Positions 1 to 64,000 of a stretch of 64,000 nt of DNA are shown here, one piece after another. The position numbers were made by a program, and so were the translations under genes. The DNA comes from Sphaerisporangium sp. TRM90804 (GTDB taxonomy: Bacteria > Actinomycetota > Actinomycetes > Streptosporangiales > Streptosporangiaceae). The notes below the pieces were generated by a model that saw only the letters and a program-made list of their open reading frames with translations, had not been told where the DNA came from and searched no databases. Location of the stretch: NCBI RefSeq assembly GCF_029846175.1, contig NZ_JARWAC010000002.1, forward strand, positions 1 to 64,000, given 5' to 3'. Numbering within the stretch: the stretch's first letter is position 1; every line of letters begins with the position of its first letter.

Positions 1-153
1 GGACGGTGGGGACGGCGCCCGGTCGCGCCGGGAGGCCGCCCGTTCTCGCCGGGAGGAGACACCGGGCCGGCGACCGGGCAGGAAGACCCAGCCGTCACCG
101 CCCGCCGCCCGACGGCGGACCGGCCTACCGGGGATGGAGGTGAACCTTGTCAT
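1..153 (-). CDS. possible N-terminal fragment of an unidentified protein (cut by window edge)
   Basis: An open frame begins at an ATG whose first bases overlap the TGA of the DUF5691 gene (ATGA overlap) and runs to the window edge without a stop, 51 codons. The visible peptide is arginine- and proline-rich and I do not recognise it. In related gene neighbourhoods a MoxR-type AAA ATPase often follows DUF5691, but this N-terminus does not show that. The overlap is the only positive evidence; the frame could be chance in such GC-rich DNA. Confidence 0.3.
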   Translation of the reverse strand, partial: MTRFTSIPGRPVRRRAAGGDGWVFLPGRRPGVSSRRERAASRRDRAPSPPS

Positions 154-1646
154 GTCGGCGGCTCGCTCTCGCGTCGGGTGTGGTGCGGATGATGGTCAGG
201 AGTGGTGGCGGGCGGGACGCCCAGTTCGGTGAGCATGTCGAAGCGGAACCGGAGGGTGGCGGCGACCTCCTGCACGGGGGGCTCCGGGGACAGCCGGGCG
301 GCGATCTCGTGCATGGCCGGGTCGGCGCGCTCGCTCGCCAGGCGCACCAGCTCGCCGAGGTTCCACGGCTGGCGGCCGACGGTGTCGAGGATCTTGGCGA
401 GCACCGCCCGCGCCAGGGGCTCGCCCCAGGGCGCGGGGACGCCGCCCAGCATCATGATGAGCTGGCCGTCGACCGGCTGGTCGCGCACCAGCTCGGCGGC
501 CTTGCCGGCCCGCTCGGCCGGGGGCAGGACGGCGAGCAGGTCGCTGAGCGGCTCAACGGCGAACAGCGCCCGCGCCCACGTGGGATCGTCCTGGAGCACG
601 GCCGCCCGTTCCCAGCCGAGCCTGATCTCGCGCGCCCAGTCGCCGAGGTTCAGCGCGACGATCTGCTTGGCGGTGAGGCCGAGGTGCGTCGTCCAGAACC
701 CGAGCGGGGTGTGCGCGACGACCTGCTGGAGCCACCAGCTGCGCTGCCCGGTGCCGGCCGGGGCGCGGGACCGGACGCCGTCACGCTCCATGGCGGCGTC
801 GCAGGACTCCGGGGGCTCGGCCACGAGCCTGCCGCCGGCCAGGGACAGGCAACGGCCCGCCCGTTCGGCCATGCGCAGGCCGAGCCGCGACTCGGGCAGC
901 CGGGTGAGAAGATCGGCGGCCTGGCTCCTGACCTCGCGCCTGCGGTCGTCGAGGGCCCCTTCGAGGAAGGGCTCGTCGGACATCGAAAGCCCGTCGGCCA
1001 GCGCGTGCACGAAAGCGGCGCGATCTTCGGGCGCCTCGGTCTCCCACCCCTGTATCAGCAGCTCTCGCGCCTTGGCGGGATAGGCCGCGCGTAGCCGCCG
1101 GAAGTAGGACAGCCGGTCGCCCCGGGTGCCGAACTCCCACAGGTGGAGCTCCCCGCTCCCCGGCCCTCCCCGCCGGCTCCCGGACTCCTCCTCCGCCGCC
1201 ACGCCGGTTGGCATGTGGGCGGTGGCCTCCTCCTGGAGGTAGGACCAGGAGGGGTTGAGGGAGGCGAGCCAGCGGCCCCGGGCTCCGGCGAGGACGCCGA
1301 TGGGGGCGCGCAGCGAGCGGTCTCTGGCGCCGTGGTCGAGCACCCGGGGGACGAGCTGGGGCGGCATGCGGAACCCGCGGCCCGCCGCGGCCTCCAGCCA
1401 CTCGGGCAGCAGCCGGGGGTACTCACCGTCGAGGACGCGAGCCACGCGCTCGCCGGCGGCGCGCGGCACCAGCGGCTGCTCCTCGGGAAGCGCGGCGGCC
1501 AACGGCTCGCCCCTGTGGAGCCGTTGCCCCGCCCGCGCCGCCACCGCGTGGGCCGCCGCCTGCCCCAGCAGGCCGGGCACGGGACGCCGGTCGGTGCCGA
1601 CCAGCGCCGCGGACACCAGCCGCTCCCATTCGTCGGCGGACATCAC
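150..1646 (-). CDS. DUF5691 family protein
   Basis: A 498-residue soluble protein starting SADEWERLVSAALVGTDRR, which matches my recollection of the DUF5691 family (function unknown) found beside SWIM proteins in actinobacteria. It is rich in Leu, Ala and Arg with probable HEAT-like helical stretches and has no signal peptide or membrane segment. The upstream SWIM gene stops at 1643-1645, so the start overlaps that stop. Either the GTG at 1646 (GTGA overlap) or the adjacent in-frame ATG at 1643 is used. The overlap implies translational coupling with the SWIM protein. Confidence 0.8.
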   Translation of the reverse strand: MMSADEWERLVSAALVGTDRRPVPGLLGQAAAHAVAARAGQRLHRGEPLAAALPEEQPLVPRAAGERVARVLDGEYPRLLPEWLEAAAGRGFRMPPQLVPRVLDHGARDRSLRAPIGVLAGARGRWLASLNPSWSYLQEEATAHMPTGVAAEEESGSRRGGPGSGELHLWEFGTRGDRLSYFRRLRAAYPAKARELLIQGWETEAPEDRAAFVHALADGLSMSDEPFLEGALDDRRREVRSQAADLLTRLPESRLGLRMAERAGRCLSLAGGRLVAEPPESCDAAMERDGVRSRAPAGTGQRSWWLQQVVAHTPLGFWTTHLGLTAKQIVALNLGDWAREIRLGWERAAVLQDDPTWARALFAVEPLSDLLAVLPPAERAGKAAELVRDQPVDGQLIMMLGGVPAPWGEPLARAVLAKILDTVGRQPWNLGELVRLASERADPAMHEIAARLSPEPPVQEVAATLRFRFDMLTELGVPPATTPDHHPHHTRRESEPPT

Positions 1647-3235
1647 AGCACCACCACCCGGCCTTCCTCATCCCAGGTCGTCAGGGGCCGAAGCCCCCGC
1701 GGCGTCCACTCGGCCGCGACGGTCACCGGCAGCCCGCCGGACACCGCGAGCAGCCGCCAGGGCTCCTCGGCCGCCGGTCGCAGCGGCAGGCCCTCCACCA
1801 CCGGCCCCTCACCCCCCGCACCTTCGGCGGGCACGTCACCCACCGCATCGGGCGTCTCCGCGGGAGCCGCCGCGACATCACGGGCCGGACCTGCCGCCGG
1901 GGTGATGGGCGGGAGTGGGGTGTCGGTGAGGAGCCAGGTGGTCTTGTTTCTGGCGGGGGTGACGGCGGTGAGCACCACGGGCCAGGAGTCGAGCCAGGGG
2001 TCGCCTTCCAGGGCGGCGGCGACCTCGGTGAGCGCCTGCCGCACGCCGCCGCCGGAGGGCGGGCCGGCCTGGGCGGTGGCGTGTCTGGTGGCGACGACGG
2101 CGCGCAGCGGGGACGAGCCGGGGTAGAACGCGAGGTCGGCGTCGATGGACGTGCCGGTGACGAGGGAGGCGTCCAACGCCTGCCCGGCGGGGGCGAAGGA
2201 GAGCACCAGGGCGACCCGGCCGGTCTCGCGCCCGCGCAGCCAGACCCGGCGGGACATCAGGCGGTCCTGCTCGTCGTCGCGCTTGCCCAGGACGTGCCAG
2301 TGGTCGCGCACGGTCTCGCCGGCGAGCACCTGCTCGCGGGTGATGGGGAAGCCGACCCTGGAGCGGATGGTGTCGCGCAGGGGGGCGGGAAGCTCGCCGG
2401 CGCGGCGGTGGCCTACGGCGAGCAGGTGGATCAGGCCGTACTCGCCCAGCAGGCGGGCCGGCCAGTCGTCCTCGGCCAGGACGCGGGGCAGGCGCGCGAC
2501 CGCCGCCGCGACGCCCGGCGCCTGGGCGTCGACGAGCCGCCGCGCGAGCTCACCCCACTGGGCCGGCGCGTTCTGCCGGGCCCCCGCGAGGCCTTGGGCG
2601 ATCTGGTCGGCAAGCCAGCGTTCGAGCTCGGCGAGGCCGGAGGTGACACGCTCGGCGCGCTGGACGGCGCGCCGAGCCGCCGCCGTGTCGCCCGGGCCCG
2701 CCGCGCCCGCCTGCGGAAGGCCGGCGTCGAGCCCGGCGGGGTGCTCCCCCGGCACGCCGGGAGCCCCGGGCACGGCCGCGCCCGGCGACCGGGTGTCGCC
2801 CTCTCGCGCGAGCGCGCCGGGGGCGGGCGGGGTGGAGCCGGTAGATGACGCGCCCGCTTGGGCGGACCGGGGGCCGGCGGACGTGGCCTCGGCCTTGGCG
2901 GCGCGGGCGCGCCGTTGGTCGAGCCACTCGCCCACCCAGGCGGGTGGATCGTCGGCGGAGGGAACGCCGTCGGCCGACCAGAGCAGCAGGAGGCCGAGCG
3001 CGTGTTTGCAGGGGAACTTGCGGCTGGGACAGGAGCACCGGTAGGCGGGGGCCGCGAGGTCGACACACGCGCGGTACGGCTTGGCGCCGCTACCGGCGCA
3101 CTCCCCCCAGACGACGTCGGGCATGATGCCGACGCCCGACCACTTGGCCGGGGCGCAGACCCCCTTGGCTCCCTTCTGAGAGGAGGCGTCGGGGGCGAGC
3201 GCGAGAACCTGATCGCGACTCCAACGTTCGATCAC
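1643..3235 (-). CDS. SWIM zinc-finger protein
   Basis: About 530 residues. The SWIM motif CxCx6CxH is visible at roughly C67, C69, C76 and H78 (YRCSCPSRKFPCKH), a zinc-binding fold used for DNA or protein contacts. A low-complexity Pro/Ala/Gly linker follows at about 95-160, then a large alpha/beta C-terminal region of unknown function. I chose the GTG at 3235 because the family normally begins (M/V)xERWSxDxVLALAPD; a TTG at 3265 would add ten residues without family likeness. No clear Shine-Dalgarno is seen. It is the first gene of the block with DUF5691; the role is unknown. Confidence 0.8.
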   Translation of the reverse strand: MIERWSRDQVLALAPDASSQKGAKGVCAPAKWSGVGIMPDVVWGECAGSGAKPYRACVDLAAPAYRCSCPSRKFPCKHALGLLLLWSADGVPSADDPPAWVGEWLDQRRARAAKAEATSAGPRSAQAGASSTGSTPPAPGALAREGDTRSPGAAVPGAPGVPGEHPAGLDAGLPQAGAAGPGDTAAARRAVQRAERVTSGLAELERWLADQIAQGLAGARQNAPAQWGELARRLVDAQAPGVAAAVARLPRVLAEDDWPARLLGEYGLIHLLAVGHRRAGELPAPLRDTIRSRVGFPITREQVLAGETVRDHWHVLGKRDDEQDRLMSRRVWLRGRETGRVALVLSFAPAGQALDASLVTGTSIDADLAFYPGSSPLRAVVATRHATAQAGPPSGGGVRQALTEVAAALEGDPWLDSWPVVLTAVTPARNKTTWLLTDTPLPPITPAAGPARDVAAAPAETPDAVGDVPAEGAGGEGPVVEGLPLRPAAEEPWRLLAVSGGLPVTVAAEWTPRGLRPLTTWDEEGRVVVL

Positions 3236-3426
3236 GCACCGCACACTATCGACGACGTCCGACAAAAACGGGGCCTCGATCGGGCCACGCGACGGTCATC
3301 TCGGCGACGGACGGGAACCGGCCCGAGATGGGGAGAAACAGCAGGTAGAAGGCGGATTTGCCGTCATGATGGAGAAGCCGGGGGAAGAGCGGTGCCAGTC
3401 TTCTCCCGACGGGTAGAGGGGCCGCC

Positions 3427-3792
3427 ATGGCACTCATATGGGAACAGATCGTCATCGACGCCGACGACGCGGTGGCGCTCGGGGAGTGGTGGAGCAAGGC
3501 GCTCGGCTGGGTGGTGGTCAACGACGCCGCAGAGGAGTACGAGATCCGGGCCGCGCCCGCCGTGCTGCCCGGCCTGCTCTTCACGCCCGTGCCCGAGGGC
3601 AAGCGGGTGAAGAACCGGCTCCACCTCGACTTCCGGCCCCAAGACCAGCGCGCCGAGGTCGACCGCCTGATCGCGCTCGGCGCCCGCCCCGCCGACGTGG
3701 GGCAGGGCGAGGAGTCCTGGGTGGTCCTGAGCGACCCGGAGGGCGACGAGTTCTGCGTGCTCGGCGAGCGCCGCCGGTCCCCCTCGGTCTGA
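3427..3792 (+). CDS. VOC family (glyoxalase-like) protein
   Basis: A single-domain 121-residue protein with the vicinal-oxygen-chelate pattern: an N-terminal beta-alpha-beta-beta-beta unit (IWEQIVIDADDAVALGEWW) and a C-terminal half ending DPEGDEFCVLGE, the usual last strand with its metal-ligand-type Glu. The ATG at 3427 follows a GAGGGG ribosome site. Such small proteins may be dioxygenases, isomerases or antibiotic-binding proteins; nothing here specifies a substrate. It appears to be a single-gene unit. Confidence 0.8.
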   Translation: MALIWEQIVIDADDAVALGEWWSKALGWVVVNDAAEEYEIRAAPAVLPGLLFTPVPEGKRVKNRLHLDFRPQDQRAEVDRLIALGARPADVGQGEESWVVLSDPEGDEFCVLGERRRSPSV

Positions 3793-3921
3793 CCCGAGCC
3801 CCACCGCCTGATCCGAGCCCCGCTCGACGGGCGCGTCCTGCCGCGCGCGCTCGGCAGGACGCGTCACGGCGTCGCGTGGGCGACGAACGCCGGGCTCGCG
3901 GGGGTGGGTTGGGGGGTGGCG

Positions 3922-3927
3922 TAGCAT
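3922..3927 (+). promoter_or_regulatory. -10 box of a probable leaderless promoter
   Basis: TAGCAT lies 6 nt before the GTG of the cupin gene at 3934, the spacing expected when transcription starts at the start codon. No ribosome-binding site is present, which agrees with a leaderless transcript. Confidence 0.45.
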
Positions 3928-3933
3928 CGGCGC

Positions 3934-4542
3934 GTGTTGTTGATGAGGCTGGACGCTTATCCGGATGGGCCTTCCGTCGTCGCGGACGACGAGGACGGCG
4001 CGGCGCTGCGGGCCGCCGCTGAGGCGTTCACGGGGCCGGAGGCCGTGGTCGCCGTGGACGGGGGACGGGTGAGGTTCCTGCGGCGCGACGTCACCGGGGC
4101 GTTCGTCGCGCTCGACGAGCGGCCGCCGGTCGCCGAGGCGCTCGGGCTGCTGCCCCACCCCGAAGGCGGGTGGTTCCGCGAGACCTGGCGCACGTCCGTC
4201 CCGCTCGCCCCCCAGGGGTACGACGGCACGCGGCAGAGCGCCACGGGCATCTACTTCCTGCTCCAGCCCGGGGAGCGGTCGGTCTGGCACGTGGTCCGCT
4301 CCGACGAGGTGTGGTTCTGGCACCGGGGCGGGCCGCTGACCCTCCTGCTCGGGGGCACGGGCGAGCGGCCCGGCGAGGAGCGCGTCGTGACGCTCGGGCC
4401 GGACGTCGAGGACGGCCAGGTGCCGCAGGCGCTGGTGCCGGCCGGCACCTGGCAGGCCGCGCACCCGGCGGGCGGCGAGGGCGTCCTGGTGAGCTGCGTC
4501 GTCTCCCCCGGCTTCGACTTCGCCGACTTCAGGGCGCTCTGA
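3934..4542 (+). CDS. DUF985 (cupin_5) family protein
   Basis: 202 residues. The C-terminal about 140 residues match the cupin-like DUF985 fold (yeast YML079w type). It begins LLPHPEGGWFRETW, continues through a TGIYFLL strand and the WHVVRSDEVWFWHRG core, and ends VSPGFDFADF. The first 60 residues are an extra Asp/Glu-rich region. The fold suggests small-molecule or sugar binding, but no reaction is established. The GTG start is preceded by TAGCAT and no ribosome site, so it is probably leaderless. Confidence 0.8.
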   Translation: MLLMRLDAYPDGPSVVADDEDGAALRAAAEAFTGPEAVVAVDGGRVRFLRRDVTGAFVALDERPPVAEALGLLPHPEGGWFRETWRTSVPLAPQGYDGTRQSATGIYFLLQPGERSVWHVVRSDEVWFWHRGGPLTLLLGGTGERPGEERVVTLGPDVEDGQVPQALVPAGTWQAAHPAGGEGVLVSCVVSPGFDFADFRAL

Positions 4543-4758
4543 CGACGGGCGCCCCGCCCCGGTGGGCCGCTTGATCCCGCTCCGAGCCGGCGGCGATCGG
4601 CCCCCGGAGCCGCGACGGCGCACGAGCTGCGGCGGCGGTCGGGCACCCGAGCCGAGGCGGCGATCGGAGTGCGGAGCCGTGGCGGCGGTCGGGCCGCGGA
4701 TGGGTAAAACCCGGGGAGGCGGCAGAATGGCAAGCTCAGCCACACGAGGAGGACGGCG

Positions 4759-6300
4759 ATGACCCGGCGGATCGTCTCCGTCGTCGGCGGCAAGCCCGCC
4801 GAGGACGCCAGCGCCACGACGTACACGTCGGTCGATCCGGCCAGGACCGCCGAGACCGTCGCCAAGGTCCTGCTCGCCGACGGCGCCACGTTCGCCTGGG
4901 CGTGCAGTGCGGCGGCCGCGGCCCAGCGCGAGTGGGCGCGGGTGCCCGCGCCGGTGCGGGGGCGGGTGATCGCCTCCATCGGCCGGCTGGTCGAGGCCAA
5001 CGCCGAGGCCCTCGCCGCCCTGGTCACCCAGGAGATCGGCAAGCCGTACGCCGAGGCGCTGGGCGAGGTCAGGGAGATCGTCGACACCTGCGACTTCTTC
5101 CTCGGCGAGGGGCGGCGCCTGTACGGCCAGACGGTGCCGTCGGAGATGCCCGACAAGAGCCTGTTCACCTTCCGGGTGCCCGTGGGGGTGGCCGCCGTGG
5201 TCACCGCCGGCAACTTCCCGATGGCGGTGCCGAGCTGGTACCTCGTCCCGGCCCTGCTGTGCGGGAACGCCGTGGTGTGGAAGCCGGCCGAGTACGCATC
5301 GGCCTCGGCGCACGCGCTGTACCGCCTGTTCGCCGCCGCCGGGCTGCCCGACGGCGTGCTGAACGTGGTCTTCGCCGACGGCCCCACGACGTTCGCCGGC
5401 CTGGAGGCCGCGCTGACCGAGGGCAACGTGCACAAGGTGGGCTTCACCGGGTCGACCGAGGTGGGGCGCCGCATCGGCGAGCTGTGCGGGCGCCACCTCC
5501 AGTCGCCGTGCCTGGAGCTGGGCGGCAAGAACCCGATGGTGATCATGCCGGACGCCGACCTCGCGCTGGCCGTGGAGGGCGCGCTGTTCTCCGGGTTCGG
5601 CACGGCGGGGCAGCGCTGCACGTCGCTGGGCACCGTCCTGGTGCACCGCTCCGTGCACGCCGAGTTCCTCGACCGCTACGCCCGGGCCGTCCAGGAGGCC
5701 GTGGTCGGCGACCCCAGGGGCGAGGTGCTGTACGGCCCGATGCTCGACCAGCGGTTCGCCGAGCGTTTCGAGGAGCACCTCGGCTGGATCGAGCCGCACC
5801 ACACGGTGGTGACCGGCCCGACCGGCCGCATCACCGCCGAGAACCCGCGCGGCGGCTTCGACGGGGCGGGCGGCCTGTACTACCACCCCGTGGTGGTCGA
5901 CGGCGTGCGCCCGGGCGACCGCCTCTTCCTGGAGGAGACGTTCGGCCCCATCGTGGGCGTCAGGACGTTCGGCAGCCTGGACGAGGCGATCGAGCTGGCC
6001 AACCGACCCGGCTACGGGTTGTCGTCGTCGATCTACACCACCGACCCGGAGGCCGCGTTCCGCTTCCGGTCGGGCGTCGGCGCGGGAATGGTCAGCGTGA
6101 ACAACTCCACCTCCGGCGCCGAGGCCCACCTGCCCTTCGGGGGCAACGGCCGGTCGGGCAACGGCAGCCGCCAGTCGGGCATGTGGGTGCTCGACCAGTT
6201 CACCCGCTGGCAGGCCATGAACTGGGACTACTCCGGCCGGCTGCAGAAGGCGCAGATGGACGTCGCCGAGATCGTCCCCGACCTGGAGTTCCGCCTCTGA
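4759..6300 (+). CDS. NAD(P)-dependent aldehyde dehydrogenase
   Basis: 513 residues, the usual ALDH-superfamily length, oxidising an aldehyde to a carboxylate in the cytosol. Catalytic residues are visible: N152 in TAGNFPM, E253 in LELGGKNP and nucleophile C287 in GTAGQRCTS, with the coenzyme motif GFTGSTEVG at about 228-236. The ATG has a GGAGG site upstream. The length and GTAGQRCTS context resemble the aminoadipate-semialdehyde (piperideine-6-carboxylate) dehydrogenase branch, but no lysine-catabolism gene is adjacent, so the substrate is unassigned. Confidence 0.88.
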   Translation: MTRRIVSVVGGKPAEDASATTYTSVDPARTAETVAKVLLADGATFAWACSAAAAAQREWARVPAPVRGRVIASIGRLVEANAEALAALVTQEIGKPYAEALGEVREIVDTCDFFLGEGRRLYGQTVPSEMPDKSLFTFRVPVGVAAVVTAGNFPMAVPSWYLVPALLCGNAVVWKPAEYASASAHALYRLFAAAGLPDGVLNVVFADGPTTFAGLEAALTEGNVHKVGFTGSTEVGRRIGELCGRHLQSPCLELGGKNPMVIMPDADLALAVEGALFSGFGTAGQRCTSLGTVLVHRSVHAEFLDRYARAVQEAVVGDPRGEVLYGPMLDQRFAERFEEHLGWIEPHHTVVTGPTGRITAENPRGGFDGAGGLYYHPVVVDGVRPGDRLFLEETFGPIVGVRTFGSLDEAIELANRPGYGLSSSIYTTDPEAAFRFRSGVGAGMVSVNNSTSGAEAHLPFGGNGRSGNGSRQSGMWVLDQFTRWQAMNWDYSGRLQKAQMDVAEIVPDLEFRL

Positions 6301-6369
6301 GGGCGACCGGCCGCCCAGGCCGGCCGACCAGGCCGGCCCCCGGGCTCGCGGCGGGCGCGGCAGGGCCGG

Positions 6370-7716
6370 TCAGTTCACGCGGTGGACGGAGTAGCGGGGC
6401 GCTTCCGAGTACCGCTCCTTGAAGATCGCGTAGCGATCGGAGAGCGCGATGGGCTGGCCGGGAAGGTCGTCGGCGAGCGTGTTGGCCGAGCGGTCCACCT
6501 CGTAGCCGCGGTCGCCGCGGTCGTCCAGGAAGACGTGGCCCTTCCAGACGGCCGCGAGGGTGGAGTCGGGTATCTCCCGCCTGGCCACCTTGACCTCGCG
6601 GTCGCCGAGCCCGACGGTGATCAGCCGGTGCTGCGTCAGGTCGTTGAACTCACAGGCGATCAGGCTCTCGCCGTCGGTCTGGCAGTCGGTGACGAACTCG
6701 GGCAGGCGGGCGATCTCGCGGCCGGTGCCGGCTTCGAGGAGCAGGGGCGGCCCCAGGCGGCCGTCCTCTACCTCTCTGACCAGGGACGTCCGCCCGGCGG
6801 CCAGCATCGGGAGCGAGGCGGGCAGGCGGTCCGACAGGTCCCACCGGGTGCGGCCCGTCGCCGCGTCCAGGGCGGTGACGGTCCCGCTGCTCACGTCGAG
6901 CGTCGAGCGTCCCGGGCCGTCGGCCACGCGGCCGAGCACGATGCCGCCCGCCATCAGCGCCGGCTGCACGCCGTGCCGGGTCCACAGCCGCCGCCCGGTC
7001 ACCGCGTCGAAGGCGACCAGGCGCGTGTCGCCGAACCTGGTGTTCATGGTGGGCGCGACGGTGGCCAGGGCGATCCGGCCGTCGCCCGCGGCCAGCGCCC
7101 CGGTCAGCCGGCCGGCGACCTTCGCGGCCCTGCCGGTGCGGGCGGGGGTGAGCGGGAGCTTCCAGCGGACGCGGCCGTCCCGGCCGGACAGCAGCGCCAC
7201 GCCGGTCTCGTCGGAGGGGCCGGAGCCCGCGGGGCAGAGCCCCGCCGGATGCCGGCAGGCGGTCAGGTAGTAGTCGGCGAGGATCCCCCAGTCGCCGCCG
7301 TCCCCCACGATCTGCGGCGTCTGCGGGTGGCCGTAGGCCATCGCCCGCCAGACCGCGCCCCCGCCGCCGCGCAGGCGGCCGTACTCCTCGACCGACCAGC
7401 GCACCCTTCCGGTGGCCGCGTCGGCCACGACCAGCCGGGTCGCCTTGCCCTCACCGGCGTTGCCGACGAGGACCGCGGACTCGCCGCGCAGCGCGGCGCC
7501 GCCGACGACCTTGAGCGCGCCCCTCGCGCCCTGGTTCCACAGCGGGTCGCGGTCGACCGCGAGGGGGCGCAGCGCGGGCGCGTCGTCGATCACCCGGCCG
7601 AGGTGCGGCCGCTGCGCCGCCGTCGGCGTGCCGGTGGCGCCCGGCACCGGCGCCCCGGTGCACGCGGCCACCGTCAAGGTTGCGCCGGCCAGCACGGCGG
7701 CACGTCGAACCGTCAT
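6370..7716 (-). CDS. PQQ-like beta-propeller lipoprotein
   Basis: 448 residues with a lipoprotein signal peptide ending in lipobox TVAAC (C19), so it is predicted to be anchored on the outer face of the membrane. The rest contains repeated blades of the type DAATGRVRWSV, DAVTGRRLWTR and DAATGRTRWDL, typical of BamB/PQQ-type propellers that serve as binding platforms. No PQQ-enzyme catalytic residues can be claimed. It lies alone between the aldehyde dehydrogenase (convergent) and the FtsH-like gene; function unknown. Confidence 0.8.
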   Translation of the reverse strand: MTVRRAAVLAGATLTVAACTGAPVPGATGTPTAAQRPHLGRVIDDAPALRPLAVDRDPLWNQGARGALKVVGGAALRGESAVLVGNAGEGKATRLVVADAATGRVRWSVEEYGRLRGGGGAVWRAMAYGHPQTPQIVGDGGDWGILADYYLTACRHPAGLCPAGSGPSDETGVALLSGRDGRVRWKLPLTPARTGRAAKVAGRLTGALAAGDGRIALATVAPTMNTRFGDTRLVAFDAVTGRRLWTRHGVQPALMAGGIVLGRVADGPGRSTLDVSSGTVTALDAATGRTRWDLSDRLPASLPMLAAGRTSLVREVEDGRLGPPLLLEAGTGREIARLPEFVTDCQTDGESLIACEFNDLTQHRLITVGLGDREVKVARREIPDSTLAAVWKGHVFLDDRGDRGYEVDRSANTLADDLPGQPIALSDRYAIFKERYSEAPRYSVHRVN

Positions 7717-7906
7717 CCCGCGTCTCCCGCTCGTCCCCGTCCGCCGTCGCCGCGCCTCCGGGCGCGGGAGGCGGGTCGATCACTCCCTGCGCTGGACCCT
7801 ATGGGCAAGCGCCACCCCGCCGAGCTCGTTTCGGCGGGACGGGCGGCGGTGACGGCGGCGAAGGACGGGCGGAGCGGGTGACGGCCGGGTCACGGGGCCG
7901 CGGGGG

Positions 7907-10900
7907 TCAGCCTCCGTCTCGGGGGTCGCGGTCGTCGTAGCCGAGGAGGCGCATCGCCGTCTCGGGGTCCATGGCGGCGGCGAACAGCTGCGCCCGTTCG
8001 AAGGCGCGCTCGCGCGACTCCTCGGCCTTGGCACGCGCGGCCTGCTGTGCCCGGATCATCAGCACCGCGACGGCGCCGCCGACCACGAGCAGGACGGCGA
8101 CGACGAGCAGCGCGATGATCGCGCCGGTCGGCCCGGACCCGGCCGGCTCGCTCCCGGAGGGCCCGCCGCCGACGGCGGCCAGCATGACGACCACCAGCCC
8201 CAGCAGCGCCGCGGCGGCCGCGAGCGCGATCCACACGGGACGGATCGACCGCCGCGGCCCCGAGCCCGCCCTCCCGTACGCGGGCGGCACGGTTCCCGGC
8301 TCCCCGGGCGCGGGCTCGTAGCCACCCTGATGCGGCACGTAGGCTTCCGGCCGCGGCACCTGGGGCGGCACGGACGGCAGGGGCGCCGTCTCCCTTCCCG
8401 TGGCGGGTTCGGCGCTCCAGGGGATGAAGTCGGGCGAGCCGTTCCCGTTCGGGGACGCCGGCAGGTCCGGCGCGGCGACCGGGCCGCCCGGCTGAGGCGC
8501 GACCGGCCCCCCGCCGTTGGGTGGGGACGCGGCCGGAAGGTCCGGCGCGGGCGACCCCGACGGCTCCGAGGGCTCCGGCGGCGGGACCGGGCCCGCGCCG
8601 TGGGGGACGACGTGGCCGGCGACGACCGGGACGGCGACCTGGGCGGCCGGGCGGGGCAGTGGGGCGGTGACGTGACTGTGGGTGCGGTGGGCGTCGGCGG
8701 CGACCTCGTGGTAGGCCTCCAACCGGTCGTGGAACCCGTCCGCGCCGTAGGCGGAACCGTCGACGAGCGGCCCCCGCGTCCCTTCGATCACCGCGATGAC
8801 GTCGTCGCCGTTGAGCGTCTTGTGCCGCTCCAGGGCGTGCGCGACGCACAGCACCTCGCGCCGGTTCTCGCGCAGCAGTTCCTCGGTCTTCTTCAGCAGC
8901 CGCGACAGGTTGTACTCGATGCGCTCGGCCAGCATGTCGGGCGTGAGGTGGTCGCGTGCGGGCCCGGGCTCCTGGGTGTAGCCGGTGCCGCCGACGCCGC
9001 GCGGGCGCGGGGCCGCCTTGCCGTCGCGGATGCCGAGCTGCTGGAGCGCGGGCAGCGAGGCCAGGCCGGTGCCCATGCCCCAGTACGCCTCCATGAGGCC
9101 GGTGACCATGGTGGCGCTCTCGAGGTCGCCGGAGACGCCCGAGGAGTTGTCCTGGCCGAAGAACATGCGCTCCCCCGCCAGGGAGGCCAGCGACACCATG
9201 ATGTCGGCCTCGTACTCGCTGCGCCAGCGGGTGAACTGGTCCTCGGGCTTGATGCTGGAGACCATGCCGAGGTAGTCGGCGCCCTTCTCGATCGTGGCGA
9301 TGTCGATCTCCAGGTGCTGACGCGTGCGGTAGGCGACGACGGCGTGGCACGCCTCGTGCACGGCCACCGCGTGGCGCTCGCGCTCGATGTACTCGACGTC
9401 CTCGGGCGGGCCGAGCTGCTTGAGCCGCTTGGCGGTCATGACGTCCGCCCAGGTGATGACCTCGCGCCCGTCGCGGATCGCGGTGATGAGGGACTCGTTG
9501 ACCAGGTCCTTGATCGTGGCGCCGGTGGCGTACGGGGTGATGGTGGCCAGCTTGTCGAGGTGGGCGGCGGTGAGCTGGTGGCGCACCTTGTCGAAGTACC
9601 CCTCGTAGGTGCGCACCCGGCCGGCCTTGGAGGGGTAGCCGACCTTGTAGATGCGGTCGATGCGGCCGGGCCGCAGCAGGGCCTCGTCGAGCGAGTTGGG
9701 CATGTTGGTCGCCATCATGACGAGGATGCGGTACTTCGGCGGCGGCTTGGGGCGCATGCCGAACAGCCTGCGGACGTAGCGGTTGAGGATGCCGCGCGGC
9801 TTCTTCAGCCCGGACAGCTCGGTGAGCAGCGCCTGGAGGGTGCCCTGGTCGCCGGAGCCGCCCATGCCCATGCCGCCCATGACGACGCGGTCGCGCACGG
9901 CGCCGGGCGTCTCGGCGCGCGACGGGCCGAGTGCCTGCCGGGTGAGGACGGCCCGGGTGTCGCCGGACAGGTAGTCGAAGCCGTGGCAGCCCGTGTGGAA
10001 CGGGCCGCCCACCCGGGGCGCCCCGGGCCCGGTGGGGAAGGCGGCGGAGTGGCCGGTGGAGTGGCCGCCCCCGGGCGGCCCCTGCTGGGCGAGGGCGCCT
10101 CGGCGGCCCAGGGAGTCGGCCTCGTCGAAGAAGACGATGACGCCGCCGTACCGCAGCGCGAGCTTGCGCAACTTGCGGAACAGCGACTTCACCTTCAGGA
10201 TGCCGATGCCCATGAACATGTTGACGAACGCGCCGGGGTCGACGAAGACGTACGGCCGGCCGGTCTCGCCCGCGACGGCCTCGGCCATCAGGGTCTTGCC
10301 CGTCCCCGGCGGGCCCCACAGGAGCAGGCCGCTGGGCACGTAGCCGCCCTTGGCCTCGATCTCGTCGGGCTTCTCCAGGAAGACGATGTTCTCCTTCACC
10401 CGCTCGACGACGTGGTCCTGTCCCCACACGTCGGCGAAGCGGGTCTTGATGTCGTCGGGGTAGTAGGTCTCGATCCCGCCCCTGGACATGAACCAGAAGA
10501 GTCCGACGAACTGGACGATGACGAAGAAGAACGCGAACGCGAGCTGGAGCCCGTACGGCAGGACCCGCCAGAGCAGGGCGGGCGCCTGGAAGAGGGCCAG
10601 CAGCGGGGAGACGTCCAGGATCTGGCCGAGCACGAGGGCGAGCAGCCCGATCCAGAACAGCCACTTCAGCACCCTGGCGATGCGGTAGCGGTTCCAGTCG
10701 CTGAAGCGGCGGCGGCTCCAGCGTTCGAAGCCGCCGAAGACCGTGCCCGTCCAGAACCGGTGGTAGCCGGCGGAGCGTTCGCTGACCACGAAGTGGAGCT
10801 GGCGCACCGCCTCCACGCCGATCAGCACGAGGATGAGCTGCCCGGCGCCCTCCACGGCGGTGACGAGCAGGGCGTCGCCGAACGGCATGATGCCCTCGAA

Positions 10901-11062
10901 GCTCGACATCTGATGCCAGACCAGCACGAGGAACGCGACGGTGAGCCCGATCAGGAACTTGACGCGGTCCCACATGGGCATGGTGCGCCTGCCGGGAGAG
11001 CTCGGCCCGGAGTCGGGGGCGCGCAGGCCCGTGGGACGCTCAGGTGCGGGGTGTCGTGTCAT
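7907..11062 (-). CDS. FtsH-like membrane AAA+ zinc metalloprotease with C-terminal membrane extension
   Basis: 1051 residues. Four predicted N-terminal membrane segments (about 34-51, 64-86, 131-149, 172-192) precede an AAA+ module: Walker A GPPGTGKT 250-257, Walker B IVFFDEAD 309-316, sensor ATN 451-453 and arginine-finger region RPGRIDR 464-470. The zinc-protease motif HEACH is at 569-573, with a probable third ligand in SGDLESAT (about 646). Classical FtsH is about 650 residues with two membrane segments. This protein also has an 85-residue Gly/Pro-rich insert after Walker B, a disordered Pro-rich linker (800-940), two more membrane helices (943-965, 980-1003) and a charged helical tail. 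The ATG has a GAGGAG site. A role in membrane protein quality control is inferred. Confidence 0.85.
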   Translation of the reverse strand: MTRHPAPERPTGLRAPDSGPSSPGRRTMPMWDRVKFLIGLTVAFLVLVWHQMSSFEGIMPFGDALLVTAVEGAGQLILVLIGVEAVRQLHFVVSERSAGYHRFWTGTVFGGFERWSRRRFSDWNRYRIARVLKWLFWIGLLALVLGQILDVSPLLALFQAPALLWRVLPYGLQLAFAFFFVIVQFVGLFWFMSRGGIETYYPDDIKTRFADVWGQDHVVERVKENIVFLEKPDEIEAKGGYVPSGLLLWGPPGTGKTLMAEAVAGETGRPYVFVDPGAFVNMFMGIGILKVKSLFRKLRKLALRYGGVIVFFDEADSLGRRGALAQQGPPGGGHSTGHSAAFPTGPGAPRVGGPFHTGCHGFDYLSGDTRAVLTRQALGPSRAETPGAVRDRVVMGGMGMGGSGDQGTLQALLTELSGLKKPRGILNRYVRRLFGMRPKPPPKYRILVMMATNMPNSLDEALLRPGRIDRIYKVGYPSKAGRVRTYEGYFDKVRHQLTAAHLDKLATITPYATGATIKDLVNESLITAIRDGREVITWADVMTAKRLKQLGPPEDVEYIERERHAVAVHEACHAVVAYRTRQHLEIDIATIEKGADYLGMVSSIKPEDQFTRWRSEYEADIMVSLASLAGERMFFGQDNSSGVSGDLESATMVTGLMEAYWGMGTGLASLPALQQLGIRDGKAAPRPRGVGGTGYTQEPGPARDHLTPDMLAERIEYNLSRLLKKTEELLRENRREVLCVAHALERHKTLNGDDVIAVIEGTRGPLVDGSAYGADGFHDRLEAYHEVAADAHRTHSHVTAPLPRPAAQVAVPVVAGHVVPHGAGPVPPPEPSEPSGSPAPDLPAASPPNGGGPVAPQPGGPVAAPDLPASPNGNGSPDFIPWSAEPATGRETAPLPSVPPQVPRPEAYVPHQGGYEPAPGEPGTVPPAYGRAGSGPRRSIRPVWIALAAAAALLGLVVVMLAAVGGGPSGSEPAGSGPTGAIIALLVVAVLLVVGGAVAVLMIRAQQAARAKAEESRERAFERAQLFAAAMDPETAMRLLGYDDRDPRDGG

Positions 11063-11086
11063 CGGGACTCCTCACCGGGTCACCGG

Positions 11087-11785
11087 TCATCCAGGCAGCC
11101 GCTTGACCTTGAACGACTGCGTGATGCCGCCGATCTGTTCCGCCCGGCCCCGGTAGGAGGCGGCCGGGCAGCGGATGAGCAGGACGGACACGCGCGTGCC
11201 GTCCGCGGCGAGGTAGGCGGTCTGGTCGAAGGTCTGCACCGGGCCTCCGAGGACCTTGAAGTTGTACACCACGTGGACGCCCCGCACGCCGTCCTCCGGG
11301 GGGAGCACCTCGTCGCTGAGGAGTTCGAACTTCTTGAAGGGGTAGCCGGGGGTCTGCTCCATGCGTTCACGCAGGTCGTCCTCGACGACGACCGGCAGCA
11401 TGGCGGCGTTGCGCAGGGCGTCCAGGGACGCGGCGTCGCGCTGGTCCTCGGTCAGCTCGGACACCATGGCGAAGGCGAACGGCTCGCCGGAGCCGCCGGG
11501 GTCGAGCAGGTGGCCGGCCGACGGGGTGCGGTCGCCGTCGTAACCGACGGTCCAGGAGAGCTGTTTTCGCGACTGGGCCGTGGCCGAGGTCAGGTCGCCG
11601 AACAGCTCGCGGTCCAGCGCCTTCTGGTCGACCTTGCGCCAGGAGGCCGGGATCTTGAAGTAGCTCTGCCCGTCGCCGCCCATGACATAGGTGAACTCCG
11701 CACCGCCACAACCGGCCGCCCCGGCTGCGATGACGGCCGCGGCCGCCAACGCGATCAGCCGTGGCCCCACCCGCGACGCATCCAC
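11087..11785 (-). CDS. secreted lipoprotein, function unknown
   Basis: About 232 residues. A GTG at 11785 is chosen because GGAGG sits about 10 nt upstream and the following sequence is a lipoprotein signal (LIALAAAAVIAAGAAGC, C26). The mature domain (GGDGQSYFKIPASWRKVDQ onward) is a mixed alpha/beta fold reminiscent of PsbP/LpqN-like actinobacterial lipoproteins; that resemblance is tentative. It lies 24 bp upstream of the FtsH-like gene in the same direction, so the two are probably cotranscribed and may work at the same membrane. Confidence 0.75.
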   Translation of the reverse strand: MDASRVGPRLIALAAAAVIAAGAAGCGGAEFTYVMGGDGQSYFKIPASWRKVDQKALDRELFGDLTSATAQSRKQLSWTVGYDGDRTPSAGHLLDPGGSGEPFAFAMVSELTEDQRDAASLDALRNAAMLPVVVEDDLRERMEQTPGYPFKKFELLSDEVLPPEDGVRGVHVVYNFKVLGGPVQTFDQTAYLAADGTRVSVLLIRCPAASYRGRAEQIGGITQSFKVKRLPG

Positions 11786-11935
11786 AGGGGCCTTACCTCC
11801 GCCTTGCGGGTCAACATGGTTGTTGTGCCCTCTTTTCCGGCAGGCGCCGCGCCCGGAGCGCTGAGAAGTCTTGACCAAATCTTGGCGGAAAGTTGGCTCC
11901 AGTTGTGACCTCGCGCGTCGGCGCCGTCCAGGAAT

Positions 11936-11951
11936 AGTTGAAGTATCAACT
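11936..11951. promoter_or_regulatory. perfect palindrome upstream of pirin, probable operator
   Basis: AGTTGA-AGTA-TCAACT is a perfect 16-bp inverted repeat 58 bp before the pirin ATG. Its size and AT-rich arms resemble MarR-type operators. No regulator gene is adjacent, so the cognate protein would act in trans. Confidence 0.55.
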
Positions 11952-12009
11952 TCTGTTGTGCGGAGTATCATCGTCCCGCGGCGTGAGCCGCGCCGATAAG
12001 GAGGCACCC

Positions 12010-13002
12010 ATGCCGGCCGTGACCGCTGACACCCTCACCCTGCCCCGCCTTCCCCGCCTGCCCGAGGCCACGACGGCCTGGCGGCCGGTGGCCCGCGTGA
12101 TCACCGCGCAGCGGCACCTGGAAGGCGAGGGCTTCGCCGTCCGCCGGCCGTTCCCGGGCGTCGACCTGTCGCTGGCCGACCCCTTCCTGCTGCTCGACCA
12201 CATGGGCGCGGTGGAGTACGCCCCCGGCGAGGCCATGGGCACGCCCTGGCACCCGCACCGCGGCTTCGAGACGGTGACCTACATCATCGACGGCGCCTTC
12301 CAGCACCGCGACACCACCGGCGGCGGCGGCCTCATCGCCGACGGCGACACCCAGTGGATGACCGCCGGCAGCGGGCTGCAGCACATCGAGCAGCCGCCGC
12401 CGGAGCTGGTGGCCTCGGGCGGCATGTTCCACGGCGTGCAGCTCTGGGTGAACCTGCCGCGCGCGCAGAAGTGGGTCGCCCCGCGCTACCAGGACATCGG
12501 CCGCGGCGACGTGAAGCTGCTCTCCAGCGACGACGGCGCCTCGCTGGTGCGGGTGATCGCCGGTTCGCTCGCCGGACACGAGGGGCCGGGCGTCACCTAC
12601 ACGCCCATCACCTACCTGCACGCCACCGTCGCCCCCGGCGCGCGCCTCGACCTGCCCTGGCCGGTCGGCTTCAACGCGCTGGTGTACGTCCTGGCCGGGC
12701 AGGGCACCGCCGGCCCGTCGGCCAGCCCGCTCGGCGAGGGGCAGCTCGCCGCCTTCGGCCCCCGCGGCGACGCGCTCACCGTGCGCGCCGCGGACTCCCA
12801 GCCGGCGGCGGGCGCGCGCGGATGGGAGATCCTCGTGCTCGGCGGCCTGCCCATCCGCGAGCCGATCGCCAGGTACGGCCCCTTCGTCATGAACACCCGT
12901 GACGAGATCGTCCAGGCCTTCGAGGACTTCCAGGCCGGGCGCATGGGCGTCGTGCCCGCCGAGCGGGTGCCGCACCGCTCCAGCAGGGACGAGACGCTCT
13001 GA
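12010..13002 (+). CDS. pirin family protein
   Basis: 330 residues, two cupin domains. The iron-binding set of pirins is present in the N-terminal cupin: H81 and H83 in WHPHRGFE, H125 and E127 in LQHIEQPP. Family members act as quercetin 2,3-dioxygenases or as redox-sensitive protein partners; the sequence does not decide between them. The ATG at 12010 is chosen because AAGGAGG lies 6 nt upstream; an upstream TTG frame at 11938 overlaps the operator palindrome and is unlikely. Single-gene unit, probably under control of the palindrome at 11936. Confidence 0.88.
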   Translation: MPAVTADTLTLPRLPRLPEATTAWRPVARVITAQRHLEGEGFAVRRPFPGVDLSLADPFLLLDHMGAVEYAPGEAMGTPWHPHRGFETVTYIIDGAFQHRDTTGGGGLIADGDTQWMTAGSGLQHIEQPPPELVASGGMFHGVQLWVNLPRAQKWVAPRYQDIGRGDVKLLSSDDGASLVRVIAGSLAGHEGPGVTYTPITYLHATVAPGARLDLPWPVGFNALVYVLAGQGTAGPSASPLGEGQLAAFGPRGDALTVRAADSQPAAGARGWEILVLGGLPIREPIARYGPFVMNTRDEIVQAFEDFQAGRMGVVPAERVPHRSSRDETL

Positions 13003-13107
13003 GCCTGGCGCGGCGAGAGCCGCGTCGCGCAGGGACGGGGTCCCGTTCTGTGCCCCGGCGGCGGGGCCGCACGGCCGAGTCTCCACGGCCCGGGGCCCGA
13101 AGCTCGC

Positions 13108-13113
13108 TAGTCT
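13108..13113 (+). promoter_or_regulatory. -10 box of a probable leaderless promoter
   Basis: TAGTCT lies 6 nt before the ATG of the short-chain dehydrogenase at 13120 and there is no ribosome site between them. Confidence 0.45.
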
Positions 13114-13119
13114 GCCCGC

Positions 13120-13884
13120 ATGCCCACCGCACTCATCACCGGGGCGACCGCCGGCATCGGCGCCGCCTTCGCCCGCAAGCTGGCCGCCGACGGCTTCTCC
13201 CTCGTGCTGGTCGCCCGTGAGGAGAGACGCCTCGCCGCCGCGGCCGACGCCCTGCGCCGCGGGTACGGCGTGGACGTCGAGACGCTCGCCGCCGACCTGA
13301 CGTCCGAGAAGGAACTCGCCACGGTGGAGGACCGCCTGCACGCCGGCGTCGACCTGCTGGTCAACAACGCCGGCTTCGGCCACCGGCACGCCGCGTTGCA
13401 GATGCCGGTGGCCGACCAGGTCGCCATGCTGCGGCTGCACTGCGAGGCGGTCGCGCGCCTGACCATGGCCGCCCTGCCCGGCATCCGGGCCCGCGGACGC
13501 GGCGGGGTGGTCAACGTGGCGTCGGTGGCCGCGTACTTCCCCTACGGCCCCTACAGCGCGTCCAAGGCCTGGGTGGTGAACTTCAGCGAGGCGCTGGCGG
13601 TCCAGATCCCCGAGCGCCGCGTCCACGTCATGGCTCTGTGCCCGGGGTTCGTGCGCACCGAGTTCCACCGGCGGGCGTCCATCGACACCGGGGCCATCCC
13701 CGGCTTCCTGTGGCTGTCGGCCGACCGCGTGGCCGCCGCGGCCATGCGCGACTTCGCGCGCGGCCTGCCGGTCAGCGTGCCCGACGTCCGCTACAAAGCC
13801 ATCGCCGGGGTCGCCAAGTACGTCCCGCGCGGCGTCGTGCGCGCCGTCGCCGGCATGCTCGGCCGCGTCGGCCCGAACGGCTGA
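13120..13884 (+). CDS. short-chain dehydrogenase/reductase (SDR)
   Basis: 254 residues, classical SDR. It has the cofactor motif GATAGIG at 8-14, NNAG at 82-85, catalytic S135, and Y145/K149 in YSASK. The arginine after the second strand (VAREERR) suggests an NADPH preference. The C-terminal basic, hydrophobic segment (KYVPRGVVRAVAGML) resembles membrane-associated SDRs of the 17-beta-HSD12/keto-reductase type. Substrate unknown. The start is supported by a TAGTCT box 6 nt upstream (leaderless). Confidence 0.85.
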   Translation: MPTALITGATAGIGAAFARKLAADGFSLVLVAREERRLAAAADALRRGYGVDVETLAADLTSEKELATVEDRLHAGVDLLVNNAGFGHRHAALQMPVADQVAMLRLHCEAVARLTMAALPGIRARGRGGVVNVASVAAYFPYGPYSASKAWVVNFSEALAVQIPERRVHVMALCPGFVRTEFHRRASIDTGAIPGFLWLSADRVAAAAMRDFARGLPVSVPDVRYKAIAGVAKYVPRGVVRAVAGMLGRVGPNG

Positions 13885-13990
13885 GCCCCCCGACCTGGGC
13901 GAACGGCGACACGCGCGCCCGGCGCCGAATGATCGTGATGTCGCCTCCCGCCCCCTACAGTCGGGCACGTCCGCAAGGTAGGGGGATGAC

Positions 13991-15250
13991 ATGGGCGAAA
14001 GACTCGTGGTGGTCGGGCAGGGCTACGTCGGCCTGCCCCTGGCCGTGAGCGCGGTCGAGGCCGGGTTCGACGTCGTGGGGATCGACGTCGACGAATGGCG
14101 GGTCAAACGGCTCAACGCCGCCGAGTCCTACATCGAGGACGTCGACGACCGGACGCTGGAGGACACGCGCGCGTCCGGCCGCTACCGCGCCAGCACGTGC
14201 TACGCCCAGGCCGAGCGTTTCGACTTCTGCGTCATCACCGTGCCGACGCCGCTGCGCGACGGGGTTCCCGACCTCACCCACGTCACCGACGCCGGGCGCC
14301 GCATCGCGCCGCTGCTGCGGCCCGGCGCGCTGGTCGTCCTGGAGTCGACGACCTACCCCGGCACCACCGAGGAGCACCTGCGCGGCCTGCTGGAGGAGGG
14401 CTCCGGCCTGCGCGCCTGCGAGGACTTCCTGCTCGGCTACAGCCCCGAGCGCATCGACCCGGGCAACGGGCGCTGGCACCTGGAGAACACCCCCAAGGTC
14501 GTCTCCGGCGTCGACCCCGCGTCGCTGCGCGCGGTCCGGGCCTTCTACGAGCGCATCGTCCACCAGACGGTGGCGGTGTCCTCCCCGCGTGTCGCCGAGC
14601 TGTGCAAGCTGCTGGAGAACACCTTCAGGCACGTGAACATCGCCCTGGTGAACGAGCTGTCGGTCTTCGCGCACCAGCTCGGCATCGACGTGTGGGAGGC
14701 GATCGACGCGGCCTCCACCAAACCGTTCGGCTACATGCGCTTCACCCCGGGGCCGGGCGTGGGCGGGCACTGCCTGCCGGTCGACCCGTCGTACCTGTCG
14801 TGGAAGGTGAAGCGCAGCCTGGGGCACAACTTCCGGTTCGTCGAGCTGGCCAACGACATCAACGCCCAGATGCCCGCGCACGTGGTGCACCGCCTCACGC
14901 TCGCGCTGAACCGCCTGGGCAAGCCGGTGTCCCAGAGCCGCGTCCTGCTGCTCGGGCTGGCCTACAAGAAGAACACCGGCGACATCCGGGAGTCGCCCGC
15001 GATCGAGGTGACGCGGGCGCTGAGCAGGCTCGGGGCCGACCTGCGGGTCGCCGACCCGCACGTGGAGTCCCACCCGCTGCCCGCGGGCGTCATGATGGTG
15101 GAGCCGACGGCCTGGGAGCTGGCGCAGGCCGACGCCGTGGTGATCCTCACCGACCACGACCGGTTCGACTACGAGCTGGTCCAGCGGGCCAGCGGCTTCG
15201 TCTTCGACACCCGCAACCGCTGCCGGGGCCCCAACGTCGAGCGGCTGTGA
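13991..15250 (+). CDS. UDP-sugar 6-dehydrogenase, WbpA/TviB type
   Basis: 419 residues; first gene of the polysaccharide island. It oxidises C6 of a UDP-hexose or UDP-HexNAc to the uronic acid using 2 NAD+. Visible are the N-terminal Rossmann motif GQGYVG (9-14), active-site Cys261 in PGPGVGGHCLPVDPSYL, and the C-terminal domain with GLAYKKNTGDIRESP. The run TKPFGYM...PGPG...DPSYLSWK resembles UDP-GlcNAc 6-dehydrogenase (WbpA/TviB) more than UDP-glucose dehydrogenase. WbpP-like epimerases lie in the same island. The ATG at 13991 has AGGTAGGGGG upstream. Confidence 0.85.
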   Translation: MGERLVVVGQGYVGLPLAVSAVEAGFDVVGIDVDEWRVKRLNAAESYIEDVDDRTLEDTRASGRYRASTCYAQAERFDFCVITVPTPLRDGVPDLTHVTDAGRRIAPLLRPGALVVLESTTYPGTTEEHLRGLLEEGSGLRACEDFLLGYSPERIDPGNGRWHLENTPKVVSGVDPASLRAVRAFYERIVHQTVAVSSPRVAELCKLLENTFRHVNIALVNELSVFAHQLGIDVWEAIDAASTKPFGYMRFTPGPGVGGHCLPVDPSYLSWKVKRSLGHNFRFVELANDINAQMPAHVVHRLTLALNRLGKPVSQSRVLLLGLAYKKNTGDIRESPAIEVTRALSRLGADLRVADPHVESHPLPAGVMMVEPTAWELAQADAVVILTDHDRFDYELVQRASGFVFDTRNRCRGPNVERL

Positions 15251-15309
15251 CGCGGCACGGGCCGCGACGCCCGGACGGCTCCCCCTCGGGCCGGGCAAGG
15301 ACGGGCAAG

Positions 15310-15371
15310 GAGATCACCGGGAGCGGCGGCCGCGCGAGGCCGTGCCGGTGATCTCGCCGGAAGAATCCGGC
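15310..15371 (+). promoter_or_regulatory. two consecutive stem-loops in the leader of the first GT-C-like gene
   Basis: Hairpin 1 has perfect 11-bp arms, GAGATCACCGG (15310-15320) and CCGGTGATCTC (15345-15355), with a 24-nt loop. Hairpin 2 follows directly: GCCGGA (15356-15361), loop AGAA, TCCGGC (15366-15371), one base before the ATG at 15373. The GGAAGAA ribosome site lies inside hairpin 2. They could act as a terminator for the upstream gene, an attenuator or a translational switch. Confidence 0.55.
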
Positions 15372-15372
15372 C

Positions 15373-17727
15373 ATGGCCCACACACAGCCCTCCAGCACCT
15401 CGCCGACCGTGACCGGACCGGCGGGCACGGCCGCGGCCGCGGGCGCGAGCGCGCCACCGGGCCCGCCGCGGGCGCGCCGGCCATGGCGGTCGGGATGGAC
15501 GCCCGCCGTGCTGGCCGCCGCCGTCACCGCGGCCGTCCTGCACCACTACGGCGTCCCGGTACGCGACCTGGCCCTCTTCGGCGCCTACCTCGCGCTCTGC
15601 GTGGCGCTGCCGGGCATGCTGCTGGTGCGCGCCCTGTATCCGGGGCGGGTCACCACCGCCGAGCAGGCGGCGTTCGGCCTGGCCCTCGGCTACGCCGTCG
15701 AGGTGCTCGTCTACATCCCCGCCCGGGCGCTCGGGGCCCCGCTGCTCGTGCTGGCCTGGCCGGTCACCGCCTACGCCGCCCTGCTGTTCGTGCCCCCGCT
15801 GCGGCGCCGCTGGAGCTCCCGGCGTGCCGAGGCCGCCCCGCTCTGGGTGTCCTGGGTCCTGGCGCTGGCGCACATCGGCGTGACCGCCTGGGGCGCGCTG
15901 CGGTTCTTCCGCATGAACGCGCTGACGTGGCCGGCGATGGGCGCCAACGACTACGACCTGCCTTTCCACCTGACGCTGATCGGCGAGCTGAAGCACCACG
16001 TGCTCCCGGTGATGCCGCACGTGGCCGGGGAGCCGCTGTACTACCACTGGTTCGTCTACGCCCACTTCGCGGCGTCGAGCTGGATCACCGGCATCGAGCC
16101 CGCGACGCTGCTGTTCCGGCTCACCGTGCCGCCGATGCTCGCCGCCCTCCTGGTGCTGGTGGCGATGACCGGCCGGCGGGTCAGCGGCTCGTGGGCCGGA
16201 ACGCCGGCCGTGCTGGCGGGCACGATGCTCGTGGGCGCCCCGAGCATGTACCTGGGGCACAACGACGTGCTCGCCTGGGGCGGCCTGCAGGACGCCGCCT
16301 GGGTGAGCCCGACCCAGACCTTCGGCGCGCTGCTGTTCGCCCCCCTGGTCGTGCTGGTGCTGGAGCTGTTCGAGCCCGAACGGCCCGGCCTCGGCCGGTG
16401 GCTGCTCATCGCGGTGTTCCTGGTGACGATCATCGGGGCCAAGGCGACGTACCTGCCGCTGCTGGCGGCCGGGCTGACGGCGGTGGCCGTGGCCGGGGGC
16501 CTGCGCCGGCGGCCGTCCCCACGGGTGCTGGGCCTGCTGGCGGCCACCCTGGCGTGCCTCGCGTTCGCCCAGGTGGTGCTGTTCGGCCGCGTGCGGCAGG
16601 GCATGTCGGTCGCTCCCCTGGCGTTCATGCGCGAGAGCTGGGCGGAGCTGAGCGGCATGGAGCCGCTGGCCGGCATCGGGCGGCAGTTCTCACCGCCGCC
16701 GGGGTCCCTGCTCGGCGTCACGCTGGTGTTCCTGCTGTGCTGGGCAGTCACCTGGTGCGGCGTGCTGGGCCTGCTGGCCCGCCGCGGCCTGATCACCGGC
16801 CCCGTCCCGGTGTTCGTGCTCGGCATGGGCGCGGCGGCGCACGGAGCCGTGCTGCTGCTCGGCCACCCCGGGTACAGCCAGTTCTTCTTCCTGTTCGCCG
16901 CCTACCCCTACCTGGTGGTGCTGACCGTCCACGGCACCCTGGTGCTCGCGCGGCGCGCGCGGCTGCCGCTCCACTGGGTGGTCGCCGCGGTCTGCGCCGG
17001 CCTGCTCGCCGCCTACCTGGTGCCGGTGCTCGGCGCGGTGACGACGCCCCTCGCGCCCGGCCGGTCCGACCTGCTGCTGTACCGGCCGTACGCGGTACTG
17101 GTGGCGGTCACCGCCCTGGCGGGCGGCGTCCTGGCCGCGCGGGCCGGACGGCTGAGGGCGTGCGCGCTGGTCGTCATCGCGCTGGGCGCGGTCGCGCTTC
17201 CGGCGTGCGCGCACGCGCACGTCATCTCGGCCATCGGCAAGGCCGCGCAGCGGGGCGTCGGCGGCGTGGCCCCGGAGGCCGACGCCCGGCCCGTCCCCGA
17301 GGGCACCCTCACCGCCGCGCGGTGGCTGCGCGCGCACTCCGGCCCCGACGAGCTGGTGGCGACGAACACGCACTGCCGCTGGGGCGAGGAGGACCCCTGC
17401 GACACCCAGCAGGTCTGGGTGAGCGCGCTCACCGAGCGGCGCGTCCTGGTGGAGGGATGGGCCTACACCGCGCGGAACCTGGACCGGTGGCGGCCGGGCG
17501 TGCGGATCAACCGCCTACCCTTCTGGGACGCCGATCGGCTCCGCGCGAACGACGCCGCGTTCCAGGCGCCGTCGGCCGGGACGGTCGGGCTGCTGCGCGA
17601 CCGGTACGGGGTGCGCTGGCTGCTCGCCGACGAACGGCGCGCGCCCCACCCGGAACTCGCCCGCTTCGCGACGCTGCGGCTCCGCACCGGCGACTACGCG
17701 GTCTACCGCATCGGCGGACCGGGATAA
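15373..17727 (+). CDS. GT-C-like polytopic membrane protein (paralog 1)
   Basis: 784 residues. After a Pro/Ala-rich cytoplasmic N-terminus (about 45 residues) there are many predicted membrane segments (about 14), then a soluble C-terminal domain of about 150 residues. The first large outer loop carries acidic residues (NDYDLPFHL) and the motif YYHWFVYAH, reminiscent of GT-C glycosyltransferases and DUF2298 proteins that use polyprenyl-phosphate sugars. The C-terminal domain includes ATNTHCRW and a VLVEGWAY block. It is a tandem paralog of the next gene. A role as a polyprenyl-P-sugar-dependent transferase is inferred from topology and context. Confidence 0.65.
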   Translation: MAHTQPSSTSPTVTGPAGTAAAAGASAPPGPPRARRPWRSGWTPAVLAAAVTAAVLHHYGVPVRDLALFGAYLALCVALPGMLLVRALYPGRVTTAEQAAFGLALGYAVEVLVYIPARALGAPLLVLAWPVTAYAALLFVPPLRRRWSSRRAEAAPLWVSWVLALAHIGVTAWGALRFFRMNALTWPAMGANDYDLPFHLTLIGELKHHVLPVMPHVAGEPLYYHWFVYAHFAASSWITGIEPATLLFRLTVPPMLAALLVLVAMTGRRVSGSWAGTPAVLAGTMLVGAPSMYLGHNDVLAWGGLQDAAWVSPTQTFGALLFAPLVVLVLELFEPERPGLGRWLLIAVFLVTIIGAKATYLPLLAAGLTAVAVAGGLRRRPSPRVLGLLAATLACLAFAQVVLFGRVRQGMSVAPLAFMRESWAELSGMEPLAGIGRQFSPPPGSLLGVTLVFLLCWAVTWCGVLGLLARRGLITGPVPVFVLGMGAAAHGAVLLLGHPGYSQFFFLFAAYPYLVVLTVHGTLVLARRARLPLHWVVAAVCAGLLAAYLVPVLGAVTTPLAPGRSDLLLYRPYAVLVAVTALAGGVLAARAGRLRACALVVIALGAVALPACAHAHVISAIGKAAQRGVGGVAPEADARPVPEGTLTAARWLRAHSGPDELVATNTHCRWGEEDPCDTQQVWVSALTERRVLVEGWAYTARNLDRWRPGVRINRLPFWDADRLRANDAAFQAPSAGTVGLLRDRYGVRWLLADERRAPHPELARFATLRLRTGDYAVYRIGGPG

Positions 17728-17801
17728 AGGGCCGGTAAGAAGATCGTCGCGAGCGGGCGTCCGCACGGGGCGGCGTGCCCGGCGTCGCCAGACTTGCACT
17801 C

Positions 17802-20222
17802 GTGACCACGTCTTCGCACGTCGACGCCCCTTCGCCGCCTTCCTCCGCACCGGCGGGCACCGCCCGCGGCGCACGCCCGGCGGCGGGCCGGTGGCGGAGC
17901 CTGGCGGCGTCCGGATGGCCGCCGGCCGCGCTGCTGGCCGGCCTCACCGTCGCGGCCCTGCGCCACTACGGCGTCCCCGCCGGCGTCACGGCCGTCTTCG
18001 CCGCCTACCTGCTGCTGTGCGTCGCCCTCCCGGGCGTGCTGCTGGTGCGCGCCCTCCACCCGGGGCCGCGCCCGCTCGCCGAGGACCTCGCCCTGGGCCT
18101 GACGGCCGGCTACGCCGCCGAGGTCCTCGCCTACGTCGCCGCCCGGGCCGCCGACCGGCCGCTGCTGGTCCTGCTGTGGCCAGCGGTCACCTACGCGGCC
18201 TTCCTGCTGCACCCGCGGCTGCGCCGGCACTGGCGCGGCGGCCCCCGGCCGGCCGCCCCCCGGTGGTGGCCGTGGTTCCTGGCGCTGACCGGCGCCTACC
18301 TGGTGGGCTGGAGCGCCTTCACCTGCTGGCGCGTCAACGCGCTCACCTGGCCCGCCGCCGGCGCCGCCCATGTCGACATGCCGTACAACCTCGCCCTGAT
18401 CGGCGAGCTGAGGCACCACGTGCCGCCGACCGTGCCCGTGGTGGCCGGGGAGCCGCTGCACTACCACTGGTTCGCCTACGCGCACGCGGCGGCGTCGGGC
18501 TGGATCACCGGCATCGAGCCCCTGACGCTGCTGTTGCGCCTGTCGGTGCTGCCGATGCTCATGGCGCTGGCCGTCATCGTGGCCATGACGGGGCGGCGGA
18601 TCACCGGCTCGCGCGCCGGCGCGGTGCTGGCCGTGGCCGGCACGCTGCTGGTGGCGGCGCCGAGCCTGTACGCCGGCGCCAACGGGCTGCTGCGCTGGAC
18701 GGGGGTCCTGCACGTGCCGTGGAACAGCCCGACGCAGACGTTCGGGGCGCTGATGTTCGCGCCCCTGGTGCTCCTGGTCGCCGACCTGCTCACCCGGCCG
18801 GGCGCGGGGCGCGCCCGCTGGGCGCTGTTCGCGCTCCTGCTGGTCGCGGTCATGGGCGCCAAGGCCACCTACCTGCCGCTGCTGGCGGCGGGGCTCGTGG
18901 CGGCGGCCGCCGCCGGATGGGCGGTGCGGCGCCGGCCGCCCCGCGAGGCGCTCGCCGCACTGGGGATGACGGCCGCGGCGCTCGCCTTCGCGCAGCTCGT
19001 CCTGTTCGGCGGGGCGCGGCAGGGCACGACCGTCGCCCCGCTGTCGGTCGTGCGCGCCACCTGGGCCGACCTGACCGGCGCCGGGCAGGGGGCGGTGCCG
19101 GGGCCGGCCTCGCTCGCGGCCACCACGCTGCTGTTCGCGCTCTGCTGGGCCGTCACCTGGTGCGGCGCGCTGGGGCTGCTCGGCAGGCCTGGCCTGCTGC
19201 TGCGCCCGCCCGTGGCGTTCACGCTGGGCATGACGGCGGCGGGCGCCGGGCTGATGCTGCTGCTCGGCACCCCCGGCGACCTGAACCAGGCGTACTTCCT
19301 GCAGGCCTGTTACCCCTACCTGGCCGTGCTCGCGGCCTACGGCCTGGTGAGGGCCGTGCGGCGGGAGCGGTGGCCGCTGGCGGCGGTGGCCGGCGCGGCG
19401 GCGGCGGGGATGGCGCTGGCGTATCTGGTACGCGAGCTGTGCGGCGTCGAGGCGCCACTGGCGCTCGGACGGCCGGAGGCCGAGCTGTACCTGCCGTTCG
19501 CGGCGCTGCTCGCCGCAGTCGTCACGGCGGCCGGCCTGCTCGCGGTGTCCGGAACGAGCAATGGCCTTTACAACGTAGATCTGCTTCGGGACGGCGGGCG
19601 GGCGGGCCTGACGGGGCGCCTGCCCGGCCTGCCGGGAGATCGGGCCCGGGGGTGGGCGCTGCTGCTGGTGGCGGTCACGGCGGCCGGGGTGCCGGGGGCG
19701 TGGCAGGCCCGCGTGCTGTCGCACCTGCGCGGCGGCGCGGACGTCAACATCAGCGCCGACGGCCGCCCGGACCCCGCCCAGGTGCCGCGCGGGGCGCTGG
19801 CCGCCACCCGCTGGCTGCGGGCGCACTCCCTGCCCGGCGAACTGGTCGCCACCAACGCCCACTGCCAGTGGGCGCGGCGGGACGTGTGCGACAGCCGCCA
19901 CTTCTGGGTGTCCGCCCTCACCGAGCGGCGCGTTCTCGTCGAGGGCTGGGCCTACACCGCCGCCAACCTGGACCGCCGGCCCGGCGGCGCGTTCCTGGAC
20001 GCCCCCTTCCTGGACGCGGCCCGCCTGGAGGCCAACGACGCCGTCTTCCTGCGGCCCTCGGCCGAGGCGGTGGCGCGCCTGCGCGACGGGTACGGCGTGC
20101 GCTGGCTGGTGGCCGACGAGCGCGCCGCCGGCCACTCGGCGCGCATCGGGCGGTTCGCGAGCCTGCGGGTGCGCCACGGCGACTACGCGGTCTACCGCCT
20201 ACCGGACGCGGACCGCTCCTGA
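17802..20222 (+). CDS. GT-C-like polytopic membrane protein (paralog 2)
   Basis: About 806 residues, collinear with the preceding gene throughout: the same Pro-rich N-terminus, the same YHWFAYAHA loop motif, the same membrane pattern and C-terminal ATNAHCQW and VLVEGWAY blocks. A 30-residue Gly/Arg-rich insert (around SNGLYNVDLLRDGG) is absent from paralog 1. The GTG at 17802 aligns with the paralog's start; GTG 17775 is an alternative. The last 24 bp overlap the end of rmlB on the other strand. It probably arose by tandem duplication with divergence. Confidence 0.65.
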   Translation: MTTSSHVDAPSPPSSAPAGTARGARPAAGRWRSLAASGWPPAALLAGLTVAALRHYGVPAGVTAVFAAYLLLCVALPGVLLVRALHPGPRPLAEDLALGLTAGYAAEVLAYVAARAADRPLLVLLWPAVTYAAFLLHPRLRRHWRGGPRPAAPRWWPWFLALTGAYLVGWSAFTCWRVNALTWPAAGAAHVDMPYNLALIGELRHHVPPTVPVVAGEPLHYHWFAYAHAAASGWITGIEPLTLLLRLSVLPMLMALAVIVAMTGRRITGSRAGAVLAVAGTLLVAAPSLYAGANGLLRWTGVLHVPWNSPTQTFGALMFAPLVLLVADLLTRPGAGRARWALFALLLVAVMGAKATYLPLLAAGLVAAAAAGWAVRRRPPREALAALGMTAAALAFAQLVLFGGARQGTTVAPLSVVRATWADLTGAGQGAVPGPASLAATTLLFALCWAVTWCGALGLLGRPGLLLRPPVAFTLGMTAAGAGLMLLLGTPGDLNQAYFLQACYPYLAVLAAYGLVRAVRRERWPLAAVAGAAAAGMALAYLVRELCGVEAPLALGRPEAELYLPFAALLAAVVTAAGLLAVSGTSNGLYNVDLLRDGGRAGLTGRLPGLPGDRARGWALLLVAVTAAGVPGAWQARVLSHLRGGADVNISADGRPDPAQVPRGALAATRWLRAHSLPGELVATNAHCQWARRDVCDSRHFWVSALTERRVLVEGWAYTAANLDRRPGGAFLDAPFLDAARLEANDAVFLRPSAEAVARLRDGYGVRWLVADERAAGHSARIGRFASLRVRHGDYAVYRLPDADRS

Positions 20223-21191
20223 CCGGCCCCGCGCCGCGCGCCACCAGGCCTGGTGGTCGCGGTACCACGCCACCACCTCGGCCAGCCCCTCCTCGAAGCC
20301 GACCCGCGGCTCGTAGCCCAGGGCGCGGACGCGGGCGCCGTCCACGGCGTACCGGCGGTCGTGGCCCGGCCGGTCGGGGACGTGGTCGACCGCGTCCCAC
20401 CCCGCGCCCAGGGCCGCCAGCAGCCGGCCGGTCAGCTCGCGGTTGGTGAGCTCGGCGCCGCCGCCGACGTTGTACACCTCGCCTGGCGACCCCTTGTCCA
20501 GCACGACGAGGATCGCCCGGCAGTGGTCGTCCACGTGCAGCCATTCACGGACGTTGAGCCCGTCGCCGTACAGCGGCACCCGACGCCCCTCCAGCAGGCT
20601 GGTCACGAACAGCGGGATCAGCTTCTCGGGGTGCTGGTAGGGGCCGTAGTTGTTGGCGCACCGGGTCACCCGCACGTCCAGGCCGTAGGTGCGGTGGTAG
20701 GCGCGGCACATCAGGTCGGCGGCGGCCTTGGCCGCGGAGTAGGGCGAGTTGGGCAGCAGCGGCTCGTCCTCGGTCCACGCCCCCTGCTCCACCGAGCCGT
20801 ACACCTCGTCGGTCGAGACCTGCACGACCGTGCGGACGCCGGCGTCCACGGCGGCCTGCAGCAACGTCTGCGTGCCCAGCACGTTGGTGGTGACGAAGGC
20901 CGACGGGCCGGTGATCGACCGGTCGACGTGCGTCTCGGCGGCGAAGTTGACCACCACGTCGTGCCCGGGGACGACCTCGGCGGCCACACGCGGGTCGGCG
21001 ACGTCCCCCTGGACGAAGGAGAACCGGGGATGACCGGTCACGGGCGCGAGGTTGGCCGGATTGCCCGCGTAGGTGAGCTTGTCCAGGACGGTGACGCGCG
21101 CCGTCTCGTACCCCGCGGGGGCGCCGAGCAGCAGCGAGCGGGTGAAGTGGGAGCCGATGAACCCGGCGCCGCCGGTGACGAGGATCTTCAT
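20199..21191 (-). CDS. rfbB: dTDP-glucose 4,6-dehydratase
   Basis: 330 residues, full length for RmlB/RfbB/RffG. It makes dTDP-4-keto-6-deoxyglucose. Visible are GGAGFIG at 7-13, the catalytic triplet T127-D128-E129 in STDEVYG, Y151/K155 in YSAAK, and the substrate region RCANNYGPYQHPEKLIP. The start overlaps the rfbA stop by 4 bp (ATGA), so the two are translationally coupled. No rmlC or rmlD is present; with the WecE-like enzyme nearby, the product is probably aminated, not turned into rhamnose. Confidence 0.93.
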   Translation of the reverse strand: MKILVTGGAGFIGSHFTRSLLLGAPAGYETARVTVLDKLTYAGNPANLAPVTGHPRFSFVQGDVADPRVAAEVVPGHDVVVNFAAETHVDRSITGPSAFVTTNVLGTQTLLQAAVDAGVRTVVQVSTDEVYGSVEQGAWTEDEPLLPNSPYSAAKAAADLMCRAYHRTYGLDVRVTRCANNYGPYQHPEKLIPLFVTSLLEGRRVPLYGDGLNVREWLHVDDHCRAILVVLDKGSPGEVYNVGGGAELTNRELTGRLLAALGAGWDAVDHVPDRPGHDRRYAVDGARVRALGYEPRVGFEEGLAEVVAWYRDHQAWWRAARGRSGAVRVR

Positions 21192-22255
21192 GCGCTCACC
21201 TGGATCCTGCTGTGGTCGCCGACCATCAGCTCGTGGGTGTTGGAGACGCCGGCGGCCCGGCTGACCTCGACGTTGCGCCCGATGAGGGAGTGCGCGATGC
21301 GGGAGACGCCCTCGATGGAGGAGCCGTCCAGCACGATCGAGTACTCGATCTCGGCGCCGCGCACCGAGCAGCCGGAGCCGATCGAGGTGAAGGGGCCGAC
21401 GTAGGAGGAGATGATCTTGGTGTCGGAGCCGATGACGGCGGGCCCGCGGATCACCGAGTTCTCCACCACCGCGCCCGCCTCGACCACCACGCGCCCGGTG
21501 ATCTCGCTGAGCTGGTCGACCGTGCCGGCGACGCCGGGCTCCACGCGTTCCAGGACGATGCGGTTGCACTCCAGGATGTCGCGCAGCCTGCCGGTGTCGC
21601 GCCAGTACCCGCCGACCAGGTGGGAGTGGACGCGCAGGCCGTTGTCGACCAGCCACTGCACGGCGTCGGTGATCTCCAGCTCGCCGCGCGCCGACGGGCT
21701 GATCGCCCGGACGGCGTCGTGCACGGCGGGAGAGAAGGTGTAGACCCCCACGATCGCCAGGTCGCTGGCCGGGTGCTCGGGCTTCTCCTCCAGCCGGACG
21801 ATCTCCCCGTCCGGGCCCAGCTCTGCGACGCCGTAGTACTGCGGCTCGGCGACCCGGGTGAGCAGGATCTGCGCGTCGTGGCCGCCGCTCAGGAACGACT
21901 CGACCAGGCCCGCGATGCCGTCGATCAGGAAGTTGTCGCCGAGGTACAGCACGAAGGGGTCCTCGCCGAGGAAGGAGCGGGCGATCAGCACGCAGTGGGC
22001 CAGCCCGAGCGGGGCCTCCTGCGGGATGTAGGTGACCCGCAGGCCGAAGCGGGAGCCGTCCCCCACCGCCCGCCGGACCTCGGCGCCGGTGTCGCCGGTG
22101 ATGATCCCCACCTCGGTGATCCCGGCGTCGCGTATCGCCTCCAGCCCGTAGAACAGGACGGGTTTGTTGGCGACGGGGACGAGCTGCTTGGCCGAGGTGT
22201 GGGTCAGCGGGCGCAGCCGCGTGCCCCGTCCCCCCGCCAGCACGAGTGCCTTCAT
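21188..22255 (-). CDS. rfbA: glucose-1-phosphate thymidylyltransferase, long form
   Basis: 355 residues. The N-terminal nucleotidyltransferase domain begins KALVLAGGRGTRLRPLT and a C-terminal left-handed beta-helix follows (repeats such as GRVVVEAGAVVENSVIRG). This is the long RmlA subfamily common in actinomycete antibiotic-sugar and glycan clusters. It makes dTDP-glucose from glucose-1-phosphate and dTTP, feeding RfbB. It is the first gene of the pair, and its ribosome site lies inside a hairpin at 22263-22284. Confidence 0.92.
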   Translation of the reverse strand: MKALVLAGGRGTRLRPLTHTSAKQLVPVANKPVLFYGLEAIRDAGITEVGIITGDTGAEVRRAVGDGSRFGLRVTYIPQEAPLGLAHCVLIARSFLGEDPFVLYLGDNFLIDGIAGLVESFLSGGHDAQILLTRVAEPQYYGVAELGPDGEIVRLEEKPEHPASDLAIVGVYTFSPAVHDAVRAISPSARGELEITDAVQWLVDNGLRVHSHLVGGYWRDTGRLRDILECNRIVLERVEPGVAGTVDQLSEITGRVVVEAGAVVENSVIRGPAVIGSDTKIISSYVGPFTSIGSGCSVRGAEIEYSIVLDGSSIEGVSRIAHSLIGRNVEVSRAAGVSNTHELMVGDHSRIQVSA

Positions 22256-22583
22256 CGCGCACCGTGTCCTTCCGTGAGGACACGTGGCCCCCGGCCACCT
22301 GCCCGATCCATGATCATGCCGCGTCGAATCTACGCCGGGGCCGGGGCACGGCCCTTCGCGGTGATCGCGCTTTGTCGAACGGCGTGCGACATGTTGCCGC
22401 GGCTAGAGGTTGGCGGCCCCGCCCGGGTAAAGGACGGGGACGCCCCGGCCAAGCGGGGCCAATCGCGTGTCAAGGATGGCGTAGCACCGCACGCCCGTCA
22501 CGGCTCGGCCGGGCACCATGTGATGGGGTGACCGCCTGGAGCCGCGGGGTTCGACCCCCTCCGGCCGACGACCGGGGGAACAG
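22256..22583. other. divergent intergenic region rfbA / GT2 gene
   Basis: 328 bp between oppositely oriented starts. It holds the rfbA leader hairpin at its left end and a GGGGGAAC ribosome site for the GT2 gene at its right end. Promoters for both directions must lie here, but I see no convincing -35/-10 pair and no RNA gene. Confidence 0.5.
22263..22284 (-). promoter_or_regulatory. hairpin covering the rfbA ribosome-binding site
   Basis: In the rfbA message, arms CGTGTCCT and AGGACACG (8 bp, perfect) enclose a 6-nt loop. The GGAAGGA ribosome site spans the loop and right arm. The start codon follows 7 nt after the hairpin. Folding would hide the ribosome site. Confidence 0.5.
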
Positions 22584-23519
22584 ATGTCAGTTTCGGTGGT
22601 CATTCCCTGCTACCGCTCCGCGCGGACGCTGGAGGAGCTGGTGACGCGGCTCCTGGCCGTCCTTACGGACGTGACCCGGCAGCACGAGGTGATCCTCGTG
22701 GTGGACGGCTGCCCGGAGGACACCTGGAGCGTCGCCGCGGACCTGGCCCGCCGGTTCGGCGCGGTGCGCGCGATCGACCTGTCGCGCAACTACGGCCAGC
22801 ACAACGCGCTGGTCGCCGGCATCAGGGAGGCGCGGATGGACGTCGTCGTCACCCTGGACGACGACCTGCAGCACCCGCCCGAGCAGATCCCGCTCCTGCT
22901 GGCCACCCTCCAGGGCGACCGCCTCGACCTGGTCTACGGCACCCCGCACGACGAGGAGCACGGCCCGCTGCGCAACCTCGCCTCCCAGGCGGCCAAGGCC
23001 GCGCTGTCGGGGCTGCTCGGCGTCCGCTCCGCGCGCGTCACCAGCGCCTTCCGCGCCTTCAGGACGCACCTGCGCGACGGGTTCGCGCAGTTCTCCGGCC
23101 CGCACGCCTGCCTGGACGTCGCGCTGTCGTGGGCCACCACCCGGATCGGCACGGTCAACGTGCGCATGAACCGGCGCGCCCACGGGCGGTCCAACTACAC
23201 GCTGGGGCTGCTGGCCCGGCACACCATGACGATGCTGTTCGGCTACAGCGCCATCCCGCTGCGCGCGGCCAGCTACCTGGGGTTCGCGGTCGGGCTGGTC
23301 GGCATGGTCCTGGGCGGGGTGGTGCTGTGGAGCTTCGCGGTCGGCGACACCACGGTGGCGGGCTTCACCACCATCGCCTCGATGGTGGCGCTGTTCTCCT
23401 CCGCCCAGCTCATGGCCGTGGGGGTGCTCGGCGAGTACGTCGGGCGCATCCACGCCAGCGGGGTCGGGCGGCCGACCTACGTCGTCCGGGAGCGCGCCGG
23501 CTCGTCGGTCTCGGTCTGA
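22584..23519 (+). CDS. family 2 glycosyltransferase, ArnC/GtrB/DPM-like
   Basis: 311 residues. The cytoplasmic GT2 domain (SVVIPCYRSARTLEEL at the start, metal-binding TLDDDLQHPPEQ at about 91-103) is followed by two C-terminal membrane helices (SYLGFAVGLVGMVLGGVVLW and a second segment). This is the architecture of enzymes that load a sugar from a nucleotide onto undecaprenyl phosphate. Such lipid-linked sugars are the donors used by GT-C enzymes, which fits the two GT-C-like genes nearby (inference). The ATG has GGGGGAAC upstream. Confidence 0.85.
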   Translation: MSVSVVIPCYRSARTLEELVTRLLAVLTDVTRQHEVILVVDGCPEDTWSVAADLARRFGAVRAIDLSRNYGQHNALVAGIREARMDVVVTLDDDLQHPPEQIPLLLATLQGDRLDLVYGTPHDEEHGPLRNLASQAAKAALSGLLGVRSARVTSAFRAFRTHLRDGFAQFSGPHACLDVALSWATTRIGTVNVRMNRRAHGRSNYTLGLLARHTMTMLFGYSAIPLRAASYLGFAVGLVGMVLGGVVLWSFAVGDTTVAGFTTIASMVALFSSAQLMAVGVLGEYVGRIHASGVGRPTYVVRERAGSSVSV

Positions 23520-24328
23520 TCGGGCAGCAGCCCGTCTCGCACCAGGTGGACGGTGAGGAAGGCGCACACGGGGTCGAAGCCGTGCCGGGCCCACGCCCGC
23601 TGGACGCGGGTGTTGTACCCCTGGGTGGAGACGACCAGCTCGCGGACGCCCGCGGCCAGGCATCGCCGCTCCAGCTCCGCCAGCAGGTGCGCGTACACGC
23701 CCCTGCCGCGCGCGCCGGCGACCAGGCCGGCGAGCACGATCTCGGTGTGCGGGCCCTCGTCCTCCAGCGTCGCGAACCCGGCCGGCGCAGGCCCGTCGCC
23801 CGCGGGGCCCTCGGTGTACACCCCCAGGCACATCCCCTCGGCGGCGCACCCGCGCGCCCACTCCTGGTACCCGGCCAGCGCCAGGCCCGGGTCGAACAGC
23901 GGGTTGGCCAGGTAGTGCGACCCGTACTCCTCGAAGACGTCCGCCACCAGCTTGTCGAGCGTCGCCGGATCCCGCAGCTCGGCCACCCACGGCTCCGGCC
24001 CCGGCCTGGCCCGCGCCGCGGCGGCCCTGCCGGGCGGCGCGCCGGCCACGCGGCGCCAGTACACCAGGGAGTCGGCCAACAGCGCGGTCCTGCCCGGCAT
24101 CCGCAGCCCGGCGAACCAGCGGACGCACTCGGCGGGGTACCGCACGACGACGACGTCCGCCGCCGAGCCGCGGACGGCCTCGCGGACCGCCCCGAAGGTG
24201 GCCGGCGAGCCGTCGGCGACGGTGACCCGGTCGACGCTCACGCCGAAGCGCGCCGACTCCCGCGGCGAGCGCACCGCGCGCGCGACGCCGGGCCGCGCGC
24301 CTTCCGGCCGCAGGTCGCGCCAGGCCAT
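23477..24328 (-). CDS. GNAT N-acetyltransferase, WecD-like in context
   Basis: 283 residues. The C-terminal half carries the acetyl-CoA motif GARGRGVYAHLLAEL and later strand/helix STQGYNTRVQRAWARHGF typical of GNAT enzymes. The N-terminal half resembles the variable substrate domain of WecD/RffC proteins. The ATG at 24328 overlaps the stop of the WecE-like gene (TGATG), so coupling is strong and it probably acetylates the 4-amino sugar made by that enzyme. The 3' end overlaps the GT2 gene end by 43 bp on the other strand. Specific substrate is inferred. Confidence 0.75.
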   Translation of the reverse strand: MAWRDLRPEGARPGVARAVRSPRESARFGVSVDRVTVADGSPATFGAVREAVRGSAADVVVVRYPAECVRWFAGLRMPGRTALLADSLVYWRRVAGAPPGRAAAARARPGPEPWVAELRDPATLDKLVADVFEEYGSHYLANPLFDPGLALAGYQEWARGCAAEGMCLGVYTEGPAGDGPAPAGFATLEDEGPHTEIVLAGLVAGARGRGVYAHLLAELERRCLAAGVRELVVSTQGYNTRVQRAWARHGFDPVCAFLTVHLVRDGLLPDQTETDEPARSRTT

Positions 24329-25482
24329 CAGCGCACCTCGTAGGAGGTGACGGCCTCGGCCACCCGCGCCGCGCCGGCCTCGCCCAGGTCGGCGAAGAGC
24401 GGGAGCCGCACCAGCCGGTCGGCGACGTCCTCGGCGACCGGGCACCCGCCCGGCGCGACCCGCCCGTAGCGCAGGCCCGCGGGCGCGGCGTGCAGCGGCT
24501 GGTAGTGGAAGGCCGCCTGCACCCCGCGGGCGGCGAGGTGGCCGATGAGCGCCTGCCGGTTCGCCAGGTCGGGAAGCAGCAGGTAGTACAGGTGGGCCGG
24601 GTGGGCGCACCCGTCCGGGACGGCCGGGCGGGCCACCCCCTGCGCCGCGGCCCAGCCGGCCAGCCCCTCGTGGTAGACGCGCCAGGCGGCGTGCCGGCGC
24701 GCCTGGATCTCGCCGAACGACTCCAGCTGCGCGGTGAGCTGGGCCGCGAGGATGTCCGACGGAAGGTAGCTGGACCCGATGTCCACCCACCGGTACTTGT
24801 CGACCTGCCCGCGGAAGAAGCGGCTGCGGTCGGTGCCCTTCTCCCGGATGATCTCGGCGCGCTCGGCGAGCGCGGGGTCGCCCACCAGCAGCGCGCCGCC
24901 CTCGCCGCACTGCACGTTCTTGGTGGAGTGGAAGCTCAGCGTGGCCATCGCGCCGAACGACCCGAGCGGCCCGCCGCGGTAGAAGCCGCCCAGGCCGTGC
25001 GCGTTGTCCTCCACGACGGCCAGGCCGTACCGCTCGGCGATCCGCCCGATCTCGTCCATGGCGCAGGCCACGCCCGCGTAGTGGACGACGACGACGGCCC
25101 GGGTGCGCTCGGTGACGGCGGCCTCGACCAGGCGCTCGTCGATGTTCAGGGTGTCCGGCCGGGAGTCGGCGAACACCGGCACCGCGCCACGGGTGGCGTA
25201 CGCGCTGGCCGAGGAGACGAAGGCGAAGGAGGGGGTGATCACCTCGTCGCCCGGCGCCAGGTCCAGCAGCATCGCCGACATCTCCAGCGCGTGCGTGCAC
25301 GACGTGGTGAGCAGCACGTGCCCGGCCCCGGTCAGCTCGCCCAGCAGGCGGGCCGCGCGCCGGGTGAAGGGCCCGTCGCCGCAGGTGAACCCGTCGCGGA
25401 CGGCCTCGGTGACGTAGTCGAGCTGGTTGTGTGTGACGTATGGCCGGTTGAAGGGCACCGGCGTCAGGCTGGTTGCGCTCAC
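24328..25482 (-). CDS. dTDP-4-amino-4,6-dideoxygalactose transaminase (WecE/RffA type)
   Basis: 384 residues, DegT/DnrJ/EryC1 aminotransferase fold. Similarity to enterobacterial WecE as I recall it is high along the length: CGDGPFTRR, TTSCTHALEMSAMLL, VHYAGVACAMDEI, EIIREKGTDRSRFFRGQVDKY and DIGSSYLPSD. The PLP lysine is K188 in SFHSTKN. It should convert the RfbB product to dTDP-4-amino-4,6-dideoxygalactose using glutamate. Start GTG 25482 is chosen by alignment; the ribosome site (GCAGGG) is weak. It is coupled to the GNAT gene. Confidence 0.85.
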   Translation of the reverse strand: MSATSLTPVPFNRPYVTHNQLDYVTEAVRDGFTCGDGPFTRRAARLLGELTGAGHVLLTTSCTHALEMSAMLLDLAPGDEVITPSFAFVSSASAYATRGAVPVFADSRPDTLNIDERLVEAAVTERTRAVVVVHYAGVACAMDEIGRIAERYGLAVVEDNAHGLGGFYRGGPLGSFGAMATLSFHSTKNVQCGEGGALLVGDPALAERAEIIREKGTDRSRFFRGQVDKYRWVDIGSSYLPSDILAAQLTAQLESFGEIQARRHAAWRVYHEGLAGWAAAQGVARPAVPDGCAHPAHLYYLLLPDLANRQALIGHLAARGVQAAFHYQPLHAAPAGLRYGRVAPGGCPVAEDVADRLVRLPLFADLGEAGAARVAEAVTSYEVR

Positions 25483-25725
25483 CCCTGCAATGAACACCAG
25501 AGCGCCGGTGCGCCGATCACGGACGTGCGGCCATGGCGAAGTCATTGCGCAACGCATACACCGCCCGGAGCCGCCCGGCAGGGGGCGGGGCCGCCCCCGG
25601 CGGCGCGTCGCGGACGGCGGGTCAACGATCTTTCTGGGGCCGGTGCCGATTCGACAACCCCCCGGCACGGGCCGCGGCGAAGCGCACGCGCCCGTGTACC
25701 CATGGTGCCCCGGGAGGTGCGGCAC

Positions 25726-26424
25726 ATGGAAACGACACTCATTCACCGCACGGTCGACATCGAGGACCGGCACTGGTGGTTCCGCGAGAGGCGTGCCATC
25801 GTCGCCCGGGAGCTGCGCCGGCTGGGCAGGCCGGGCCGGGCTCTGGACATCGGCGGGGCGGGCGGCGGCAACGCGCGCGTCCTGGCCGAGCACGGATGGG
25901 ACACGCTGGTCGCCGACTACTCGCCGGCGGCGGTGGAGCTGGCCCGCGAGCGCGGGCTGAGCGCCGTCCACGCCGACGCGCGCTGCCTGCCGCTGCCCGG
26001 CGCGCACTTCGACCTGGTGATGGCGTTCGACGTGCTGGAGCACATCCAGGAGGACAACAGGGCGGCGGGCGAGCTCGTCCGGGTGCTGCGCCCGGGCGGG
26101 ACGGCGCTGATCGCCGTGCCCTGCGACATGGCGCTGTGGTCGGCGCACGACGTGTCGGCCGGCCACGTCCGCCGCTACACGCGTGAGAGCCTGGCCGGCC
26201 TGCTCACCGGGGAGGGGCTGGTGATCGACCGCATGTGGAGCTGGAACGTGCTGATGAAGCCGGTCGTCGCCCTGCGCAGGCGCCGCCTGACCGGAAGCGA
26301 CCTGGACGAGCCGCCGCGCCTGGTCAACGCCGGCCTCACCGCCGTCATCGTCGCCGAGCGGTACCTGCCGGTGAAGTCGCTCCCCGGCGTCTCGCTCATG
26401 GTGCGGGCCCACCGCCCCGAGTGA
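25726..26424 (+). CDS. SAM-dependent methyltransferase (class I)
   Basis: 232 residues. Motif I is ALDIGGAGGGNARVL at about 43-57, an acidic residue ends the second strand (VADYSP), and the post-motif FDVLEHI is typical of UbiG/Methyltransf_11 enzymes. The ATG at 25726 has a strong GGGAGGTG site. It lies divergent from the WecE-like gene and at the head of a rightward block of sugar-modifying genes, so methylation of a glycan or lipid-linked intermediate is plausible but unproven. Confidence 0.8.
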   Translation: METTLIHRTVDIEDRHWWFRERRAIVARELRRLGRPGRALDIGGAGGGNARVLAEHGWDTLVADYSPAAVELARERGLSAVHADARCLPLPGAHFDLVMAFDVLEHIQEDNRAAGELVRVLRPGGTALIAVPCDMALWSAHDVSAGHVRRYTRESLAGLLTGEGLVIDRMWSWNVLMKPVVALRRRRLTGSDLDEPPRLVNAGLTAVIVAERYLPVKSLPGVSLMVRAHRPE

Positions 26425-26611
26425 CCCGCGCGTCCGGGCGCGCGGGCCCGCCCGCCGCGTCCGCCGCCCGGCCGCCGCCGGCGATGTTCACCGCCACGTC
26501 CCGGCCGGGAAAAGACTGTGCACGATCCGGCGTGTCCGCCGGGCGGCCCGGAAGGGCCGGTGGTGTCCTTGCGTCTGCTTTTCGCTGCTTCGCCGGGAGA
26601 CAGGAACGCGA

Positions 26612-27241
26612 ATGGGGCCATTGATGACGCGGATCGGCCGGAAGGCGCGGATCGCCCGGAGGCACGGCGCCGCCGACGTGGCGCGCGCCCTCGCCCGGAA
26701 GGCCGTGCGCCTTCCGCTCCTGCTCGCCTTCGGCGCCGACCGGTGGCACCTGCGCGGCTACCACACGACCGCCTACATGAAGGCGGCGGTGGCGTTCGCC
26801 CGGGACGTTCCTCTTGAGCTGGACGTGGTCGCCGAGGTGGGGTGCGGGCTGGGCGAGATCCTCACCCGCGTCCCCGCACGGCGCAGGCTGGGCTACGACA
26901 TCGACCGGGGGGTCATCGCCTCGGCCCGGTTCCTCCAGCGGTTCACCCGCTCCGCCGCCGAGTTCACGGTCGGCAGCTTCGAGGAGCTGGCGGGCGCCGA
27001 GCCCGAGGTGATCGACCTGCTGGTCGTCACCGGCTGGTTCCACTACATGCCCGACGACTGGATCAAGGACAGGCTGCGCGACCTGCTCGCCGCCAAGCGC
27101 GTCCGCTACATCCTGGTCGACGAGTTCCCGCACCAGCGCGGCAGGATCGAGCCGCTCATGGACCTGTTCGGCGTCCAGGTGGAGCGGCGCCGCGACTGGC
27201 AGGACGACAAGAGCCTGTTCCTGTACCGCTGCGACGCCTGA
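26612..27241 (+). CDS. methyltransferase-like protein
   Basis: 209 residues. It contains VAEVGCGLGEIL at about 72-83 and LGYDIDRGVIASA, matching motifs I and II of class I SAM-binding folds. Later motifs are poorly conserved (TGWFHYMPDDWIK). The basic N-terminal 35 residues may be membrane- or nucleic-acid-facing. ATG 26612 follows AGGAAC; ATG 26624 is also possible. It ends 14 bp before the deacetylase-like gene, suggesting one transcript. Confidence 0.65.
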   Translation: MGPLMTRIGRKARIARRHGAADVARALARKAVRLPLLLAFGADRWHLRGYHTTAYMKAAVAFARDVPLELDVVAEVGCGLGEILTRVPARRRLGYDIDRGVIASARFLQRFTRSAAEFTVGSFEELAGAEPEVIDLLVVTGWFHYMPDDWIKDRLRDLLAAKRVRYILVDEFPHQRGRIEPLMDLFGVQVERRRDWQDDKSLFLYRCDA

Positions 27242-27255
27242 CGCCCGGAGCACCC

Positions 27256-28278
27256 GTGGACACCTGTGAGAACCGCCGCCCGTCCTTCATCGTCACCGTC
27301 GACGTCGAGGCCGACGACGCCTGGAGCCCCTCCCCCGAGATCCGCACCGAGAACGCCGCCCACCTGCCGCGCTTCCACAAGCTGTGCGAGCGGCACGGGC
27401 TGCGCCCCACCTACCTGGTCGACTGGACCATGGCGCGCAGCCCGGTGTTCCAGCGGTTCGGCCGGTCGGTGCTGGAGCGCGGCACCGGCGAGATCGGCAT
27501 GCACCTGCACGCCTGGACCACTCCCCCGCTGGTGCCGCTCACCGGCGACGACCACCGCCACAAGCCCTTCCTGCTGGAGTACCCCGAGCAGGTCGTCGCG
27601 GCGAAGGTGGAGACCGCCAGCGCGATCCTGCGGGAGGTGTTCGGCGTCTCCCCGGTCAGCCACCGCGCCGGCCGCTGGATGCTCGACGAGACCTACGCCC
27701 GCGTGCTCGTCGAGCAGGGCTACCTCGCCGACTGCTCGGTCACCCCGCACGTCTCCTGGTCGCACGACCGCGGCGCGCCGGGCGGGCCGGGGCCGCGCGA
27801 CTACTCGCGCTTCCCCGGCCGCCCGTACTTCCTGGACCTCGGCGACATCGGCCGCGAAGGCGACTCGCCGCTGCTGGAGGTGCCGATGACCATCGTGCCC
27901 CGGCGGTACGGCCTGCTGGCCGGCGTCGCGCGCGAGCTGTGCGCCCGCACCGGGCCCACGCGGCGCGTCGCGCGGCGCCTGCTGCCCGCGACCGCGTGGA
28001 TGCGTCCCAACGGCAGGAACCGCGACGACATGCTCCGGCTGGCCCGCCGGGCCCTGGCGCGGCGGCACGATCACGTGGAGTTCATGCTGCACTCCTCGGA
28101 GCTGATGCCCGGCGGCAGCCCGTACTTCCGCACCCGGCGCGGCGTCGATCGGCTGTACGCCGACCTGGAGACGGTGTTCCGGTTCGTCTCCTCCCGGTTC
28201 ACCGGCAGGACGCTGGCGGAGTTCCGCGCCCTGTACCCCGCGCGCGTCCGGCCCGCCGGCCGGACGTCCGCCCTGTAG
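27256..28278 (+). CDS. polysaccharide-deacetylase-like protein (WalW-type)
   Basis: 340 residues. It has an NodB-like barrel: DVEAD at 16-20 supplies acidic residues, H83 and H85 in GMHLHAW are probable metal ligands, and H137-R138 with R141 lie in SHRAGRW. No signal peptide is seen, so it would act in the cytoplasm, perhaps on a lipid-linked or nucleotide sugar. The GTG at 27256 has GGAG upstream. It is followed 17 bp later by a GT4 gene, in a probable four-gene unit starting at 25726. Confidence 0.78.
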   Translation: MDTCENRRPSFIVTVDVEADDAWSPSPEIRTENAAHLPRFHKLCERHGLRPTYLVDWTMARSPVFQRFGRSVLERGTGEIGMHLHAWTTPPLVPLTGDDHRHKPFLLEYPEQVVAAKVETASAILREVFGVSPVSHRAGRWMLDETYARVLVEQGYLADCSVTPHVSWSHDRGAPGGPGPRDYSRFPGRPYFLDLGDIGREGDSPLLEVPMTIVPRRYGLLAGVARELCARTGPTRRVARRLLPATAWMRPNGRNRDDMLRLARRALARRHDHVEFMLHSSELMPGGSPYFRTRRGVDRLYADLETVFRFVSSRFTGRTLAEFRALYPARVRPAGRTSAL

Positions 28279-28295
28279 AGACGGCGAGGACGGCC

Positions 28296-29393
28296 ATGGG
28301 CGGCGTGCACGTCTGCGAGGTCATCAAGTCGCTGGACCTGGGCGGCGCGGAGACGCTGCTCGTCGAGCGGCTGCGCGCCGCGCCCCGCGTGGGCCGGCGC
28401 TACACCGTCGTGTGCCTGAGCGCCTCGACGGCCACGCTGCCCGACCGGCTGCGCGACGCGGGCGTGGACGTCGTCGACCTCACCGGCTGCCCGGCCCCGC
28501 TGCGCCTGCTCCGGCTGGCCGGGCGGGTGCGCCGGCTGCGGCCGGACGTGCTGAACATGCACTCACCGCTCCCGGCGGCCGTGCTGCGGCCGGTCTCGCG
28601 CTTGTGGCGGTGCCGCCCGGCGCTGGTCTCCACCGTGCACAGCGTGCGGTTCCGGCTGCCCACCCTGCTGCTCGACCGGGCCAGCGGGTGGCTCGACGCC
28701 CGCACCGTCGCCGTCTCCCCGCAGGTCGCCCGCTCGGTGACCACCTGGGGGTCCCGGCGCGTGTCGGTCCGCGTACACGGCGTCGACGTCGAGGCCCAGC
28801 GCCGCCGCGCCGCCGACTCGCGGATCACCCGCAAGGAGTGGGACGTGCCGGACGGCGCCCTGCTGGTCGTGCACGTCGGCAACTTCCGCCCCGTCAAGAA
28901 CCACGCCCTGCTCGTCGACGCGGCCGCCAGGGTGCTGGCCGAGGAGCCGCGCGCGGTCTTCCTGCTCGCCGGGTCCGGCCCGACGTTCGAGGCGACCGCC
29001 CGGCGCGTCGCCGAGCTGGGGCTGGACGCGGTCCGGCTCGTCGGGCCCGTCCCGGACGCCGCGCGCCTGATCGCCGCGGCGGACCTGCTCGTGCTGAGCT
29101 CGACCTACGAAGGACTCCCGGTCGTGGCCATGGAGGCGCTGGCCGCGGGCGTCCCGGTGGTGGCCACCGAGGTCGGCGGCGTGCCCGACCTCGTCACGCA
29201 CGGCCGCAACGGGCTGCTGGCCCGCCCCGGCGACTCCGCCGCCCTGGCCGCGGCCATCCTCCGGGCGGCCCGCCCGGAGGTGCGCGAGCGGCTGGTGCGG
29301 GGCGCGCTGGACAGCGCGGAGAAGGTCGACATCACCCGGGCGGCGGAGTGGTTCGACCGCCTGTACGGCCGGCTGCGCGGCGGAACCGCCTGA
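28296..29393 (+). CDS. family 4 glycosyltransferase (GT-B)
   Basis: 365 residues. The N-terminal acceptor domain begins HVCEVIKSLDLGGAETLL, the classic GT4 opening. The C-terminal donor domain carries VGNFRPVKNH, the EX7E region STYEGLPVVAMEAL and ATEVGGVPDLV. It transfers a sugar from a nucleotide donor to a lipid-linked glycan on the inner membrane face; donor unknown. The last 62 bp overlap the end of the Wzx-like gene on the opposite strand, a long convergent overlap. Confidence 0.85.
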   Translation: MGGVHVCEVIKSLDLGGAETLLVERLRAAPRVGRRYTVVCLSASTATLPDRLRDAGVDVVDLTGCPAPLRLLRLAGRVRRLRPDVLNMHSPLPAAVLRPVSRLWRCRPALVSTVHSVRFRLPTLLLDRASGWLDARTVAVSPQVARSVTTWGSRRVSVRVHGVDVEAQRRRAADSRITRKEWDVPDGALLVVHVGNFRPVKNHALLVDAAARVLAEEPRAVFLLAGSGPTFEATARRVAELGLDAVRLVGPVPDAARLIAAADLLVLSSTYEGLPVVAMEALAAGVPVVATEVGGVPDLVTHGRNGLLARPGDSAALAAAILRAARPEVRERLVRGALDSAEKVDITRAAEWFDRLYGRLRGGTA

Positions 29394-30825
29394 CCAGCCG
29401 CCGCGCGGCCTGCCGCAGCGAGCGGACGTCGGCGGCGCGGGGCAGCAGCGCCGAGACCGGCAGGCGTGCCGCCCGCAGGAACCACGCCATCTCCACCGCC
29501 GCCATGAGCGCGTACGTCACCGTGGACACCGCGCCCGCGCCCGCCGCGCCCCACCTCGGGATCACCGCGACGTTCAGCAGGATGTTCAGCACCAGGGCGC
29601 CGGCCGGCACCGAGGCCAGGGCGAGCGGCCGCGCCGTCCGCACGAGGTACTGCTCCACCGGCCGCAGCAGGGTGAGCGCGACGGCGCCCGGCGCGAGCGT
29701 CAGCAGGGGGGCGACGCTCCCGGCGAACGGCCGGCCGTAGACCAGCGGGATGAGCAGAGGCGAGACGGCCACGAGCACGCCGATGAACACCGAGGACACC
29801 AGCAGGTTCAGCCGCACGGTGCGGGCCGTCACGTGCCCGGCGTCGCCGAGGTCGCCGACGGCCTGCCGGGGCAGGGCTGCCTGGGTGAGCACCTCGGCCG
29901 GCACCCGTGTCTGGAACAGCAGCGTCACCGCGACGGTGTAGAGGCCGACCGCCGCCACCGTGTCCAGGGCGTTCAGCAGCAGCACGTCGGCGCTGGTCAT
30001 CAGGTGGCACGCCACCAGCCCGACGTGGTAGCGGCTCCCCAGGGCGAGCTGGCGCAGCGCCAGCCGGCCGTCGCCCCGCAGCGGGAAGGGCCGCACCGCG
30101 GCGAGCAGGAACAGGCAGGTGGCGATGAGCGAGATCGTCCAGCAGACGATGACACGGCCCACCGTGAGGCCGCCGGTGCCGGCCAGGACCATCAGCGGGA
30201 CGCACTGCACCAGCGCGCCTGCGACCATGCACCGGCTGACGGCCTCCATGCGCGAGCGCAGCAGCGCGATGCCGGTGAGGTTGACGGTGGTGACGCCGAA
30301 GGGCACGGCCAGCAGCGCGAGGCACAGCAGCGGCGACCGCGACGGCATCAGCCCGAGCAGCGTCAGCACGACACCGGCCGCCGCCGTCAGCGTGCCGAGC
30401 AGCATGCCGAGGAACAGGGCGTTCACGCCGAGGCGGTGGTGGCGCCCGGGGTCGCCCCACAGGAAGATCTGGGTCCGCTCGACCGACAGGTGGCCGAGCA
30501 CGATGGCGGTGAGCGCCGTGGTGGTGATGATCGCGTAGGTGCCCCGGCCCTCGGGCCGCAGCGTGTGCGCGATCAGCACCCCGGTCGCGGCGGCCAGCAC
30601 GAGCATGACGACGCGGCCGGCCGCCATGTGCGCGACGGCGCCGAGCGGGGTCCCGGGGGAGGCCGCGGGCGCAGCGCCGGACGCGGTCCCGGGCGGGATG
30701 CCAGGCGGGTCGGCGAGCGGGTCGGCGAGCGGGTCGGCCGGCGGGGTTCCGGGGGGAGCCGCGAGCGGGGTGCCTGGCGGAGCCGCGAGCGGTGGGGCCC
30801 CCGGCCGGCCGTCGTCTGCGGGCAC
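29332..30825 (-). CDS. Wzx-like polysaccharide flippase (MATE/MOP superfamily)
   Basis: 497 residues with 12-14 predicted membrane helices beginning at about residue 65 (AHMAAGRVVMLVLAAATGVLI, RPEGRGTYAI), the arrangement of MOP-family lipid-linked oligosaccharide flippases. A Pro/Ala/Asp-rich N-terminal tail of about 60 residues, built from short repeats, is unusual. The GTG start lies 6 bp after the stop of the Wzy-like gene, so the two are coupled. The positively charged C-terminus overlaps the GT4 gene end. Confidence 0.8.
   Translation of the reverse strand: MPADDGRPGAPPLAAPPGTPLAAPPGTPPADPLADPLADPPGIPPGTASGAAPAASPGTPLGAVAHMAAGRVVMLVLAAATGVLIAHTLRPEGRGTYAIITTTALTAIVLGHLSVERTQIFLWGDPGRHHRLGVNALFLGMLLGTLTAAAGVVLTLLGLMPSRSPLLCLALLAVPFGVTTVNLTGIALLRSRMEAVSRCMVAGALVQCVPLMVLAGTGGLTVGRVIVCWTISLIATCLFLLAAVRPFPLRGDGRLALRQLALGSRYHVGLVACHLMTSADVLLLNALDTVAAVGLYTVAVTLLFQTRVPAEVLTQAALPRQAVGDLGDAGHVTARTVRLNLLVSSVFIGVLVAVSPLLIPLVYGRPFAGSVAPLLTLAPGAVALTLLRPVEQYLVRTARPLALASVPAGALVLNILLNVAVIPRWGAAGAGAVSTVTYALMAAVEMAWFLRAARLPVSALLPRAADVRSLRQAARRLVRRFRRAAGRTGGRTTPPPG
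30707..30742. repeat. 12-bp tandem repeat inside the flippase gene
   Basis: GGGTCGGCGAGC is present twice exactly and a third time with two changes. On the coding strand it encodes repeated Ala-Asp-Pro-Leu units. A related Pro-Pro-Gly-Thr unit repeats just beside it at about 30750-30790. Confidence 0.7.
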
Positions 30826-30831
30826 CGGCTT

Positions 30832-32184
30832 CTACGCCCGCGGCCGCGGCGCGGCCGGACCCACCCGTGGCCCGGCGCCCGCCGGAAGCGCGCCGCCCCA
30901 GGCGGGAAGCCCGCCCGCCGGGAACCCGCCGAGACCGGCCCGGGACGCGAGGACCTCGCCCTCCGGAGCCCCGGGCTGCGCGGGCACCCCGGCCGAGCCG
31001 TCGCCGGGGCGCCTGGACCAGGCCACGGCGGCCAGCAGGCTGGTGACCATGACGATGGGCATGCGCTGCCGCATGATCAGCCCGACGTTCGACATCGTGG
31101 TGGCGTACACGACCGTGCCGGGCACGATGAACAGCAGCAGGAACATGACGATCCTCCGGTCGCGCGCCCACAGCCGCCGCACGCCCCTTACGGCGCCGAA
31201 CAGCAGGAAGTACCAGATCAGCGCCTCGATCTTCCCGAGCTGCAGCAGCAGGCTCCCGTCCGTCCAGGGGAAGGGCGACAGCACCGTGTACAGCAGCTTG
31301 GTCCCCAGGTGGTCCCACGCGTTCCCACCGTCGTCGAACTCGACGCCCGAGCCTCCGGCCGCGTTGGAGCGGAGCACGCTCTCGGCCTGGCCGTACTCCA
31401 GCTGCCGCCGCATCGTCTCGAAGGGCGCGCTCTCGGTGAGGCCGCCCTGCAGCAGGCCGAAGGCGATCACGGCGAAGAGCAGCAGGGCCCGCGGCGAGAT
31501 CAGCCTCTTGAGCCCCGAGACGCCGACCACCAGCGGCAGCGCGCACATGAAGACCATGTACGGGCGCACGTGCCACAGCCCCCACAGCAACGGCGCGAGG
31601 GCCACCAGGTTGCGCGGGTCGAAGCGCCGCATGTTCCGCGCCCCGACCCACAGGCTCGTGACGACGAGGAAGGCGTTGAACCCGTCCTTGAACATGTCGG
31701 AGGTGTGCGCCAGGAACGCCGGCGTGAACACCGTCAGACCGAGGAGGAACAGGCACGCCCGCGCGTCCGCGCCCACCAGCCGGCCGAACTTGTACATGAC
31801 GACGCCGAGCGCGCACGAGACGGCGGCGACGACCGCCGTGCACGCCAGCGAGGCCGGGCCGTCGCACAGGTAGATGACGAGCGCGAACAGGTTGCAGGGC
31901 ACCGCCACCGAGTGGAGCGACTGCACCTGGTCGGCGGTGACGAAGTGCAGGCCCTCGCGCCGCCACAGGTCGACGACCGCGAGCGCCGCGCGCTCGTAGT
32001 AGACGCTGTCGCCGATTCCGACCGTGACCAGCGGGTTGCGCATCAGCATGGCGTGGACGGCCAGCCGGACGGTGAAGGCGGCGAGCACGACGGGCATCAC
32101 CCGGCGCACGGTGTGCCGGTCGAAGCTCACCAGGACCAGCAGGACCAGCACCATTCCCGTCAGGGCGACGATGGCGTACTGCAT
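30832..32184 (-). CDS. Wzy-like polytopic membrane protein (putative polymerase)
   Basis: 450 residues with about 11 predicted membrane helices. A central SDMFKDGFNAFLVVTSLWVG segment, a large loop with WDHLGTKLLYTVLSPFPW, and context next to Wzx suggest an O-antigen-polymerase-like or EpsG-like role outside the membrane. Such proteins share little sequence, so this is topology plus context. The C-terminal 45 residues are Gly/Pro/Ala-rich. ATG 32184 is chosen because GGGAGG lies 10 nt upstream. Confidence 0.6.
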   Translation of the reverse strand: MQYAIVALTGMVLVLLVLVSFDRHTVRRVMPVVLAAFTVRLAVHAMLMRNPLVTVGIGDSVYYERAALAVVDLWRREGLHFVTADQVQSLHSVAVPCNLFALVIYLCDGPASLACTAVVAAVSCALGVVMYKFGRLVGADARACLFLLGLTVFTPAFLAHTSDMFKDGFNAFLVVTSLWVGARNMRRFDPRNLVALAPLLWGLWHVRPYMVFMCALPLVVGVSGLKRLISPRALLLFAVIAFGLLQGGLTESAPFETMRRQLEYGQAESVLRSNAAGGSGVEFDDGGNAWDHLGTKLLYTVLSPFPWTDGSLLLQLGKIEALIWYFLLFGAVRGVRRLWARDRRIVMFLLLFIVPGTVVYATTMSNVGLIMRQRMPIVMVTSLLAAVAWSRRPGDGSAGVPAQPGAPEGEVLASRAGLGGFPAGGLPAWGGALPAGAGPRVGPAAPRPRA

Positions 32185-32599
32185 TAGACGGTCGCCTCCC
32201 GGCTGCATGGTCGGATTCGCGTCACCGGCGAGGCGCCTTTCACATTCGCGGCCGCGCCGTTTCCCGCGCCCGTGGGCGCTGATGAGCGGAGACCACGATA
32301 CGGGAAGCCCTGTCCGGCGATCGACAGGCCGGGCGGCGTGTTTCCGCTGGTGGGAGGCCTTGAGTAAGGCGCGCACCGCATTCAGGGAGGGTAATTCGGC
32401 ATTTTTCACATTCGCCCGTCACGGCGATTCCCATTCGCTCGCCGTGAACATCCCCGGTCCAGGAGAAATGCTATTCGATCAAGACCCGGTAGCCGGGAGG
32501 GAAACTTTCGGCCGTCACCGTAACGGCATCGGCGAACCGCTTGGATACGCCGCTAGCTTCTCAGGACGTGACACAGCCCATCGTGGAGGAGCGCACGTG
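32185..32599. other. divergent regulatory region in the middle of the island
   Basis: 415 bp between the Wzy-like gene (leftward) and the second GT4 gene (rightward), visibly richer in A/T than the surroundings. A TAGCTT box (32554-32559) is a candidate -10 for the rightward unit, and GGAGGA (32585-32590) is its ribosome site. A small inverted repeat GCCGT-N7-ACGGC lies at 32511-32527. No gene is seen. It probably drives both halves of the assembly genes. Confidence 0.45.
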
Positions 32600-33778
32600 A
32601 TGCCGGACACCCGGATACGTGTGATGGAGATCATCGCACGGATGAGCGGAGGCGCGGCCCACCACGTCATCGGGCTGCACCAGCGGCGTGACACCGGCGG
32701 CTTCGACCACCGCGTGTTCACCGGGCACGTGAGCGACGGCGAGGGCGACCTCATGCGACTGCGCGGCGCCTCGGTGCCGGTCCACCGCGTGCCCGGCCTC
32801 GGCCGGTCGGTCATGCCCGCCGCCGACCTGCGCGCCATGTTCCACCTGGTGCGCGCCATGCGCGCCTTCCGCCCGCACGTCGTCCACACCCGGACGGCCA
32901 AGGCGGGCGCGCTGGGCCGCGTCGCCGCCTCGCTCGCCGGGGTCGGCGCCGCGCGCGCGCACGTCTTCCACGGCCACCTGCTGGACGGCTACTTCTCCCC
33001 GCCCCGGCGCCTCGCCTACGTCCAGACCGAGCGGATGCTGGCGAAGCTGTCGGACCGGCTGGTGACGGTCGGCACGCGCGTGCGCGACGACCTGCTGGCC
33101 GAGGGCATCGGGCGGCCCGAGCAGTACGTGGTGATCCCCCCGGGGGTCCGGCTCGGCCCCGTCCCGGAACGCGCGGCGGCCAGGGCCGCCCTGGGGCTGC
33201 CCCAGGACGTGCCCGTGGTGGCGTACGTCGCGCGCCTCACCCAGGTCAAGCGGCCCGACCGGTTCGCCGCCGTCGCCGAGGCGGTGCTGCGGCGGGTGCC
33301 GGAGTGCCGCTTCGCGGTGTGCGGCGGCGGCGACCTGGCCGCCGACTTCGGGCGGCGCGTCGCCCCGTTCGCCGGGTCGGTCCACCTGCTCGGCTGGCGC
33401 GGCGACGTGGAGACGGTCTACGGCGCCGCCGACGTGGCCGTGCTCACCTCCGACAACGAGGGGACGCCGCTCACGCTCATCGAGGCGGGGATGGCCGGCC
33501 TGCCGTCGGTCTGCACCCGGGTGGGCAGCGTCGCCGAGGTGGTGCGGGACGGGCAGACCGGCCTGCTCGCCGGCCGCGACGCCGCCGAGCTCGCGGCGCA
33601 CGTCACGCGGCTGCTGGACGACGCGGCGCTCGCCCGGCGCATGGGCGAGGCGGCCCGCGCGTGGACGGCGTCCGCCTTCGGCCTGGACCGCCTGGCGTCC
33701 GAGACCGAGGCCCTGTACCGCTCGCTCGCCCCGCCGGAGCTGCGCCCCCGGTGCGAGGTGCCCGGAGCGAGACGATGA
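32600..33778 (+). CDS. family 4 glycosyltransferase (GT-B)
   Basis: 392 residues. GT4 features include the opening MEIIARMSGGAAHHV, HTRTAKAG in the acceptor domain, YVARLTQVKRPDRF at the domain junction and the EX7E motif in DNEGTPLTLIEAGMAGLP. The run PHVVHTRTAKAGALGR resembles WbpH/PssE-like transferases. ATG 32600 follows GGAGGA by 9 nt; the adjacent GTG 32597 is also possible. The stop overlaps the next start by 4 bp. First gene of a six-gene rightward unit ending with the tyrosine kinase. Confidence 0.85.
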   Translation: MPDTRIRVMEIIARMSGGAAHHVIGLHQRRDTGGFDHRVFTGHVSDGEGDLMRLRGASVPVHRVPGLGRSVMPAADLRAMFHLVRAMRAFRPHVVHTRTAKAGALGRVAASLAGVGAARAHVFHGHLLDGYFSPPRRLAYVQTERMLAKLSDRLVTVGTRVRDDLLAEGIGRPEQYVVIPPGVRLGPVPERAAARAALGLPQDVPVVAYVARLTQVKRPDRFAAVAEAVLRRVPECRFAVCGGGDLAADFGRRVAPFAGSVHLLGWRGDVETVYGAADVAVLTSDNEGTPLTLIEAGMAGLPSVCTRVGSVAEVVRDGQTGLLAGRDAAELAAHVTRLLDDAALARRMGEAARAWTASAFGLDRLASETEALYRSLAPPELRPRCEVPGARR

Positions 33779-34740
33779 GGGTCCTGGTCACCGGCGGCGC
33801 CGGTTTCATCGGATCGGCCGTCTGCCGGGCGCTGCTGGCCCGGCCCCAGGTCGAGCGCGTGACGGTGCTGGACGACCTCAGCAGCGGCGACCTGGTCAAC
33901 CTCGGCGGGGTCGCGGTGGACTTCTTCCTCGGCAGCGTGCTCGACCGCGACCTGGTGGCCGAGCTGGCCGCGGACGCCACCACGGTGGTCCACCTGGCGG
34001 CGCGGCCGTCGGTCCCGAGGTCGCTCGCCGACCCGCTCACCTCGCACGCGGTGAACGCCACGGGCACCGTGCGCCTCCTGTCGGCGTGCCGCAAGACGCG
34101 GCCGCATGTCATCCTGGCGTCCTCCTCGTCGGTGTACGGCGACCGCCCCGAGACGTTCAAGCACGAGGAGCTGCCCGCGCGCCCGCTCAGCCCGTACGGG
34201 GCGGGCAAGCTGGCCGCCGAGGCCTACACCCTGGCGTTCGCGGCGACGTTCGGCCTGCCGGCCCTCGCCTTCCGCTTCTTCAACGTCTACGGCCCCCGGC
34301 AGGCCGCCGACCACGCCTACGCGGCGGTCGTGCCCACGTTCGTGTCGGCCGCCCTGCGCGGCCGGCCGCTGCCGGTCCACGGCGACGGCACCCAGAGCAG
34401 AGACTTCACCTACGTCCTCACCGTCGCGGAGATCCTGGCCGACGCGGTGGTGGGCCGGGTGACGCACCGCACGCCGGTGAACCTCGCCTTCGGGACGCGG
34501 GTGTCGCTGCTGGAACTCGCCGACCTGCTCGCCGGGGTGCTCGGCACGCCCGTCGAGCGGACTTTCCTGCGGGGCCGGGCGGGTGACGTCCGCGACTCCC
34601 AGGCGTCGGCGGCCGTCCTGCGCGAGCTGTTCCCGGGCGTGCGGCCGGTGCCGCTGCCGGACGGGTTGCGCGAGACCGTGGAGTGGTTCCGCGAGGCCGT
34701 GATCCCGGGTGACCGCCCCCGTCTCGGCGCCGGTGCCTGA
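33775..34740 (+). CDS. NAD-dependent UDP-sugar 4-epimerase, WbpP-like
   Basis: 321 residues, extended SDR. GGAGFIG at 7-13, SSSSVYG at 116-122, and Y141/K145 in YGAGK are intact. VHLAARPSVPRS, FFNVYGPRQ and GTQSRDFTYV resemble WbpP/TviC UDP-GlcNAc 4-epimerases. With the WbpA-type dehydrogenase it could produce a galacto-configured HexNAc or uronic acid. It overlaps the upstream GT4 stop by 4 bp (ATGA). A close paralog lies at 35818. Confidence 0.8.
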   Translation: MRVLVTGGAGFIGSAVCRALLARPQVERVTVLDDLSSGDLVNLGGVAVDFFLGSVLDRDLVAELAADATTVVHLAARPSVPRSLADPLTSHAVNATGTVRLLSACRKTRPHVILASSSSVYGDRPETFKHEELPARPLSPYGAGKLAAEAYTLAFAATFGLPALAFRFFNVYGPRQAADHAYAAVVPTFVSAALRGRPLPVHGDGTQSRDFTYVLTVAEILADAVVGRVTHRTPVNLAFGTRVSLLELADLLAGVLGTPVERTFLRGRAGDVRDSQASAAVLRELFPGVRPVPLPDGLRETVEWFREAVIPGDRPRLGAGA

Positions 34741-34793
34741 CCACGCGCTTCCCCCTCCAGCCAACCTCTCCGACCACGCAACAGGGGAAGCCC

Positions 34794-35795
34794 ATGGACA
34801 CCACCGCTAAACGCAGCTACCTGATCACGGGCGGCAGCGGGTTCGTCGGGTCGCACCTGACCGACGCGCTGCTGGCCCGCGGCGACTCCGTCGTGGTCCT
34901 GGACAACCTGTCGACCGGACGCCTGGCCAACCTGCGCCCGCACCCCGACCTGCGCTTCGTGCACGGCTCGGTGCTGGACGAGCTCATCGTCGACGAGCTG
35001 GTCCACCAGTGCGACGTCGTCATCCACCTGGCGGCCGCGGTCGGCGTCAAGCTGATCGTCGAGCAGCCGCTGCGGTCGCTGACCACCAACATCCGCGGCT
35101 CGGAGATCGTCATCGAGACCGCTTACCGCTACCGGAAGAAGATCCTGCTCACCAGCACGAGCGAGATCTACGGCAAGAACTCCTCCGGTCCGCTGCCCGA
35201 GGACGCCGACCGCATCCTGGGCAGCCCGAGCGTGGTCCGCTGGGCGTACAGCACGGCCAAGGCCGTCGACGAGATCCTCGCCAACGCCTACCACCGCGAG
35301 CGCGGGCTGCCGACGATCATCGTCAGGCTGTTCAACACCGTCGGCCCGCGGCAGAGCCCGGCGTACGGCATGGTGATCCCCCGGCTGGTCCGCCAGGCGC
35401 TGCGGGGCGTGCCGCTCACGGTCTTCGGCGACGGCACGCAGAGCCGCTGCTTCGCCCACGTCGCCGACGTGGTGGACGCCCTGCTGCGGCTGCTCGACAG
35501 CGACGCCGCGATCGGCCAGACCTTCAACATCGGCTCCTCGGACGAGCTCACCATCCTGGAGCTCGCCAAGCTGATCATCCAGTACACCGGGTCGGCGTCC
35601 GGGGTCGAGCTGATCCCGTACTCGGAGGCCTACGTCGTGGGCTTCGAGGACATGACCCGCAGGATCCCCGACACGACGAGGATCCGCACGCTGACCGGCT
35701 GGGCACCCACCCGGACCCTGCACGACATCTTGATCGAGACGGTCGCCGACGCCGAGCGCGAGACGGCCCCGGCGGGGTCCCTGGTGGAGACGTGA
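34794..35795 (+). CDS. NAD-dependent epimerase/dehydratase, UDP-glucuronate-decarboxylase-like
   Basis: 333 residues, extended SDR. GGSGFVG at 13-19, TSTSEIYG at 120-127 and Y152/K156 in YSTAK are present. RLFNTVGPRQSP and SRCFAHVADVVDAL fit the branch containing UDP-glucuronate decarboxylases and related dehydratases. It clearly differs from the two WbpP-like neighbours. The reaction is not settled: decarboxylation, epimerisation or dehydration are all possible. It lies 53 bp after one WbpP-like gene and 22 bp before the other. Confidence 0.75.
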   Translation: MDTTAKRSYLITGGSGFVGSHLTDALLARGDSVVVLDNLSTGRLANLRPHPDLRFVHGSVLDELIVDELVHQCDVVIHLAAAVGVKLIVEQPLRSLTTNIRGSEIVIETAYRYRKKILLTSTSEIYGKNSSGPLPEDADRILGSPSVVRWAYSTAKAVDEILANAYHRERGLPTIIVRLFNTVGPRQSPAYGMVIPRLVRQALRGVPLTVFGDGTQSRCFAHVADVVDALLRLLDSDAAIGQTFNIGSSDELTILELAKLIIQYTGSASGVELIPYSEAYVVGFEDMTRRIPDTTRIRTLTGWAPTRTLHDILIETVADAERETAPAGSLVET

Positions 35796-35817
35796 ACCTA
35801 TCGAGAGGTGGCAGGCA

Positions 35818-36765
35818 GTGAAGATCGTAGTGACCGGCGGCGCCGGCTTCATCGGGGCGAACCTGTGCGGGGAGCTGTCCCGGCGCCCGGAGGTATCCCA
35901 GGTGGTGGTGCTGGACGACCTCAGCTCCGGTCGTGCCGAGAACCTTCAGGGGACCGGCGCCGACATCGTCAAGGGAAGCATCCTCGACCGCCCGCTGCTG
36001 GAGGACACCCTGGCGGGCGCGGCGGCCGTCGTGCACCTGGCCGCCCGCCCGTCCGTCGCGATGTCGGTGGCCGACCCCGAGGGCTGCCACGAGGTCAACG
36101 CCACCGGCACGCTGCGGGTCCTGGAGGCGTGCCGGCTCGCCGGCGCGTACGCGGTCGTGGCCTCCTCGTGCGCGGTGTACGGCGACCGCCCGGACAACCC
36201 CAAGCACGAGGACCTGCCGGCGCTGCCGCTCAGCCCGTACGGGGCGGGCAAGCTCGCCACCGAGGCCTACGCCCAGGCCTACGCGGCCAGCTTCGGCATG
36301 CGCACGCTCGCGCTGCGCTTCTTCAACGTGTACGGCCCCTTCCAGGCGGCCGACCACGTGTACGCCGCCGTCATCCCGGCGTTCGCCGACCGCGCCCTGC
36401 GCGGCGAGCCGCTGCTCATCCACGGCGACGGGCTGCAGACGAGGGACTTCACCTACGTCGGGACCGTCGTGCGCGTGCTGGCCGACGCCGTGCTGCGCCA
36501 GGTGGTGTCCGACGCGCCGGTCAACGTCGCCCAGGGGTCGCGCACCTCACTGCTGGAGCTGGCCGCCGAGTTCGGGCGCATCCTGGACCGGCCGCTGCCC
36601 GTGGAGCACCTGCCCGCGCGCGAGGGGGACATCCGCGACTCGCGGGCGTCCTGCGAGCGGCTGCACCGGCTGTTCCCCGACCTGGAGCGGGTCCCGCTGG
36701 AGACCGGGCTGCGGCGGACGCTGAGCTGGTTCCGCAGGTCGGCGGCCGAGGAGGCGCGGGCGTGA
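35818..36765 (+). CDS. NAD-dependent UDP-sugar 4-epimerase, WbpP-like paralog
   Basis: 315 residues, starting GTG with GAGAGGTGG upstream. It is collinear with the 33775 protein: GGAGFIG at 7-13, VHLAARPSVAMS, SSCAVYG (Cys-Ala where the paralog has Ser-Ser), Y141/K145 in YGAGK and FFNVYGPFQ. Catalytic Ser, Tyr and Lys remain. The two may act on different sugars. Its stop overlaps the GTG of the next gene (GTGA). Confidence 0.8.
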   Translation: MKIVVTGGAGFIGANLCGELSRRPEVSQVVVLDDLSSGRAENLQGTGADIVKGSILDRPLLEDTLAGAAAVVHLAARPSVAMSVADPEGCHEVNATGTLRVLEACRLAGAYAVVASSCAVYGDRPDNPKHEDLPALPLSPYGAGKLATEAYAQAYAASFGMRTLALRFFNVYGPFQAADHVYAAVIPAFADRALRGEPLLIHGDGLQTRDFTYVGTVVRVLADAVLRQVVSDAPVNVAQGSRTSLLELAAEFGRILDRPLPVEHLPAREGDIRDSRASCERLHRLFPDLERVPLETGLRRTLSWFRRSAAEEARA

Positions 36766-37868
36766 TCCCATCACACGTGACCGCGATGGGGGTCGCCGTC
36801 ACGACCGGGGCGGCGGCGTTCGTCCTGGTGGCCGTGCTCACCGAGGCCACCCGGGCGTTCGCGCTGCGGCACGGCATCGTCGACCGCCCGGCCGCGACCC
36901 GGCCGCACCGCCGCCCGACGCCCTATCTCGGCGGCGTCGCGCTCGTCGCCGGCACCCTGCTGCCGCCCGTGGTGGCGATCGGCGGCTGGACACTCCAGGT
37001 CGCCATGATCATGGCGGGCGGCGTGCTGGTCGCGGTCATCGGCGCGGCCGACGACCTGCGCCCGCTGCACCCCGCCGTCCGGCTGCTGACCGAGGGCGCG
37101 GTCGCCGCGGCCGTGGTGGCCGCCGGAGTGCGCCTGCACCTGCTCGAAGCGGTGGTCCCGTTCGGCGGATGGCTCGACGCGGTCCTCACCACCGCCTGGA
37201 TCGTCTTCGTCACCAACGTGTTCAACATGATCGACAACACCGACGGCGTGCTCGGGTCGATCACGATCACGACGGCCGGCACGCTGGCGGCGGCCGCCTA
37301 CCTGACGGGCCGGCCGGACGTCGCGCTGCTCGCGTTCTCGCTGGCCGTCGGCTGCCTGGGCTTCGTCGCCCACAACTGGGCGCCCGCCCGCATCTTCATG
37401 GGCGACGCCGGCTCGCTGTACATCGGCTTCACGCTGGCGGCCTGCGCGGTGACGGCGTTCCAGGGGGCGGCGCCCGCGACGGCCCTGCCCGCCCTGCTCC
37501 TGATCACCTTCGTCCCGACCGTGGACACCTGCCTCGCGGTGGTCGCGCGCCGGCGGGCCCGCCGCTCGTGGCTGGTCGCCAGCCCCGACCACCTGGCCCA
37601 CCGCCTGGTCGCCGCCGGCTTCGCGCCGCGCCAGATCGCGCTGGTGCTGTCCGCCGCCGCCACGGTGACGAGCCTGCTCGCCCTGCACCTGACGCTCGGC
37701 CGCATCCCGGGACCGCTAGCGCTCGCCGGGGTGCTCGGCGCCGGCGCCGGCCTGGTGGCGCTGCTGCTGCGGGCGCCGGGCCGCTATCCCTCCCCCCCGC
37801 CCCGTCCCCCAACACGCGACGACCGCGAGCCACGTCCCGCCACGGTCCCGCTCGAAGAAAGGCATTGA
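36762..37868 (+). CDS. WecA/MraY-like polyprenyl-phosphate sugar-1-phosphate transferase
   Basis: 368 residues, about 10-11 membrane helices. The family catalytic motifs are visible: GAADDLRPL (DD at about 96-98), NMIDNTDG at 155-162 and FMGDAGS at 212-218, with a His-rich cytoplasmic loop DHLAHRL. It starts the glycan by moving a HexNAc-1-phosphate onto undecaprenyl phosphate. The GTG overlaps the upstream stop by 4 bp. A Pro-rich cytoplasmic tail of 30 residues ends the protein. It could serve teichoic acid synthesis also, but context favours this polysaccharide. Confidence 0.88.
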   Translation: MIPSHVTAMGVAVTTGAAAFVLVAVLTEATRAFALRHGIVDRPAATRPHRRPTPYLGGVALVAGTLLPPVVAIGGWTLQVAMIMAGGVLVAVIGAADDLRPLHPAVRLLTEGAVAAAVVAAGVRLHLLEAVVPFGGWLDAVLTTAWIVFVTNVFNMIDNTDGVLGSITITTAGTLAAAAYLTGRPDVALLAFSLAVGCLGFVAHNWAPARIFMGDAGSLYIGFTLAACAVTAFQGAAPATALPALLLITFVPTVDTCLAVVARRRARRSWLVASPDHLAHRLVAAGFAPRQIALVLSAAATVTSLLALHLTLGRIPGPLALAGVLGAGAGLVALLLRAPGRYPSPPPRPPTRDDREPRPATVPLEERH

Positions 37869-37871
37869 TCG

Positions 37872-39254
37872 GTGGAACCGCTGTACTACGTGCGCCTGGC
37901 GCGCAAGAGCTGGGTGTTCATCGTCCTGTCCCTGGTCCTCGCGGGCGCCGGCGCGTGGGTGGTCACCGCCCGGACGCCCGCCAAGTACGTCGCGACGATC
38001 AGCATGCTGGTGTCCGGGCACGACAACGAGGGAAGCCTGTCGACCGCGCTGCAGGCGGCGGCGCTCTCGGAGCAGAGGATCCAGTCCTACGCCAGCCTGC
38101 TGTCCAGCCGCCGCCTCATCCGCGAGGTGGTGCCGGACGACCAGATCGACGAGGTCCAGGCCGCCGTCAAGGCCGAGGCCATCCCGGCCACGGTGCTGCT
38201 CCGGGCGTCGGTCACCCACACCGACCCGCTACGCGCGGCACGCCTGGCCAACTCCCTCGGCACCGCCTTCGCCAAGCTGATCGACCACATCGAGCGGCCC
38301 ACCCGGTCCAGCGACTCCACCGTCAAGGTGACGGTCGTTGACGAGGCCGAGGTGCCGGTGACGCCGGTCAGCCCGCGCCCGGCCGTCAACCTGGCCGTCG
38401 CGCTGCTGCTCGGCCTGATCATCGCCTTCAGCCTGCTCGTGCTGCACGACCGGCTGGACACCACGATCAGGACCACCCAGGCGCTGCAGCGCATCACCGG
38501 GACGCCCACGCTCGGCATCATCGAGTACGAGCGTGACGCCCGGCGCCTGCCGTTGATCATCCGCCGTGAGGGCCAGTCGACCCGGTCGGAGGCGTTCCGC
38601 TCGCTGCGCACCAACCTGCAGTTCATGGGCGTGGACCGCCAGCCGCGGTCCCTGGTCGTCACCAGCTGCCTGCCCGAGGAGGGCAAGTCCTCGACCGCGA
38701 CGAACCTGGCCATCACGTTCGCGCAGGCCGGCTGGCGGGTGATCCTGGTCGACGCCGACCTGCGCCGCCCGCGCGTGCCGTCCTACCTCGGCATCGAGGG
38801 CGCGGTCGGGCTCACCAACGTGCTGATCGAGTCGGTGGACCTCGCCGGGGCCGTGCAGACCTGGGGGGACGACAGCCTGTCCGTCCTGCCCAGCGGGCAG
38901 ATCCCCGCCAACCCCAGCGAACTGCTCGGCTCGCAGGCGATGCGCGACCTGGTGGGCCGGCTCACCAAGGAGTACGACATCGTCGTGGTCGACGCCGCGC
39001 CGCTGCTGCCGGTCACCGACGCCGCCGCGCTGGCGGCCATCTGCGACGACGTGCTGCTCGTCGTGCGGCACGGCAAGACCCGCCGCGAGCACCTCGTACG
39101 CGCCGGGGAGCTGCTGTCGTCGATCAACGCCCGGCTGGTCGGATCCGTGCTGAACTTCGTGCCGCCCAAGTCGGGCCAGGTGTACGGGTACGGCGCCGGA
39201 GAGGGCTACAAGCCGGAGGACACGAACGAGCGCCCGCCCCTGGTGGGGGTCTGA
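37872..39254 (+). CDS. polysaccharide co-polymerase / bacterial tyrosine kinase (Wzz-Wzc type)
   Basis: 460 residues. An N-terminal Wzz domain between two membrane helices (about 14-33 and 171-192) is fused to a cytoplasmic BY-kinase: Walker A PEEGKSST (268-275), Walker A' ILVDAD (291-296), Walker B VVVDAAP (371-377). A short C-terminal tyrosine cluster has Y438, Y440 and Y446. Autophosphorylation at such clusters controls chain length and export. GTG 37872 begins 3 bp after the WecA-like stop. The last 49 bp overlap the phosphatase gene on the other strand. Confidence 0.88.
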   Translation: MEPLYYVRLARKSWVFIVLSLVLAGAGAWVVTARTPAKYVATISMLVSGHDNEGSLSTALQAAALSEQRIQSYASLLSSRRLIREVVPDDQIDEVQAAVKAEAIPATVLLRASVTHTDPLRAARLANSLGTAFAKLIDHIERPTRSSDSTVKVTVVDEAEVPVTPVSPRPAVNLAVALLLGLIIAFSLLVLHDRLDTTIRTTQALQRITGTPTLGIIEYERDARRLPLIIRREGQSTRSEAFRSLRTNLQFMGVDRQPRSLVVTSCLPEEGKSSTATNLAITFAQAGWRVILVDADLRRPRVPSYLGIEGAVGLTNVLIESVDLAGAVQTWGDDSLSVLPSGQIPANPSELLGSQAMRDLVGRLTKEYDIVVVDAAPLLPVTDAAALAAICDDVLLVVRHGKTRREHLVRAGELLSSINARLVGSVLNFVPPKSGQVYGYGAGEGYKPEDTNERPPLVGV

Positions 39255-39832
39255 GCCGGACCGGCCACCAAGCGCATCGGCGCCGCGATCGCGGCGTCGA
39301 TGCGCCGCAGGGTCGCCCGGTAGAGGCGCGACGACCCCCCGTAGGGATCGGACAGGTCGGGCTGGTCCACCGGGATCAGCCCGCGCAGCGCGCGGACGCC
39401 GTCGGTCAGCACCCGGGCCCGCGCCACCGGGGTGCGGTGGAGGGCGACCCAGACCCCGGACACGGCGGCGGCGAGCGCGCCGAACTCGGCGATGGTGAAG
39501 GTGGCCGCCGCGGCCGGCGGGTGGAGGCCCACCGCGTACGCCCGGTGCGCCCTGGTGGCGGTCAGCACGAGGTCGGCCTCCCGCACGAGCGTGGCCGTGA
39601 GCTGCCGGGAGCAGAACCCGACGGGGTCGGCCCCCACCCTGGCGAGCGCCCGGGCGGCGTCGGGGGTCATCGGCGATCCGGGCAGCGCGCTGACGCCCGC
39701 GCTGCGCGTCACGACCGGTGAGCCGGCGCCGAGCATCAGGCGGGCCAGCCGCTCGGCCATCGGGGACCGGCAGACGTTCGCGGTGCAGACGAACAGGACG
39801 CGAAACCGAGGACCACCCGTCGGATCGCTCAT
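39206..39832 (-). CDS. low-molecular-weight protein-tyrosine phosphatase (Wzb-like)
   Basis: 208 residues. The phosphate loop CTANVCRS gives nucleophile C16 and R22 (CX5R), and a DPYG segment near the C-terminus supplies the general acid. It should dephosphorylate the tyrosine kinase encoded convergently beside it. About 40 residues longer than the 150-residue norm, mostly a central insert (AVSGVWVALHRTPVARARV) and a C-terminal tail. ATG 39832. Confidence 0.85.
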   Translation of the reverse strand: MSDPTGGPRFRVLFVCTANVCRSPMAERLARLMLGAGSPVVTRSAGVSALPGSPMTPDAARALARVGADPVGFCSRQLTATLVREADLVLTATRAHRAYAVGLHPPAAAATFTIAEFGALAAAVSGVWVALHRTPVARARVLTDGVRALRGLIPVDQPDLSDPYGGSSRLYRATLRRIDAAIAAPMRLVAGPAQTPTRGGRSFVSSGL

Positions 39833-39957
39833 GCGCGCCCGGCACGGGCGCGGGCCACGGTCATTGGCTTCACACCGCGAGGGTACGGCCCGCGGCCCTC
39901 CGCCTCCAGTTCCCGCAAGGGCCGGAAACGAGGCTTTCCGCCCCGCAGGCGGATTCC

Positions 39958-41736
39958 TTACTCCGCAGCCGTCCCGGGGCCGCAGCCCCGCCGGTCGTCG
40001 GAGACGCGGGTGTGCTGCGGGCGGGCCAGCGGCTGCGCGGGGACGGCCGGCGGCTCGGCCGAGGCCGGCTCGTCCAGGCGGAACTCCAGCGTCCTGGCCT
40101 GGCGGGGACCGATCTGCAGCAGCGTCGAGTACACCGGGTGGGACCGCTCGGACTCCCCGGTGACCCCCGTCGGCTGACCGTCCAGCCGCGTCTCGGTCAC
40201 CTTGGCGCCCACCGCCGCGTACAGCGAGACCCACAGCAGGTTGGCGCCCGGCGCCTGCCCCTTGCCGTGGCGGTCGTGCCTGCCGGTCACGTACGGGGGC
40301 AGCGTGCCCTCGGGCACCTGGTTGGCCAGGCGGACGCGCACCGTCGTGGCGCGCCGCCCGGCCCGGCACGGGCCCAGCTCGTAGTCCAGCGAGCGGTCCA
40401 GGTAGAAGTCCAGCTTGCCGCCGGCGGCGTTGTTGACGACCAGGCCCGCGTACGGGCCGGCCCGTTCGGGCAGCACCCCGCCGAGCGGGGTCCGGGCCAG
40501 GCGGTCCTGCTCGGCGTCCCTGCGGCTCCAGACCTGGATCCTGCGGTCCTCGATCATCGGCGACAGCACCGGCAGCAGCCGCGAGGGCGTGGCGACCAGG
40601 TCGGGGATCCGCGCGCTGACGGCCGCGGCGATCCGCAGCAGGTAGCGCTTGCGCTCGGCCGGGTCGGCGTACCGCGCGTACGCGGCGCGCTCGGTCAGGT
40701 CGACGACGTTGGCGGCGTCGACCTTCTCGCCCCCGGGCAGGGTGACGGGGCCGGTGGCCCCCAGCAGGTAGGACAGGCCGACCGGGTCGATGGCCACGGC
40801 TCCGTCCAGCCGCCGGCCGGTCTGCCGCTCCCACAGCGCGGTCCAGGTCGTCGCGGCGTACGGGAAGTGGGGGGACAGGTTGGATACCGACAGCAGCTTG
40901 ACCGCGCCCTCGCCGTAGCGCCGGCGGAACGGCGTCCCGTGGTCGGCGACCGGGCGCATGCTGCCTTCGAGGTCGTTGTTGGCCGCGAGCCGCTCGACGG
41001 CCACGCGTCCGCCGGCGGCCTCCAGGATGCCGAACGCGCCGACCAGCCCGCCGGTGCCGCGGGCCTCGGCGTTGGTCTGGAAGGCGAGGAAGTAGCGGCG
41101 CGGGCCGTCGTGGCCCAGCATGGGCGGGACCAGGGTGGCCGCGGTGGCGGCCGCGTGCAGCCAGCCGCGCAGGCGCACGGTCTCGCGCAGCGCGCTCTCG
41201 CGCGCGCGGTCCAGGGAGTCCAGCCCGGTGGGGGCCGATCCGGTGGAAAGGCGGGCGCGCACCCGGTCGAGCCGGGTGACGGCCGCGCCGAGCGCGGGCG
41301 CCGCCGCGTGCAGGCCTGCCAGCGCCCGGCGCACGTCGGCCGTGGAGTGCGTGGCCGCCTGGATCAGCGGCGCGGCGGCGCCCTGCAGGCCGGTCAGCAC
41401 GTCGGTCAGCTCCGCCGCCCCGGCGGCCAGGTCGCGCACGGTCGTCGCGCCGTAGCCGACCACCGGCGCGTGGGTGATCAACGACCAGTCGGCGCCGGCG
41501 GTCAGGCGCTCCGCCTCGGCCGCGTGCCACCGGGCGCTCGCCAGCGTGGCGGTGATCCGGGCGGCGTCACGGGCGCTGATCACGGCGCGCAAGTGCAGCA
41601 ACGCGTCCCTGCTGGCCTGCAGATGGTCGCGCACGCTGAGGCCGCGGTAGGCCGTCCAGCCGCCGGCGGCCGGCACCGTGCCGGCCGCCAGGAGCAGTAC
41701 CGCCAGGACCGCGCGGCGCCGCCTGGTCGCTCGCAC
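39958..41736 (-). CDS. DUF4012 domain protein
   Basis: 592 residues. An N-terminal membrane anchor (AVLAVLLLAAGTVPAAGGWTAY) is followed by a helical region (about 40-190) and the DUF4012 core with RRYFLAFQTNAEARGTGGLVGAF, SNLSPHFPYAA and AIDPVGLSYLLGATGPVTLP. The fold has LytR-CpsA-Psr-like flavour, and such proteins sit in exopolysaccharide clusters of actinobacteria; function is unknown. It lies outside the membrane. GTG 41736 lies 8 bp after the LPFTG gene stop, so the two are cotranscribed. Confidence 0.8.
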   Translation of the reverse strand: MRATRRRRAVLAVLLLAAGTVPAAGGWTAYRGLSVRDHLQASRDALLHLRAVISARDAARITATLASARWHAAEAERLTAGADWSLITHAPVVGYGATTVRDLAAGAAELTDVLTGLQGAAAPLIQAATHSTADVRRALAGLHAAAPALGAAVTRLDRVRARLSTGSAPTGLDSLDRARESALRETVRLRGWLHAAATAATLVPPMLGHDGPRRYFLAFQTNAEARGTGGLVGAFGILEAAGGRVAVERLAANNDLEGSMRPVADHGTPFRRRYGEGAVKLLSVSNLSPHFPYAATTWTALWERQTGRRLDGAVAIDPVGLSYLLGATGPVTLPGGEKVDAANVVDLTERAAYARYADPAERKRYLLRIAAAVSARIPDLVATPSRLLPVLSPMIEDRRIQVWSRRDAEQDRLARTPLGGVLPERAGPYAGLVVNNAAGGKLDFYLDRSLDYELGPCRAGRRATTVRVRLANQVPEGTLPPYVTGRHDRHGKGQAPGANLLWVSLYAAVGAKVTETRLDGQPTGVTGESERSHPVYSTLLQIGPRQARTLEFRLDEPASAEPPAVPAQPLARPQHTRVSDDRRGCGPGTAAE

Positions 41737-41744
41737 CCGCGGCG

Positions 41745-42602
41745 CTACTCGGCGCCCGACGAGGCCCGGCGACGGCGGACCGAGACCAGCACCGTGCCGG
41801 CGCCGGCGGCCAGCAGGATGCCGCCCACTCCGGCCACGGCCGCCACGGGCGCCCCGGTGAACGGGAGCCTGCCGGGCTGGGCCGCGGCGGGATGCGCGTG
41901 GACCGGCGGCCGGCCCTCGTGCCCGCCACCGGGCGCGTAACCGCCGCCGCCCTCGCCGCCACCCCCGCCACCGGCGCCCGCGCCGGCGGACGAGTCGTCG
42001 TGGTGCCGGTGGCCGCCCCCGCCCCCGCCCGACGACTCCTCGCCGAGCAGGAACCTGTGGGCCTGGATCACCCGGGTGCGCCCGTCGTGCTCGCCGCCCC
42101 GGCCGGAGCGGTCGAGCTCCGACCTCGACAGCGGCTCGCGGCCCTCGGCCTCGTCATGGGCGTGCCGGCCCTTGAGGTGGCAGCTGACGATGTTGCTCCT
42201 GCCCGACTGGTTGCCGGCGGCGTCCCTGGCCCTCACGAAGTAGGAGATCTTGTGCACCCGCGGCGGCCGGTCGACGTAGTTGAGCACGTTGCCCGCCACC
42301 GTGGCGATGAGCCGGAACGGCGAGGCGGAGGCGTAGATGTCGTAGGCCACCACGCCCACGTTGTCGACGGAGGGGGTCCAGGTCAGCCTGATCAGCCCGC
42401 CGCCGAGCGCGGTCGCGGTCAGGAACGGAGGGCTCGGCGGCTGGGTGTCGGGCGGGGTGGGCGGGTACGGCTGCGCCGCCACCAGGCCGAACGGCCCGGG
42501 CGCCGCGGTGGGCCCGGCCAGCGCCGGTCCAGCCCCCATCAGAACCATTCCGCACCCCGCGGCGACCGCCGCGAGCACAGGTATCGTGCGTTTCCCCGCC
42601 AT
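41745..42602 (-). CDS. LPXTG-anchored surface protein with fibronectin type III domain
   Basis: 285 residues. A signal peptide (ending near AGPALAG, about 29) precedes one FnIII domain (about 56-142; LIRLTWTPSVDNVGVVAYDIY). A charged stretch and a Gly-rich linker follow, then the sortase signal LPFTG (246-250), a hydrophobic helix and RRRR tail. It should be covalently attached to the cell wall. Its place at the end of the island next to DUF4012 suggests a partner in surface-glycan attachment or adhesion (inference). No sortase gene is in the window. Confidence 0.82.
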   Translation of the reverse strand: MAGKRTIPVLAAVAAGCGMVLMGAGPALAGPTAAPGPFGLVAAQPYPPTPPDTQPPSPPFLTATALGGGLIRLTWTPSVDNVGVVAYDIYASASPFRLIATVAGNVLNYVDRPPRVHKISYFVRARDAAGNQSGRSNIVSCHLKGRHAHDEAEGREPLSRSELDRSGRGGEHDGRTRVIQAHRFLLGEESSGGGGGGHRHHDDSSAGAGAGGGGGGEGGGGYAPGGGHEGRPPVHAHPAAAQPGRLPFTGAPVAAVAGVGGILLAAGAGTVLVSVRRRRASSGAE

Positions 42603-42765
42603 TCGGCACTCCCTCGGTGGGCGATGTTTCGGGCCAAAGGGAGTGCCACCCGCGAGCCGGGCGTCATCTCCACGGACTCGTTATATCGACGCGGCCGGAA
42701 AGGGAAGGTCCGGGCGCTCGTCTCTTACCCAAACATCGAGCCTGCTTGCCCCACCCTTGAACGGT

Positions 42766-42806
42766 GAAGGCCCCCACCGCGGGAGGGGTTCGCGGTGGGG
42801 GCCTTC
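42766..42806 (-). terminator. strong hairpin terminator after the MsiK-like gene
   Basis: A perfect 16-bp stem (GAAGGCCCCCACCGCG and its complement) with a 9-nt loop lies 44 bp after the stop of the ABC ATPase gene. There is no long T-run, as is common for actinomycete terminators. Confidence 0.75.
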
Positions 42807-42849
42807 GGGCCGGGACGCCGGCGCCCCGCAGGGCCCGGCGCGCGGGTGA

Positions 42850-44073
<1,224 letters not shown>

Positions 44074-44110
44074 GACCGTCCTTCGTGCTTCCGGTTCGCC
44101 GCCGGATGTG

Positions 44111-44124
44111 TGGATACGTTTTCA
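44111..44124. promoter_or_regulatory. LacI-type operator-like site upstream of the ATPase gene
   Basis: TGGATACGTTTTCA is an imperfect palindrome centred on CG, 38 bp before the ATPase start. It shares the TGGAaaCGtTTtCA pattern with the site at 44229 beside the LacI gene. Confidence 0.55.
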
Positions 44125-44228
44125 TGAATCTCACCGGAACCGGACATCTCTGTCAAGCCCCTATGGAATATCGGCTCATCACACTCTCCGGAAGCCGCTC
44201 TCATATTGGCCAACGGGTGGAAACCATG

Positions 44229-44244
44229 ATGGAATCGTTTCCAT
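44229..44244. promoter_or_regulatory. LacI-type operator overlapping the LacI start codon
   Basis: ATGGAATCGTTTCCAT is a 16-bp palindrome centred on CG with one mismatched pair. It covers the first bases of the LacI gene start codon. A TGGAAAC half-site at 44218 adds a second, overlapping inverted repeat with the same right arm. Autorepression is inferred. Confidence 0.6.
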
Positions 44245-45241
44245 GAAGGCGAGCGAGCAGCGTCGGACGACCATCAAGGACGTGGCCGAGGCGGCCGAGG
44301 TCGGCGTGGCGACCGTCTCCCGGGTGCTGTCGGGCACCGGCTCGGCCAGCCCGGCCACCCGCGAGCGGGTGCTGGCCGCCGCGGCGCGCCTCGACTACCG
44401 TCCCAGCGCGCTCGGGCGCAACCTGCGCCGGCGGAGCACCGGCGGCATCGGGCTGCTGATCCCCGACATCACCGACACCTTCTACAGCCGCCTCGCCGAC
44501 GGCGTGCTCGCCTGCACCCAGGCGGCCGGGGAGCCGGTGATGGTCGGCGCGACCGGCGACGACCCCGAGCGCGAGGCCGAGCTGATCGGCTCGCTCATCG
44601 AGCAGAGCGTCGAGCGGGTGATCGCGGTGCCGTCCGGCGACGGCGAGATGTGGGCGCCGGCCTTCCGCGCCGGGCTCGGCGTGGTCTTCGCCGAGCGGCG
44701 CGTGCGGGGCCGCGAGGACGTCCCGAGCGTGGTGACCGACGACAGGTCGGGCGTGCGCACCGCCGTGGAGTACCTGATCGGGCTCGGCCACCGCCGCATC
44801 GCGTTCCTGGGCCGGCACGGGCAGGCCCAGCGGGCGCGCGCGTTCCGCGAGGCGCTGACCTCTCTCGGCATGACGGTCGACGAGGAACTGGTCGTGCGCG
44901 CGCACGCCACCCGCGACTCGGCGTACGCCGCCGCCTCCGGCCTGTTCCAGCACCGGCCCGACCTGACCGCCGTGCTCGCGGGCGGCAACATGCTGGGCGA
45001 GGTCGCCCTGCTCGCGGCCAGGGAGCTCGACCTGCGCGTGCCGCGCGACGTCTCGCTCATCATGTTCGACGACGTCCCGTGGGCGGAGCTGTGCTCTCCC
45101 CCGCTGACCGTGATCTCCCAGCCGGCCCACGACATGGGGTACCGGGCGGCCGAGCTCGTGCTGCGGGAGGGCCGCCGGTCGCGGACGGTCACGCTGCCCA
45201 CCGAGCTCATCGTGAGGGCGAGCTGCGGCCCGCGCCGCTGA
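44243..45241 (+). CDS. LacI-family transcriptional regulator
   Basis: 332 residues. The N-terminal helix-turn-helix TIKDVAEAAEVGVATVSRVL (about 10-29) and hinge helix RPSALGRNLR are typical, followed by a periplasmic-binding-protein-like sensor domain (GLLIPDITDTFYS to MFDDVPWAELCSPPLT). It is divergent from the MsiK-like ATPase, with CG-centred palindromes before both genes, so control of the ATPase and of itself by a sugar ligand is likely. ATG 44243 is chosen because the family starts just before the HTH. Confidence 0.88.
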   Translation: MKASEQRRTTIKDVAEAAEVGVATVSRVLSGTGSASPATRERVLAAAARLDYRPSALGRNLRRRSTGGIGLLIPDITDTFYSRLADGVLACTQAAGEPVMVGATGDDPEREAELIGSLIEQSVERVIAVPSGDGEMWAPAFRAGLGVVFAERRVRGREDVPSVVTDDRSGVRTAVEYLIGLGHRRIAFLGRHGQAQRARAFREALTSLGMTVDEELVVRAHATRDSAYAAASGLFQHRPDLTAVLAGGNMLGEVALLAARELDLRVPRDVSLIMFDDVPWAELCSPPLTVISQPAHDMGYRAAELVLREGRRSRTVTLPTELIVRASCGPRR

Positions 45242-45614
45242 GCCGACGCGCCCAACGAGATACACCGTTCGTACCCTTTTGGCGGGGGTCGGCCGGATGA
45301 AACCCCAACGACACGGCATCTCTTGATCATCTCGCGGCCACGTCCGGCACGGGCCGCGCCAACCGGTGGCAGCGATACGGCGGTGATGTCCCGGCCTGAT
45401 GGCAAAAATCTGGCCCAGGCGTGTCACCGATCGCGAACCCGAGGCGGACCGGCTACTAGAAACCGCCTTAGGACCCGTCGCGGCGCCGTCCGGGGGGACA
45501 CACCCGTGTCCCCTACCAGATCCGGAAACGGCCACGCGGACGTCCGGCGCGCCCGCCAGGCGCGAAGGGCGCGACGGCCGCACGCGTGTGCGGCCGCTCT
45601 CCGCACGCGGCCCG
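45242..45614. other. intergenic region upstream of the transglycosylase-like gene
   Basis: 373 bp without a convincing gene. Its right end carries a 9-bp perfect hairpin (45575-45596). I looked for ydaO-like riboswitch features because such elements precede cell-wall hydrolase genes in actinobacteria, and did not find the conserved blocks. Confidence 0.4.
45575..45596 (+). promoter_or_regulatory. hairpin just upstream of the transglycosylase-like gene
   Basis: CGGCCGCAC and GTGCGGCCG pair perfectly around a GCGT loop, ending 18 nt before the ATG at 45615. No ribosome site lies between hairpin and start. Confidence 0.45.
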
Positions 45615-46514
45615 ATGAATAGGACCCAGTTGGACAGCACCCGCGCCTTGCGTAGCGCAGTCGTGGCCGTGATCGCCACCGCCCTGGCCGGCACCGCCGG
45701 AACGGCGCAGGCCGTCACCGGGTCGGGGACGGCGGCCGACGCCGTCAACGACACCGCCGAGCCCCTCGAAACAAGGACCGGCCCGGCCGGGATCCCCGAA
45801 GCCGGTACCGGACCGGTCGCACTGCCCCGAACCCGCACAGGACAGGCGGGGCCCATGGGCCTCCCGGTCGGAAGGGGACGCCTCACCCTCGCCGGATCCG
45901 GCGCCGGGCGAGCCGCAACACTCCGTGAGACGGCCGGGAACCTTCCCCGCGCCCTCGCGGACCTGGCCGCGGAGTCGACGGCCACACTCGCCGGCCCGCC
46001 GGTGAGCATGCGGGCGGGGCTCGTCCTGCTCGCCGGGATCGCGGGCGTCGCGCACGCCGGCAAGCCCGCCAGGGCCTTCAGGGCCGCCAAGGCCGCGCGG
46101 GTCAAGGCGGCCCCGGCCAGGAAGGCGCCGAGGCCCGCCTACAAGATGCACCGCGGGACGTGGAGCACGTCGGCACGGCCCCGGGTGCAGGTGTGGTCCG
46201 CGAGGACACCCAAGATCAACAACAAGGCGATCGCCTTCCGCATGGTGGCCCAGCGATCCTGGCCCACGTCCCAGTTCCGCTGCCTCGACAGCCTGTGGAC
46301 CCGGGAGAGCAACTGGAACCACCGGGCGCAGAACCCCTCCTCCGGCGCGTACGGCATCCCGCAGGCCCTGCCCGGCCACAAGATGGTCGGCGTGGGCAGC
46401 GACTGGCGGGTCAACCCGGCGACGCAGATCCGGTGGGGGCTGAAGTACATCAGGGGCAGATACGGCTCCCCCTGCGGCGCCTGGGGCTTCTTCCGGTCGC
46501 ACAACTGGTACTGA
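45615..46514 (+). CDS. secreted lytic-transglycosylase-like protein
   Basis: 299 residues. A signal peptide (about 1-32, ALAGTAGTAQA) and a long low-complexity region with a second hydrophobic stretch (about 132-148) precede a C-terminal domain of about 85 residues. That domain carries LDSLWTRESNWNHRAQNPSS, AYGIPQA and NPATQIRWGLKYI, the pattern of aggregation-promoting-factor/SLT-like domains. The Glu in TRESNWN is the probable catalytic acid. It likely cleaves peptidoglycan outside the cell. ATG 45615 lacks a ribosome site, so the start is less certain. Confidence 0.75.
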   Translation: MNRTQLDSTRALRSAVVAVIATALAGTAGTAQAVTGSGTAADAVNDTAEPLETRTGPAGIPEAGTGPVALPRTRTGQAGPMGLPVGRGRLTLAGSGAGRAATLRETAGNLPRALADLAAESTATLAGPPVSMRAGLVLLAGIAGVAHAGKPARAFRAAKAARVKAAPARKAPRPAYKMHRGTWSTSARPRVQVWSARTPKINNKAIAFRMVAQRSWPTSQFRCLDSLWTRESNWNHRAQNPSSGAYGIPQALPGHKMVGVGSDWRVNPATQIRWGLKYIRGRYGSPCGAWGFFRSHNWY

Positions 46515-46538
46515 CACCGTCGCCGCGGCGCGCCCGGG

Positions 46539-47198
46539 TCACCCCCGGGCGCTCTTCTCGCCGACCTGCTTGAGCCGCGCGGCCACCGCCGTGATCAGCA
46601 GGTCGAGCCCGTACTCGAAGGCCTCCTCGTGGTCCCACGCGCCGAGCAGCGGGGCCACGGAGTCGACCGCGGGGAACAGCGCGGGGTCCACCCTGGGGAC
46701 GCCGAGCTCGCCGTGGCTGCCCGGGGCGTACGTGGGGGTGACGCCGACCTCGCGCAGCAGCGCCCCGATGATGTAGGCGATGAACGTGCGCAGGATCTGC
46801 ACGGCGTCCTCCCCCTCGAAGCCCGCCTCGCGCAGCGTGTCCAGCGCGCGCTCCACCGGCATCAGGCCCGCGGGCGACTGGAGCTGGCGGCTCACCACCA
46901 CCATCGTCGAGTGCGGGTAGTGGTGGGCGATCTGCCGGAACGCCCTGGCCTGGATGCGCACCCGCTCGGTCCACTCGGCCTCGGGATCGTCGGTGAACGT
47001 GATCTGCGAGAGCACCCGCTGCGCCACCGCGTCCAGGAGCGCCGCCTTGTTCGGCAGATGGTTGTACAGCGACATGACGCCCACGCCGAGGTCGGCCGCG
47101 ATCCTGCGCATCGAGATCGCGTCGGCGCCCTCCCGCTCGATGAGGTCGATGGCGGCGGCGACGATCCGGTCCCGGGTGAGGGCTGGCATCTGGTTCAT
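46539..47198 (-). CDS. TetR-family transcriptional regulator
   Basis: 219 residues. The N-terminal HTH (RDRIVAAAIDLIEREGADA, SMRRIAADLGVGVMSLYNHL) is followed by a C-terminal ligand domain of the TetR_C type (HHYPHSTMVVV, FIAYIIGALLREVG). ATG 47198 is preceded by GAGGAG; ATG 47213 is an alternative without a ribosome site. It is divergent from the ferritin-like gene, with two identical palindromes between them, so it should repress both genes until a ligand binds. Confidence 0.85.
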   Translation of the reverse strand: MNQMPALTRDRIVAAAIDLIEREGADAISMRRIAADLGVGVMSLYNHLPNKAALLDAVAQRVLSQITFTDDPEAEWTERVRIQARAFRQIAHHYPHSTMVVVSRQLQSPAGLMPVERALDTLREAGFEGEDAVQILRTFIAYIIGALLREVGVTPTYAPGSHGELGVPRVDPALFPAVDSVAPLLGAWDHEEAFEYGLDLLITAVAARLKQVGEKSARG

Positions 47199-47219
47199 CG
47201 TCTCCTCGCGCATTGACGT

Positions 47220-47234
47220 ACGTACAGCGTACGT
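47220..47234. promoter_or_regulatory. TetR-type operator 1
   Basis: ACGTAC-AGC-GTACGT, a perfect 15-bp inverted repeat, 22 bp before the TetR start at 47198. Same arms as the site at 47250. Confidence 0.7.
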
Positions 47235-47249
47235 GTCACGCTCGCCAGT

Positions 47250-47264
47250 ACGTACGGTGTACGT
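47250..47264. promoter_or_regulatory. TetR-type operator 2
   Basis: ACGTAC-GGT-GTACGT, centred exactly 30 bp (three helical turns) from operator 1 and 19 bp before the GTG of the ferritin-like gene. Confidence 0.7.
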
Positions 47265-47282
47265 TCCCCGTTGGAGGCCACC

Positions 47283-48422
47283 GTGTCGACCCATGAGCTG
47301 TACACGATTCCCGCCGAGCTCTCGACGTGGAACGTCGAGATGAACGGCGCGTCCCGGTTCACCTGGGAGTACGACGAGGGCCGCGACCGCATGCTCGCGT
47401 TGTACCAGAAGGGCAAGGACAAGCAGTGGGACTCCGTCAAGCGCATCGACTGGGGCCTTGAGGTCGACCCCTACGACGTGCTCGGCATCCCCGACCAGTC
47501 CATCGCGATCTACGACACGCCGCTGTGGCACAAGATGGACGAGAAACGGCGCAAGGACGTCCGGCGCCACGGCGCCGCCTGGCAGTTCTCGCAGTTCCTG
47601 CACGGCGAGCAGGGCGCGATGATCTGCTCGGCCCGCATCGTCGAGTCGGTGCCCGACCTGGACTCCAAGTTCTACGCCGCCACGCAGACCATGGACGAGG
47701 CCCGCCACGCCGAGACCTACGCGCGGTTCCTGCAGGAGAAGGTCGGCATCGCCTACCCGATCAACAAGAACCTCAAGGCCCTGCTCGACGACACCCTGTC
47801 CGACTCGCGGTGGGACATGCCCTACCTCGGCATGCAGGTGCTCATCGAGGGGCTCGCGCTGGCGGCGTTCGGCGTGATGCGCGACATCACCACCAAGCCG
47901 CTGCCCCGGCAGATCCTCTCCTACGTCATGCAGGACGAGGCCAGGCACGTCGCCTTCGGCCGCATGGCCCTGCGCGACTACTACCGGGAGCTGACCGACG
48001 CCGAGCGCCGCGAGCGCGAGGACTTCGTCATCGAGGGCTGCTACCTGATGCGCGACCGCCTGCGCGGCGTCGAGCAGTGGGAGGTCCAGGGCCTGTCGCC
48101 GCAGGAGGTCAAGCAGGCCATGGAGGCGGTCGAGCACTCGCAGTACCTCAAGCTCTTCCGCTCGCTGCTGTTCAGCCGCATCGTCCCGTGCGTCAAGGAC
48201 ATCGGCCTGTGGAGCGAGCGCCTGCAGAAGGCCTACGCCGACATGGGCGTGCTCGAGATGGCCGGGCAGAGCCTGGACACGCTGATGCGGCAGGACGAGG
48301 AGATCGCCGAGAAGCTCGACCGCGAGCGGTTCGCCGCCGAGGAGGCCGAGCGCGCCGAAGAGGTCGCCACGACCGTCTCGCTCGGCGCCGGGGAGGACGT
48401 TCCGCCCGTCACCCGGGGGTGA
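47283..48422 (+). CDS. diiron ferritin-like protein, probable oxygenase
   Basis: 379 residues. A four-helix bundle with a complete carboxylate-bridged diiron set: E109 (HGEQGAM), E139 and H142 (DEARHAE), E189 (LIEGLAL), E219 and H222 (QDEARHV). The spacing fits ferritin-like oxygenases related to AurF and R2-type proteins. Length excludes a storage ferritin. GTG 47283 is chosen because GGAGG lies 5 nt upstream. Expression is probably controlled by the divergent TetR protein. Substrate unknown. The last 14 bp overlap a DUF202 gene on the other strand. Confidence 0.82.
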   Translation: MSTHELYTIPAELSTWNVEMNGASRFTWEYDEGRDRMLALYQKGKDKQWDSVKRIDWGLEVDPYDVLGIPDQSIAIYDTPLWHKMDEKRRKDVRRHGAAWQFSQFLHGEQGAMICSARIVESVPDLDSKFYAATQTMDEARHAETYARFLQEKVGIAYPINKNLKALLDDTLSDSRWDMPYLGMQVLIEGLALAAFGVMRDITTKPLPRQILSYVMQDEARHVAFGRMALRDYYRELTDAERREREDFVIEGCYLMRDRLRGVEQWEVQGLSPQEVKQAMEAVEHSQYLKLFRSLLFSRIVPCVKDIGLWSERLQKAYADMGVLEMAGQSLDTLMRQDEEIAEKLDRERFAAEEAERAEEVATTVSLGAGEDVPPVTRG

Positions 48423-48732
48423 GCGCGAACGCGATCGCGCCGCCGGCGGCGCACAGCGTCCCGAACCAGGCGAGCAGGGCGTCGACCCGGATGCCGGCCG
48501 GGGGCGCTCCCTCGCGGAGCGCCCGCTGGACCCGACGGTGCCGCACGCCGCTCCTGGCGAGCAGCACGGCCCCGCACCCCGAGGTCAGCACGAACGGCAC
48601 CGCGGCGAGGCCGTCGCCGCCGTACCTGCCGGCGACCCCGGCCGCGACCAGGCCGCCCGCCGCCAGCGTGGCGGCGGTGCGGATCCACGCGAGCAGGGTG
48701 CGCTCGACGTGCAGCCCCTCGCCGGTGTCCAC
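48409..48732 (-). CDS. DUF202 (YidH-like) membrane protein
   Basis: 107 residues with three predicted membrane helices. The ERTLLAWIRTAATLAAGGL opening is the DUF202 signature. GTG 48732 lies 4 bp after the stop of the other DUF202 gene, and the two small proteins are probably made together; such pairs are common in actinobacteria and their function is unknown. Its end overlaps the ferritin-like gene by 14 bp. Confidence 0.78.
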   Translation of the reverse strand: MDTGEGLHVERTLLAWIRTAATLAAGGLVAAGVAGRYGGDGLAAVPFVLTSGCGAVLLARSGVRHRRVQRALREGAPPAGIRVDALLAWFGTLCAAGGAIAFALTPG

Positions 48733-48736
48733 GCGG

Positions 48737-49078
48737 TCAGCCCGCGAGCACGATGAGCACCAGCGCCAGCACCGCGACCCCCGCCACGCCGTAGGCGAAC
48801 ACCGGGGCCAGGGCCAGCCTGGGCAGCGGCGACCGCCGCCGCAGCGCGCTCTGCACCCCGCGCCAGCGGGGGTAGGCCAGCCCCGCCGCGAGCGCGGACA
48901 GCAGGACCAGCACCACCGCGAGAGTCGTGCGCACCCAGGGGACGAAGACGTCCTTCGGCACGGCCGCCATGGCCACGCCGCCCGCACTCAGTGCCAGGGA
49001 CGTGCTGAGCCAGGTGAGGAACGTGCGCTCGTTGGCCAGGGTGAACCGGGGGTCCGGCTCGTCGCCCTCGACATCCAT
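48737..49078 (-). CDS. DUF202 (YidH-like) membrane protein
   Basis: 113 residues, three predicted membrane helices. The N-terminal FTLANERTFLTWLSTSLAL is the DUF202 signature, with a charged linker (RWRGVQSALRRRSPLP) before the last helix. It is the upstream member of a two-gene unit with the protein at 48409. Likely inner-membrane; role unknown. Confidence 0.8.
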   Translation of the reverse strand: MDVEGDEPDPRFTLANERTFLTWLSTSLALSAGGVAMAAVPKDVFVPWVRTTLAVVLVLLSALAAGLAYPRWRGVQSALRRRSPLPRLALAPVFAYGVAGVAVLALVLIVLAG

Positions 49079-49148
49079 GTGACCAGGCTATTTCATGGGC
49101 ATTCCAGGTAGAGATCGCGGGTTGAAGGCATGATCAGGCGCGGACCGG

Positions 49149-49517
49149 TCAGGTGCACTCCCGCGCGACGGTCTGCACGGTCTGGGCGGTGTCCTCGGCG
49201 GCCTTCTGCGCGGCGTCCACCGCCTCGTTGGCGCTGGTGACGTTCAGGCCCTTGTAGCTGTCGGCCAGCTTCTGCAGGGCGTCGTTGAGCGTGGTGTTCC
49301 CCGCCGTGGTGGCGGTCTCCTCGAGCTTCTTGGCCGCGTTGTCGAGTTCCTTCTCCATCGCCTGGGGGTCGTTGACCAGGCCGGTTATCTTCCCCGCGGT
49401 CTCGGTGAGCACTCTGTTGGCCTCGATGCAGGCCTGAGCCTTGTCGACGGTGCTGCAGCCGGTGGCAAGAACGGTGAACGCGATCGCGGCGGTCGCGGCG
49501 AGCGGGAGAATTCGCAT
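49149..49517 (-). CDS. small helical lipoprotein
   Basis: 122 residues. The signal peptide ends in lipobox LATGC (C21). The mature part is almost entirely helical with heptad-like Ala/Leu spacing (KELDNAAKKLEETATTAG), and it has Cys near both ends that may form a disulfide. No domain is recognised. Probably exported and lipid-anchored. It stands alone between DUF202 genes and the antiporter. Confidence 0.65.
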   Translation of the reverse strand: MRILPLAATAAIAFTVLATGCSTVDKAQACIEANRVLTETAGKITGLVNDPQAMEKELDNAAKKLEETATTAGNTTLNDALQKLADSYKGLNVTSANEAVDAAQKAAEDTAQTVQTVARECT

Positions 49518-49567
49518 GTCCCGACCCTATCCAAACGGCATGCCGGGCGAGCGCCGCCGAAGCCACG

Positions 49568-51169
49568 CTAATCGCGGGCCAGCGTCGCCTCCTCGTAGTC
49601 GAGCTCCCTGGTGACCCGGCGCAGCACCTCGTCGTCGATGCGGCGCTCGTCGCGCATGCGCACCAGCACCTCGCGCTCGGCGTCGAGCATGGCCCGGCGG
49701 AGCCGGCGGTACAGCGCGCTGGGCGTCTCCTCGCCGCCGGGGCCGGTGCCGCCGCCGAGCCGCTCCCACGCGCCCATCGCCCGGCGCTCGGCCAGCGTGC
49801 GCAGCCGCTCGACGACGTCGGCGTGGGTCTCGCTGACGCCGTCGCGGGTCAGCTCGTTCAACCGCGTGAGCGCCGCGCCCGCCGCCGCCTGCTGGGCCGC
49901 GGCCTCGGTGAGGTTGTCGCGGTACACCTCGTCGTCGGTCGACAGGCGCAGCATCCGGATCAGCGTCGGGAACGTCAGGCCCTGCACCAGCAGCGTGGCG
50001 ATGACGACGGCGAAGGTGAGGAACAGCAGCAGGTCGCGCTGCGGGAACTGGGCCGGCAGGGCGAACGCCGCGGCCAGCGACACCACGCCGCGCATGCCCG
50101 CCCAGCCGATCACCGCGATGTGGGCGGGGACCGGCGGCGCCTCGCGCTCCCGGACCCTGCGCGACAGGAGGCGGGGCAGGTAGGTGCCCGGGACCAGCCA
50201 CACGACCCTGGCGAGCAGCACGACCGCGAACATCGCCACGGCGTAGCCGGCCACGCGCCAGGGGTCCTGCCCCTCCAGCCCCCGCAGGATGAGCGGGAGC
50301 TGGAGCCCGATGAGGAAGAAGACCACGATCTCCAGGACGAAGTCGATGACCTTCCACACCGACTGCGACAGCAGCCGCGTGCCGTAGGACCGGCGGTTCA
50401 TGCGGTGCCCGAGGAAGATGCCGACCACGACCACCGCGATCACGCCGGAGGCGTGGATCGCCTCGGCCGTCAGGTAGGCGGCGAAGGGCAGCATCAGCGA
50501 CACCGTGTTGGCGATCAACGGGTCGTCGGCGCGCTCGAGCAGCCAGCCGAAGGCGTAGGCCAGGGCCAGGCCGATGACCAGGCCCAGCACGGCGGCGTAC
50601 AGGAACTGCCCGGCCGCGGACAGCAGGCTGACGCCGTGGCCCACGGCCGCCGCCACCGCGACGCGGTAGAAGGTGAGGGCGGTGGCGTCGTTGAACAGGC
50701 TCTCGCCCACCAGGATGGTGATCGCCTTGCGCGGCAGCCCGAGCCTGCGGGCCACCGCGACCGCCGCCACGGCGTCCGGCGGCGCGATGATGGCGCCGAG
50801 CGCGAACGCGGCGGCCAGCGGCAGGCCGGGGATGAGCAGGCGTGCCACGAACGCGACCGCGGCGGCGGTGAACAGCACGAGCCCCACCGACAGCAGCGCC
50901 ACGGGGCGGCGGACGTCGCGCAGGCGCAGGTAGGAGCTCTCCAGTGCCGCCGCGTACAGCAGGGGCGGCAGGAAGACCAGCAGCACGAGCTCGGGGTCGA
51001 GGCGGTAGTCGGGTACGCCGGGGAAGAACGTGGACAGGATGTAGGACGCGACCAGGCCCACGAGCACCAGCAGCAGCGGCGTCGGCCAGCCCCGCCAGCG
51101 TGCCACCCCCGCGACGGCCGCGGCGCCGGCGAGCAGGAGCAGGAGTTGGAGCGCCGTGGTGATGTTCAT
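49568..51169 (-). CDS. Na+/H+ antiporter, CPA1 (NhaP-like) family
   Basis: 533 residues with 12 or so membrane helices. The ion-binding Asn-Asp pair is in GESLFNDATAL, and the conserved arginine-containing GMRGVVSLAAA segment is present at about 355-365. A cytoplasmic C-terminal tail of about 120 charged residues probably regulates activity. It exchanges cytoplasmic Na+ or K+ for protons and supports pH and salt balance. Single-gene unit. Confidence 0.9.
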   Translation of the reverse strand: MNITTALQLLLLLAGAAAVAGVARWRGWPTPLLLVLVGLVASYILSTFFPGVPDYRLDPELVLLVFLPPLLYAAALESSYLRLRDVRRPVALLSVGLVLFTAAAVAFVARLLIPGLPLAAAFALGAIIAPPDAVAAVAVARRLGLPRKAITILVGESLFNDATALTFYRVAVAAAVGHGVSLLSAAGQFLYAAVLGLVIGLALAYAFGWLLERADDPLIANTVSLMLPFAAYLTAEAIHASGVIAVVVVGIFLGHRMNRRSYGTRLLSQSVWKVIDFVLEIVVFFLIGLQLPLILRGLEGQDPWRVAGYAVAMFAVVLLARVVWLVPGTYLPRLLSRRVREREAPPVPAHIAVIGWAGMRGVVSLAAAFALPAQFPQRDLLLFLTFAVVIATLLVQGLTFPTLIRMLRLSTDDEVYRDNLTEAAAQQAAAGAALTRLNELTRDGVSETHADVVERLRTLAERRAMGAWERLGGGTGPGGEETPSALYRRLRRAMLDAEREVLVRMRDERRIDDEVLRRVTRELDYEEATLARD

Positions 51170-51226
51170 CGGTTCACCAGGATAAGCCCGCCTCGGGGGA
51201 ACGTGACCGCCGGGCGGGCTCGCGCA

Positions 51227-53233
51227 TCACCTCTCGGTCGGGTACCGGCGTCCGTGCTCGTCGGCGTAGGGCCGGTCTTCGGGCCTGGCGCGCTCACCCG
51301 TGGTGTACATGGGGTCGTGGACGTAGGGGCGCGACAGCCGCGGGTCGGTGGCGTCGCCCGGGTGCGGCATGGGGCCGAGGCCCAGCGGGTCGGAGGGGTC
51401 GACGGCGGGCTCCGCCGGGACGTCCGGGTTCCACGCGTACGCCGGGGCGTCGCCGGGCGTGCGGTAGGCGGCGGGGTCGGGCCGCCCGTCGGGCGCGCCG
51501 TAGGGCAGGGAGTCGTTGACGATCATGTTCTCCCTGGGGACGGCGTCCTGCCCGCCGTACCCGGGGGCGCCGCCGTACTCGGGGCGGGGCGGGTAGTCGG
51601 ATGACGAGGCGTAGCCGGGCGGGGCCGAGTAGTCCAGCGGCGGGGTGGCGTAGCCGTCCGCCCTGCCGTAGTCGCCCGGGGACGTGTGGCCGCCCCGGCC
51701 GTACTCGCCGCCCGTCACCGGGCCGTTCGGACCGTACTCGCCGCCCGTCACCGGGCCGCCCGGACCGTAACCGCCACCGCCCGTGGGGCCGCCGGGGCCG
51801 TAGCCGCCGCCGGCGGCGGGGTCGTAGCCGGGGCCGTAACCGCCGGTCGCGGGGTCGTAGCCGCCCCGGGATGACCGGCCATCGGGCGGGTAGCCGGGCT
51901 CGCCGGCCTGCCCGGCGGGCCCGTAGTCGCCCGCGCCGGGCCGGGCCCGGCCGGAGCCGTACTCGCCCGCCGGGGCCTGGGCGCCGGGGCCGTAGTCGCC
52001 TTCGCCGGGCAGGGCGCCGCCCTGCCCGTAGTCGCCCGCCGGCGGGGCGCCGCCCGGCCGGTGGTCGCCCGGGGGCGGGAACTCGGCGTGGGCCGCGGGC
52101 TCGCCGCGGCCCGGGGTGTCCTCGCGGCGTCCGCGGGCGCCCGAGCGCGAACGGCCGGCGCGCGTGGCGTCCCGCGAGGCGTGCTCGTCGAACATGAAGC
52201 CGGTGGGAGGGGTGTAGTCGGGGTGCGCGATCTCGTCGGCCGCGGGGCCGAGGTCGCGGGCGCCGCCCGGAGCGGCCGGCTCGCCCGCCGGGGCGGGCAC
52301 GCCGAGCGGGGCGGGCACGCCGAGGCCGGCCAGGGCGCCGAGGCCCGGTGAGCCGTGCCCGGCGGGCGCGGGCCGGGCCGGGTGGGCGGCGGGCGGGTAG
52401 TCGCGGTGGTCCGCCGGATGGTCGCCGTGGCCTGCGCGCGCCGGATGCGCGGCCGGTGCGGCGTAGTCGGGCAGGCCCGCGGCCACCTGATAGTCGGCGT
52501 GGCCGGCGGACCCCGGGTGCCCGGAGTGCTCGGGGTGGGCGGCGGGCGCCGGGTAGTCGGGGTGGGTGGCGGGCGCGGCGTACTCGGGCAGACCGGCCGT
52601 CGGGTAGTCGGCCTGGCCGGCGGGCGGGGAGACCGGGCCCGCGCCCGTGGCGGGGAAGCCCGCCGCCGGCTGCGGCCGGGGCTCCGGGCCCCGCTCCGGC
52701 CCGGGGGCCGGGTACTCGTGCGGCGCGGGAGCCTGGGCGGGGACGTGCTGGGCGGCCTGGTGGCGGGTGCGGGAGGCGACGAGCTTGTCGGAGCCGGGCG
52801 CCGCGCCGCGCGCGACCAGGACGTCCTTGGGCCCGAGGGGCGCGGCCGGCGCCGCCTCGTCGTGCGGGTAGGCGACCCCGGCGACGGTGTCCTCGCCGGC
52901 CTCGCCGCCGGCCTCGGCCGGCCAGGCGTACTGCCCGGTGCCCGGGTACTGGGGGTACTGCCCCTCGCCCTGCTCCCCGGCCCCTTCGGCGTACTCCTCG
53001 TCGTCGGCGTACTGCCCGCCCGCCTCGGCGTACCCGTCGTCGAGGGTGTCGAGCAGACGGCCGACGTCCTCCATCGGCATGCGGAAACTGGCGGTGCACA
53101 TCTCGCCCCGCCACAGGCTGAGAACGAGCGTTCCCTCATGCCAGGTGACCCGGAGAACCCGCTCCTGGCCACGAGCGTCGAAGAACACCTCGCCGAAGGA
53201 TGGCAGTGGGACAACTTCCGACATGGCAGACAT
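51227..53233 (-). CDS. actinobacterial protein with Pro/Gly-rich repeat tail
   Basis: 668 residues. The N-terminal 70 residues form a compact conserved domain (SFGEVFFDARGQERVLRVTW, LVLSLWRGEMC, GRLLDTLDDG) that I recall as widespread and uncharacterised in actinobacteria. The remaining 600 residues are disordered, made of imperfect Pro-Gly-Tyr-Asp-rich repeats, including an 11-residue unit (YGPNGPVTGGE). No signal peptide or membrane helix is seen. Start may be ATG 53233 or 53224. It is divergent from the helicase gene. Confidence 0.65.
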   Translation of the reverse strand: MSAMSEVVPLPSFGEVFFDARGQERVLRVTWHEGTLVLSLWRGEMCTASFRMPMEDVGRLLDTLDDGYAEAGGQYADDEEYAEGAGEQGEGQYPQYPGTGQYAWPAEAGGEAGEDTVAGVAYPHDEAAPAAPLGPKDVLVARGAAPGSDKLVASRTRHQAAQHVPAQAPAPHEYPAPGPERGPEPRPQPAAGFPATGAGPVSPPAGQADYPTAGLPEYAAPATHPDYPAPAAHPEHSGHPGSAGHADYQVAAGLPDYAAPAAHPARAGHGDHPADHRDYPPAAHPARPAPAGHGSPGLGALAGLGVPAPLGVPAPAGEPAAPGGARDLGPAADEIAHPDYTPPTGFMFDEHASRDATRAGRSRSGARGRREDTPGRGEPAAHAEFPPPGDHRPGGAPPAGDYGQGGALPGEGDYGPGAQAPAGEYGSGRARPGAGDYGPAGQAGEPGYPPDGRSSRGGYDPATGGYGPGYDPAAGGGYGPGGPTGGGGYGPGGPVTGGEYGPNGPVTGGEYGRGGHTSPGDYGRADGYATPPLDYSAPPGYASSSDYPPRPEYGGAPGYGGQDAVPRENMIVNDSLPYGAPDGRPDPAAYRTPGDAPAYAWNPDVPAEPAVDPSDPLGLGPMPHPGDATDPRLSRPYVHDPMYTTGERARPEDRPYADEHGRRYPTER
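51699..51764. repeat. 33-bp tandem repeat in the Pro/Gly-rich gene
   Basis: Two nearly identical copies of a 33-bp unit starting CCGTACTCGCCGCCCGTCAC (51699 and 51732) encode the 11-residue unit. Weaker copies continue on both sides. Confidence 0.65.
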
Positions 53234-53502
53234 CGCTCTTTAACCAGCCTTTATTCGTCCACTCGACCTCAGGAAACCCTACCGAACCGTGCACCCCGCC
53301 GTCATGGCCCTCCCCGTGCGCCACAGCTCTCGCACCGGCCCCATGCAGAGGGAGGCGCATGGTAGATCGTCGTCGACCCCGGGAACCCGGCCCCGCCAGT
53401 GTGCCACGACCATCACCGAGGGGGTTCCGGAATGCCGAGATGCACCCGGAACGCGCCGCGGGTCGACGTGCCGCTCCGGGCACGGCACCCCCGGGAGGCG
53501 GG

Positions 53503-53508
53503 TAGCGT
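53503..53508 (+). promoter_or_regulatory. -10 box of a probable leaderless promoter
   Basis: TAGCGT ends 8 nt before the GTG of the helicase gene at 53517, with no ribosome site between. Confidence 0.45.
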
Positions 53509-53516
53509 TGCTTGCC

Positions 53517-55805
53517 GTGCTCGACGACTCCCTCAGCGCCGGCGGTCTCCTGGACGGCCCTGACTCCTTCGACGACAGCGGCGCGACCCTTGACGGCGAA
53601 GCGCCCGGCGCGGGCGCCGTCACGTCCGAAGCGTACGGCGACGGCTCCGGCGACGACGACCCGCCCGGCGCGGACGACGCGTTCGCCGAGGAGGACGACC
53701 TGGCCGAGGACGACGAGGTGGACGAGTTCGCCGAAGAGGACGACCTGCCGTCCGTCGAGCGGCTGCTGGCCGCCGCCGTCGCGGCCGTGGGCGGGGTGGA
53801 GCGCCCCGGGCAGGTGACGATGGCGGCGGCGGTGCGGCGGGCCATCGACCACGGCGAGCACGTCGCCGTGCAGGCCGGCACCGGCACCGGCAAGTCGCTG
53901 GCCTACCTCGTGCCCGCGCTGCGCCACGCGATCGAGTCCGACAGCGCGGTCGTGGTCTCCACCGCCACCATCGCCCTCCAGCGCCAGCTCGTCGACCGCG
54001 ACCTCCCCCGGCTCTCGCGTGTACTCGCCGACCATCTGCCCCACGAGCCACAATTCGCCATTCTCAAGGGAAGGCGAAACTATCTCTGCCGTTACAAGGC
54101 CACGGCCCTGTGGCCCGAGGAGGACGGCGAGCAGCTCTTCGACCCGCGCGAGGTCAGCGCCACCGGCCGCATGGTGCAGCGCATCCAGGAATGGGCCGAG
54201 AAGACCGAGACCGGCGACCGCGACGAGCTGGTCCCCGGCGTCAACGAGCACGCCTGGCGCCAGTACTCCGTGAGCGCCAAGGAGTGCCTGGGCGCGCAGC
54301 GGTGCCCGAGCGGCTCCGAGTGCTTCGCCGAGGCCGCCAGGGAGCGCGCCGGCAACGTCGACGTCGTCGTCACCAACCACGCCCTGCTGGCCATCGACGC
54401 GATGGAGGACTTCGCGGTGCTGCCCGACCACGACGTCGTCGTGGTCGACGAGGCGCACGAGCTGGTCGACCGGGTCACCAGCGTGGTCACCGGCGAGCTG
54501 TCGGAGGCCGCCGCCGGCATCGCCGTGCGCCGGGTGGGGCGCCTCATCGAGCAGTCGGTCGCCGACCGGCTCCAGGAGGCCGGCGAGGACCTCAAGGCCC
54601 TGCTGGCCGCCGCGCCGCCCGGGCGCCTCGACCAGCTCCCCCAGGTGCTGGGGGTGACGCTGTCGGTGCTGCGGGACGCCGCGTTCGCCTGCATCACCGC
54701 GCTGGGCCCGCGCGGCGACGGCTGGGGCGGCGGGCGCAACGACGACCCCGAGAGCTCCGGGCAGCGCAAGGCCGCCTTCACCGCCCTGGACGACATCCAC
54801 GACACCGCCGTGCGCATCCTGGACGCCTTCGGCCACGACTCCGAGACCGACCGCGCCGAGGTGGTGTGGCTGGAGGGCGCCACCGACCGCCGTCCCGCCC
54901 AGCTCAAGGTCGCGCCGCTGAGCGTGGGCGGCATGCTGCGCGACAAGCTGTTCGGCGACCGCACCGTCATCCTCACCAGCGCCACCCTCGCCCTCGGCGG
55001 CACGTTCGAGGGCATGGGCCGGCAGTGGGGCCTCGGCCCGGCCGCCACCGGCGACGCCGAGCCCGAGGGCGAGGCCGGGCCGGACGCCGAGGCCGCCTCC
55101 GAGGCGGCGGCCGAGCCCGCGGGCACGGCGCGCCCCAAGCGGTGGCGGGGCCTGGACGTCGGCTCCCCGTTCGACCACGCGCGCAGCGGCATCCTCTACG
55201 TCGCCCGGCACCTGCCCCAGCCCGGGCGCGACGGCCTCCCCCCGCAGTACCTCGACGAGATCGCCGAGCTGATCGAGGCGGCGGGCGGGCGCACGCTCGG
55301 CCTGTTCTCCTCCATGCGCGCCGCCAAGGCGGCCACCGAGGCGCTGCGCGAGCGGCTGGCGACCCCGCTGCTGTGCCAGGGCGACGACTCCACCTCGCTG
55401 CTGGTCGAGCAGTTCGCGGGCGACCCCGCCACGTCGCTGTTCGGCACGCTTTCCCTGTGGCAGGGCGTCGACGTCCCGGGCCCGTCGCTCAGCCTGGTGA
55501 TCATCGATCGCATCCCCTTCCCCCGGCCGGACGACCCGCTGGCCTCGGCCCGCCAGCGGCACGTGGCGTCCAAGGGCGGCAACGGCTTCATGGCCGTCGC
55601 CGCCACGCACGCCGCGCTGCTGCTGGCCCAGGGGGCGGGGCGGCTGCTGCGCGGGCAGAACGACCGGGGCGTCGTCGCGGTGCTCGACCCTCGGCTCGCC
55701 ACCGCCCGCTACGCGAGCTTCCTGCGCGACTCGCTGCCGCCGTTCTGGACGACCAGCGACCCCGAGAAGGTGCGCGCCGCGCTGCGCCGCCTCACCGCCG
55801 GCTGA
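53517..55805 (+). CDS. DinG/XPD-family ATP-dependent helicase
   Basis: 762 residues. Walker A GTGTGKS at 121-127, DEAH at 311-314, a four-cysteine Fe-S cluster set (C191, C257, C263, C269), SATLALGG, WQGVDVPG and the arginine-finger region QGAGRLLR are visible. Such helicases unwind forked or R-loop DNA during repair. The first 75 residues are a strongly acidic extension absent from E. coli DinG. A 30-residue Ala/Glu-rich insert lies at about 515-545. GTG 53517 is chosen from the TAGCGT box (leaderless). Confidence 0.88.
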   Translation: MLDDSLSAGGLLDGPDSFDDSGATLDGEAPGAGAVTSEAYGDGSGDDDPPGADDAFAEEDDLAEDDEVDEFAEEDDLPSVERLLAAAVAAVGGVERPGQVTMAAAVRRAIDHGEHVAVQAGTGTGKSLAYLVPALRHAIESDSAVVVSTATIALQRQLVDRDLPRLSRVLADHLPHEPQFAILKGRRNYLCRYKATALWPEEDGEQLFDPREVSATGRMVQRIQEWAEKTETGDRDELVPGVNEHAWRQYSVSAKECLGAQRCPSGSECFAEAARERAGNVDVVVTNHALLAIDAMEDFAVLPDHDVVVVDEAHELVDRVTSVVTGELSEAAAGIAVRRVGRLIEQSVADRLQEAGEDLKALLAAAPPGRLDQLPQVLGVTLSVLRDAAFACITALGPRGDGWGGGRNDDPESSGQRKAAFTALDDIHDTAVRILDAFGHDSETDRAEVVWLEGATDRRPAQLKVAPLSVGGMLRDKLFGDRTVILTSATLALGGTFEGMGRQWGLGPAATGDAEPEGEAGPDAEAASEAAAEPAGTARPKRWRGLDVGSPFDHARSGILYVARHLPQPGRDGLPPQYLDEIAELIEAAGGRTLGLFSSMRAAKAATEALRERLATPLLCQGDDSTSLLVEQFAGDPATSLFGTLSLWQGVDVPGPSLSLVIIDRIPFPRPDDPLASARQRHVASKGGNGFMAVAATHAALLLAQGAGRLLRGQNDRGVVAVLDPRLATARYASFLRDSLPPFWTTSDPEKVRAALRRLTAG

Positions 55806-55856
55806 CGGCCCGCCCTCCCGGCGCCCGCCGCGGCCCGCGCCGCGCGGGCGGCGGCC

Positions 55857-56288
55857 TCAGGGCGTGCCGGCGATCGCGCGCAGCGCCAGCTCGTAGGAGC
55901 GCAGGCCGAAGCCCGCGATCGTCCCGCTGGCGACGGCGGCGACCACCGAGGTGTGGCGGAACTCCTCGCGCGCGGCGGGGTTGGAGATGTGCACCTCGAT
56001 CAGCGGCGCGGTGCGCTGGGCGATGGCGTCGCGCAGCGCGTAGGAGTAGTGGGTGAACGCCGCCGGGTTGAGCACCACGGGGATCGCCCGGTCGGCCGCC
56101 TCGTGCAGCCACGCCACCAGCTCGGCCTCGTCGTCGGTCTGGCGGACGTCGACCGACAGGCCGAGCTCGCGCCCGGTGTCGCGGCACAGCGCCGCGAGGT
56201 CGTCGAACGTCTCGGCGCCGTAGACGTCGGGCTCGCGGGTGCCGAGGCGCGAGAGGTTGGGGCCGTTGAACACGTAGACGGGCCTCAT
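55857..56288 (-). CDS. aroQ: type II 3-dehydroquinate dehydratase
   Basis: 143 residues, normal length. [17 protein letters not shown] carries the catalytic tyrosine region, and [12 protein letters not shown] and IEVHISN supply substrate contacts and the catalytic His region. Third step of the shikimate pathway. Its ATG overlaps the aroB stop by 4 bp, making it last in the aroC-aroK-aroB-aroQ operon. Confidence 0.93.
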
Positions 56289-57361
56289 CGGCCGACCTCC
56301 CGGTAGGCGGCTTCCAGCAGCTCCTCGGAGGGGTCCTCCAGGGTGGTGACCCGGGCGACGTCGTCGAGGATGACGAAGCGCTGCTTGGCGCCGCGGTTCT
56401 TCTTGTCGACGCGCATGTGCTCGCGCAGCTCGGGCCAGGCCTCGCGGCGGTAGGCGGTGGGCAGCCCGACCGACGACAGGATGGAGCGCGTGCGGTCGAC
56501 GAGCCCGGGGCCGGCGTGCCCGGCGGCCCGTGACAGCTCGGCGGCGTAGACCATGCCGATGGCCACGGCCTCGCCGTGGCGCATGTGGTAGTTCTCCACC
56601 CGCTCGATCGCGTGCGCCAGCGTGTGGCCGTAGTTGAGGATCTCGCGCACGCCGGACTCGCGCAGGTCGGCGCCGACGACGTCGGCCTTGACCTGGATCT
56701 TCCGCTCGATGAGCTGGCGGGTGTGCCGGCCCTCGGGCAGCCGGGCGCCCTCGGGGTCGTCCTCGACGAGCAGCAGGATCGTGGGGTCGGCGATGAACCC
56801 GCCCTTGATGATCTCGGCGAGGCCGGCGACGTAGTCGTCGCGCGGCACCGACACCAGCGTGGCCAGGTCGCACAGCACCCCGGCCGGCGGGTGGAAGGAC
56901 CCCACCAGGTTCTTGCCCTCGGGGGTGTTGATGCCGGTCTTCCCGCCGACCGCCGCGTCGACCATGCCGAGCAGCGTGGTGGGCACGTTGACGACCTTGA
57001 CGCCGCGCAGCCAGGTGGCGGCGGCGAACCCGGCGAGGTCGGTGGTGGCCCCGCCGCCGACGCCGACCACGGCGTCCGACCGGGTGACGCCGTAGCGGCC
57101 GAACGCCGACCACAGCTCGGCGGCGACCTCGACGGACTTGGCGCGCTCGCCGTCGGGCACGGGCAGGCTCACCACCGTGTGGCCGGCCGCCTCCAGCGCG
57201 CCGCAGACCGGGCGGGAGATCTCCGGCAGGCTCGCCGGGTGGACCACGGCCACCGTGCGCACGCCCTCGCCGAGCAGGCCGGGCAGCTCCGCCAGCACGC
57301 CGGCGCCGACGACGACGTCGTACGGCCGCTCGCCGCGCACGGTGATGCGGGTGCTGGTCAA
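56285..57361 (-). CDS. aroB: 3-dehydroquinate synthase
   Basis: 358 residues. NAD-binding [21 protein letters not shown] and the metal-ligand residues in [12 protein letters not shown] and [12 protein letters not shown] are present. It converts DAHP to 3-dehydroquinate. It overlaps aroK and aroQ by 4 bp on each side, so expression is tightly coupled. Confidence 0.94.
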
Positions 57362-57864
57362 GCCGGGAGCCCCTTCACGATGTCGTCGGCGATCTCCTCG
57401 GGCGCGCGCCCGTCGGTGCCGACCGTCAGCGAGGCGAGCCGCTCGTACACCGGGCGGCGCTGCTCCATGAGCTTCCTGAGCGTGCTGCGCGGGTTGAGCA
57501 CCAGCAGCGGCCGCGCCTGGGCGAGGCCGACGCGCTGCACGGCGTCGGAGAGGCCGACCTGCAGGTAGACCACGAAGTGGCCGGCGAGCTGCTCCTGGGT
57601 GCCCTCGTCCAGCACGGCTCCGCCGCCGAGCGACAGCACGCCGTCGTGCTCGGCCAGGGCGGCGCGGACGGCGGCCTTCTCGAGCTCGCGGAAGCGCTCC
57701 TCGCCGTCGTCGAGGAAGATCTCGGACACCGGCTTGGCCGCCACGGCCTCGACGTCGGCGTCGGTGTCGCGGAAGCCCGTGCCGAGGCGCTGGGCGAGCA
57801 GGCGGCCGACGGTGGACTTGCCCGACCCGGGAGGGCCGATCAGCACGGCTCGGGGAGAGGTCAC
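57358..57864 (-). CDS. aroK: shikimate kinase
   Basis: 168 residues. Walker [10 protein letters not shown] at about 11-19, DTDADVE for Mg/shikimate binding, and GGGAVLDE are visible. It phosphorylates shikimate at O3. Both ends overlap its neighbours by 4 bp. Confidence 0.94.
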
Positions 57865-59039
57865 TTGATCACCATGGAGGAGAGGTAGCCGGACAGGTTG
57901 CGGGCGACCTCCTCGGCCGAGTCGCCGCCGAACTTCTCGACGGCGGCGTCGGCGAGGACCAGCGCGACCATCGCCTCGGCCACGATGCCGGCGGCCGGGA
58001 CCGCGCAGACGTCGGACCGCTGGTTGATGGCCTTGGCGGGCTCGCCGGTGAGCACGTCGACCGTGGACAGGGCCCGGGGCACCGTGGAGATCGGCTTCAT
58101 CGCCGCGCGGACGCGCAGCGGCTCGCCGTTGGTCATGCCGCCCTCGACGCCGCCCGCGCGGTTGGTGACGCGGCGCACGCCGCCCGGCGTGTTCTCGATC
58201 TCGTCGTGGGCCCGCGAGCCGCGGCGGCGGGCGGTCTCGAAGCCGTCGCCGACCGCGACCCCCTTGATCGCCTGGATGCCCATGAGGGCGGCCGCGAGGC
58301 GGGAGTCCAGGCGGCGGTCCCAGTGGACGTAGCTGCCGAGGCCGGGCGGGAGGCCGTAGGCGACCACCTCGACGACCCCGCCGAGGGTGTCGCCCTCCTT
58401 CCTGGCGTCGTCGATCTCCTCGATCATCGCCGCGCCGGCCTCGGGGTCGAGGCAGCGGGCGGGATGGTCGTCGACCGCGGCCAGCTCGGCCGGGGAGGGG
58501 ATCACGCCGTCGGGCGCCTCGGCGGCGCCGATGGCCACGACGTGGCTGACGATGTCGACGCCGAGCGCCTGCTTGAGGAAGTTGCGCGCGACCTCGCCCA
58601 GGGCGACGCGCGCGGCGGTCTCGCGGGCGCTGGCGCGGTCGAGCACCGCGCGGGCGTCGTCGAAGCCGTACTTCTGCATGCCCGACAGGTCGGCGTGGCC
58701 CGGGCGGGGGCGCGACAGCGGGGCGTTACGGGCCTGCGCGGCGAGCAGATCGGGATCCACCGGGTCGGCCGCCATGACGGTCTCCCACTTGGGCCACTCG
58801 GTGTTGCCGACGCGGATGGCGACCGGGCTGCCGAGGGTCTGGCCGTGGCGGACGCCGCCGACGATGGTGACCTCGTCCTGCTCGAACTTCATGCGGGCGC
58901 CCCGGCCGTAGCCCAGGCGGCGCCTCGCCAGCGCCCGCTGGACGTCGGCGGTGGTGACGCCCACCCCCGCCGGCAGCCCTTCGAGGATCGCGACGAGCTC
59001 GGGCCCGTGGGACTCGCCTGCGGTCAGCCAGCGCAACAT
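57861..59039 (-). CDS. aroC: chorismate synthase
   Basis: 392 residues. The N-terminal signature [21 protein letters not shown] and the later [20 protein letters not shown] and [11 protein letters not shown] segments identify it. It makes chorismate from EPSP with reduced FMN. It is the first gene of the aro operon. No strong ribosome site precedes the ATG; GACTTGT 7 nt upstream may be a leaderless -10. Confidence 0.94.
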
Positions 59040-59169
59040 GGTGACAAGTCTTCCACGTGCCGCCCACTGCCCTCGCCGCCCGCCACCACCGACCCAGCCC
59101 GCAGGAACGACCCACGGCCGGGCCCCTCAACCGGAACCGGACCCCGAAGCACCCGGCGCGACGTGAGCT

Positions 59170-59829
59170 TCAGCGCCAGGCGGCGGCCAGGGTGGCGAGC
59201 AGGATGAACGGGCCGAGCGGGAACTGGGTGCGCAGCGTGCCGCGCCGGGTGGCCAGCAGGCCGACGGCGTACAGCGCGCCGAGTAACTGCCCGCCCAGGG
59301 CGGCGACGAGCCAGGCGTCCAGCCCGAGCGTGCCGGCCAGCAGCCCCGCCAGGCCGGCCAGCTTGACGTCACCGAGGCCGAGCGCCTCCGGCCGGGCGAA
59401 CCACAGGACGGCGTAGGCGCCGCCCAGGGCCAGCGCGCCCAGCAGCCCGTCCGCCAGGCGCCCGGTGGGCAGCAGCAGGGCGGCCAGCACGGGGTAGGAC
59501 GGCAGCGTCAGGACGTCGGGCAGCCGGCGGGTGCGCCAGTCGATCATCGCGAGCGCGCACCCGGCGACCGCCGCGTACAGCCAGGCGGCGAGCCATGGCG
59601 TCCCGGCGAACCTCCAGGCCAGCAGCGCGCACACGGCGCCGCCGGCCACCTCGGCCACCGGCGGCCACGCCCACCGCGGCCCGCGCGCCGACCGCCGGAA
59701 CGCCTCGCGGGCCTCCGCGCGGCGCTCCTCGCGTGTCCCGCCCTCCGGCCCGAACCCACCGGCCAGCCGCCGGGCCCAGGCGCCGGCGACCACCCCCAGG
59801 ACGGCGGCCGCGACGACGATGAACCCCAC
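59170..59829 (-). CDS. prepilin peptidase (A24 family), short form
   Basis: 219 residues, about seven membrane helices. The two catalytic Asp residues are visible, in IDWRTRRLPD and in the GxGD motif GLGDVKLAG. The Cys-rich methyltransferase domain of long prepilin peptidases is absent. It would cleave type IV prepilin-like leaders (Flp/Tad systems). No pilin or tad gene is in the window. GTG start, with TTAGGG upstream and no ribosome site. Confidence 0.82.
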   Translation of the reverse strand: MGFIVVAAAVLGVVAGAWARRLAGGFGPEGGTREERRAEAREAFRRSARGPRWAWPPVAEVAGGAVCALLAWRFAGTPWLAAWLYAAVAGCALAMIDWRTRRLPDVLTLPSYPVLAALLLPTGRLADGLLGALALGGAYAVLWFARPEALGLGDVKLAGLAGLLAGTLGLDAWLVAALGGQLLGALYAVGLLATRRGTLRTQFPLGPFILLATLAAAWR

Positions 59830-60116
59830 CCGCCGACCCTAACCAACCCACCCCCCGCCGACCCCGGGAACGCAGGACTGTCAGCGTCCGCCCGTGAGCC
59901 GCGGTCGCGGCGAGACGACAGGCCGCCGCCGTGACATGGCGCCTCCGGCGCAGCCCTCCAGGGACCCGGCCCACAGCCCACCGTCGCGCGAGCGACCGCC
60001 CTCAGCCGTCCGGACGGTCGTCAGCGACACCCATGCCGGTCCCCCGGGCGCGCGCCGTCGATTCCGACGAAGGGGAAGCCCGCACCGCCCTATGGCGGGT
60101 CCCCCGTGACGAAGGG

Positions 60117-60689
60117 TCAGCGGCTGCCCCGGCGCAGGCGGTGGAAGAGGCCGCGCTTGGGGGGAGGCACCCGGGCGACGGTGACGTCGGCGTGCTGGGC
60201 GAGGCCGCGCAGCAGCGCCTGGACGCCTTCGGGCCCGGCGACGTCGCCCGTGGCGGCCAGCGCGTGCAGCAGGGCGCCCTCGATGACGAACGGGACGGGA
60301 CCGGCGACGTCGAGCACCACGGCGGCGGCGTCCTCGCCGAGCGCCGCCCCGCACACCTGCGGGGTGCGCGCCTGGATAGGACGGGCGTCCGCGCGCCAGA
60401 GCCGCATGGAGGCCGACCCGGTGAACGCGGGCACCGCCTTGCGGCCGTCGGCGCCTACCAGCACCGGCAGCGCCATCTCGCTCTCCTTGTCGCGCCGCAG
60501 CCCGTGCTCCCCGGTCTCCGACGCCGTGAGCACCGCCACGACGGGGACCAGCAGGCGCGCCGCGCCGAGCGCCGACGCCACGACCGCCGCGTCGGCCTCC
60601 CCGGCGGCGTAGGCGGCGAGCGCCGAGGCCACCGACGGATCGGCGGCGCCGTCGTCGTCGGGCACGGGCGGGCGCGGAATGGCTGGCAC
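60117..60689 (-). CDS. SseB-like family protein
   Basis: 190 residues. Features of the SseB N-terminal domain are present (ALAAYAAGEADAAVVASALG, LLVPVVA, ALPVLVGADGRKAVPAFT, RLWRADARP). Actinobacterial copies have no known function. A basic C-terminal tail (PPPKRGLFHRLRRGSR) may touch membranes or nucleic acid. GTG 60689 is chosen from a TAAGCT box 8 nt upstream (leaderless). Confidence 0.75.
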   Translation of the reverse strand: MPAIPRPPVPDDDGAADPSVASALAAYAAGEADAAVVASALGAARLLVPVVAVLTASETGEHGLRRDKESEMALPVLVGADGRKAVPAFTGSASMRLWRADARPIQARTPQVCGAALGEDAAAVVLDVAGPVPFVIEGALLHALAATGDVAGPEGVQALLRGLAQHADVTVARVPPPKRGLFHRLRRGSR

Positions 60690-60697
60690 GACCCGGG

Positions 60698-60703
60698 AGC
60701 TTA
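60698..60703 (-). promoter_or_regulatory. -10 box of a probable leaderless promoter
   Basis: TAAGCT on the minus strand lies 8 nt before the GTG of the SseB-like gene; no ribosome site intervenes. Confidence 0.4.
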
Positions 60704-60903
60704 CCCGCCGCCACACTTCACGACCCACGCCCGCCGTCCACCCACGACCGGGCCGGCGGGTCGGCCAGGGCCGGACCGGCCAAGTCGCTCCTGCGGCGCG
60801 GGGGCGGCCCGCCTCCCACACCGGCGACGCCGGTGGTGCCGCCCATCGCCCCTTGGAGGTTTTCCGCGGGTGTGCCGCCGGCCCCGGGCCGGCGCCTCGC
60901 GGG

Positions 60904-62010
60904 TCAGCCGAGGTCGGCGATGGCGGCGACGGGGCCGCCGCCGGAGGGGCCCTGGTGCACGGCGGCGACGGAGACGAACACGGCCGGGTCGCCGGTGACG
61001 CTGGCCGCCACGCCGCCGACCGTGGCCTTGATCTGCCGGTGCCAGTGCACGTCGGAGTCGTCGAGCATGATGTTCCTGCGCCCGCGCACCCGCCCGCTCG
61101 GGTCGGCCTCGCATTTCATGAAGACGTTGACGAGCCTGCCGCCGAGGTCGCTCGGGTGCGGCCGGTCGGGCAGCTCGATGCCGCTGGCCCTGATGGCCTC
61201 CCAGATGCCGTCGGCGTCCAGGGCGTCCTTCATGACGCTGTGCCCGATGCGGTACCGGCCGCCGATGCCGCGCACGTTGCCGACCACGACGATCTGCGCC
61301 CGGTCGAGCTCGACCCCGGAGGAGCAGGACGCGACCGCCGAGTACAGCGACAGGTCGCGGTGGATCTGGTCGGCCCGGGGGGTCTCGATCTCGCCGAGCG
61401 CCACCGCGATGCCGAGGGCGGTGGTGGAGTTGGAGATGTCCATCGAGGGGCCGGTGTCCTCGATCACGACGTCCTGGCCGCGCGACCTGGCGTCGGTGAT
61501 GGTGGCGAGGGTCAGCAGCGGGGTCTTGGTCTGCACGTAGTGGACGTCGGCGGGGTCCTCGATGCCGGCGATCTTCATGGCCTCGCGCACCCCGGCGGCG
61601 ACCTTCTCCACCATCGCCGGGCGCCCGATGTCCTCGGGCAGGATGACCTCGCTCATCGCCACGCCCACCGAGACGCGCGGCTCGTCCGACGGCTCCACCC
61701 GCGCCGGGTCCACGGAGGCGAAGATCGTGGCGTGCGGGCTCAGCACGCCGTCGGTGCCGCCCGACCACACCAGCGGCACCTGCGCGACCTCCTCCGGGGT
61801 GCGCGTCCCCTTGTTCAGCAGCACCTCGCGGAAGGCCCGGTCGGCGAGGATGCGGGTGTAGTCGTTGACGCCGCCGTTCCCCTCGGTCTTGCCGATGACG
61901 GCGAGCACGCGGTCGGCCTCGATCACCCCCTCGTCGATGAGCGCGGCGAGCCCCGACGCGTCGGTGACGCTCTCGATGGCGACCTTGCGCACCTCGATCG
62001 GATCCGGCAT
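60904..62010 (-). CDS. ring-opening amidohydrolase (cyanuric acid hydrolase/barbiturase family)
   Basis: 368 residues, normal length. The family has three repeated domains, each giving a Lys-Ser pair, and all six residues can be seen: K41 (VIGKTEGNG) with S83 (SGGTDG), K162 (VQTKTPLL) with S230/S231 (ASCSSGVE), K299 (FMKCEAD) with S356 (HQGPSGGGP). It hydrolyses a cyclic amide ring, cyanuric acid or barbiturate in known members. ATG 62010 is chosen because GGAGG lies 8 nt upstream. It follows a carbamate kinase gene by 72 bp. Confidence 0.88.
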
Positions 62011-62082
62011 GTCAGCTACCTCCAAAGTCGTCACGAATGAAAGCCCGGGTGGGCGGCCGTCCCCGGCGTGGCCGTGCGGGGG

Positions 62083-62991
62083 TCACCCCTCCACGACGGT
62101 GCCCGCGCCGCCGGTCAGCGCCTCGCCGAGGTGTTCCAGCGAGGTGATGACGGCCCGGCCCCCCTCGGCGGCGAACTCCAGGGCCGCCGCGACCTTGGGG
62201 CCCATGCTGCCACTGGCGAAGTGCCCGGCCGCCTGCAGCTCACGCATCCGCGCGGCCGTCGTCCGGCCGATGGGGCGCGCGGCGGGCGTGCCGAACCCGG
62301 CGACGGCCGCCGGCACGTCGGTCGCGATGACGAGCACCGTCGCCTCGACGGCGCGGGCCAGCACCGACGCGGCGGCGTCCTTGTCGACGACGGCCTCGAC
62401 GCCGGTGAACGACCCGTCGTCCCGCCGGACGACCGGCACTCCCCCGCCCCCGGCGACGACCACCGTGTAGCCCGCCGCCATGAGGGCGAGGGCCGCGGGG
62501 GCGTCCAGGATCTCCAGTGGCCGGGGCGAGGCGACGACGCGCCGCCACCCCCTGCCGGGGAACTCCCGCCAGGTCTCGCCCAGCGCCTGGAAGCGGCGGG
62601 CCTCGGCCTCGGCGAAGTAGCGGCCGATGGGCTTGACGGGGTCGCGGAAGGCCGGGTCGGCGGCGTCGACGAGCGTGCGGGTGACCACGACGGCCGTGCG
62701 CGGGCCGAGCGCGTTGAGGATCAGGACGCCGATCGTGGCCTGCGTCTGCGCGCCGCACCAGTCGAGCGGCACGGGCGGCACCACCGCCGCCGCGATCTGG
62801 TTCTTCAGCAGCAGGTTGCCCACCTGGGGGCCGTTGCCGTGGGTCAGCACGACCCGGTGGCCGGCGGCGATCAGGGCGGTGACGTGGGTCATCGCGCGCT
62901 CGACCGCCCGCCGCTGGACCGCCGGCGAGGCGTCGCCGTCCGGCCCGGTCATGGCGTTGCCGCCCAGAGCGATCAGCACCCGTTCACCCAC
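62083..62991 (-). CDS. arcC: carbamate kinase
   Basis: 302 residues, amino-acid-kinase fold. Family motifs ALGGNAM at 9-15, THGNGPQVGN, GGGGVPVVRR, DKDAAASVLA and the C-terminal GSMGPKVAAA are visible. It interconverts carbamoyl phosphate + ADP and carbamate + ATP. No arcA or arcB is present, so it is not part of a standard arginine deiminase operon; the amidohydrolase downstream suggests nitrogen release from a ring compound. GTG start at 62991. Confidence 0.92.
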   Translation of the reverse strand: MGERVLIALGGNAMTGPDGDASPAVQRRAVERAMTHVTALIAAGHRVVLTHGNGPQVGNLLLKNQIAAAVVPPVPLDWCGAQTQATIGVLILNALGPRTAVVVTRTLVDAADPAFRDPVKPIGRYFAEAEARRFQALGETWREFPGRGWRRVVASPRPLEILDAPAALALMAAGYTVVVAGGGGVPVVRRDDGSFTGVEAVVDKDAAASVLARAVEATVLVIATDVPAAVAGFGTPAARPIGRTTAARMRELQAAGHFASGSMGPKVAAALEFAAEGGRAVITSLEHLGEALTGGAGTVVEG

Positions 62992-63119
62992 GATGCGAAG
63001 CTATCCAGCCGGGACGTCCCGCTCATGGGCCATCATTGCCCACGAACCCCCGTTTCTTCGGAAAGTCTCGCCAGCGCCAGACCGCTCCCGGCCACGTGGC
63101 CGTCACACCGGCGCGGCCG

Positions 63120-63518
63120 TCACACCAGGGCGGTGAAGCTGCGCAGCACCCGGGCGATCTCGTCCAGCTCGGCGTACCGGCCGCGGGCGACGGCGGTGAC
63201 CAGGTCGTGCGCGGCGTCGTCGCCGGTGTCGAGCTCGACGCCGTTGTAGGCCAGGAACACCACCGTGCAGATCCAGGCGGTCTTCGCGCCGCCGGTGGCG
63301 AACGGCCGGTGCACGGCCAGCGACTGCAGCAGCGCCGCCGCCTTGACCATCACGTCGCCGTACGCCTCGTGGCCGAACATCGACGCCTGCGGCCGGTGCA
63401 CGGCCGACTCGAGCAGGCCGGGGTCACGCAGCCGCGGGGCGGCGCCGAGGACCAGCCCGGCCAGCTCCACGACCTGCCCGGCCGTCAGGTAGCGCGTCGC
63501 GGGCGCGCCCCGCGTCAA
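63120..63518 (-). CDS. Doc/Fic-like toxin with degenerate active motif
   Basis: 132 residues, small all-helical Doc scaffold (RYLTAGQVVELAG, GLLESAVHRPQ, YGDVMVKAAALLQSL). At the Fic site, HPFxDGNKRTAW of active proteins is replaced by RPFATGGAKTAW (R71-W82): the catalytic His is Arg and the Asp, Asn and Lys are changed. A His at 70 precedes. TTG 63518 is chosen because it overlaps the antitoxin stop (TTGA). It may be inactive, or act differently from an AMPylase or phosphotransferase. Confidence 0.75.
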   Translation of the reverse strand: MTRGAPATRYLTAGQVVELAGLVLGAAPRLRDPGLLESAVHRPQASMFGHEAYGDVMVKAAALLQSLAVHRPFATGGAKTAWICTVVFLAYNGVELDTGDDAAHDLVTAVARGRYAELDEIARVLRSFTALV

Positions 63519-63712
63519 TCGCCGAGCCGGTCGAGGACCGGCCGCCAGCGGCACGCGGCGGTGGAGCCGAGGCGGCGCACCTCCTCGTCGGCGTCGTGGC
63601 GGGCGATGTACTCCTCCACGGCGGCGTGCACCACCTGCTGGACGCTGCGCCCCTCCTTGTCGGCGCGCAGGCGCAGGGCCTTGAGGTGCTCCTCGCTGAG
63701 GCGAAGCGTCAT
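63515..63712 (-). CDS. ribbon-helix-helix antitoxin
   Basis: 65 residues. The N-terminal TLRLSEEHLKALRLRADKEG and QQVVHAAVEEYI form a CopG/RHH DNA-binding fold; the C-terminal half should wrap the toxin. ATG 63712 is chosen because GGAGGG lies 8 nt upstream; ATG 63718 and GTG 63727 are too close to or overlap that site. It overlaps the toxin start by 4 bp and probably represses its own promoter through the palindrome at 63765. Confidence 0.78.
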   Translation of the reverse strand: MTLRLSEEHLKALRLRADKEGRSVQQVVHAAVEEYIARHDADEEVRRLGSTAACRWRPVLDRLGD

Positions 63713-63764
63713 GGTCATACCCTCCACGGTGCGCGTGCGGTACCGGTCGGCTTCGGCACGGTGA

Positions 63765-63782
63765 GTGTATGACTATTTACAC
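63765..63782. promoter_or_regulatory. promoter/operator of the toxin-antitoxin pair
   Basis: GTGTA-N8-TACAC inverted repeat in an AT-rich spot 53 bp before the antitoxin start. The minus strand reads TACACT within it, a candidate -10 box. Confidence 0.45.
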
Positions 63783-63789
63783 AGGGTTG

Positions 63790-64000
63790 TCAGCCGATTT
63801 CCCGGCGCAGGCCGGCGAGGCGGCCCACGGCCTCGTCGATGATCTCGTCCCGCTTGCAGAACGCGAAGCGGATGAACCGCCTGCCCTGCTCGGGGCGGTC
63901 GTAGAACACCTGGGTCGGGACGGCGACCACGCCGATCAGCTCGGGCAGCCGCCTGGTCAGCTCCATGCCGTCGGTGAGGCCGAGCGGCCGGATGTCGGCC
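63790..64000 (-). CDS. class I/II PLP aminotransferase, C-terminal fragment (cut by window edge)
   Basis: The last 69 residues of a protein continuing beyond the right edge. The visible part includes GVVAVPTQVFYD and GRRFIRFAFCKRDEIIDEAV, the C-terminal small-domain signature of methionine/kynurenine-type aminotransferases; the Arg in RFAF binds the substrate carboxylate. The catalytic lysine lies outside the window. It ends at TGA 63790. Confidence 0.82.
   Translation of the reverse strand, partial: ADIRPLGLTDGMELTRRLPELIGVVAVPTQVFYDRPEQGRRFIRFAFCKRDEIIDEAVGRLAGLRREIG

Follow-up and report, generated by a model that had tools for sequence, protein, structure and literature searches.

What kind of surface glycan is assembled by a locus that combines sugar enzymes resembling those of both the Vi antigen and the enterobacterial common antigen (ECA) in a soil actinomycete? 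The window analysed here is a stretch of 64,000 nt from Sphaerisporangium sp. TRM90804 (GCF_029846175.1, NZ_JARWAC010000002.1, positions 1-64,000, forward strand). The original prediction for this DNA joined a HexNAc-uronic acid and Fuc4NAc in one unusual Wzx/Wzy repeat unit. Profile and structure-database searches placed every enzyme class that it named at 13991-39254, with RmlA, RmlB, WecE, the TIGR03026 dehydrogenase and the BY-kinase passing curated cut-offs. Enzyme families, folds and gene linkage are established here by computation, and our best reading of the island is two interleaved glycan modules that are separated in relatives. Module 1 is rmlA-rmlB-wecE-wecD-GT2 (ArnC/GtrB-like)-GtrA-GT-C; module 2 consists of a dehydrogenase, an epimerase or decarboxylase, GT4, WecA, BY-kinase, Wzx and Wzy, and also occurs without WecE. 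We consider it probable that module 1 decorates an outer glycan with Fuc4NAc via polyprenyl phosphate and that module 2 makes an acidic Wzx/Wzy polymer. Beyond what had been predicted, the island holds a UXS-like SDR, an ArnC/GtrB-type GT2, two membrane proteins of 784 and 815 aa, and a likely GtrA remnant.

The nucleotide-sugar enzymes of module 1 are the following:

20199..21191, minus strand: RmlB, dTDP-glucose 4,6-dehydratase (TIGR01181, 422 bits; cut-off 365)
21188..22255, minus strand: RmlA, long form (TIGR01208, 445 bits; cut-off 320)
23477..24328, minus strand: WecD-like GNAT, predicted dTDP-Fuc4N N-acetyltransferase (WecD fold; AlphaFold2 pLDDT 88.9)
24328..25527, minus strand: WecE, dTDP-4-keto-6-deoxyglucose 4-aminotransferase (NF008687, 508 bits, cut-off 375; TIGR02379, 467 bits, cut-off 435; 400 bits with 4piw)

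The expected dTDP-Fuc4NAc route is well supported by RmlA, RmlB, WecE and a WecD-fold acetyltransferase; Fuc4NAc is a rare amino sugar familiar chiefly from gut bacteria. The WecD-like identity of the acetyltransferase held at the level of predicted fold, where WecD 2fs5 ranked first among the chains listed (Z 20.4, rmsd 2.9, 214 aligned; runner-up Z 15.8), but not by sequence cut-off: WecD was its sole NCBIfam match at E 0.001, at 21.8 bits against a cut-off of 219. An aminopentose pathway of the calicheamicin antibiotic type (CalS8, CalS13) was considered, since CalS8 is a 191-bit relative of the island dehydrogenase. It was rejected as the main reading because WecE scores 400 bits with 4piw, an entry named WecE in PMC7725333, against 62 with CalS13, and because the dehydrogenase carries GGHC where CalS8 has GGSC.

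The remaining features of module 1 suggest how such a sugar might be used:

15373..17727, plus strand: membrane protein 1, 784 aa, GT-C fold by model (AlphaFold2 pLDDT 87, pTM 0.89)
17775..20222, plus strand: membrane protein 2, 815 aa, paralogue of protein 1 (55% identical)
22427..22510, minus strand: putative remnant of a decayed GtrA-type flippase gene (28-aa match to the GtrA of L003, in the syntenic place)
22584..23519, plus strand: predicted GT2 polyprenyl-phosphate sugar transferase, ArnC/GtrB-like (ArnC 9hwj and PHROG GtrB-like matches; two TM-like windows)

Along its full length the GT2 is ArnC/GtrB-like, with ArnC 9hwj as the best PDB match (121 bits), sll0501 at 113 bits and a PHROG GtrB-like match at 171 bits; the NCBIfam models ArnC (145 bits; cut-off 529) and PgfS (124 bits; cut-off 500) both scored under cut-off. 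Judged by these relatives, membership of the polyprenyl-phosphate class is the best reading. Neither of the ~800-aa membrane proteins had a Pfam or NCBIfam match, and it is the structural model of protein 1 that suggests a GT-C fold, and predicted transferase function, for the pair. The top nine Foldseek rows for this model were all GT-C enzymes, but with low query-normalised TM (0.24-0.40). Among the chains listed, Z was 15.9 for yeast OST, 12.9 for EmbB, 12.7 for ArnT and 12.2 for AftA; Z below 13 is common among helical proteins, and only the oligosaccharyltransferase rows rise above that level, with ArnT, Emb and AftA below it. D195, near-invariant in the GT-C alignment, comes after the helix 157-179 at which the aligned range begins, and may lie in the first GT-C loop.

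The identification of the GtrA remnant is aided by its position. When it was aligned against 19 GtrA proteins trimmed to their core, a trimming chosen after the untrimmed result was known, an equally high score came from none of 1000 shuffles and from none of the 239 other peptides in the window. In the earlier test with untrimmed proteins it was reached by 1 of 300 shuffles but also by 73 of the 240 other peptides, and a GtrA profile built on 23 proteins missed the segment. A GtrA above the Pfam cut-off, the one copy found, is encoded elsewhere in the genome (G000:C2:235700).

From this inventory we infer products, donor lipid, direction and acceptor as follows. RmlA, RmlB, WecE and the WecD-like acetyltransferase would yield dTDP-Fuc4NAc, the GT2 would load Fuc4NAc on polyprenyl phosphate, a GtrA-type flippase would flip the lipid-linked sugar, and one GT-C protein or both would then pass it to a surface glycan outside the cell, possibly the module-2 polymer, which is the most obvious candidate acceptor. 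Because the local GtrA looks decayed, the flip would presumably be served by the GtrA encoded elsewhere. The decay could instead mean that module 1 is falling out of use in TRM90804, leaving lipid-linked Fuc4NAc unexported and undisplayed. This we regard as quite improbable, given that the remaining genes of the module have open reading frames equal in length to their counterparts in relatives, that a GtrA is encoded elsewhere, and that a single GtrA serves several systems in L. lactis according to PMC8035078.

The decoration scheme resembles multi-component transmembrane glycosylation, represented by GtrABC and CsbB-GtcA-YfhO (reviewed in PMC8035078), in its GT-A polyprenyl-phosphate transferase, its GtrA (in relatives), its GT-C fold and its clustered genes. 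The first of these components is matched here by the ArnC and PHROG GtrB relatives of the GT2, with NCBIfam equivalog cut-offs missed, and the GT-C component by predicted fold. This reading is weakened because the local GtrA seems to be a remnant, the Foldseek TM is low and Z is mostly below 13. Unlike those systems, whose sugars are given as Gal, Glc and GlcNAc in the text available from PMC8035078, the island has its own dTDP-amino-sugar pathway, a decayed local GtrA, and GT-C proteins that match no Pfam or NCBIfam family.

Gene linkage bears directly on whether both sugars enter a single repeat unit. In a family set of 100 genomes, scored for presence of WecE, GT2 and dehydrogenase, 15 had both WecE and the GT2, 1 had the GT2 only, 3 had WecE only and 81 had neither (Fisher p 5e-14, genomes treated as independent). 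The two genes shared a contig in 15/15, lying at most 1 kb apart in 10 and at most 7 kb overall, and GNAT and GT2 adjoin WecE in 10/10 congeners examined. Related loci, numbered L, were the best 80 of 115 relatives. In a test of 33 of them (L003-L034, of which L033 is Actinoallomurus, and L049), with the other 47 omitted as more distant and with any GT2 row under 40% and any RmlB row under 50% counted as missing, GtrA was present in 29, five copies being confirmed with Pfam. Several observations run against the module-1 reading: within the stretch examined the GT2 is missing from 4/33 loci (L009-L011, L028) and GT-C from 6/33; G032 (L098) keeps GT2, GtrA, GT-C and RmlA while WecE is absent; G013 has GT-C pieces without WecE or GT2; and G119 has WecE without GT2 or GT-C.

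The dehydrogenase behaves differently. Using a threshold of at least 67% identity for the island type (our own choice; other matches, at 55-63%, occur in other genomes, some with a second copy), it was found without WecE in 10 of the 18 dehydrogenase genomes, and WecE was found without it in 10 of the 18 WecE genomes. Furthermore, module 2 genes surround the dehydrogenase in 6/10 loci from genomes without WecE. A single repeat unit of HexNAcA and Fuc4NAc, with cytoplasmic addition by GT4/GT2 onto a WecA-primed lipid, would account for both routes sharing an island with WecA, Wzx, Wzy and BY-kinase, and for the dehydrogenase and WecE standing together on one contig in 8/100 genomes. We nevertheless judge it unlikely: each gene set readily occurs without the other, in 10 genomes either way; the Fuc4NAc genes are accompanied by GtrA, GT-C and a GT2 that its relatives place in the polyprenyl-phosphate class; and the ECA Fuc4NAc transferase WecF (GT56) had zero matches in the genome, with the E. 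coli control detected. This part of the original prediction is therefore not upheld.

The modification of the amino group varies among the loci. A formyltransferase occupies the place of the GNAT in L023 and L025, and in nine loci no N-acyltransferase was seen within 10 kb or up to the contig end (L013, L035, L047, L048 and L049 being shorter than the full stretch). The GT2s of 8/9 form one clade with support 100/100 in a 39-row tree; 4 of these loci come from Microbispora and 4 from Streptosporangium, so independent events are few. L016 and L035, in which neither GNAT nor formyltransferase was seen, fall outside this clade, as do the distant rows L045, L047 and L048. All acyl labels taken together required 6 changes on the GT2 tree against a shuffled mean of 13.1 (0/200 shuffles as low; such P-values count related loci as independent). 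GT2 identity is 58.9% in the nine acyl-free loci vs about 72%, and WecE, RmlA and RmlB show no such difference; this pattern fits a GT2 that would read the N-substituent of its sugar.

Module 2 and the genes among it are as follows:

13991..15250, plus strand: nucleotide-sugar 6-dehydrogenase, WecC/Cap5O-type (three UDPG_MGDP_dh domains; TIGR03026, 399 bits, cut-off 190)
25726..26424, plus strand: class I methyltransferase (Pfam; found in a subset of related loci)
26612..27241, plus strand: methyltransferase-like protein (Pfam)
27262..28278, plus strand: possible deacetylase (motif by eye only; zero Pfam/NCBIfam matches)
28299..29393, plus strand: GT4 glycosyltransferase (Pfam, slightly longer frame)
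29332..30825, minus strand: Wzx-like membrane protein, start uncertain (9 TM-like windows; 59% orthologues in L003, L007)
30832..32184, minus strand: Wzy-like membrane protein (8 TM-like windows; 55-57% orthologues in L003, L018)
32597..33778, plus strand: GT4 glycosyltransferase (Pfam, longer ORF)
33769..34740, plus strand: NDP-sugar 4-epimerase 1, WbgU/WbpP-like (GDVRDS motif)
34794..35795, plus strand: UDP-glucuronate decarboxylase-like (UXS-like) SDR (top PDB match UDP-glucuronic acid decarboxylase 1, at 180 bits)
35818..36765, plus strand: NDP-sugar 4-epimerase 2, WbgU/WbpP-like (GDIRDS aligned to GDVRHS of WbgU)
36786..37868, plus strand: WecA/MraY-like polyprenyl-P HexNAc-1-P transferase (PF00953, 8.5e-32)
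37872..39254, plus strand: Wzz-linked BY-kinase (TIGR01007, 168 bits; cut-off 108)

The dehydrogenase, the two 4-epimerases, the UXS-like SDR, the GT4s, WecA, Wzx, Wzy and BY-kinase would together make an acidic Wzx/Wzy polymer. The BY-kinase was confirmed. The WecA-like initiator belongs to PF00953 with ECA_wecA at 117 bits against a cut-off of 326, and the Wzx- and Wzy-like proteins, with zero Pfam/NCBIfam matches, are identified from hydrophobicity and orthologues only. The supposed WbpA/TviB-type dehydrogenase keeps its family but not the Vi equivalog, since TviB scores 211 bits (cut-off 592), less than UDP-ManNAc dehydrogenase models at 279 and 239, all under NCBIfam cut-offs; its best PDB match is Cap5O (4r16), whose ENTFR and GGHC motifs it shares. 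Likewise, the epimerases are WbgU/WbpP-like, with TviC at 145 and 129 bits (cut-off 760) and the RmlB, GalE and TviC models scoring nearly equal, all under cut-off. In the UXS-like SDR, TSEIYG and QSR align with TSEVYG and QTR; its top NCBIfam model is LegB (165 bits; cut-off 475), and every model is under cut-off.

The dehydrogenase and two WbgU/WbpP-type epimerases make the proposed HexNAc-uronic acid route plausible. The UXS-like SDR, however, makes UDP-glucose a possible dehydrogenase substrate, from which UDP-GlcA would lead to UDP-xylose (UXS-like) and UDP-GalA (epimerases) with no HexNAc-uronic acid. We hold this alternative, which concerns module 2 only and is compatible with the two-module reading, to be a real but lesser possibility. 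The UXS-like gene sits in the same gene run and is linked to the dehydrogenase in L102 and L106, the dehydrogenase relative CalS8 is a dTDP-glucose dehydrogenase, and the epimerases fit TviC no better than GalE or RmlB; weighing the other way are the ENTFR/GGHC motifs and top scores with UDP-ManNAc dehydrogenases, and the epimerase-site Ser in the alignment with WbgU. Formation of UDP-XylNAc through UXS-like decarboxylation of a HexNAc-uronic acid was also considered, and nothing decisive was found in the literature; Bacillus has a UDP-XylNAc pathway.

The claimed resemblance of the island to Vi and ECA stands at family level, with WecE cut-offs reached and those of TviB, TviC, WecA and WecC missed. 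With ECA it shares WecE, the WecD-fold acetyltransferase, RmlA/RmlB, a WecA-like enzyme and a WecC-family dehydrogenase, but has ArnC/GtrB and GT-C proteins instead. WecB, expected beside WecC, had no match in the island, and the genome's only PF02350 match (G000:C3:347479) lies 2 kb from a second dehydrogenase. A WecG-family protein is encoded outside the island at G000:C14:23827. The Vi system has the same dehydrogenase and 4-epimerase families (TviB, TviC), but the island scores far below the TviB and TviC equivalog cut-offs and has a WecA/Wzx/Wzy/BY-kinase set instead. The Arn pathway, ArnA-ArnB-ArnC-ArnT, puts L-Ara4N on lipid A. It too pairs a DegT aminotransferase and an ArnC-type GT2 with a GT-C acceptor transferase, and some relatives of the island have a formyltransferase; the island differs in its dTDP-6-deoxyhexose (UDP-pentose in Arn), WecD-like acetylation, a host without lipid A, and a GT-C protein without family match by sequence.

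A further parallel is the gsf cluster of Actinoplanes missouriensis, whose deletion gave smaller sporangia and spores that did not fully mature (PMC13390465). By the domain descriptions available from that paper, gsf likewise has a HexNAc-dehydrogenase domain, GtrA, a two-TM GT2 and an adjoining domainless 11-TM protein; unlike the island, it has no aminotransferase listed there, and in the available text its authors called no GT-C, which speaks against the module-1 reading.

Across 12,939 surveyed genomes, Fuc4NAc was assigned to Gammaproteobacteria alone, with the caution that strict thresholds could hide such sugars elsewhere (PMC7725333), and we found no earlier report of an actinobacterial Fuc4NAc system in the open-access literature. 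A full set of predicted dTDP-Fuc4NAc genes is found repeatedly among Gram-positive actinomycetes, with partner genes that suggest extracytoplasmic decoration instead of an ECA-type repeat unit. We tentatively propose, at somewhat less than even confidence, that Streptosporangiaceae and some other actinobacteria have an unreported decoration in which dTDP-Fuc4N-derived sugars (N-acetyl, N-formyl or unacylated) are placed on an outer glycan via polyprenyl phosphate and a GT-C family not yet classified, the specificity of the GT2 shifting with the N-substituent, and that this decoration may function in the envelopes of sporangia or spores, as gsf does in Actinoplanes. The exchange of acetyltransferase, formyltransferase or no seen transferase beside a change of GT2 clade provides a natural set of variants in which to compare donor specificity. 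Also, as loss of gsf harms sporangia and its domainless 11-TM protein is similarly placed (PMC13390465), a GT-C role in gsf is testable.

Genes of the window, which covers bases 1-64000 of contig 1 in a genome of 8.3 Mb, were called from GC content by codon position together with family matches. Family searches and gene calls recovered every enzyme class named in the original prediction, which had paired Vi-like HexNAc-uronic acid enzymes with ECA-like dTDP-Fuc4NAc enzymes, WecA, Wzx, Wzy and a BY-kinase in one unusual repeat unit. The genes discussed most are:

13991-15250, + strand: nucleotide-sugar dehydrogenase
15373-17727, + strand: 784-aa GT-C-like protein (815-aa paralogue at 17775-20222, + strand)
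22584-23519, + strand: GT2 glycosyltransferase, ArnC/GtrB-like
23477-24328, - strand: WecD-like GNAT acetyltransferase
24328-25527, - strand: WecE aminotransferase
33769-34740, + strand: epimerase 1
34794-35795, + strand: third SDR, UXS-like
35818-36765, + strand: epimerase 2

From sequence, the putative Fuc4NAc gene set is the best-supported part of the island, with RmlA, RmlB and WecE all passing curated NCBIfam cut-offs. The acetyltransferase scored far under the WecD cut-off (21.8 bits against 219). Its AlphaFold2 model, built from 29 aligned sequences (pLDDT 88.9, pTM 0.84), ranked WecD 2fs5 first both in Foldseek (E 1.4e-11, TM 0.60/0.75) and in VIA-align (Z 20.4 over 214 residues, rmsd 2.9 A, against Z 15.8 for the following chain). 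Many Streptosporangiaceae carry a WecE 69-79% identical to the window's. The copy of congener G004 (C100:435-1595; 76%) agrees by position and identity with the named Sphaerisporangium MAG locus L015, which suggests a Sphaerisporangium-like source. WecE was found at E 1e-60 in 10/10 congeners, 2/26 family genomes of other genera and 1/23 farther genomes. In all ten congener loci it adjoins a GNAT (50-61%) and a GT2 (73-75%). WecE-family proteins of 48-54% identity also occur in many Lachnospiraceae and some other non-Actinobacteria (L051-L082), whose neighbours were compared with island proteins only.

When the island's proteins were set against the named WecE loci and 20 further genome stretches, the window's own included, two separable modules emerged. 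Within 10 kb of WecE, or up to the contig end, RmlA is retained in 31 of 33 named loci from Streptosporangiaceae and Actinoallomurus, GT2 in 29, GtrA in 29, GT-C in 27, RmlB in 26 and GNAT in 22. WecE is accompanied by GNAT, GT2 and GT-C in five loci of Kribbella and Nocardioides (L036-L040); no close RmlA, RmlB or dehydrogenase was seen there within the flanks compared, and four of them carry RmlB-like SDRs at 27-33%. Among 100 family genomes, WecE (E 1e-100) occurs in 18, GT2 (E 1e-60) in 16 and both in 15 (Fisher p 5e-14, kinship ignored), always on a single contig, with gaps of at most 1 kb in ten, about 4-5 kb in four and 7 kb in one (G093). The exceptions are G032, with GT2 and no WecE, and G098, G099 and G119, with WecE and no GT2. 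The dehydrogenase (at least 67% identity) is present in 18 of these genomes, eight with WecE and ten without, and is absent from ten WecE genomes. Stretches from the ten WecE-free genomes (L097-L106) carry at least three of the Wzx, Wzy, GT4b, WecA, BY-kinase, epimerase and UXS-like genes in six cases (L099, L102-L106), and an epimerase or UXS-like gene in five (L102-L106). L097 and L098 carry GT-C genes, while L100, which starts at a contig edge, and L101 hold little of either module. L098 (G032:C15:1-20000) has dehydrogenase, GT-C, GT2, GtrA and RmlA; neither WecE nor GNAT was seen there, in a genome lacking WecE at E 1e-100.

The N-acyl step varies between loci. A formyltransferase (PF00551) replaces the GNAT in L023 and L025, both are present in L110, and neither was seen in 9/33 named loci. 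In these nine, GT2 averages 58.9% identity to the window's copy, versus 71.9% in GNAT loci (18 with GT2) and 70.8% in formyltransferase loci (2) (p 3e-5); identity is alike between acyl classes for WecE (p 0.30), RmlA (0.16) and RmlB (0.89). The GT2s of eight of the nine form one clade (support 100/100) on a long stem. A GT2 that takes the WecE-derived sugar as substrate and discriminates by its N-substituent would be expected to show such a pattern, but a single ancient acquisition of a diverged GT2 could equally have produced it. A methyltransferase (25726-26424, + strand) shared at 64-76% by some module-1 loci, among them six of the eight with the divergent GT2, possibly modifies the amino sugar.

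The best solved match of GT2 is ArnC (full length, 121 bits), followed by sll0501 (113), which we take to be GtrB, and dolichol-P-mannose synthase; PHROGs calls it GtrB-like, and its top NCBIfam models, ArnC and PgfS, both score under cut-off. The 784-aa protein had no Pfam or NCBIfam family match. With its model (35 sequences, pLDDT 87, pTM 0.89), the best nine Foldseek rows were GT-C enzymes (E 4.3e-6 to 2.1e-3) at query-normalised TM of just 0.24-0.40, counting as an oligosaccharyltransferase chain the sixth, labelled only as a translocon complex. VIA-align gave Z 12.9-15.9 for yeast and mammalian oligosaccharyltransferase, 12.9 for AglB and EmbB, 12.7 for ArnT, 12.2 for AftA and 12.1 for PglB, values below about 13 being indecisive for a helical protein. 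D195, near-invariant, follows helix 157-179, where the aligned range starts. GT-C-like proteins (E 1e-15) occur in 7/148 class genomes, our own counted.

In relatives, a GtrA-type gene either separates GT2 from rmlA or follows wecE. GtrA was found in 25/27 named loci having both GT2 and rmlA, and five copies checked pass PF04138. In the window it is likely reduced to a remnant at 22427-22510 (- strand), with mixed statistics, and one GtrA lies elsewhere in the genome. One GtrA serves several systems in L. lactis, according to PMC8035078. Additionally, L097 (12857-18419, GT-C at 18.6 kb), L110 and, in part, L018 hold a sister cassette with a different DegT aminotransferase (29-31% to WecE), joined in L097 and L110 by a different GT2 (24-25%). 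Because the GT-C is paired there with other partners, this platform may carry other amino sugars.

On the uronic acid side, the dehydrogenase groups with UDP-ManNAc/GlcNAc dehydrogenases (best PDB match 4r16, 241 bits; Cap5O, 202) and shares the ENTFR and GGHC motifs with 4r16; among 30 matching frames above 350 bits in related loci, GGHC is kept in 29 and is GGQC in one. Best PDB matches of both epimerases include 6wjb, 6dnt and, slightly lower, WbgU, and the NCBIfam RmlB, TviC and GalE models score both about equally, all under cut-off. Epimerase 2 has GDIRDS aligned to GDVRHS of WbgU, and epimerase 1 has GDVRDS; serine at that position accompanies HexNAc substrates. The Vi reading holds as family-level resemblance and nothing closer. 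The third SDR's nearest PDB match is UDP-glucuronate decarboxylase (180 bits), and therefore a UDP-GlcA/UDP-Xyl reading is possible. The ECA reading was not borne out, with no WecF match in the genome and no WecB in the island. The genome's sole WecB-family match (C3:347479) lies 2 kb from a second dehydrogenase (C3:350425), 51% identical to the island enzyme; dehydrogenase matches at E 1e-60 occur in 87/100 family genomes, mostly at about 50%. The WecB-family epimerase and this second, HexNAc-type dehydrogenase lie together at C3:347479-351681, and a ManNAcA pair, if any, likely sits there rather than in the island.

Other genes of the window include one (41745-42602, - strand) whose product starts like a signal peptide and ends in an LPFTG-type sortase motif, both features judged by eye, adjoining a DUF4012 protein (39958-41736, - strand); an AAA+/peptidase M41 protein (7907-11062, - strand) of 1051 aa, long for an FtsH relative; and an AurF-like N-oxygenase family protein (47271-48422, + strand; Pfam E 3e-16).

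Module 1 follows the same logic as multi-component transmembrane glycosylation and O-antigen Gtr systems, as outlined in PMC8035078 and PMC11127046. Adjoining genes of the A. missouriensis gsf cluster (PMC13390465) encode a HexNAc-dehydrogenase domain, GtrA, a GT2 with two TM segments and a domainless 11-TM protein, and deletion of the cluster gave small sporangia and incompletely matured spores; the 11-TM protein may be a counterpart of the island GT-C-like protein. PMC7725333 states that Fuc4NAc is confined to Gammaproteobacteria and that stringent thresholds may mask such sugars elsewhere. Among papers listed by searches of an open-access library, none was recognisable from title or abstract opening as describing an actinobacterial Fuc4NAc system. 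The Fuc4NAc system of this actinomycete is predicted from its genes, and there is a real chance that the GT-C-like proteins constitute a new GT-C family.
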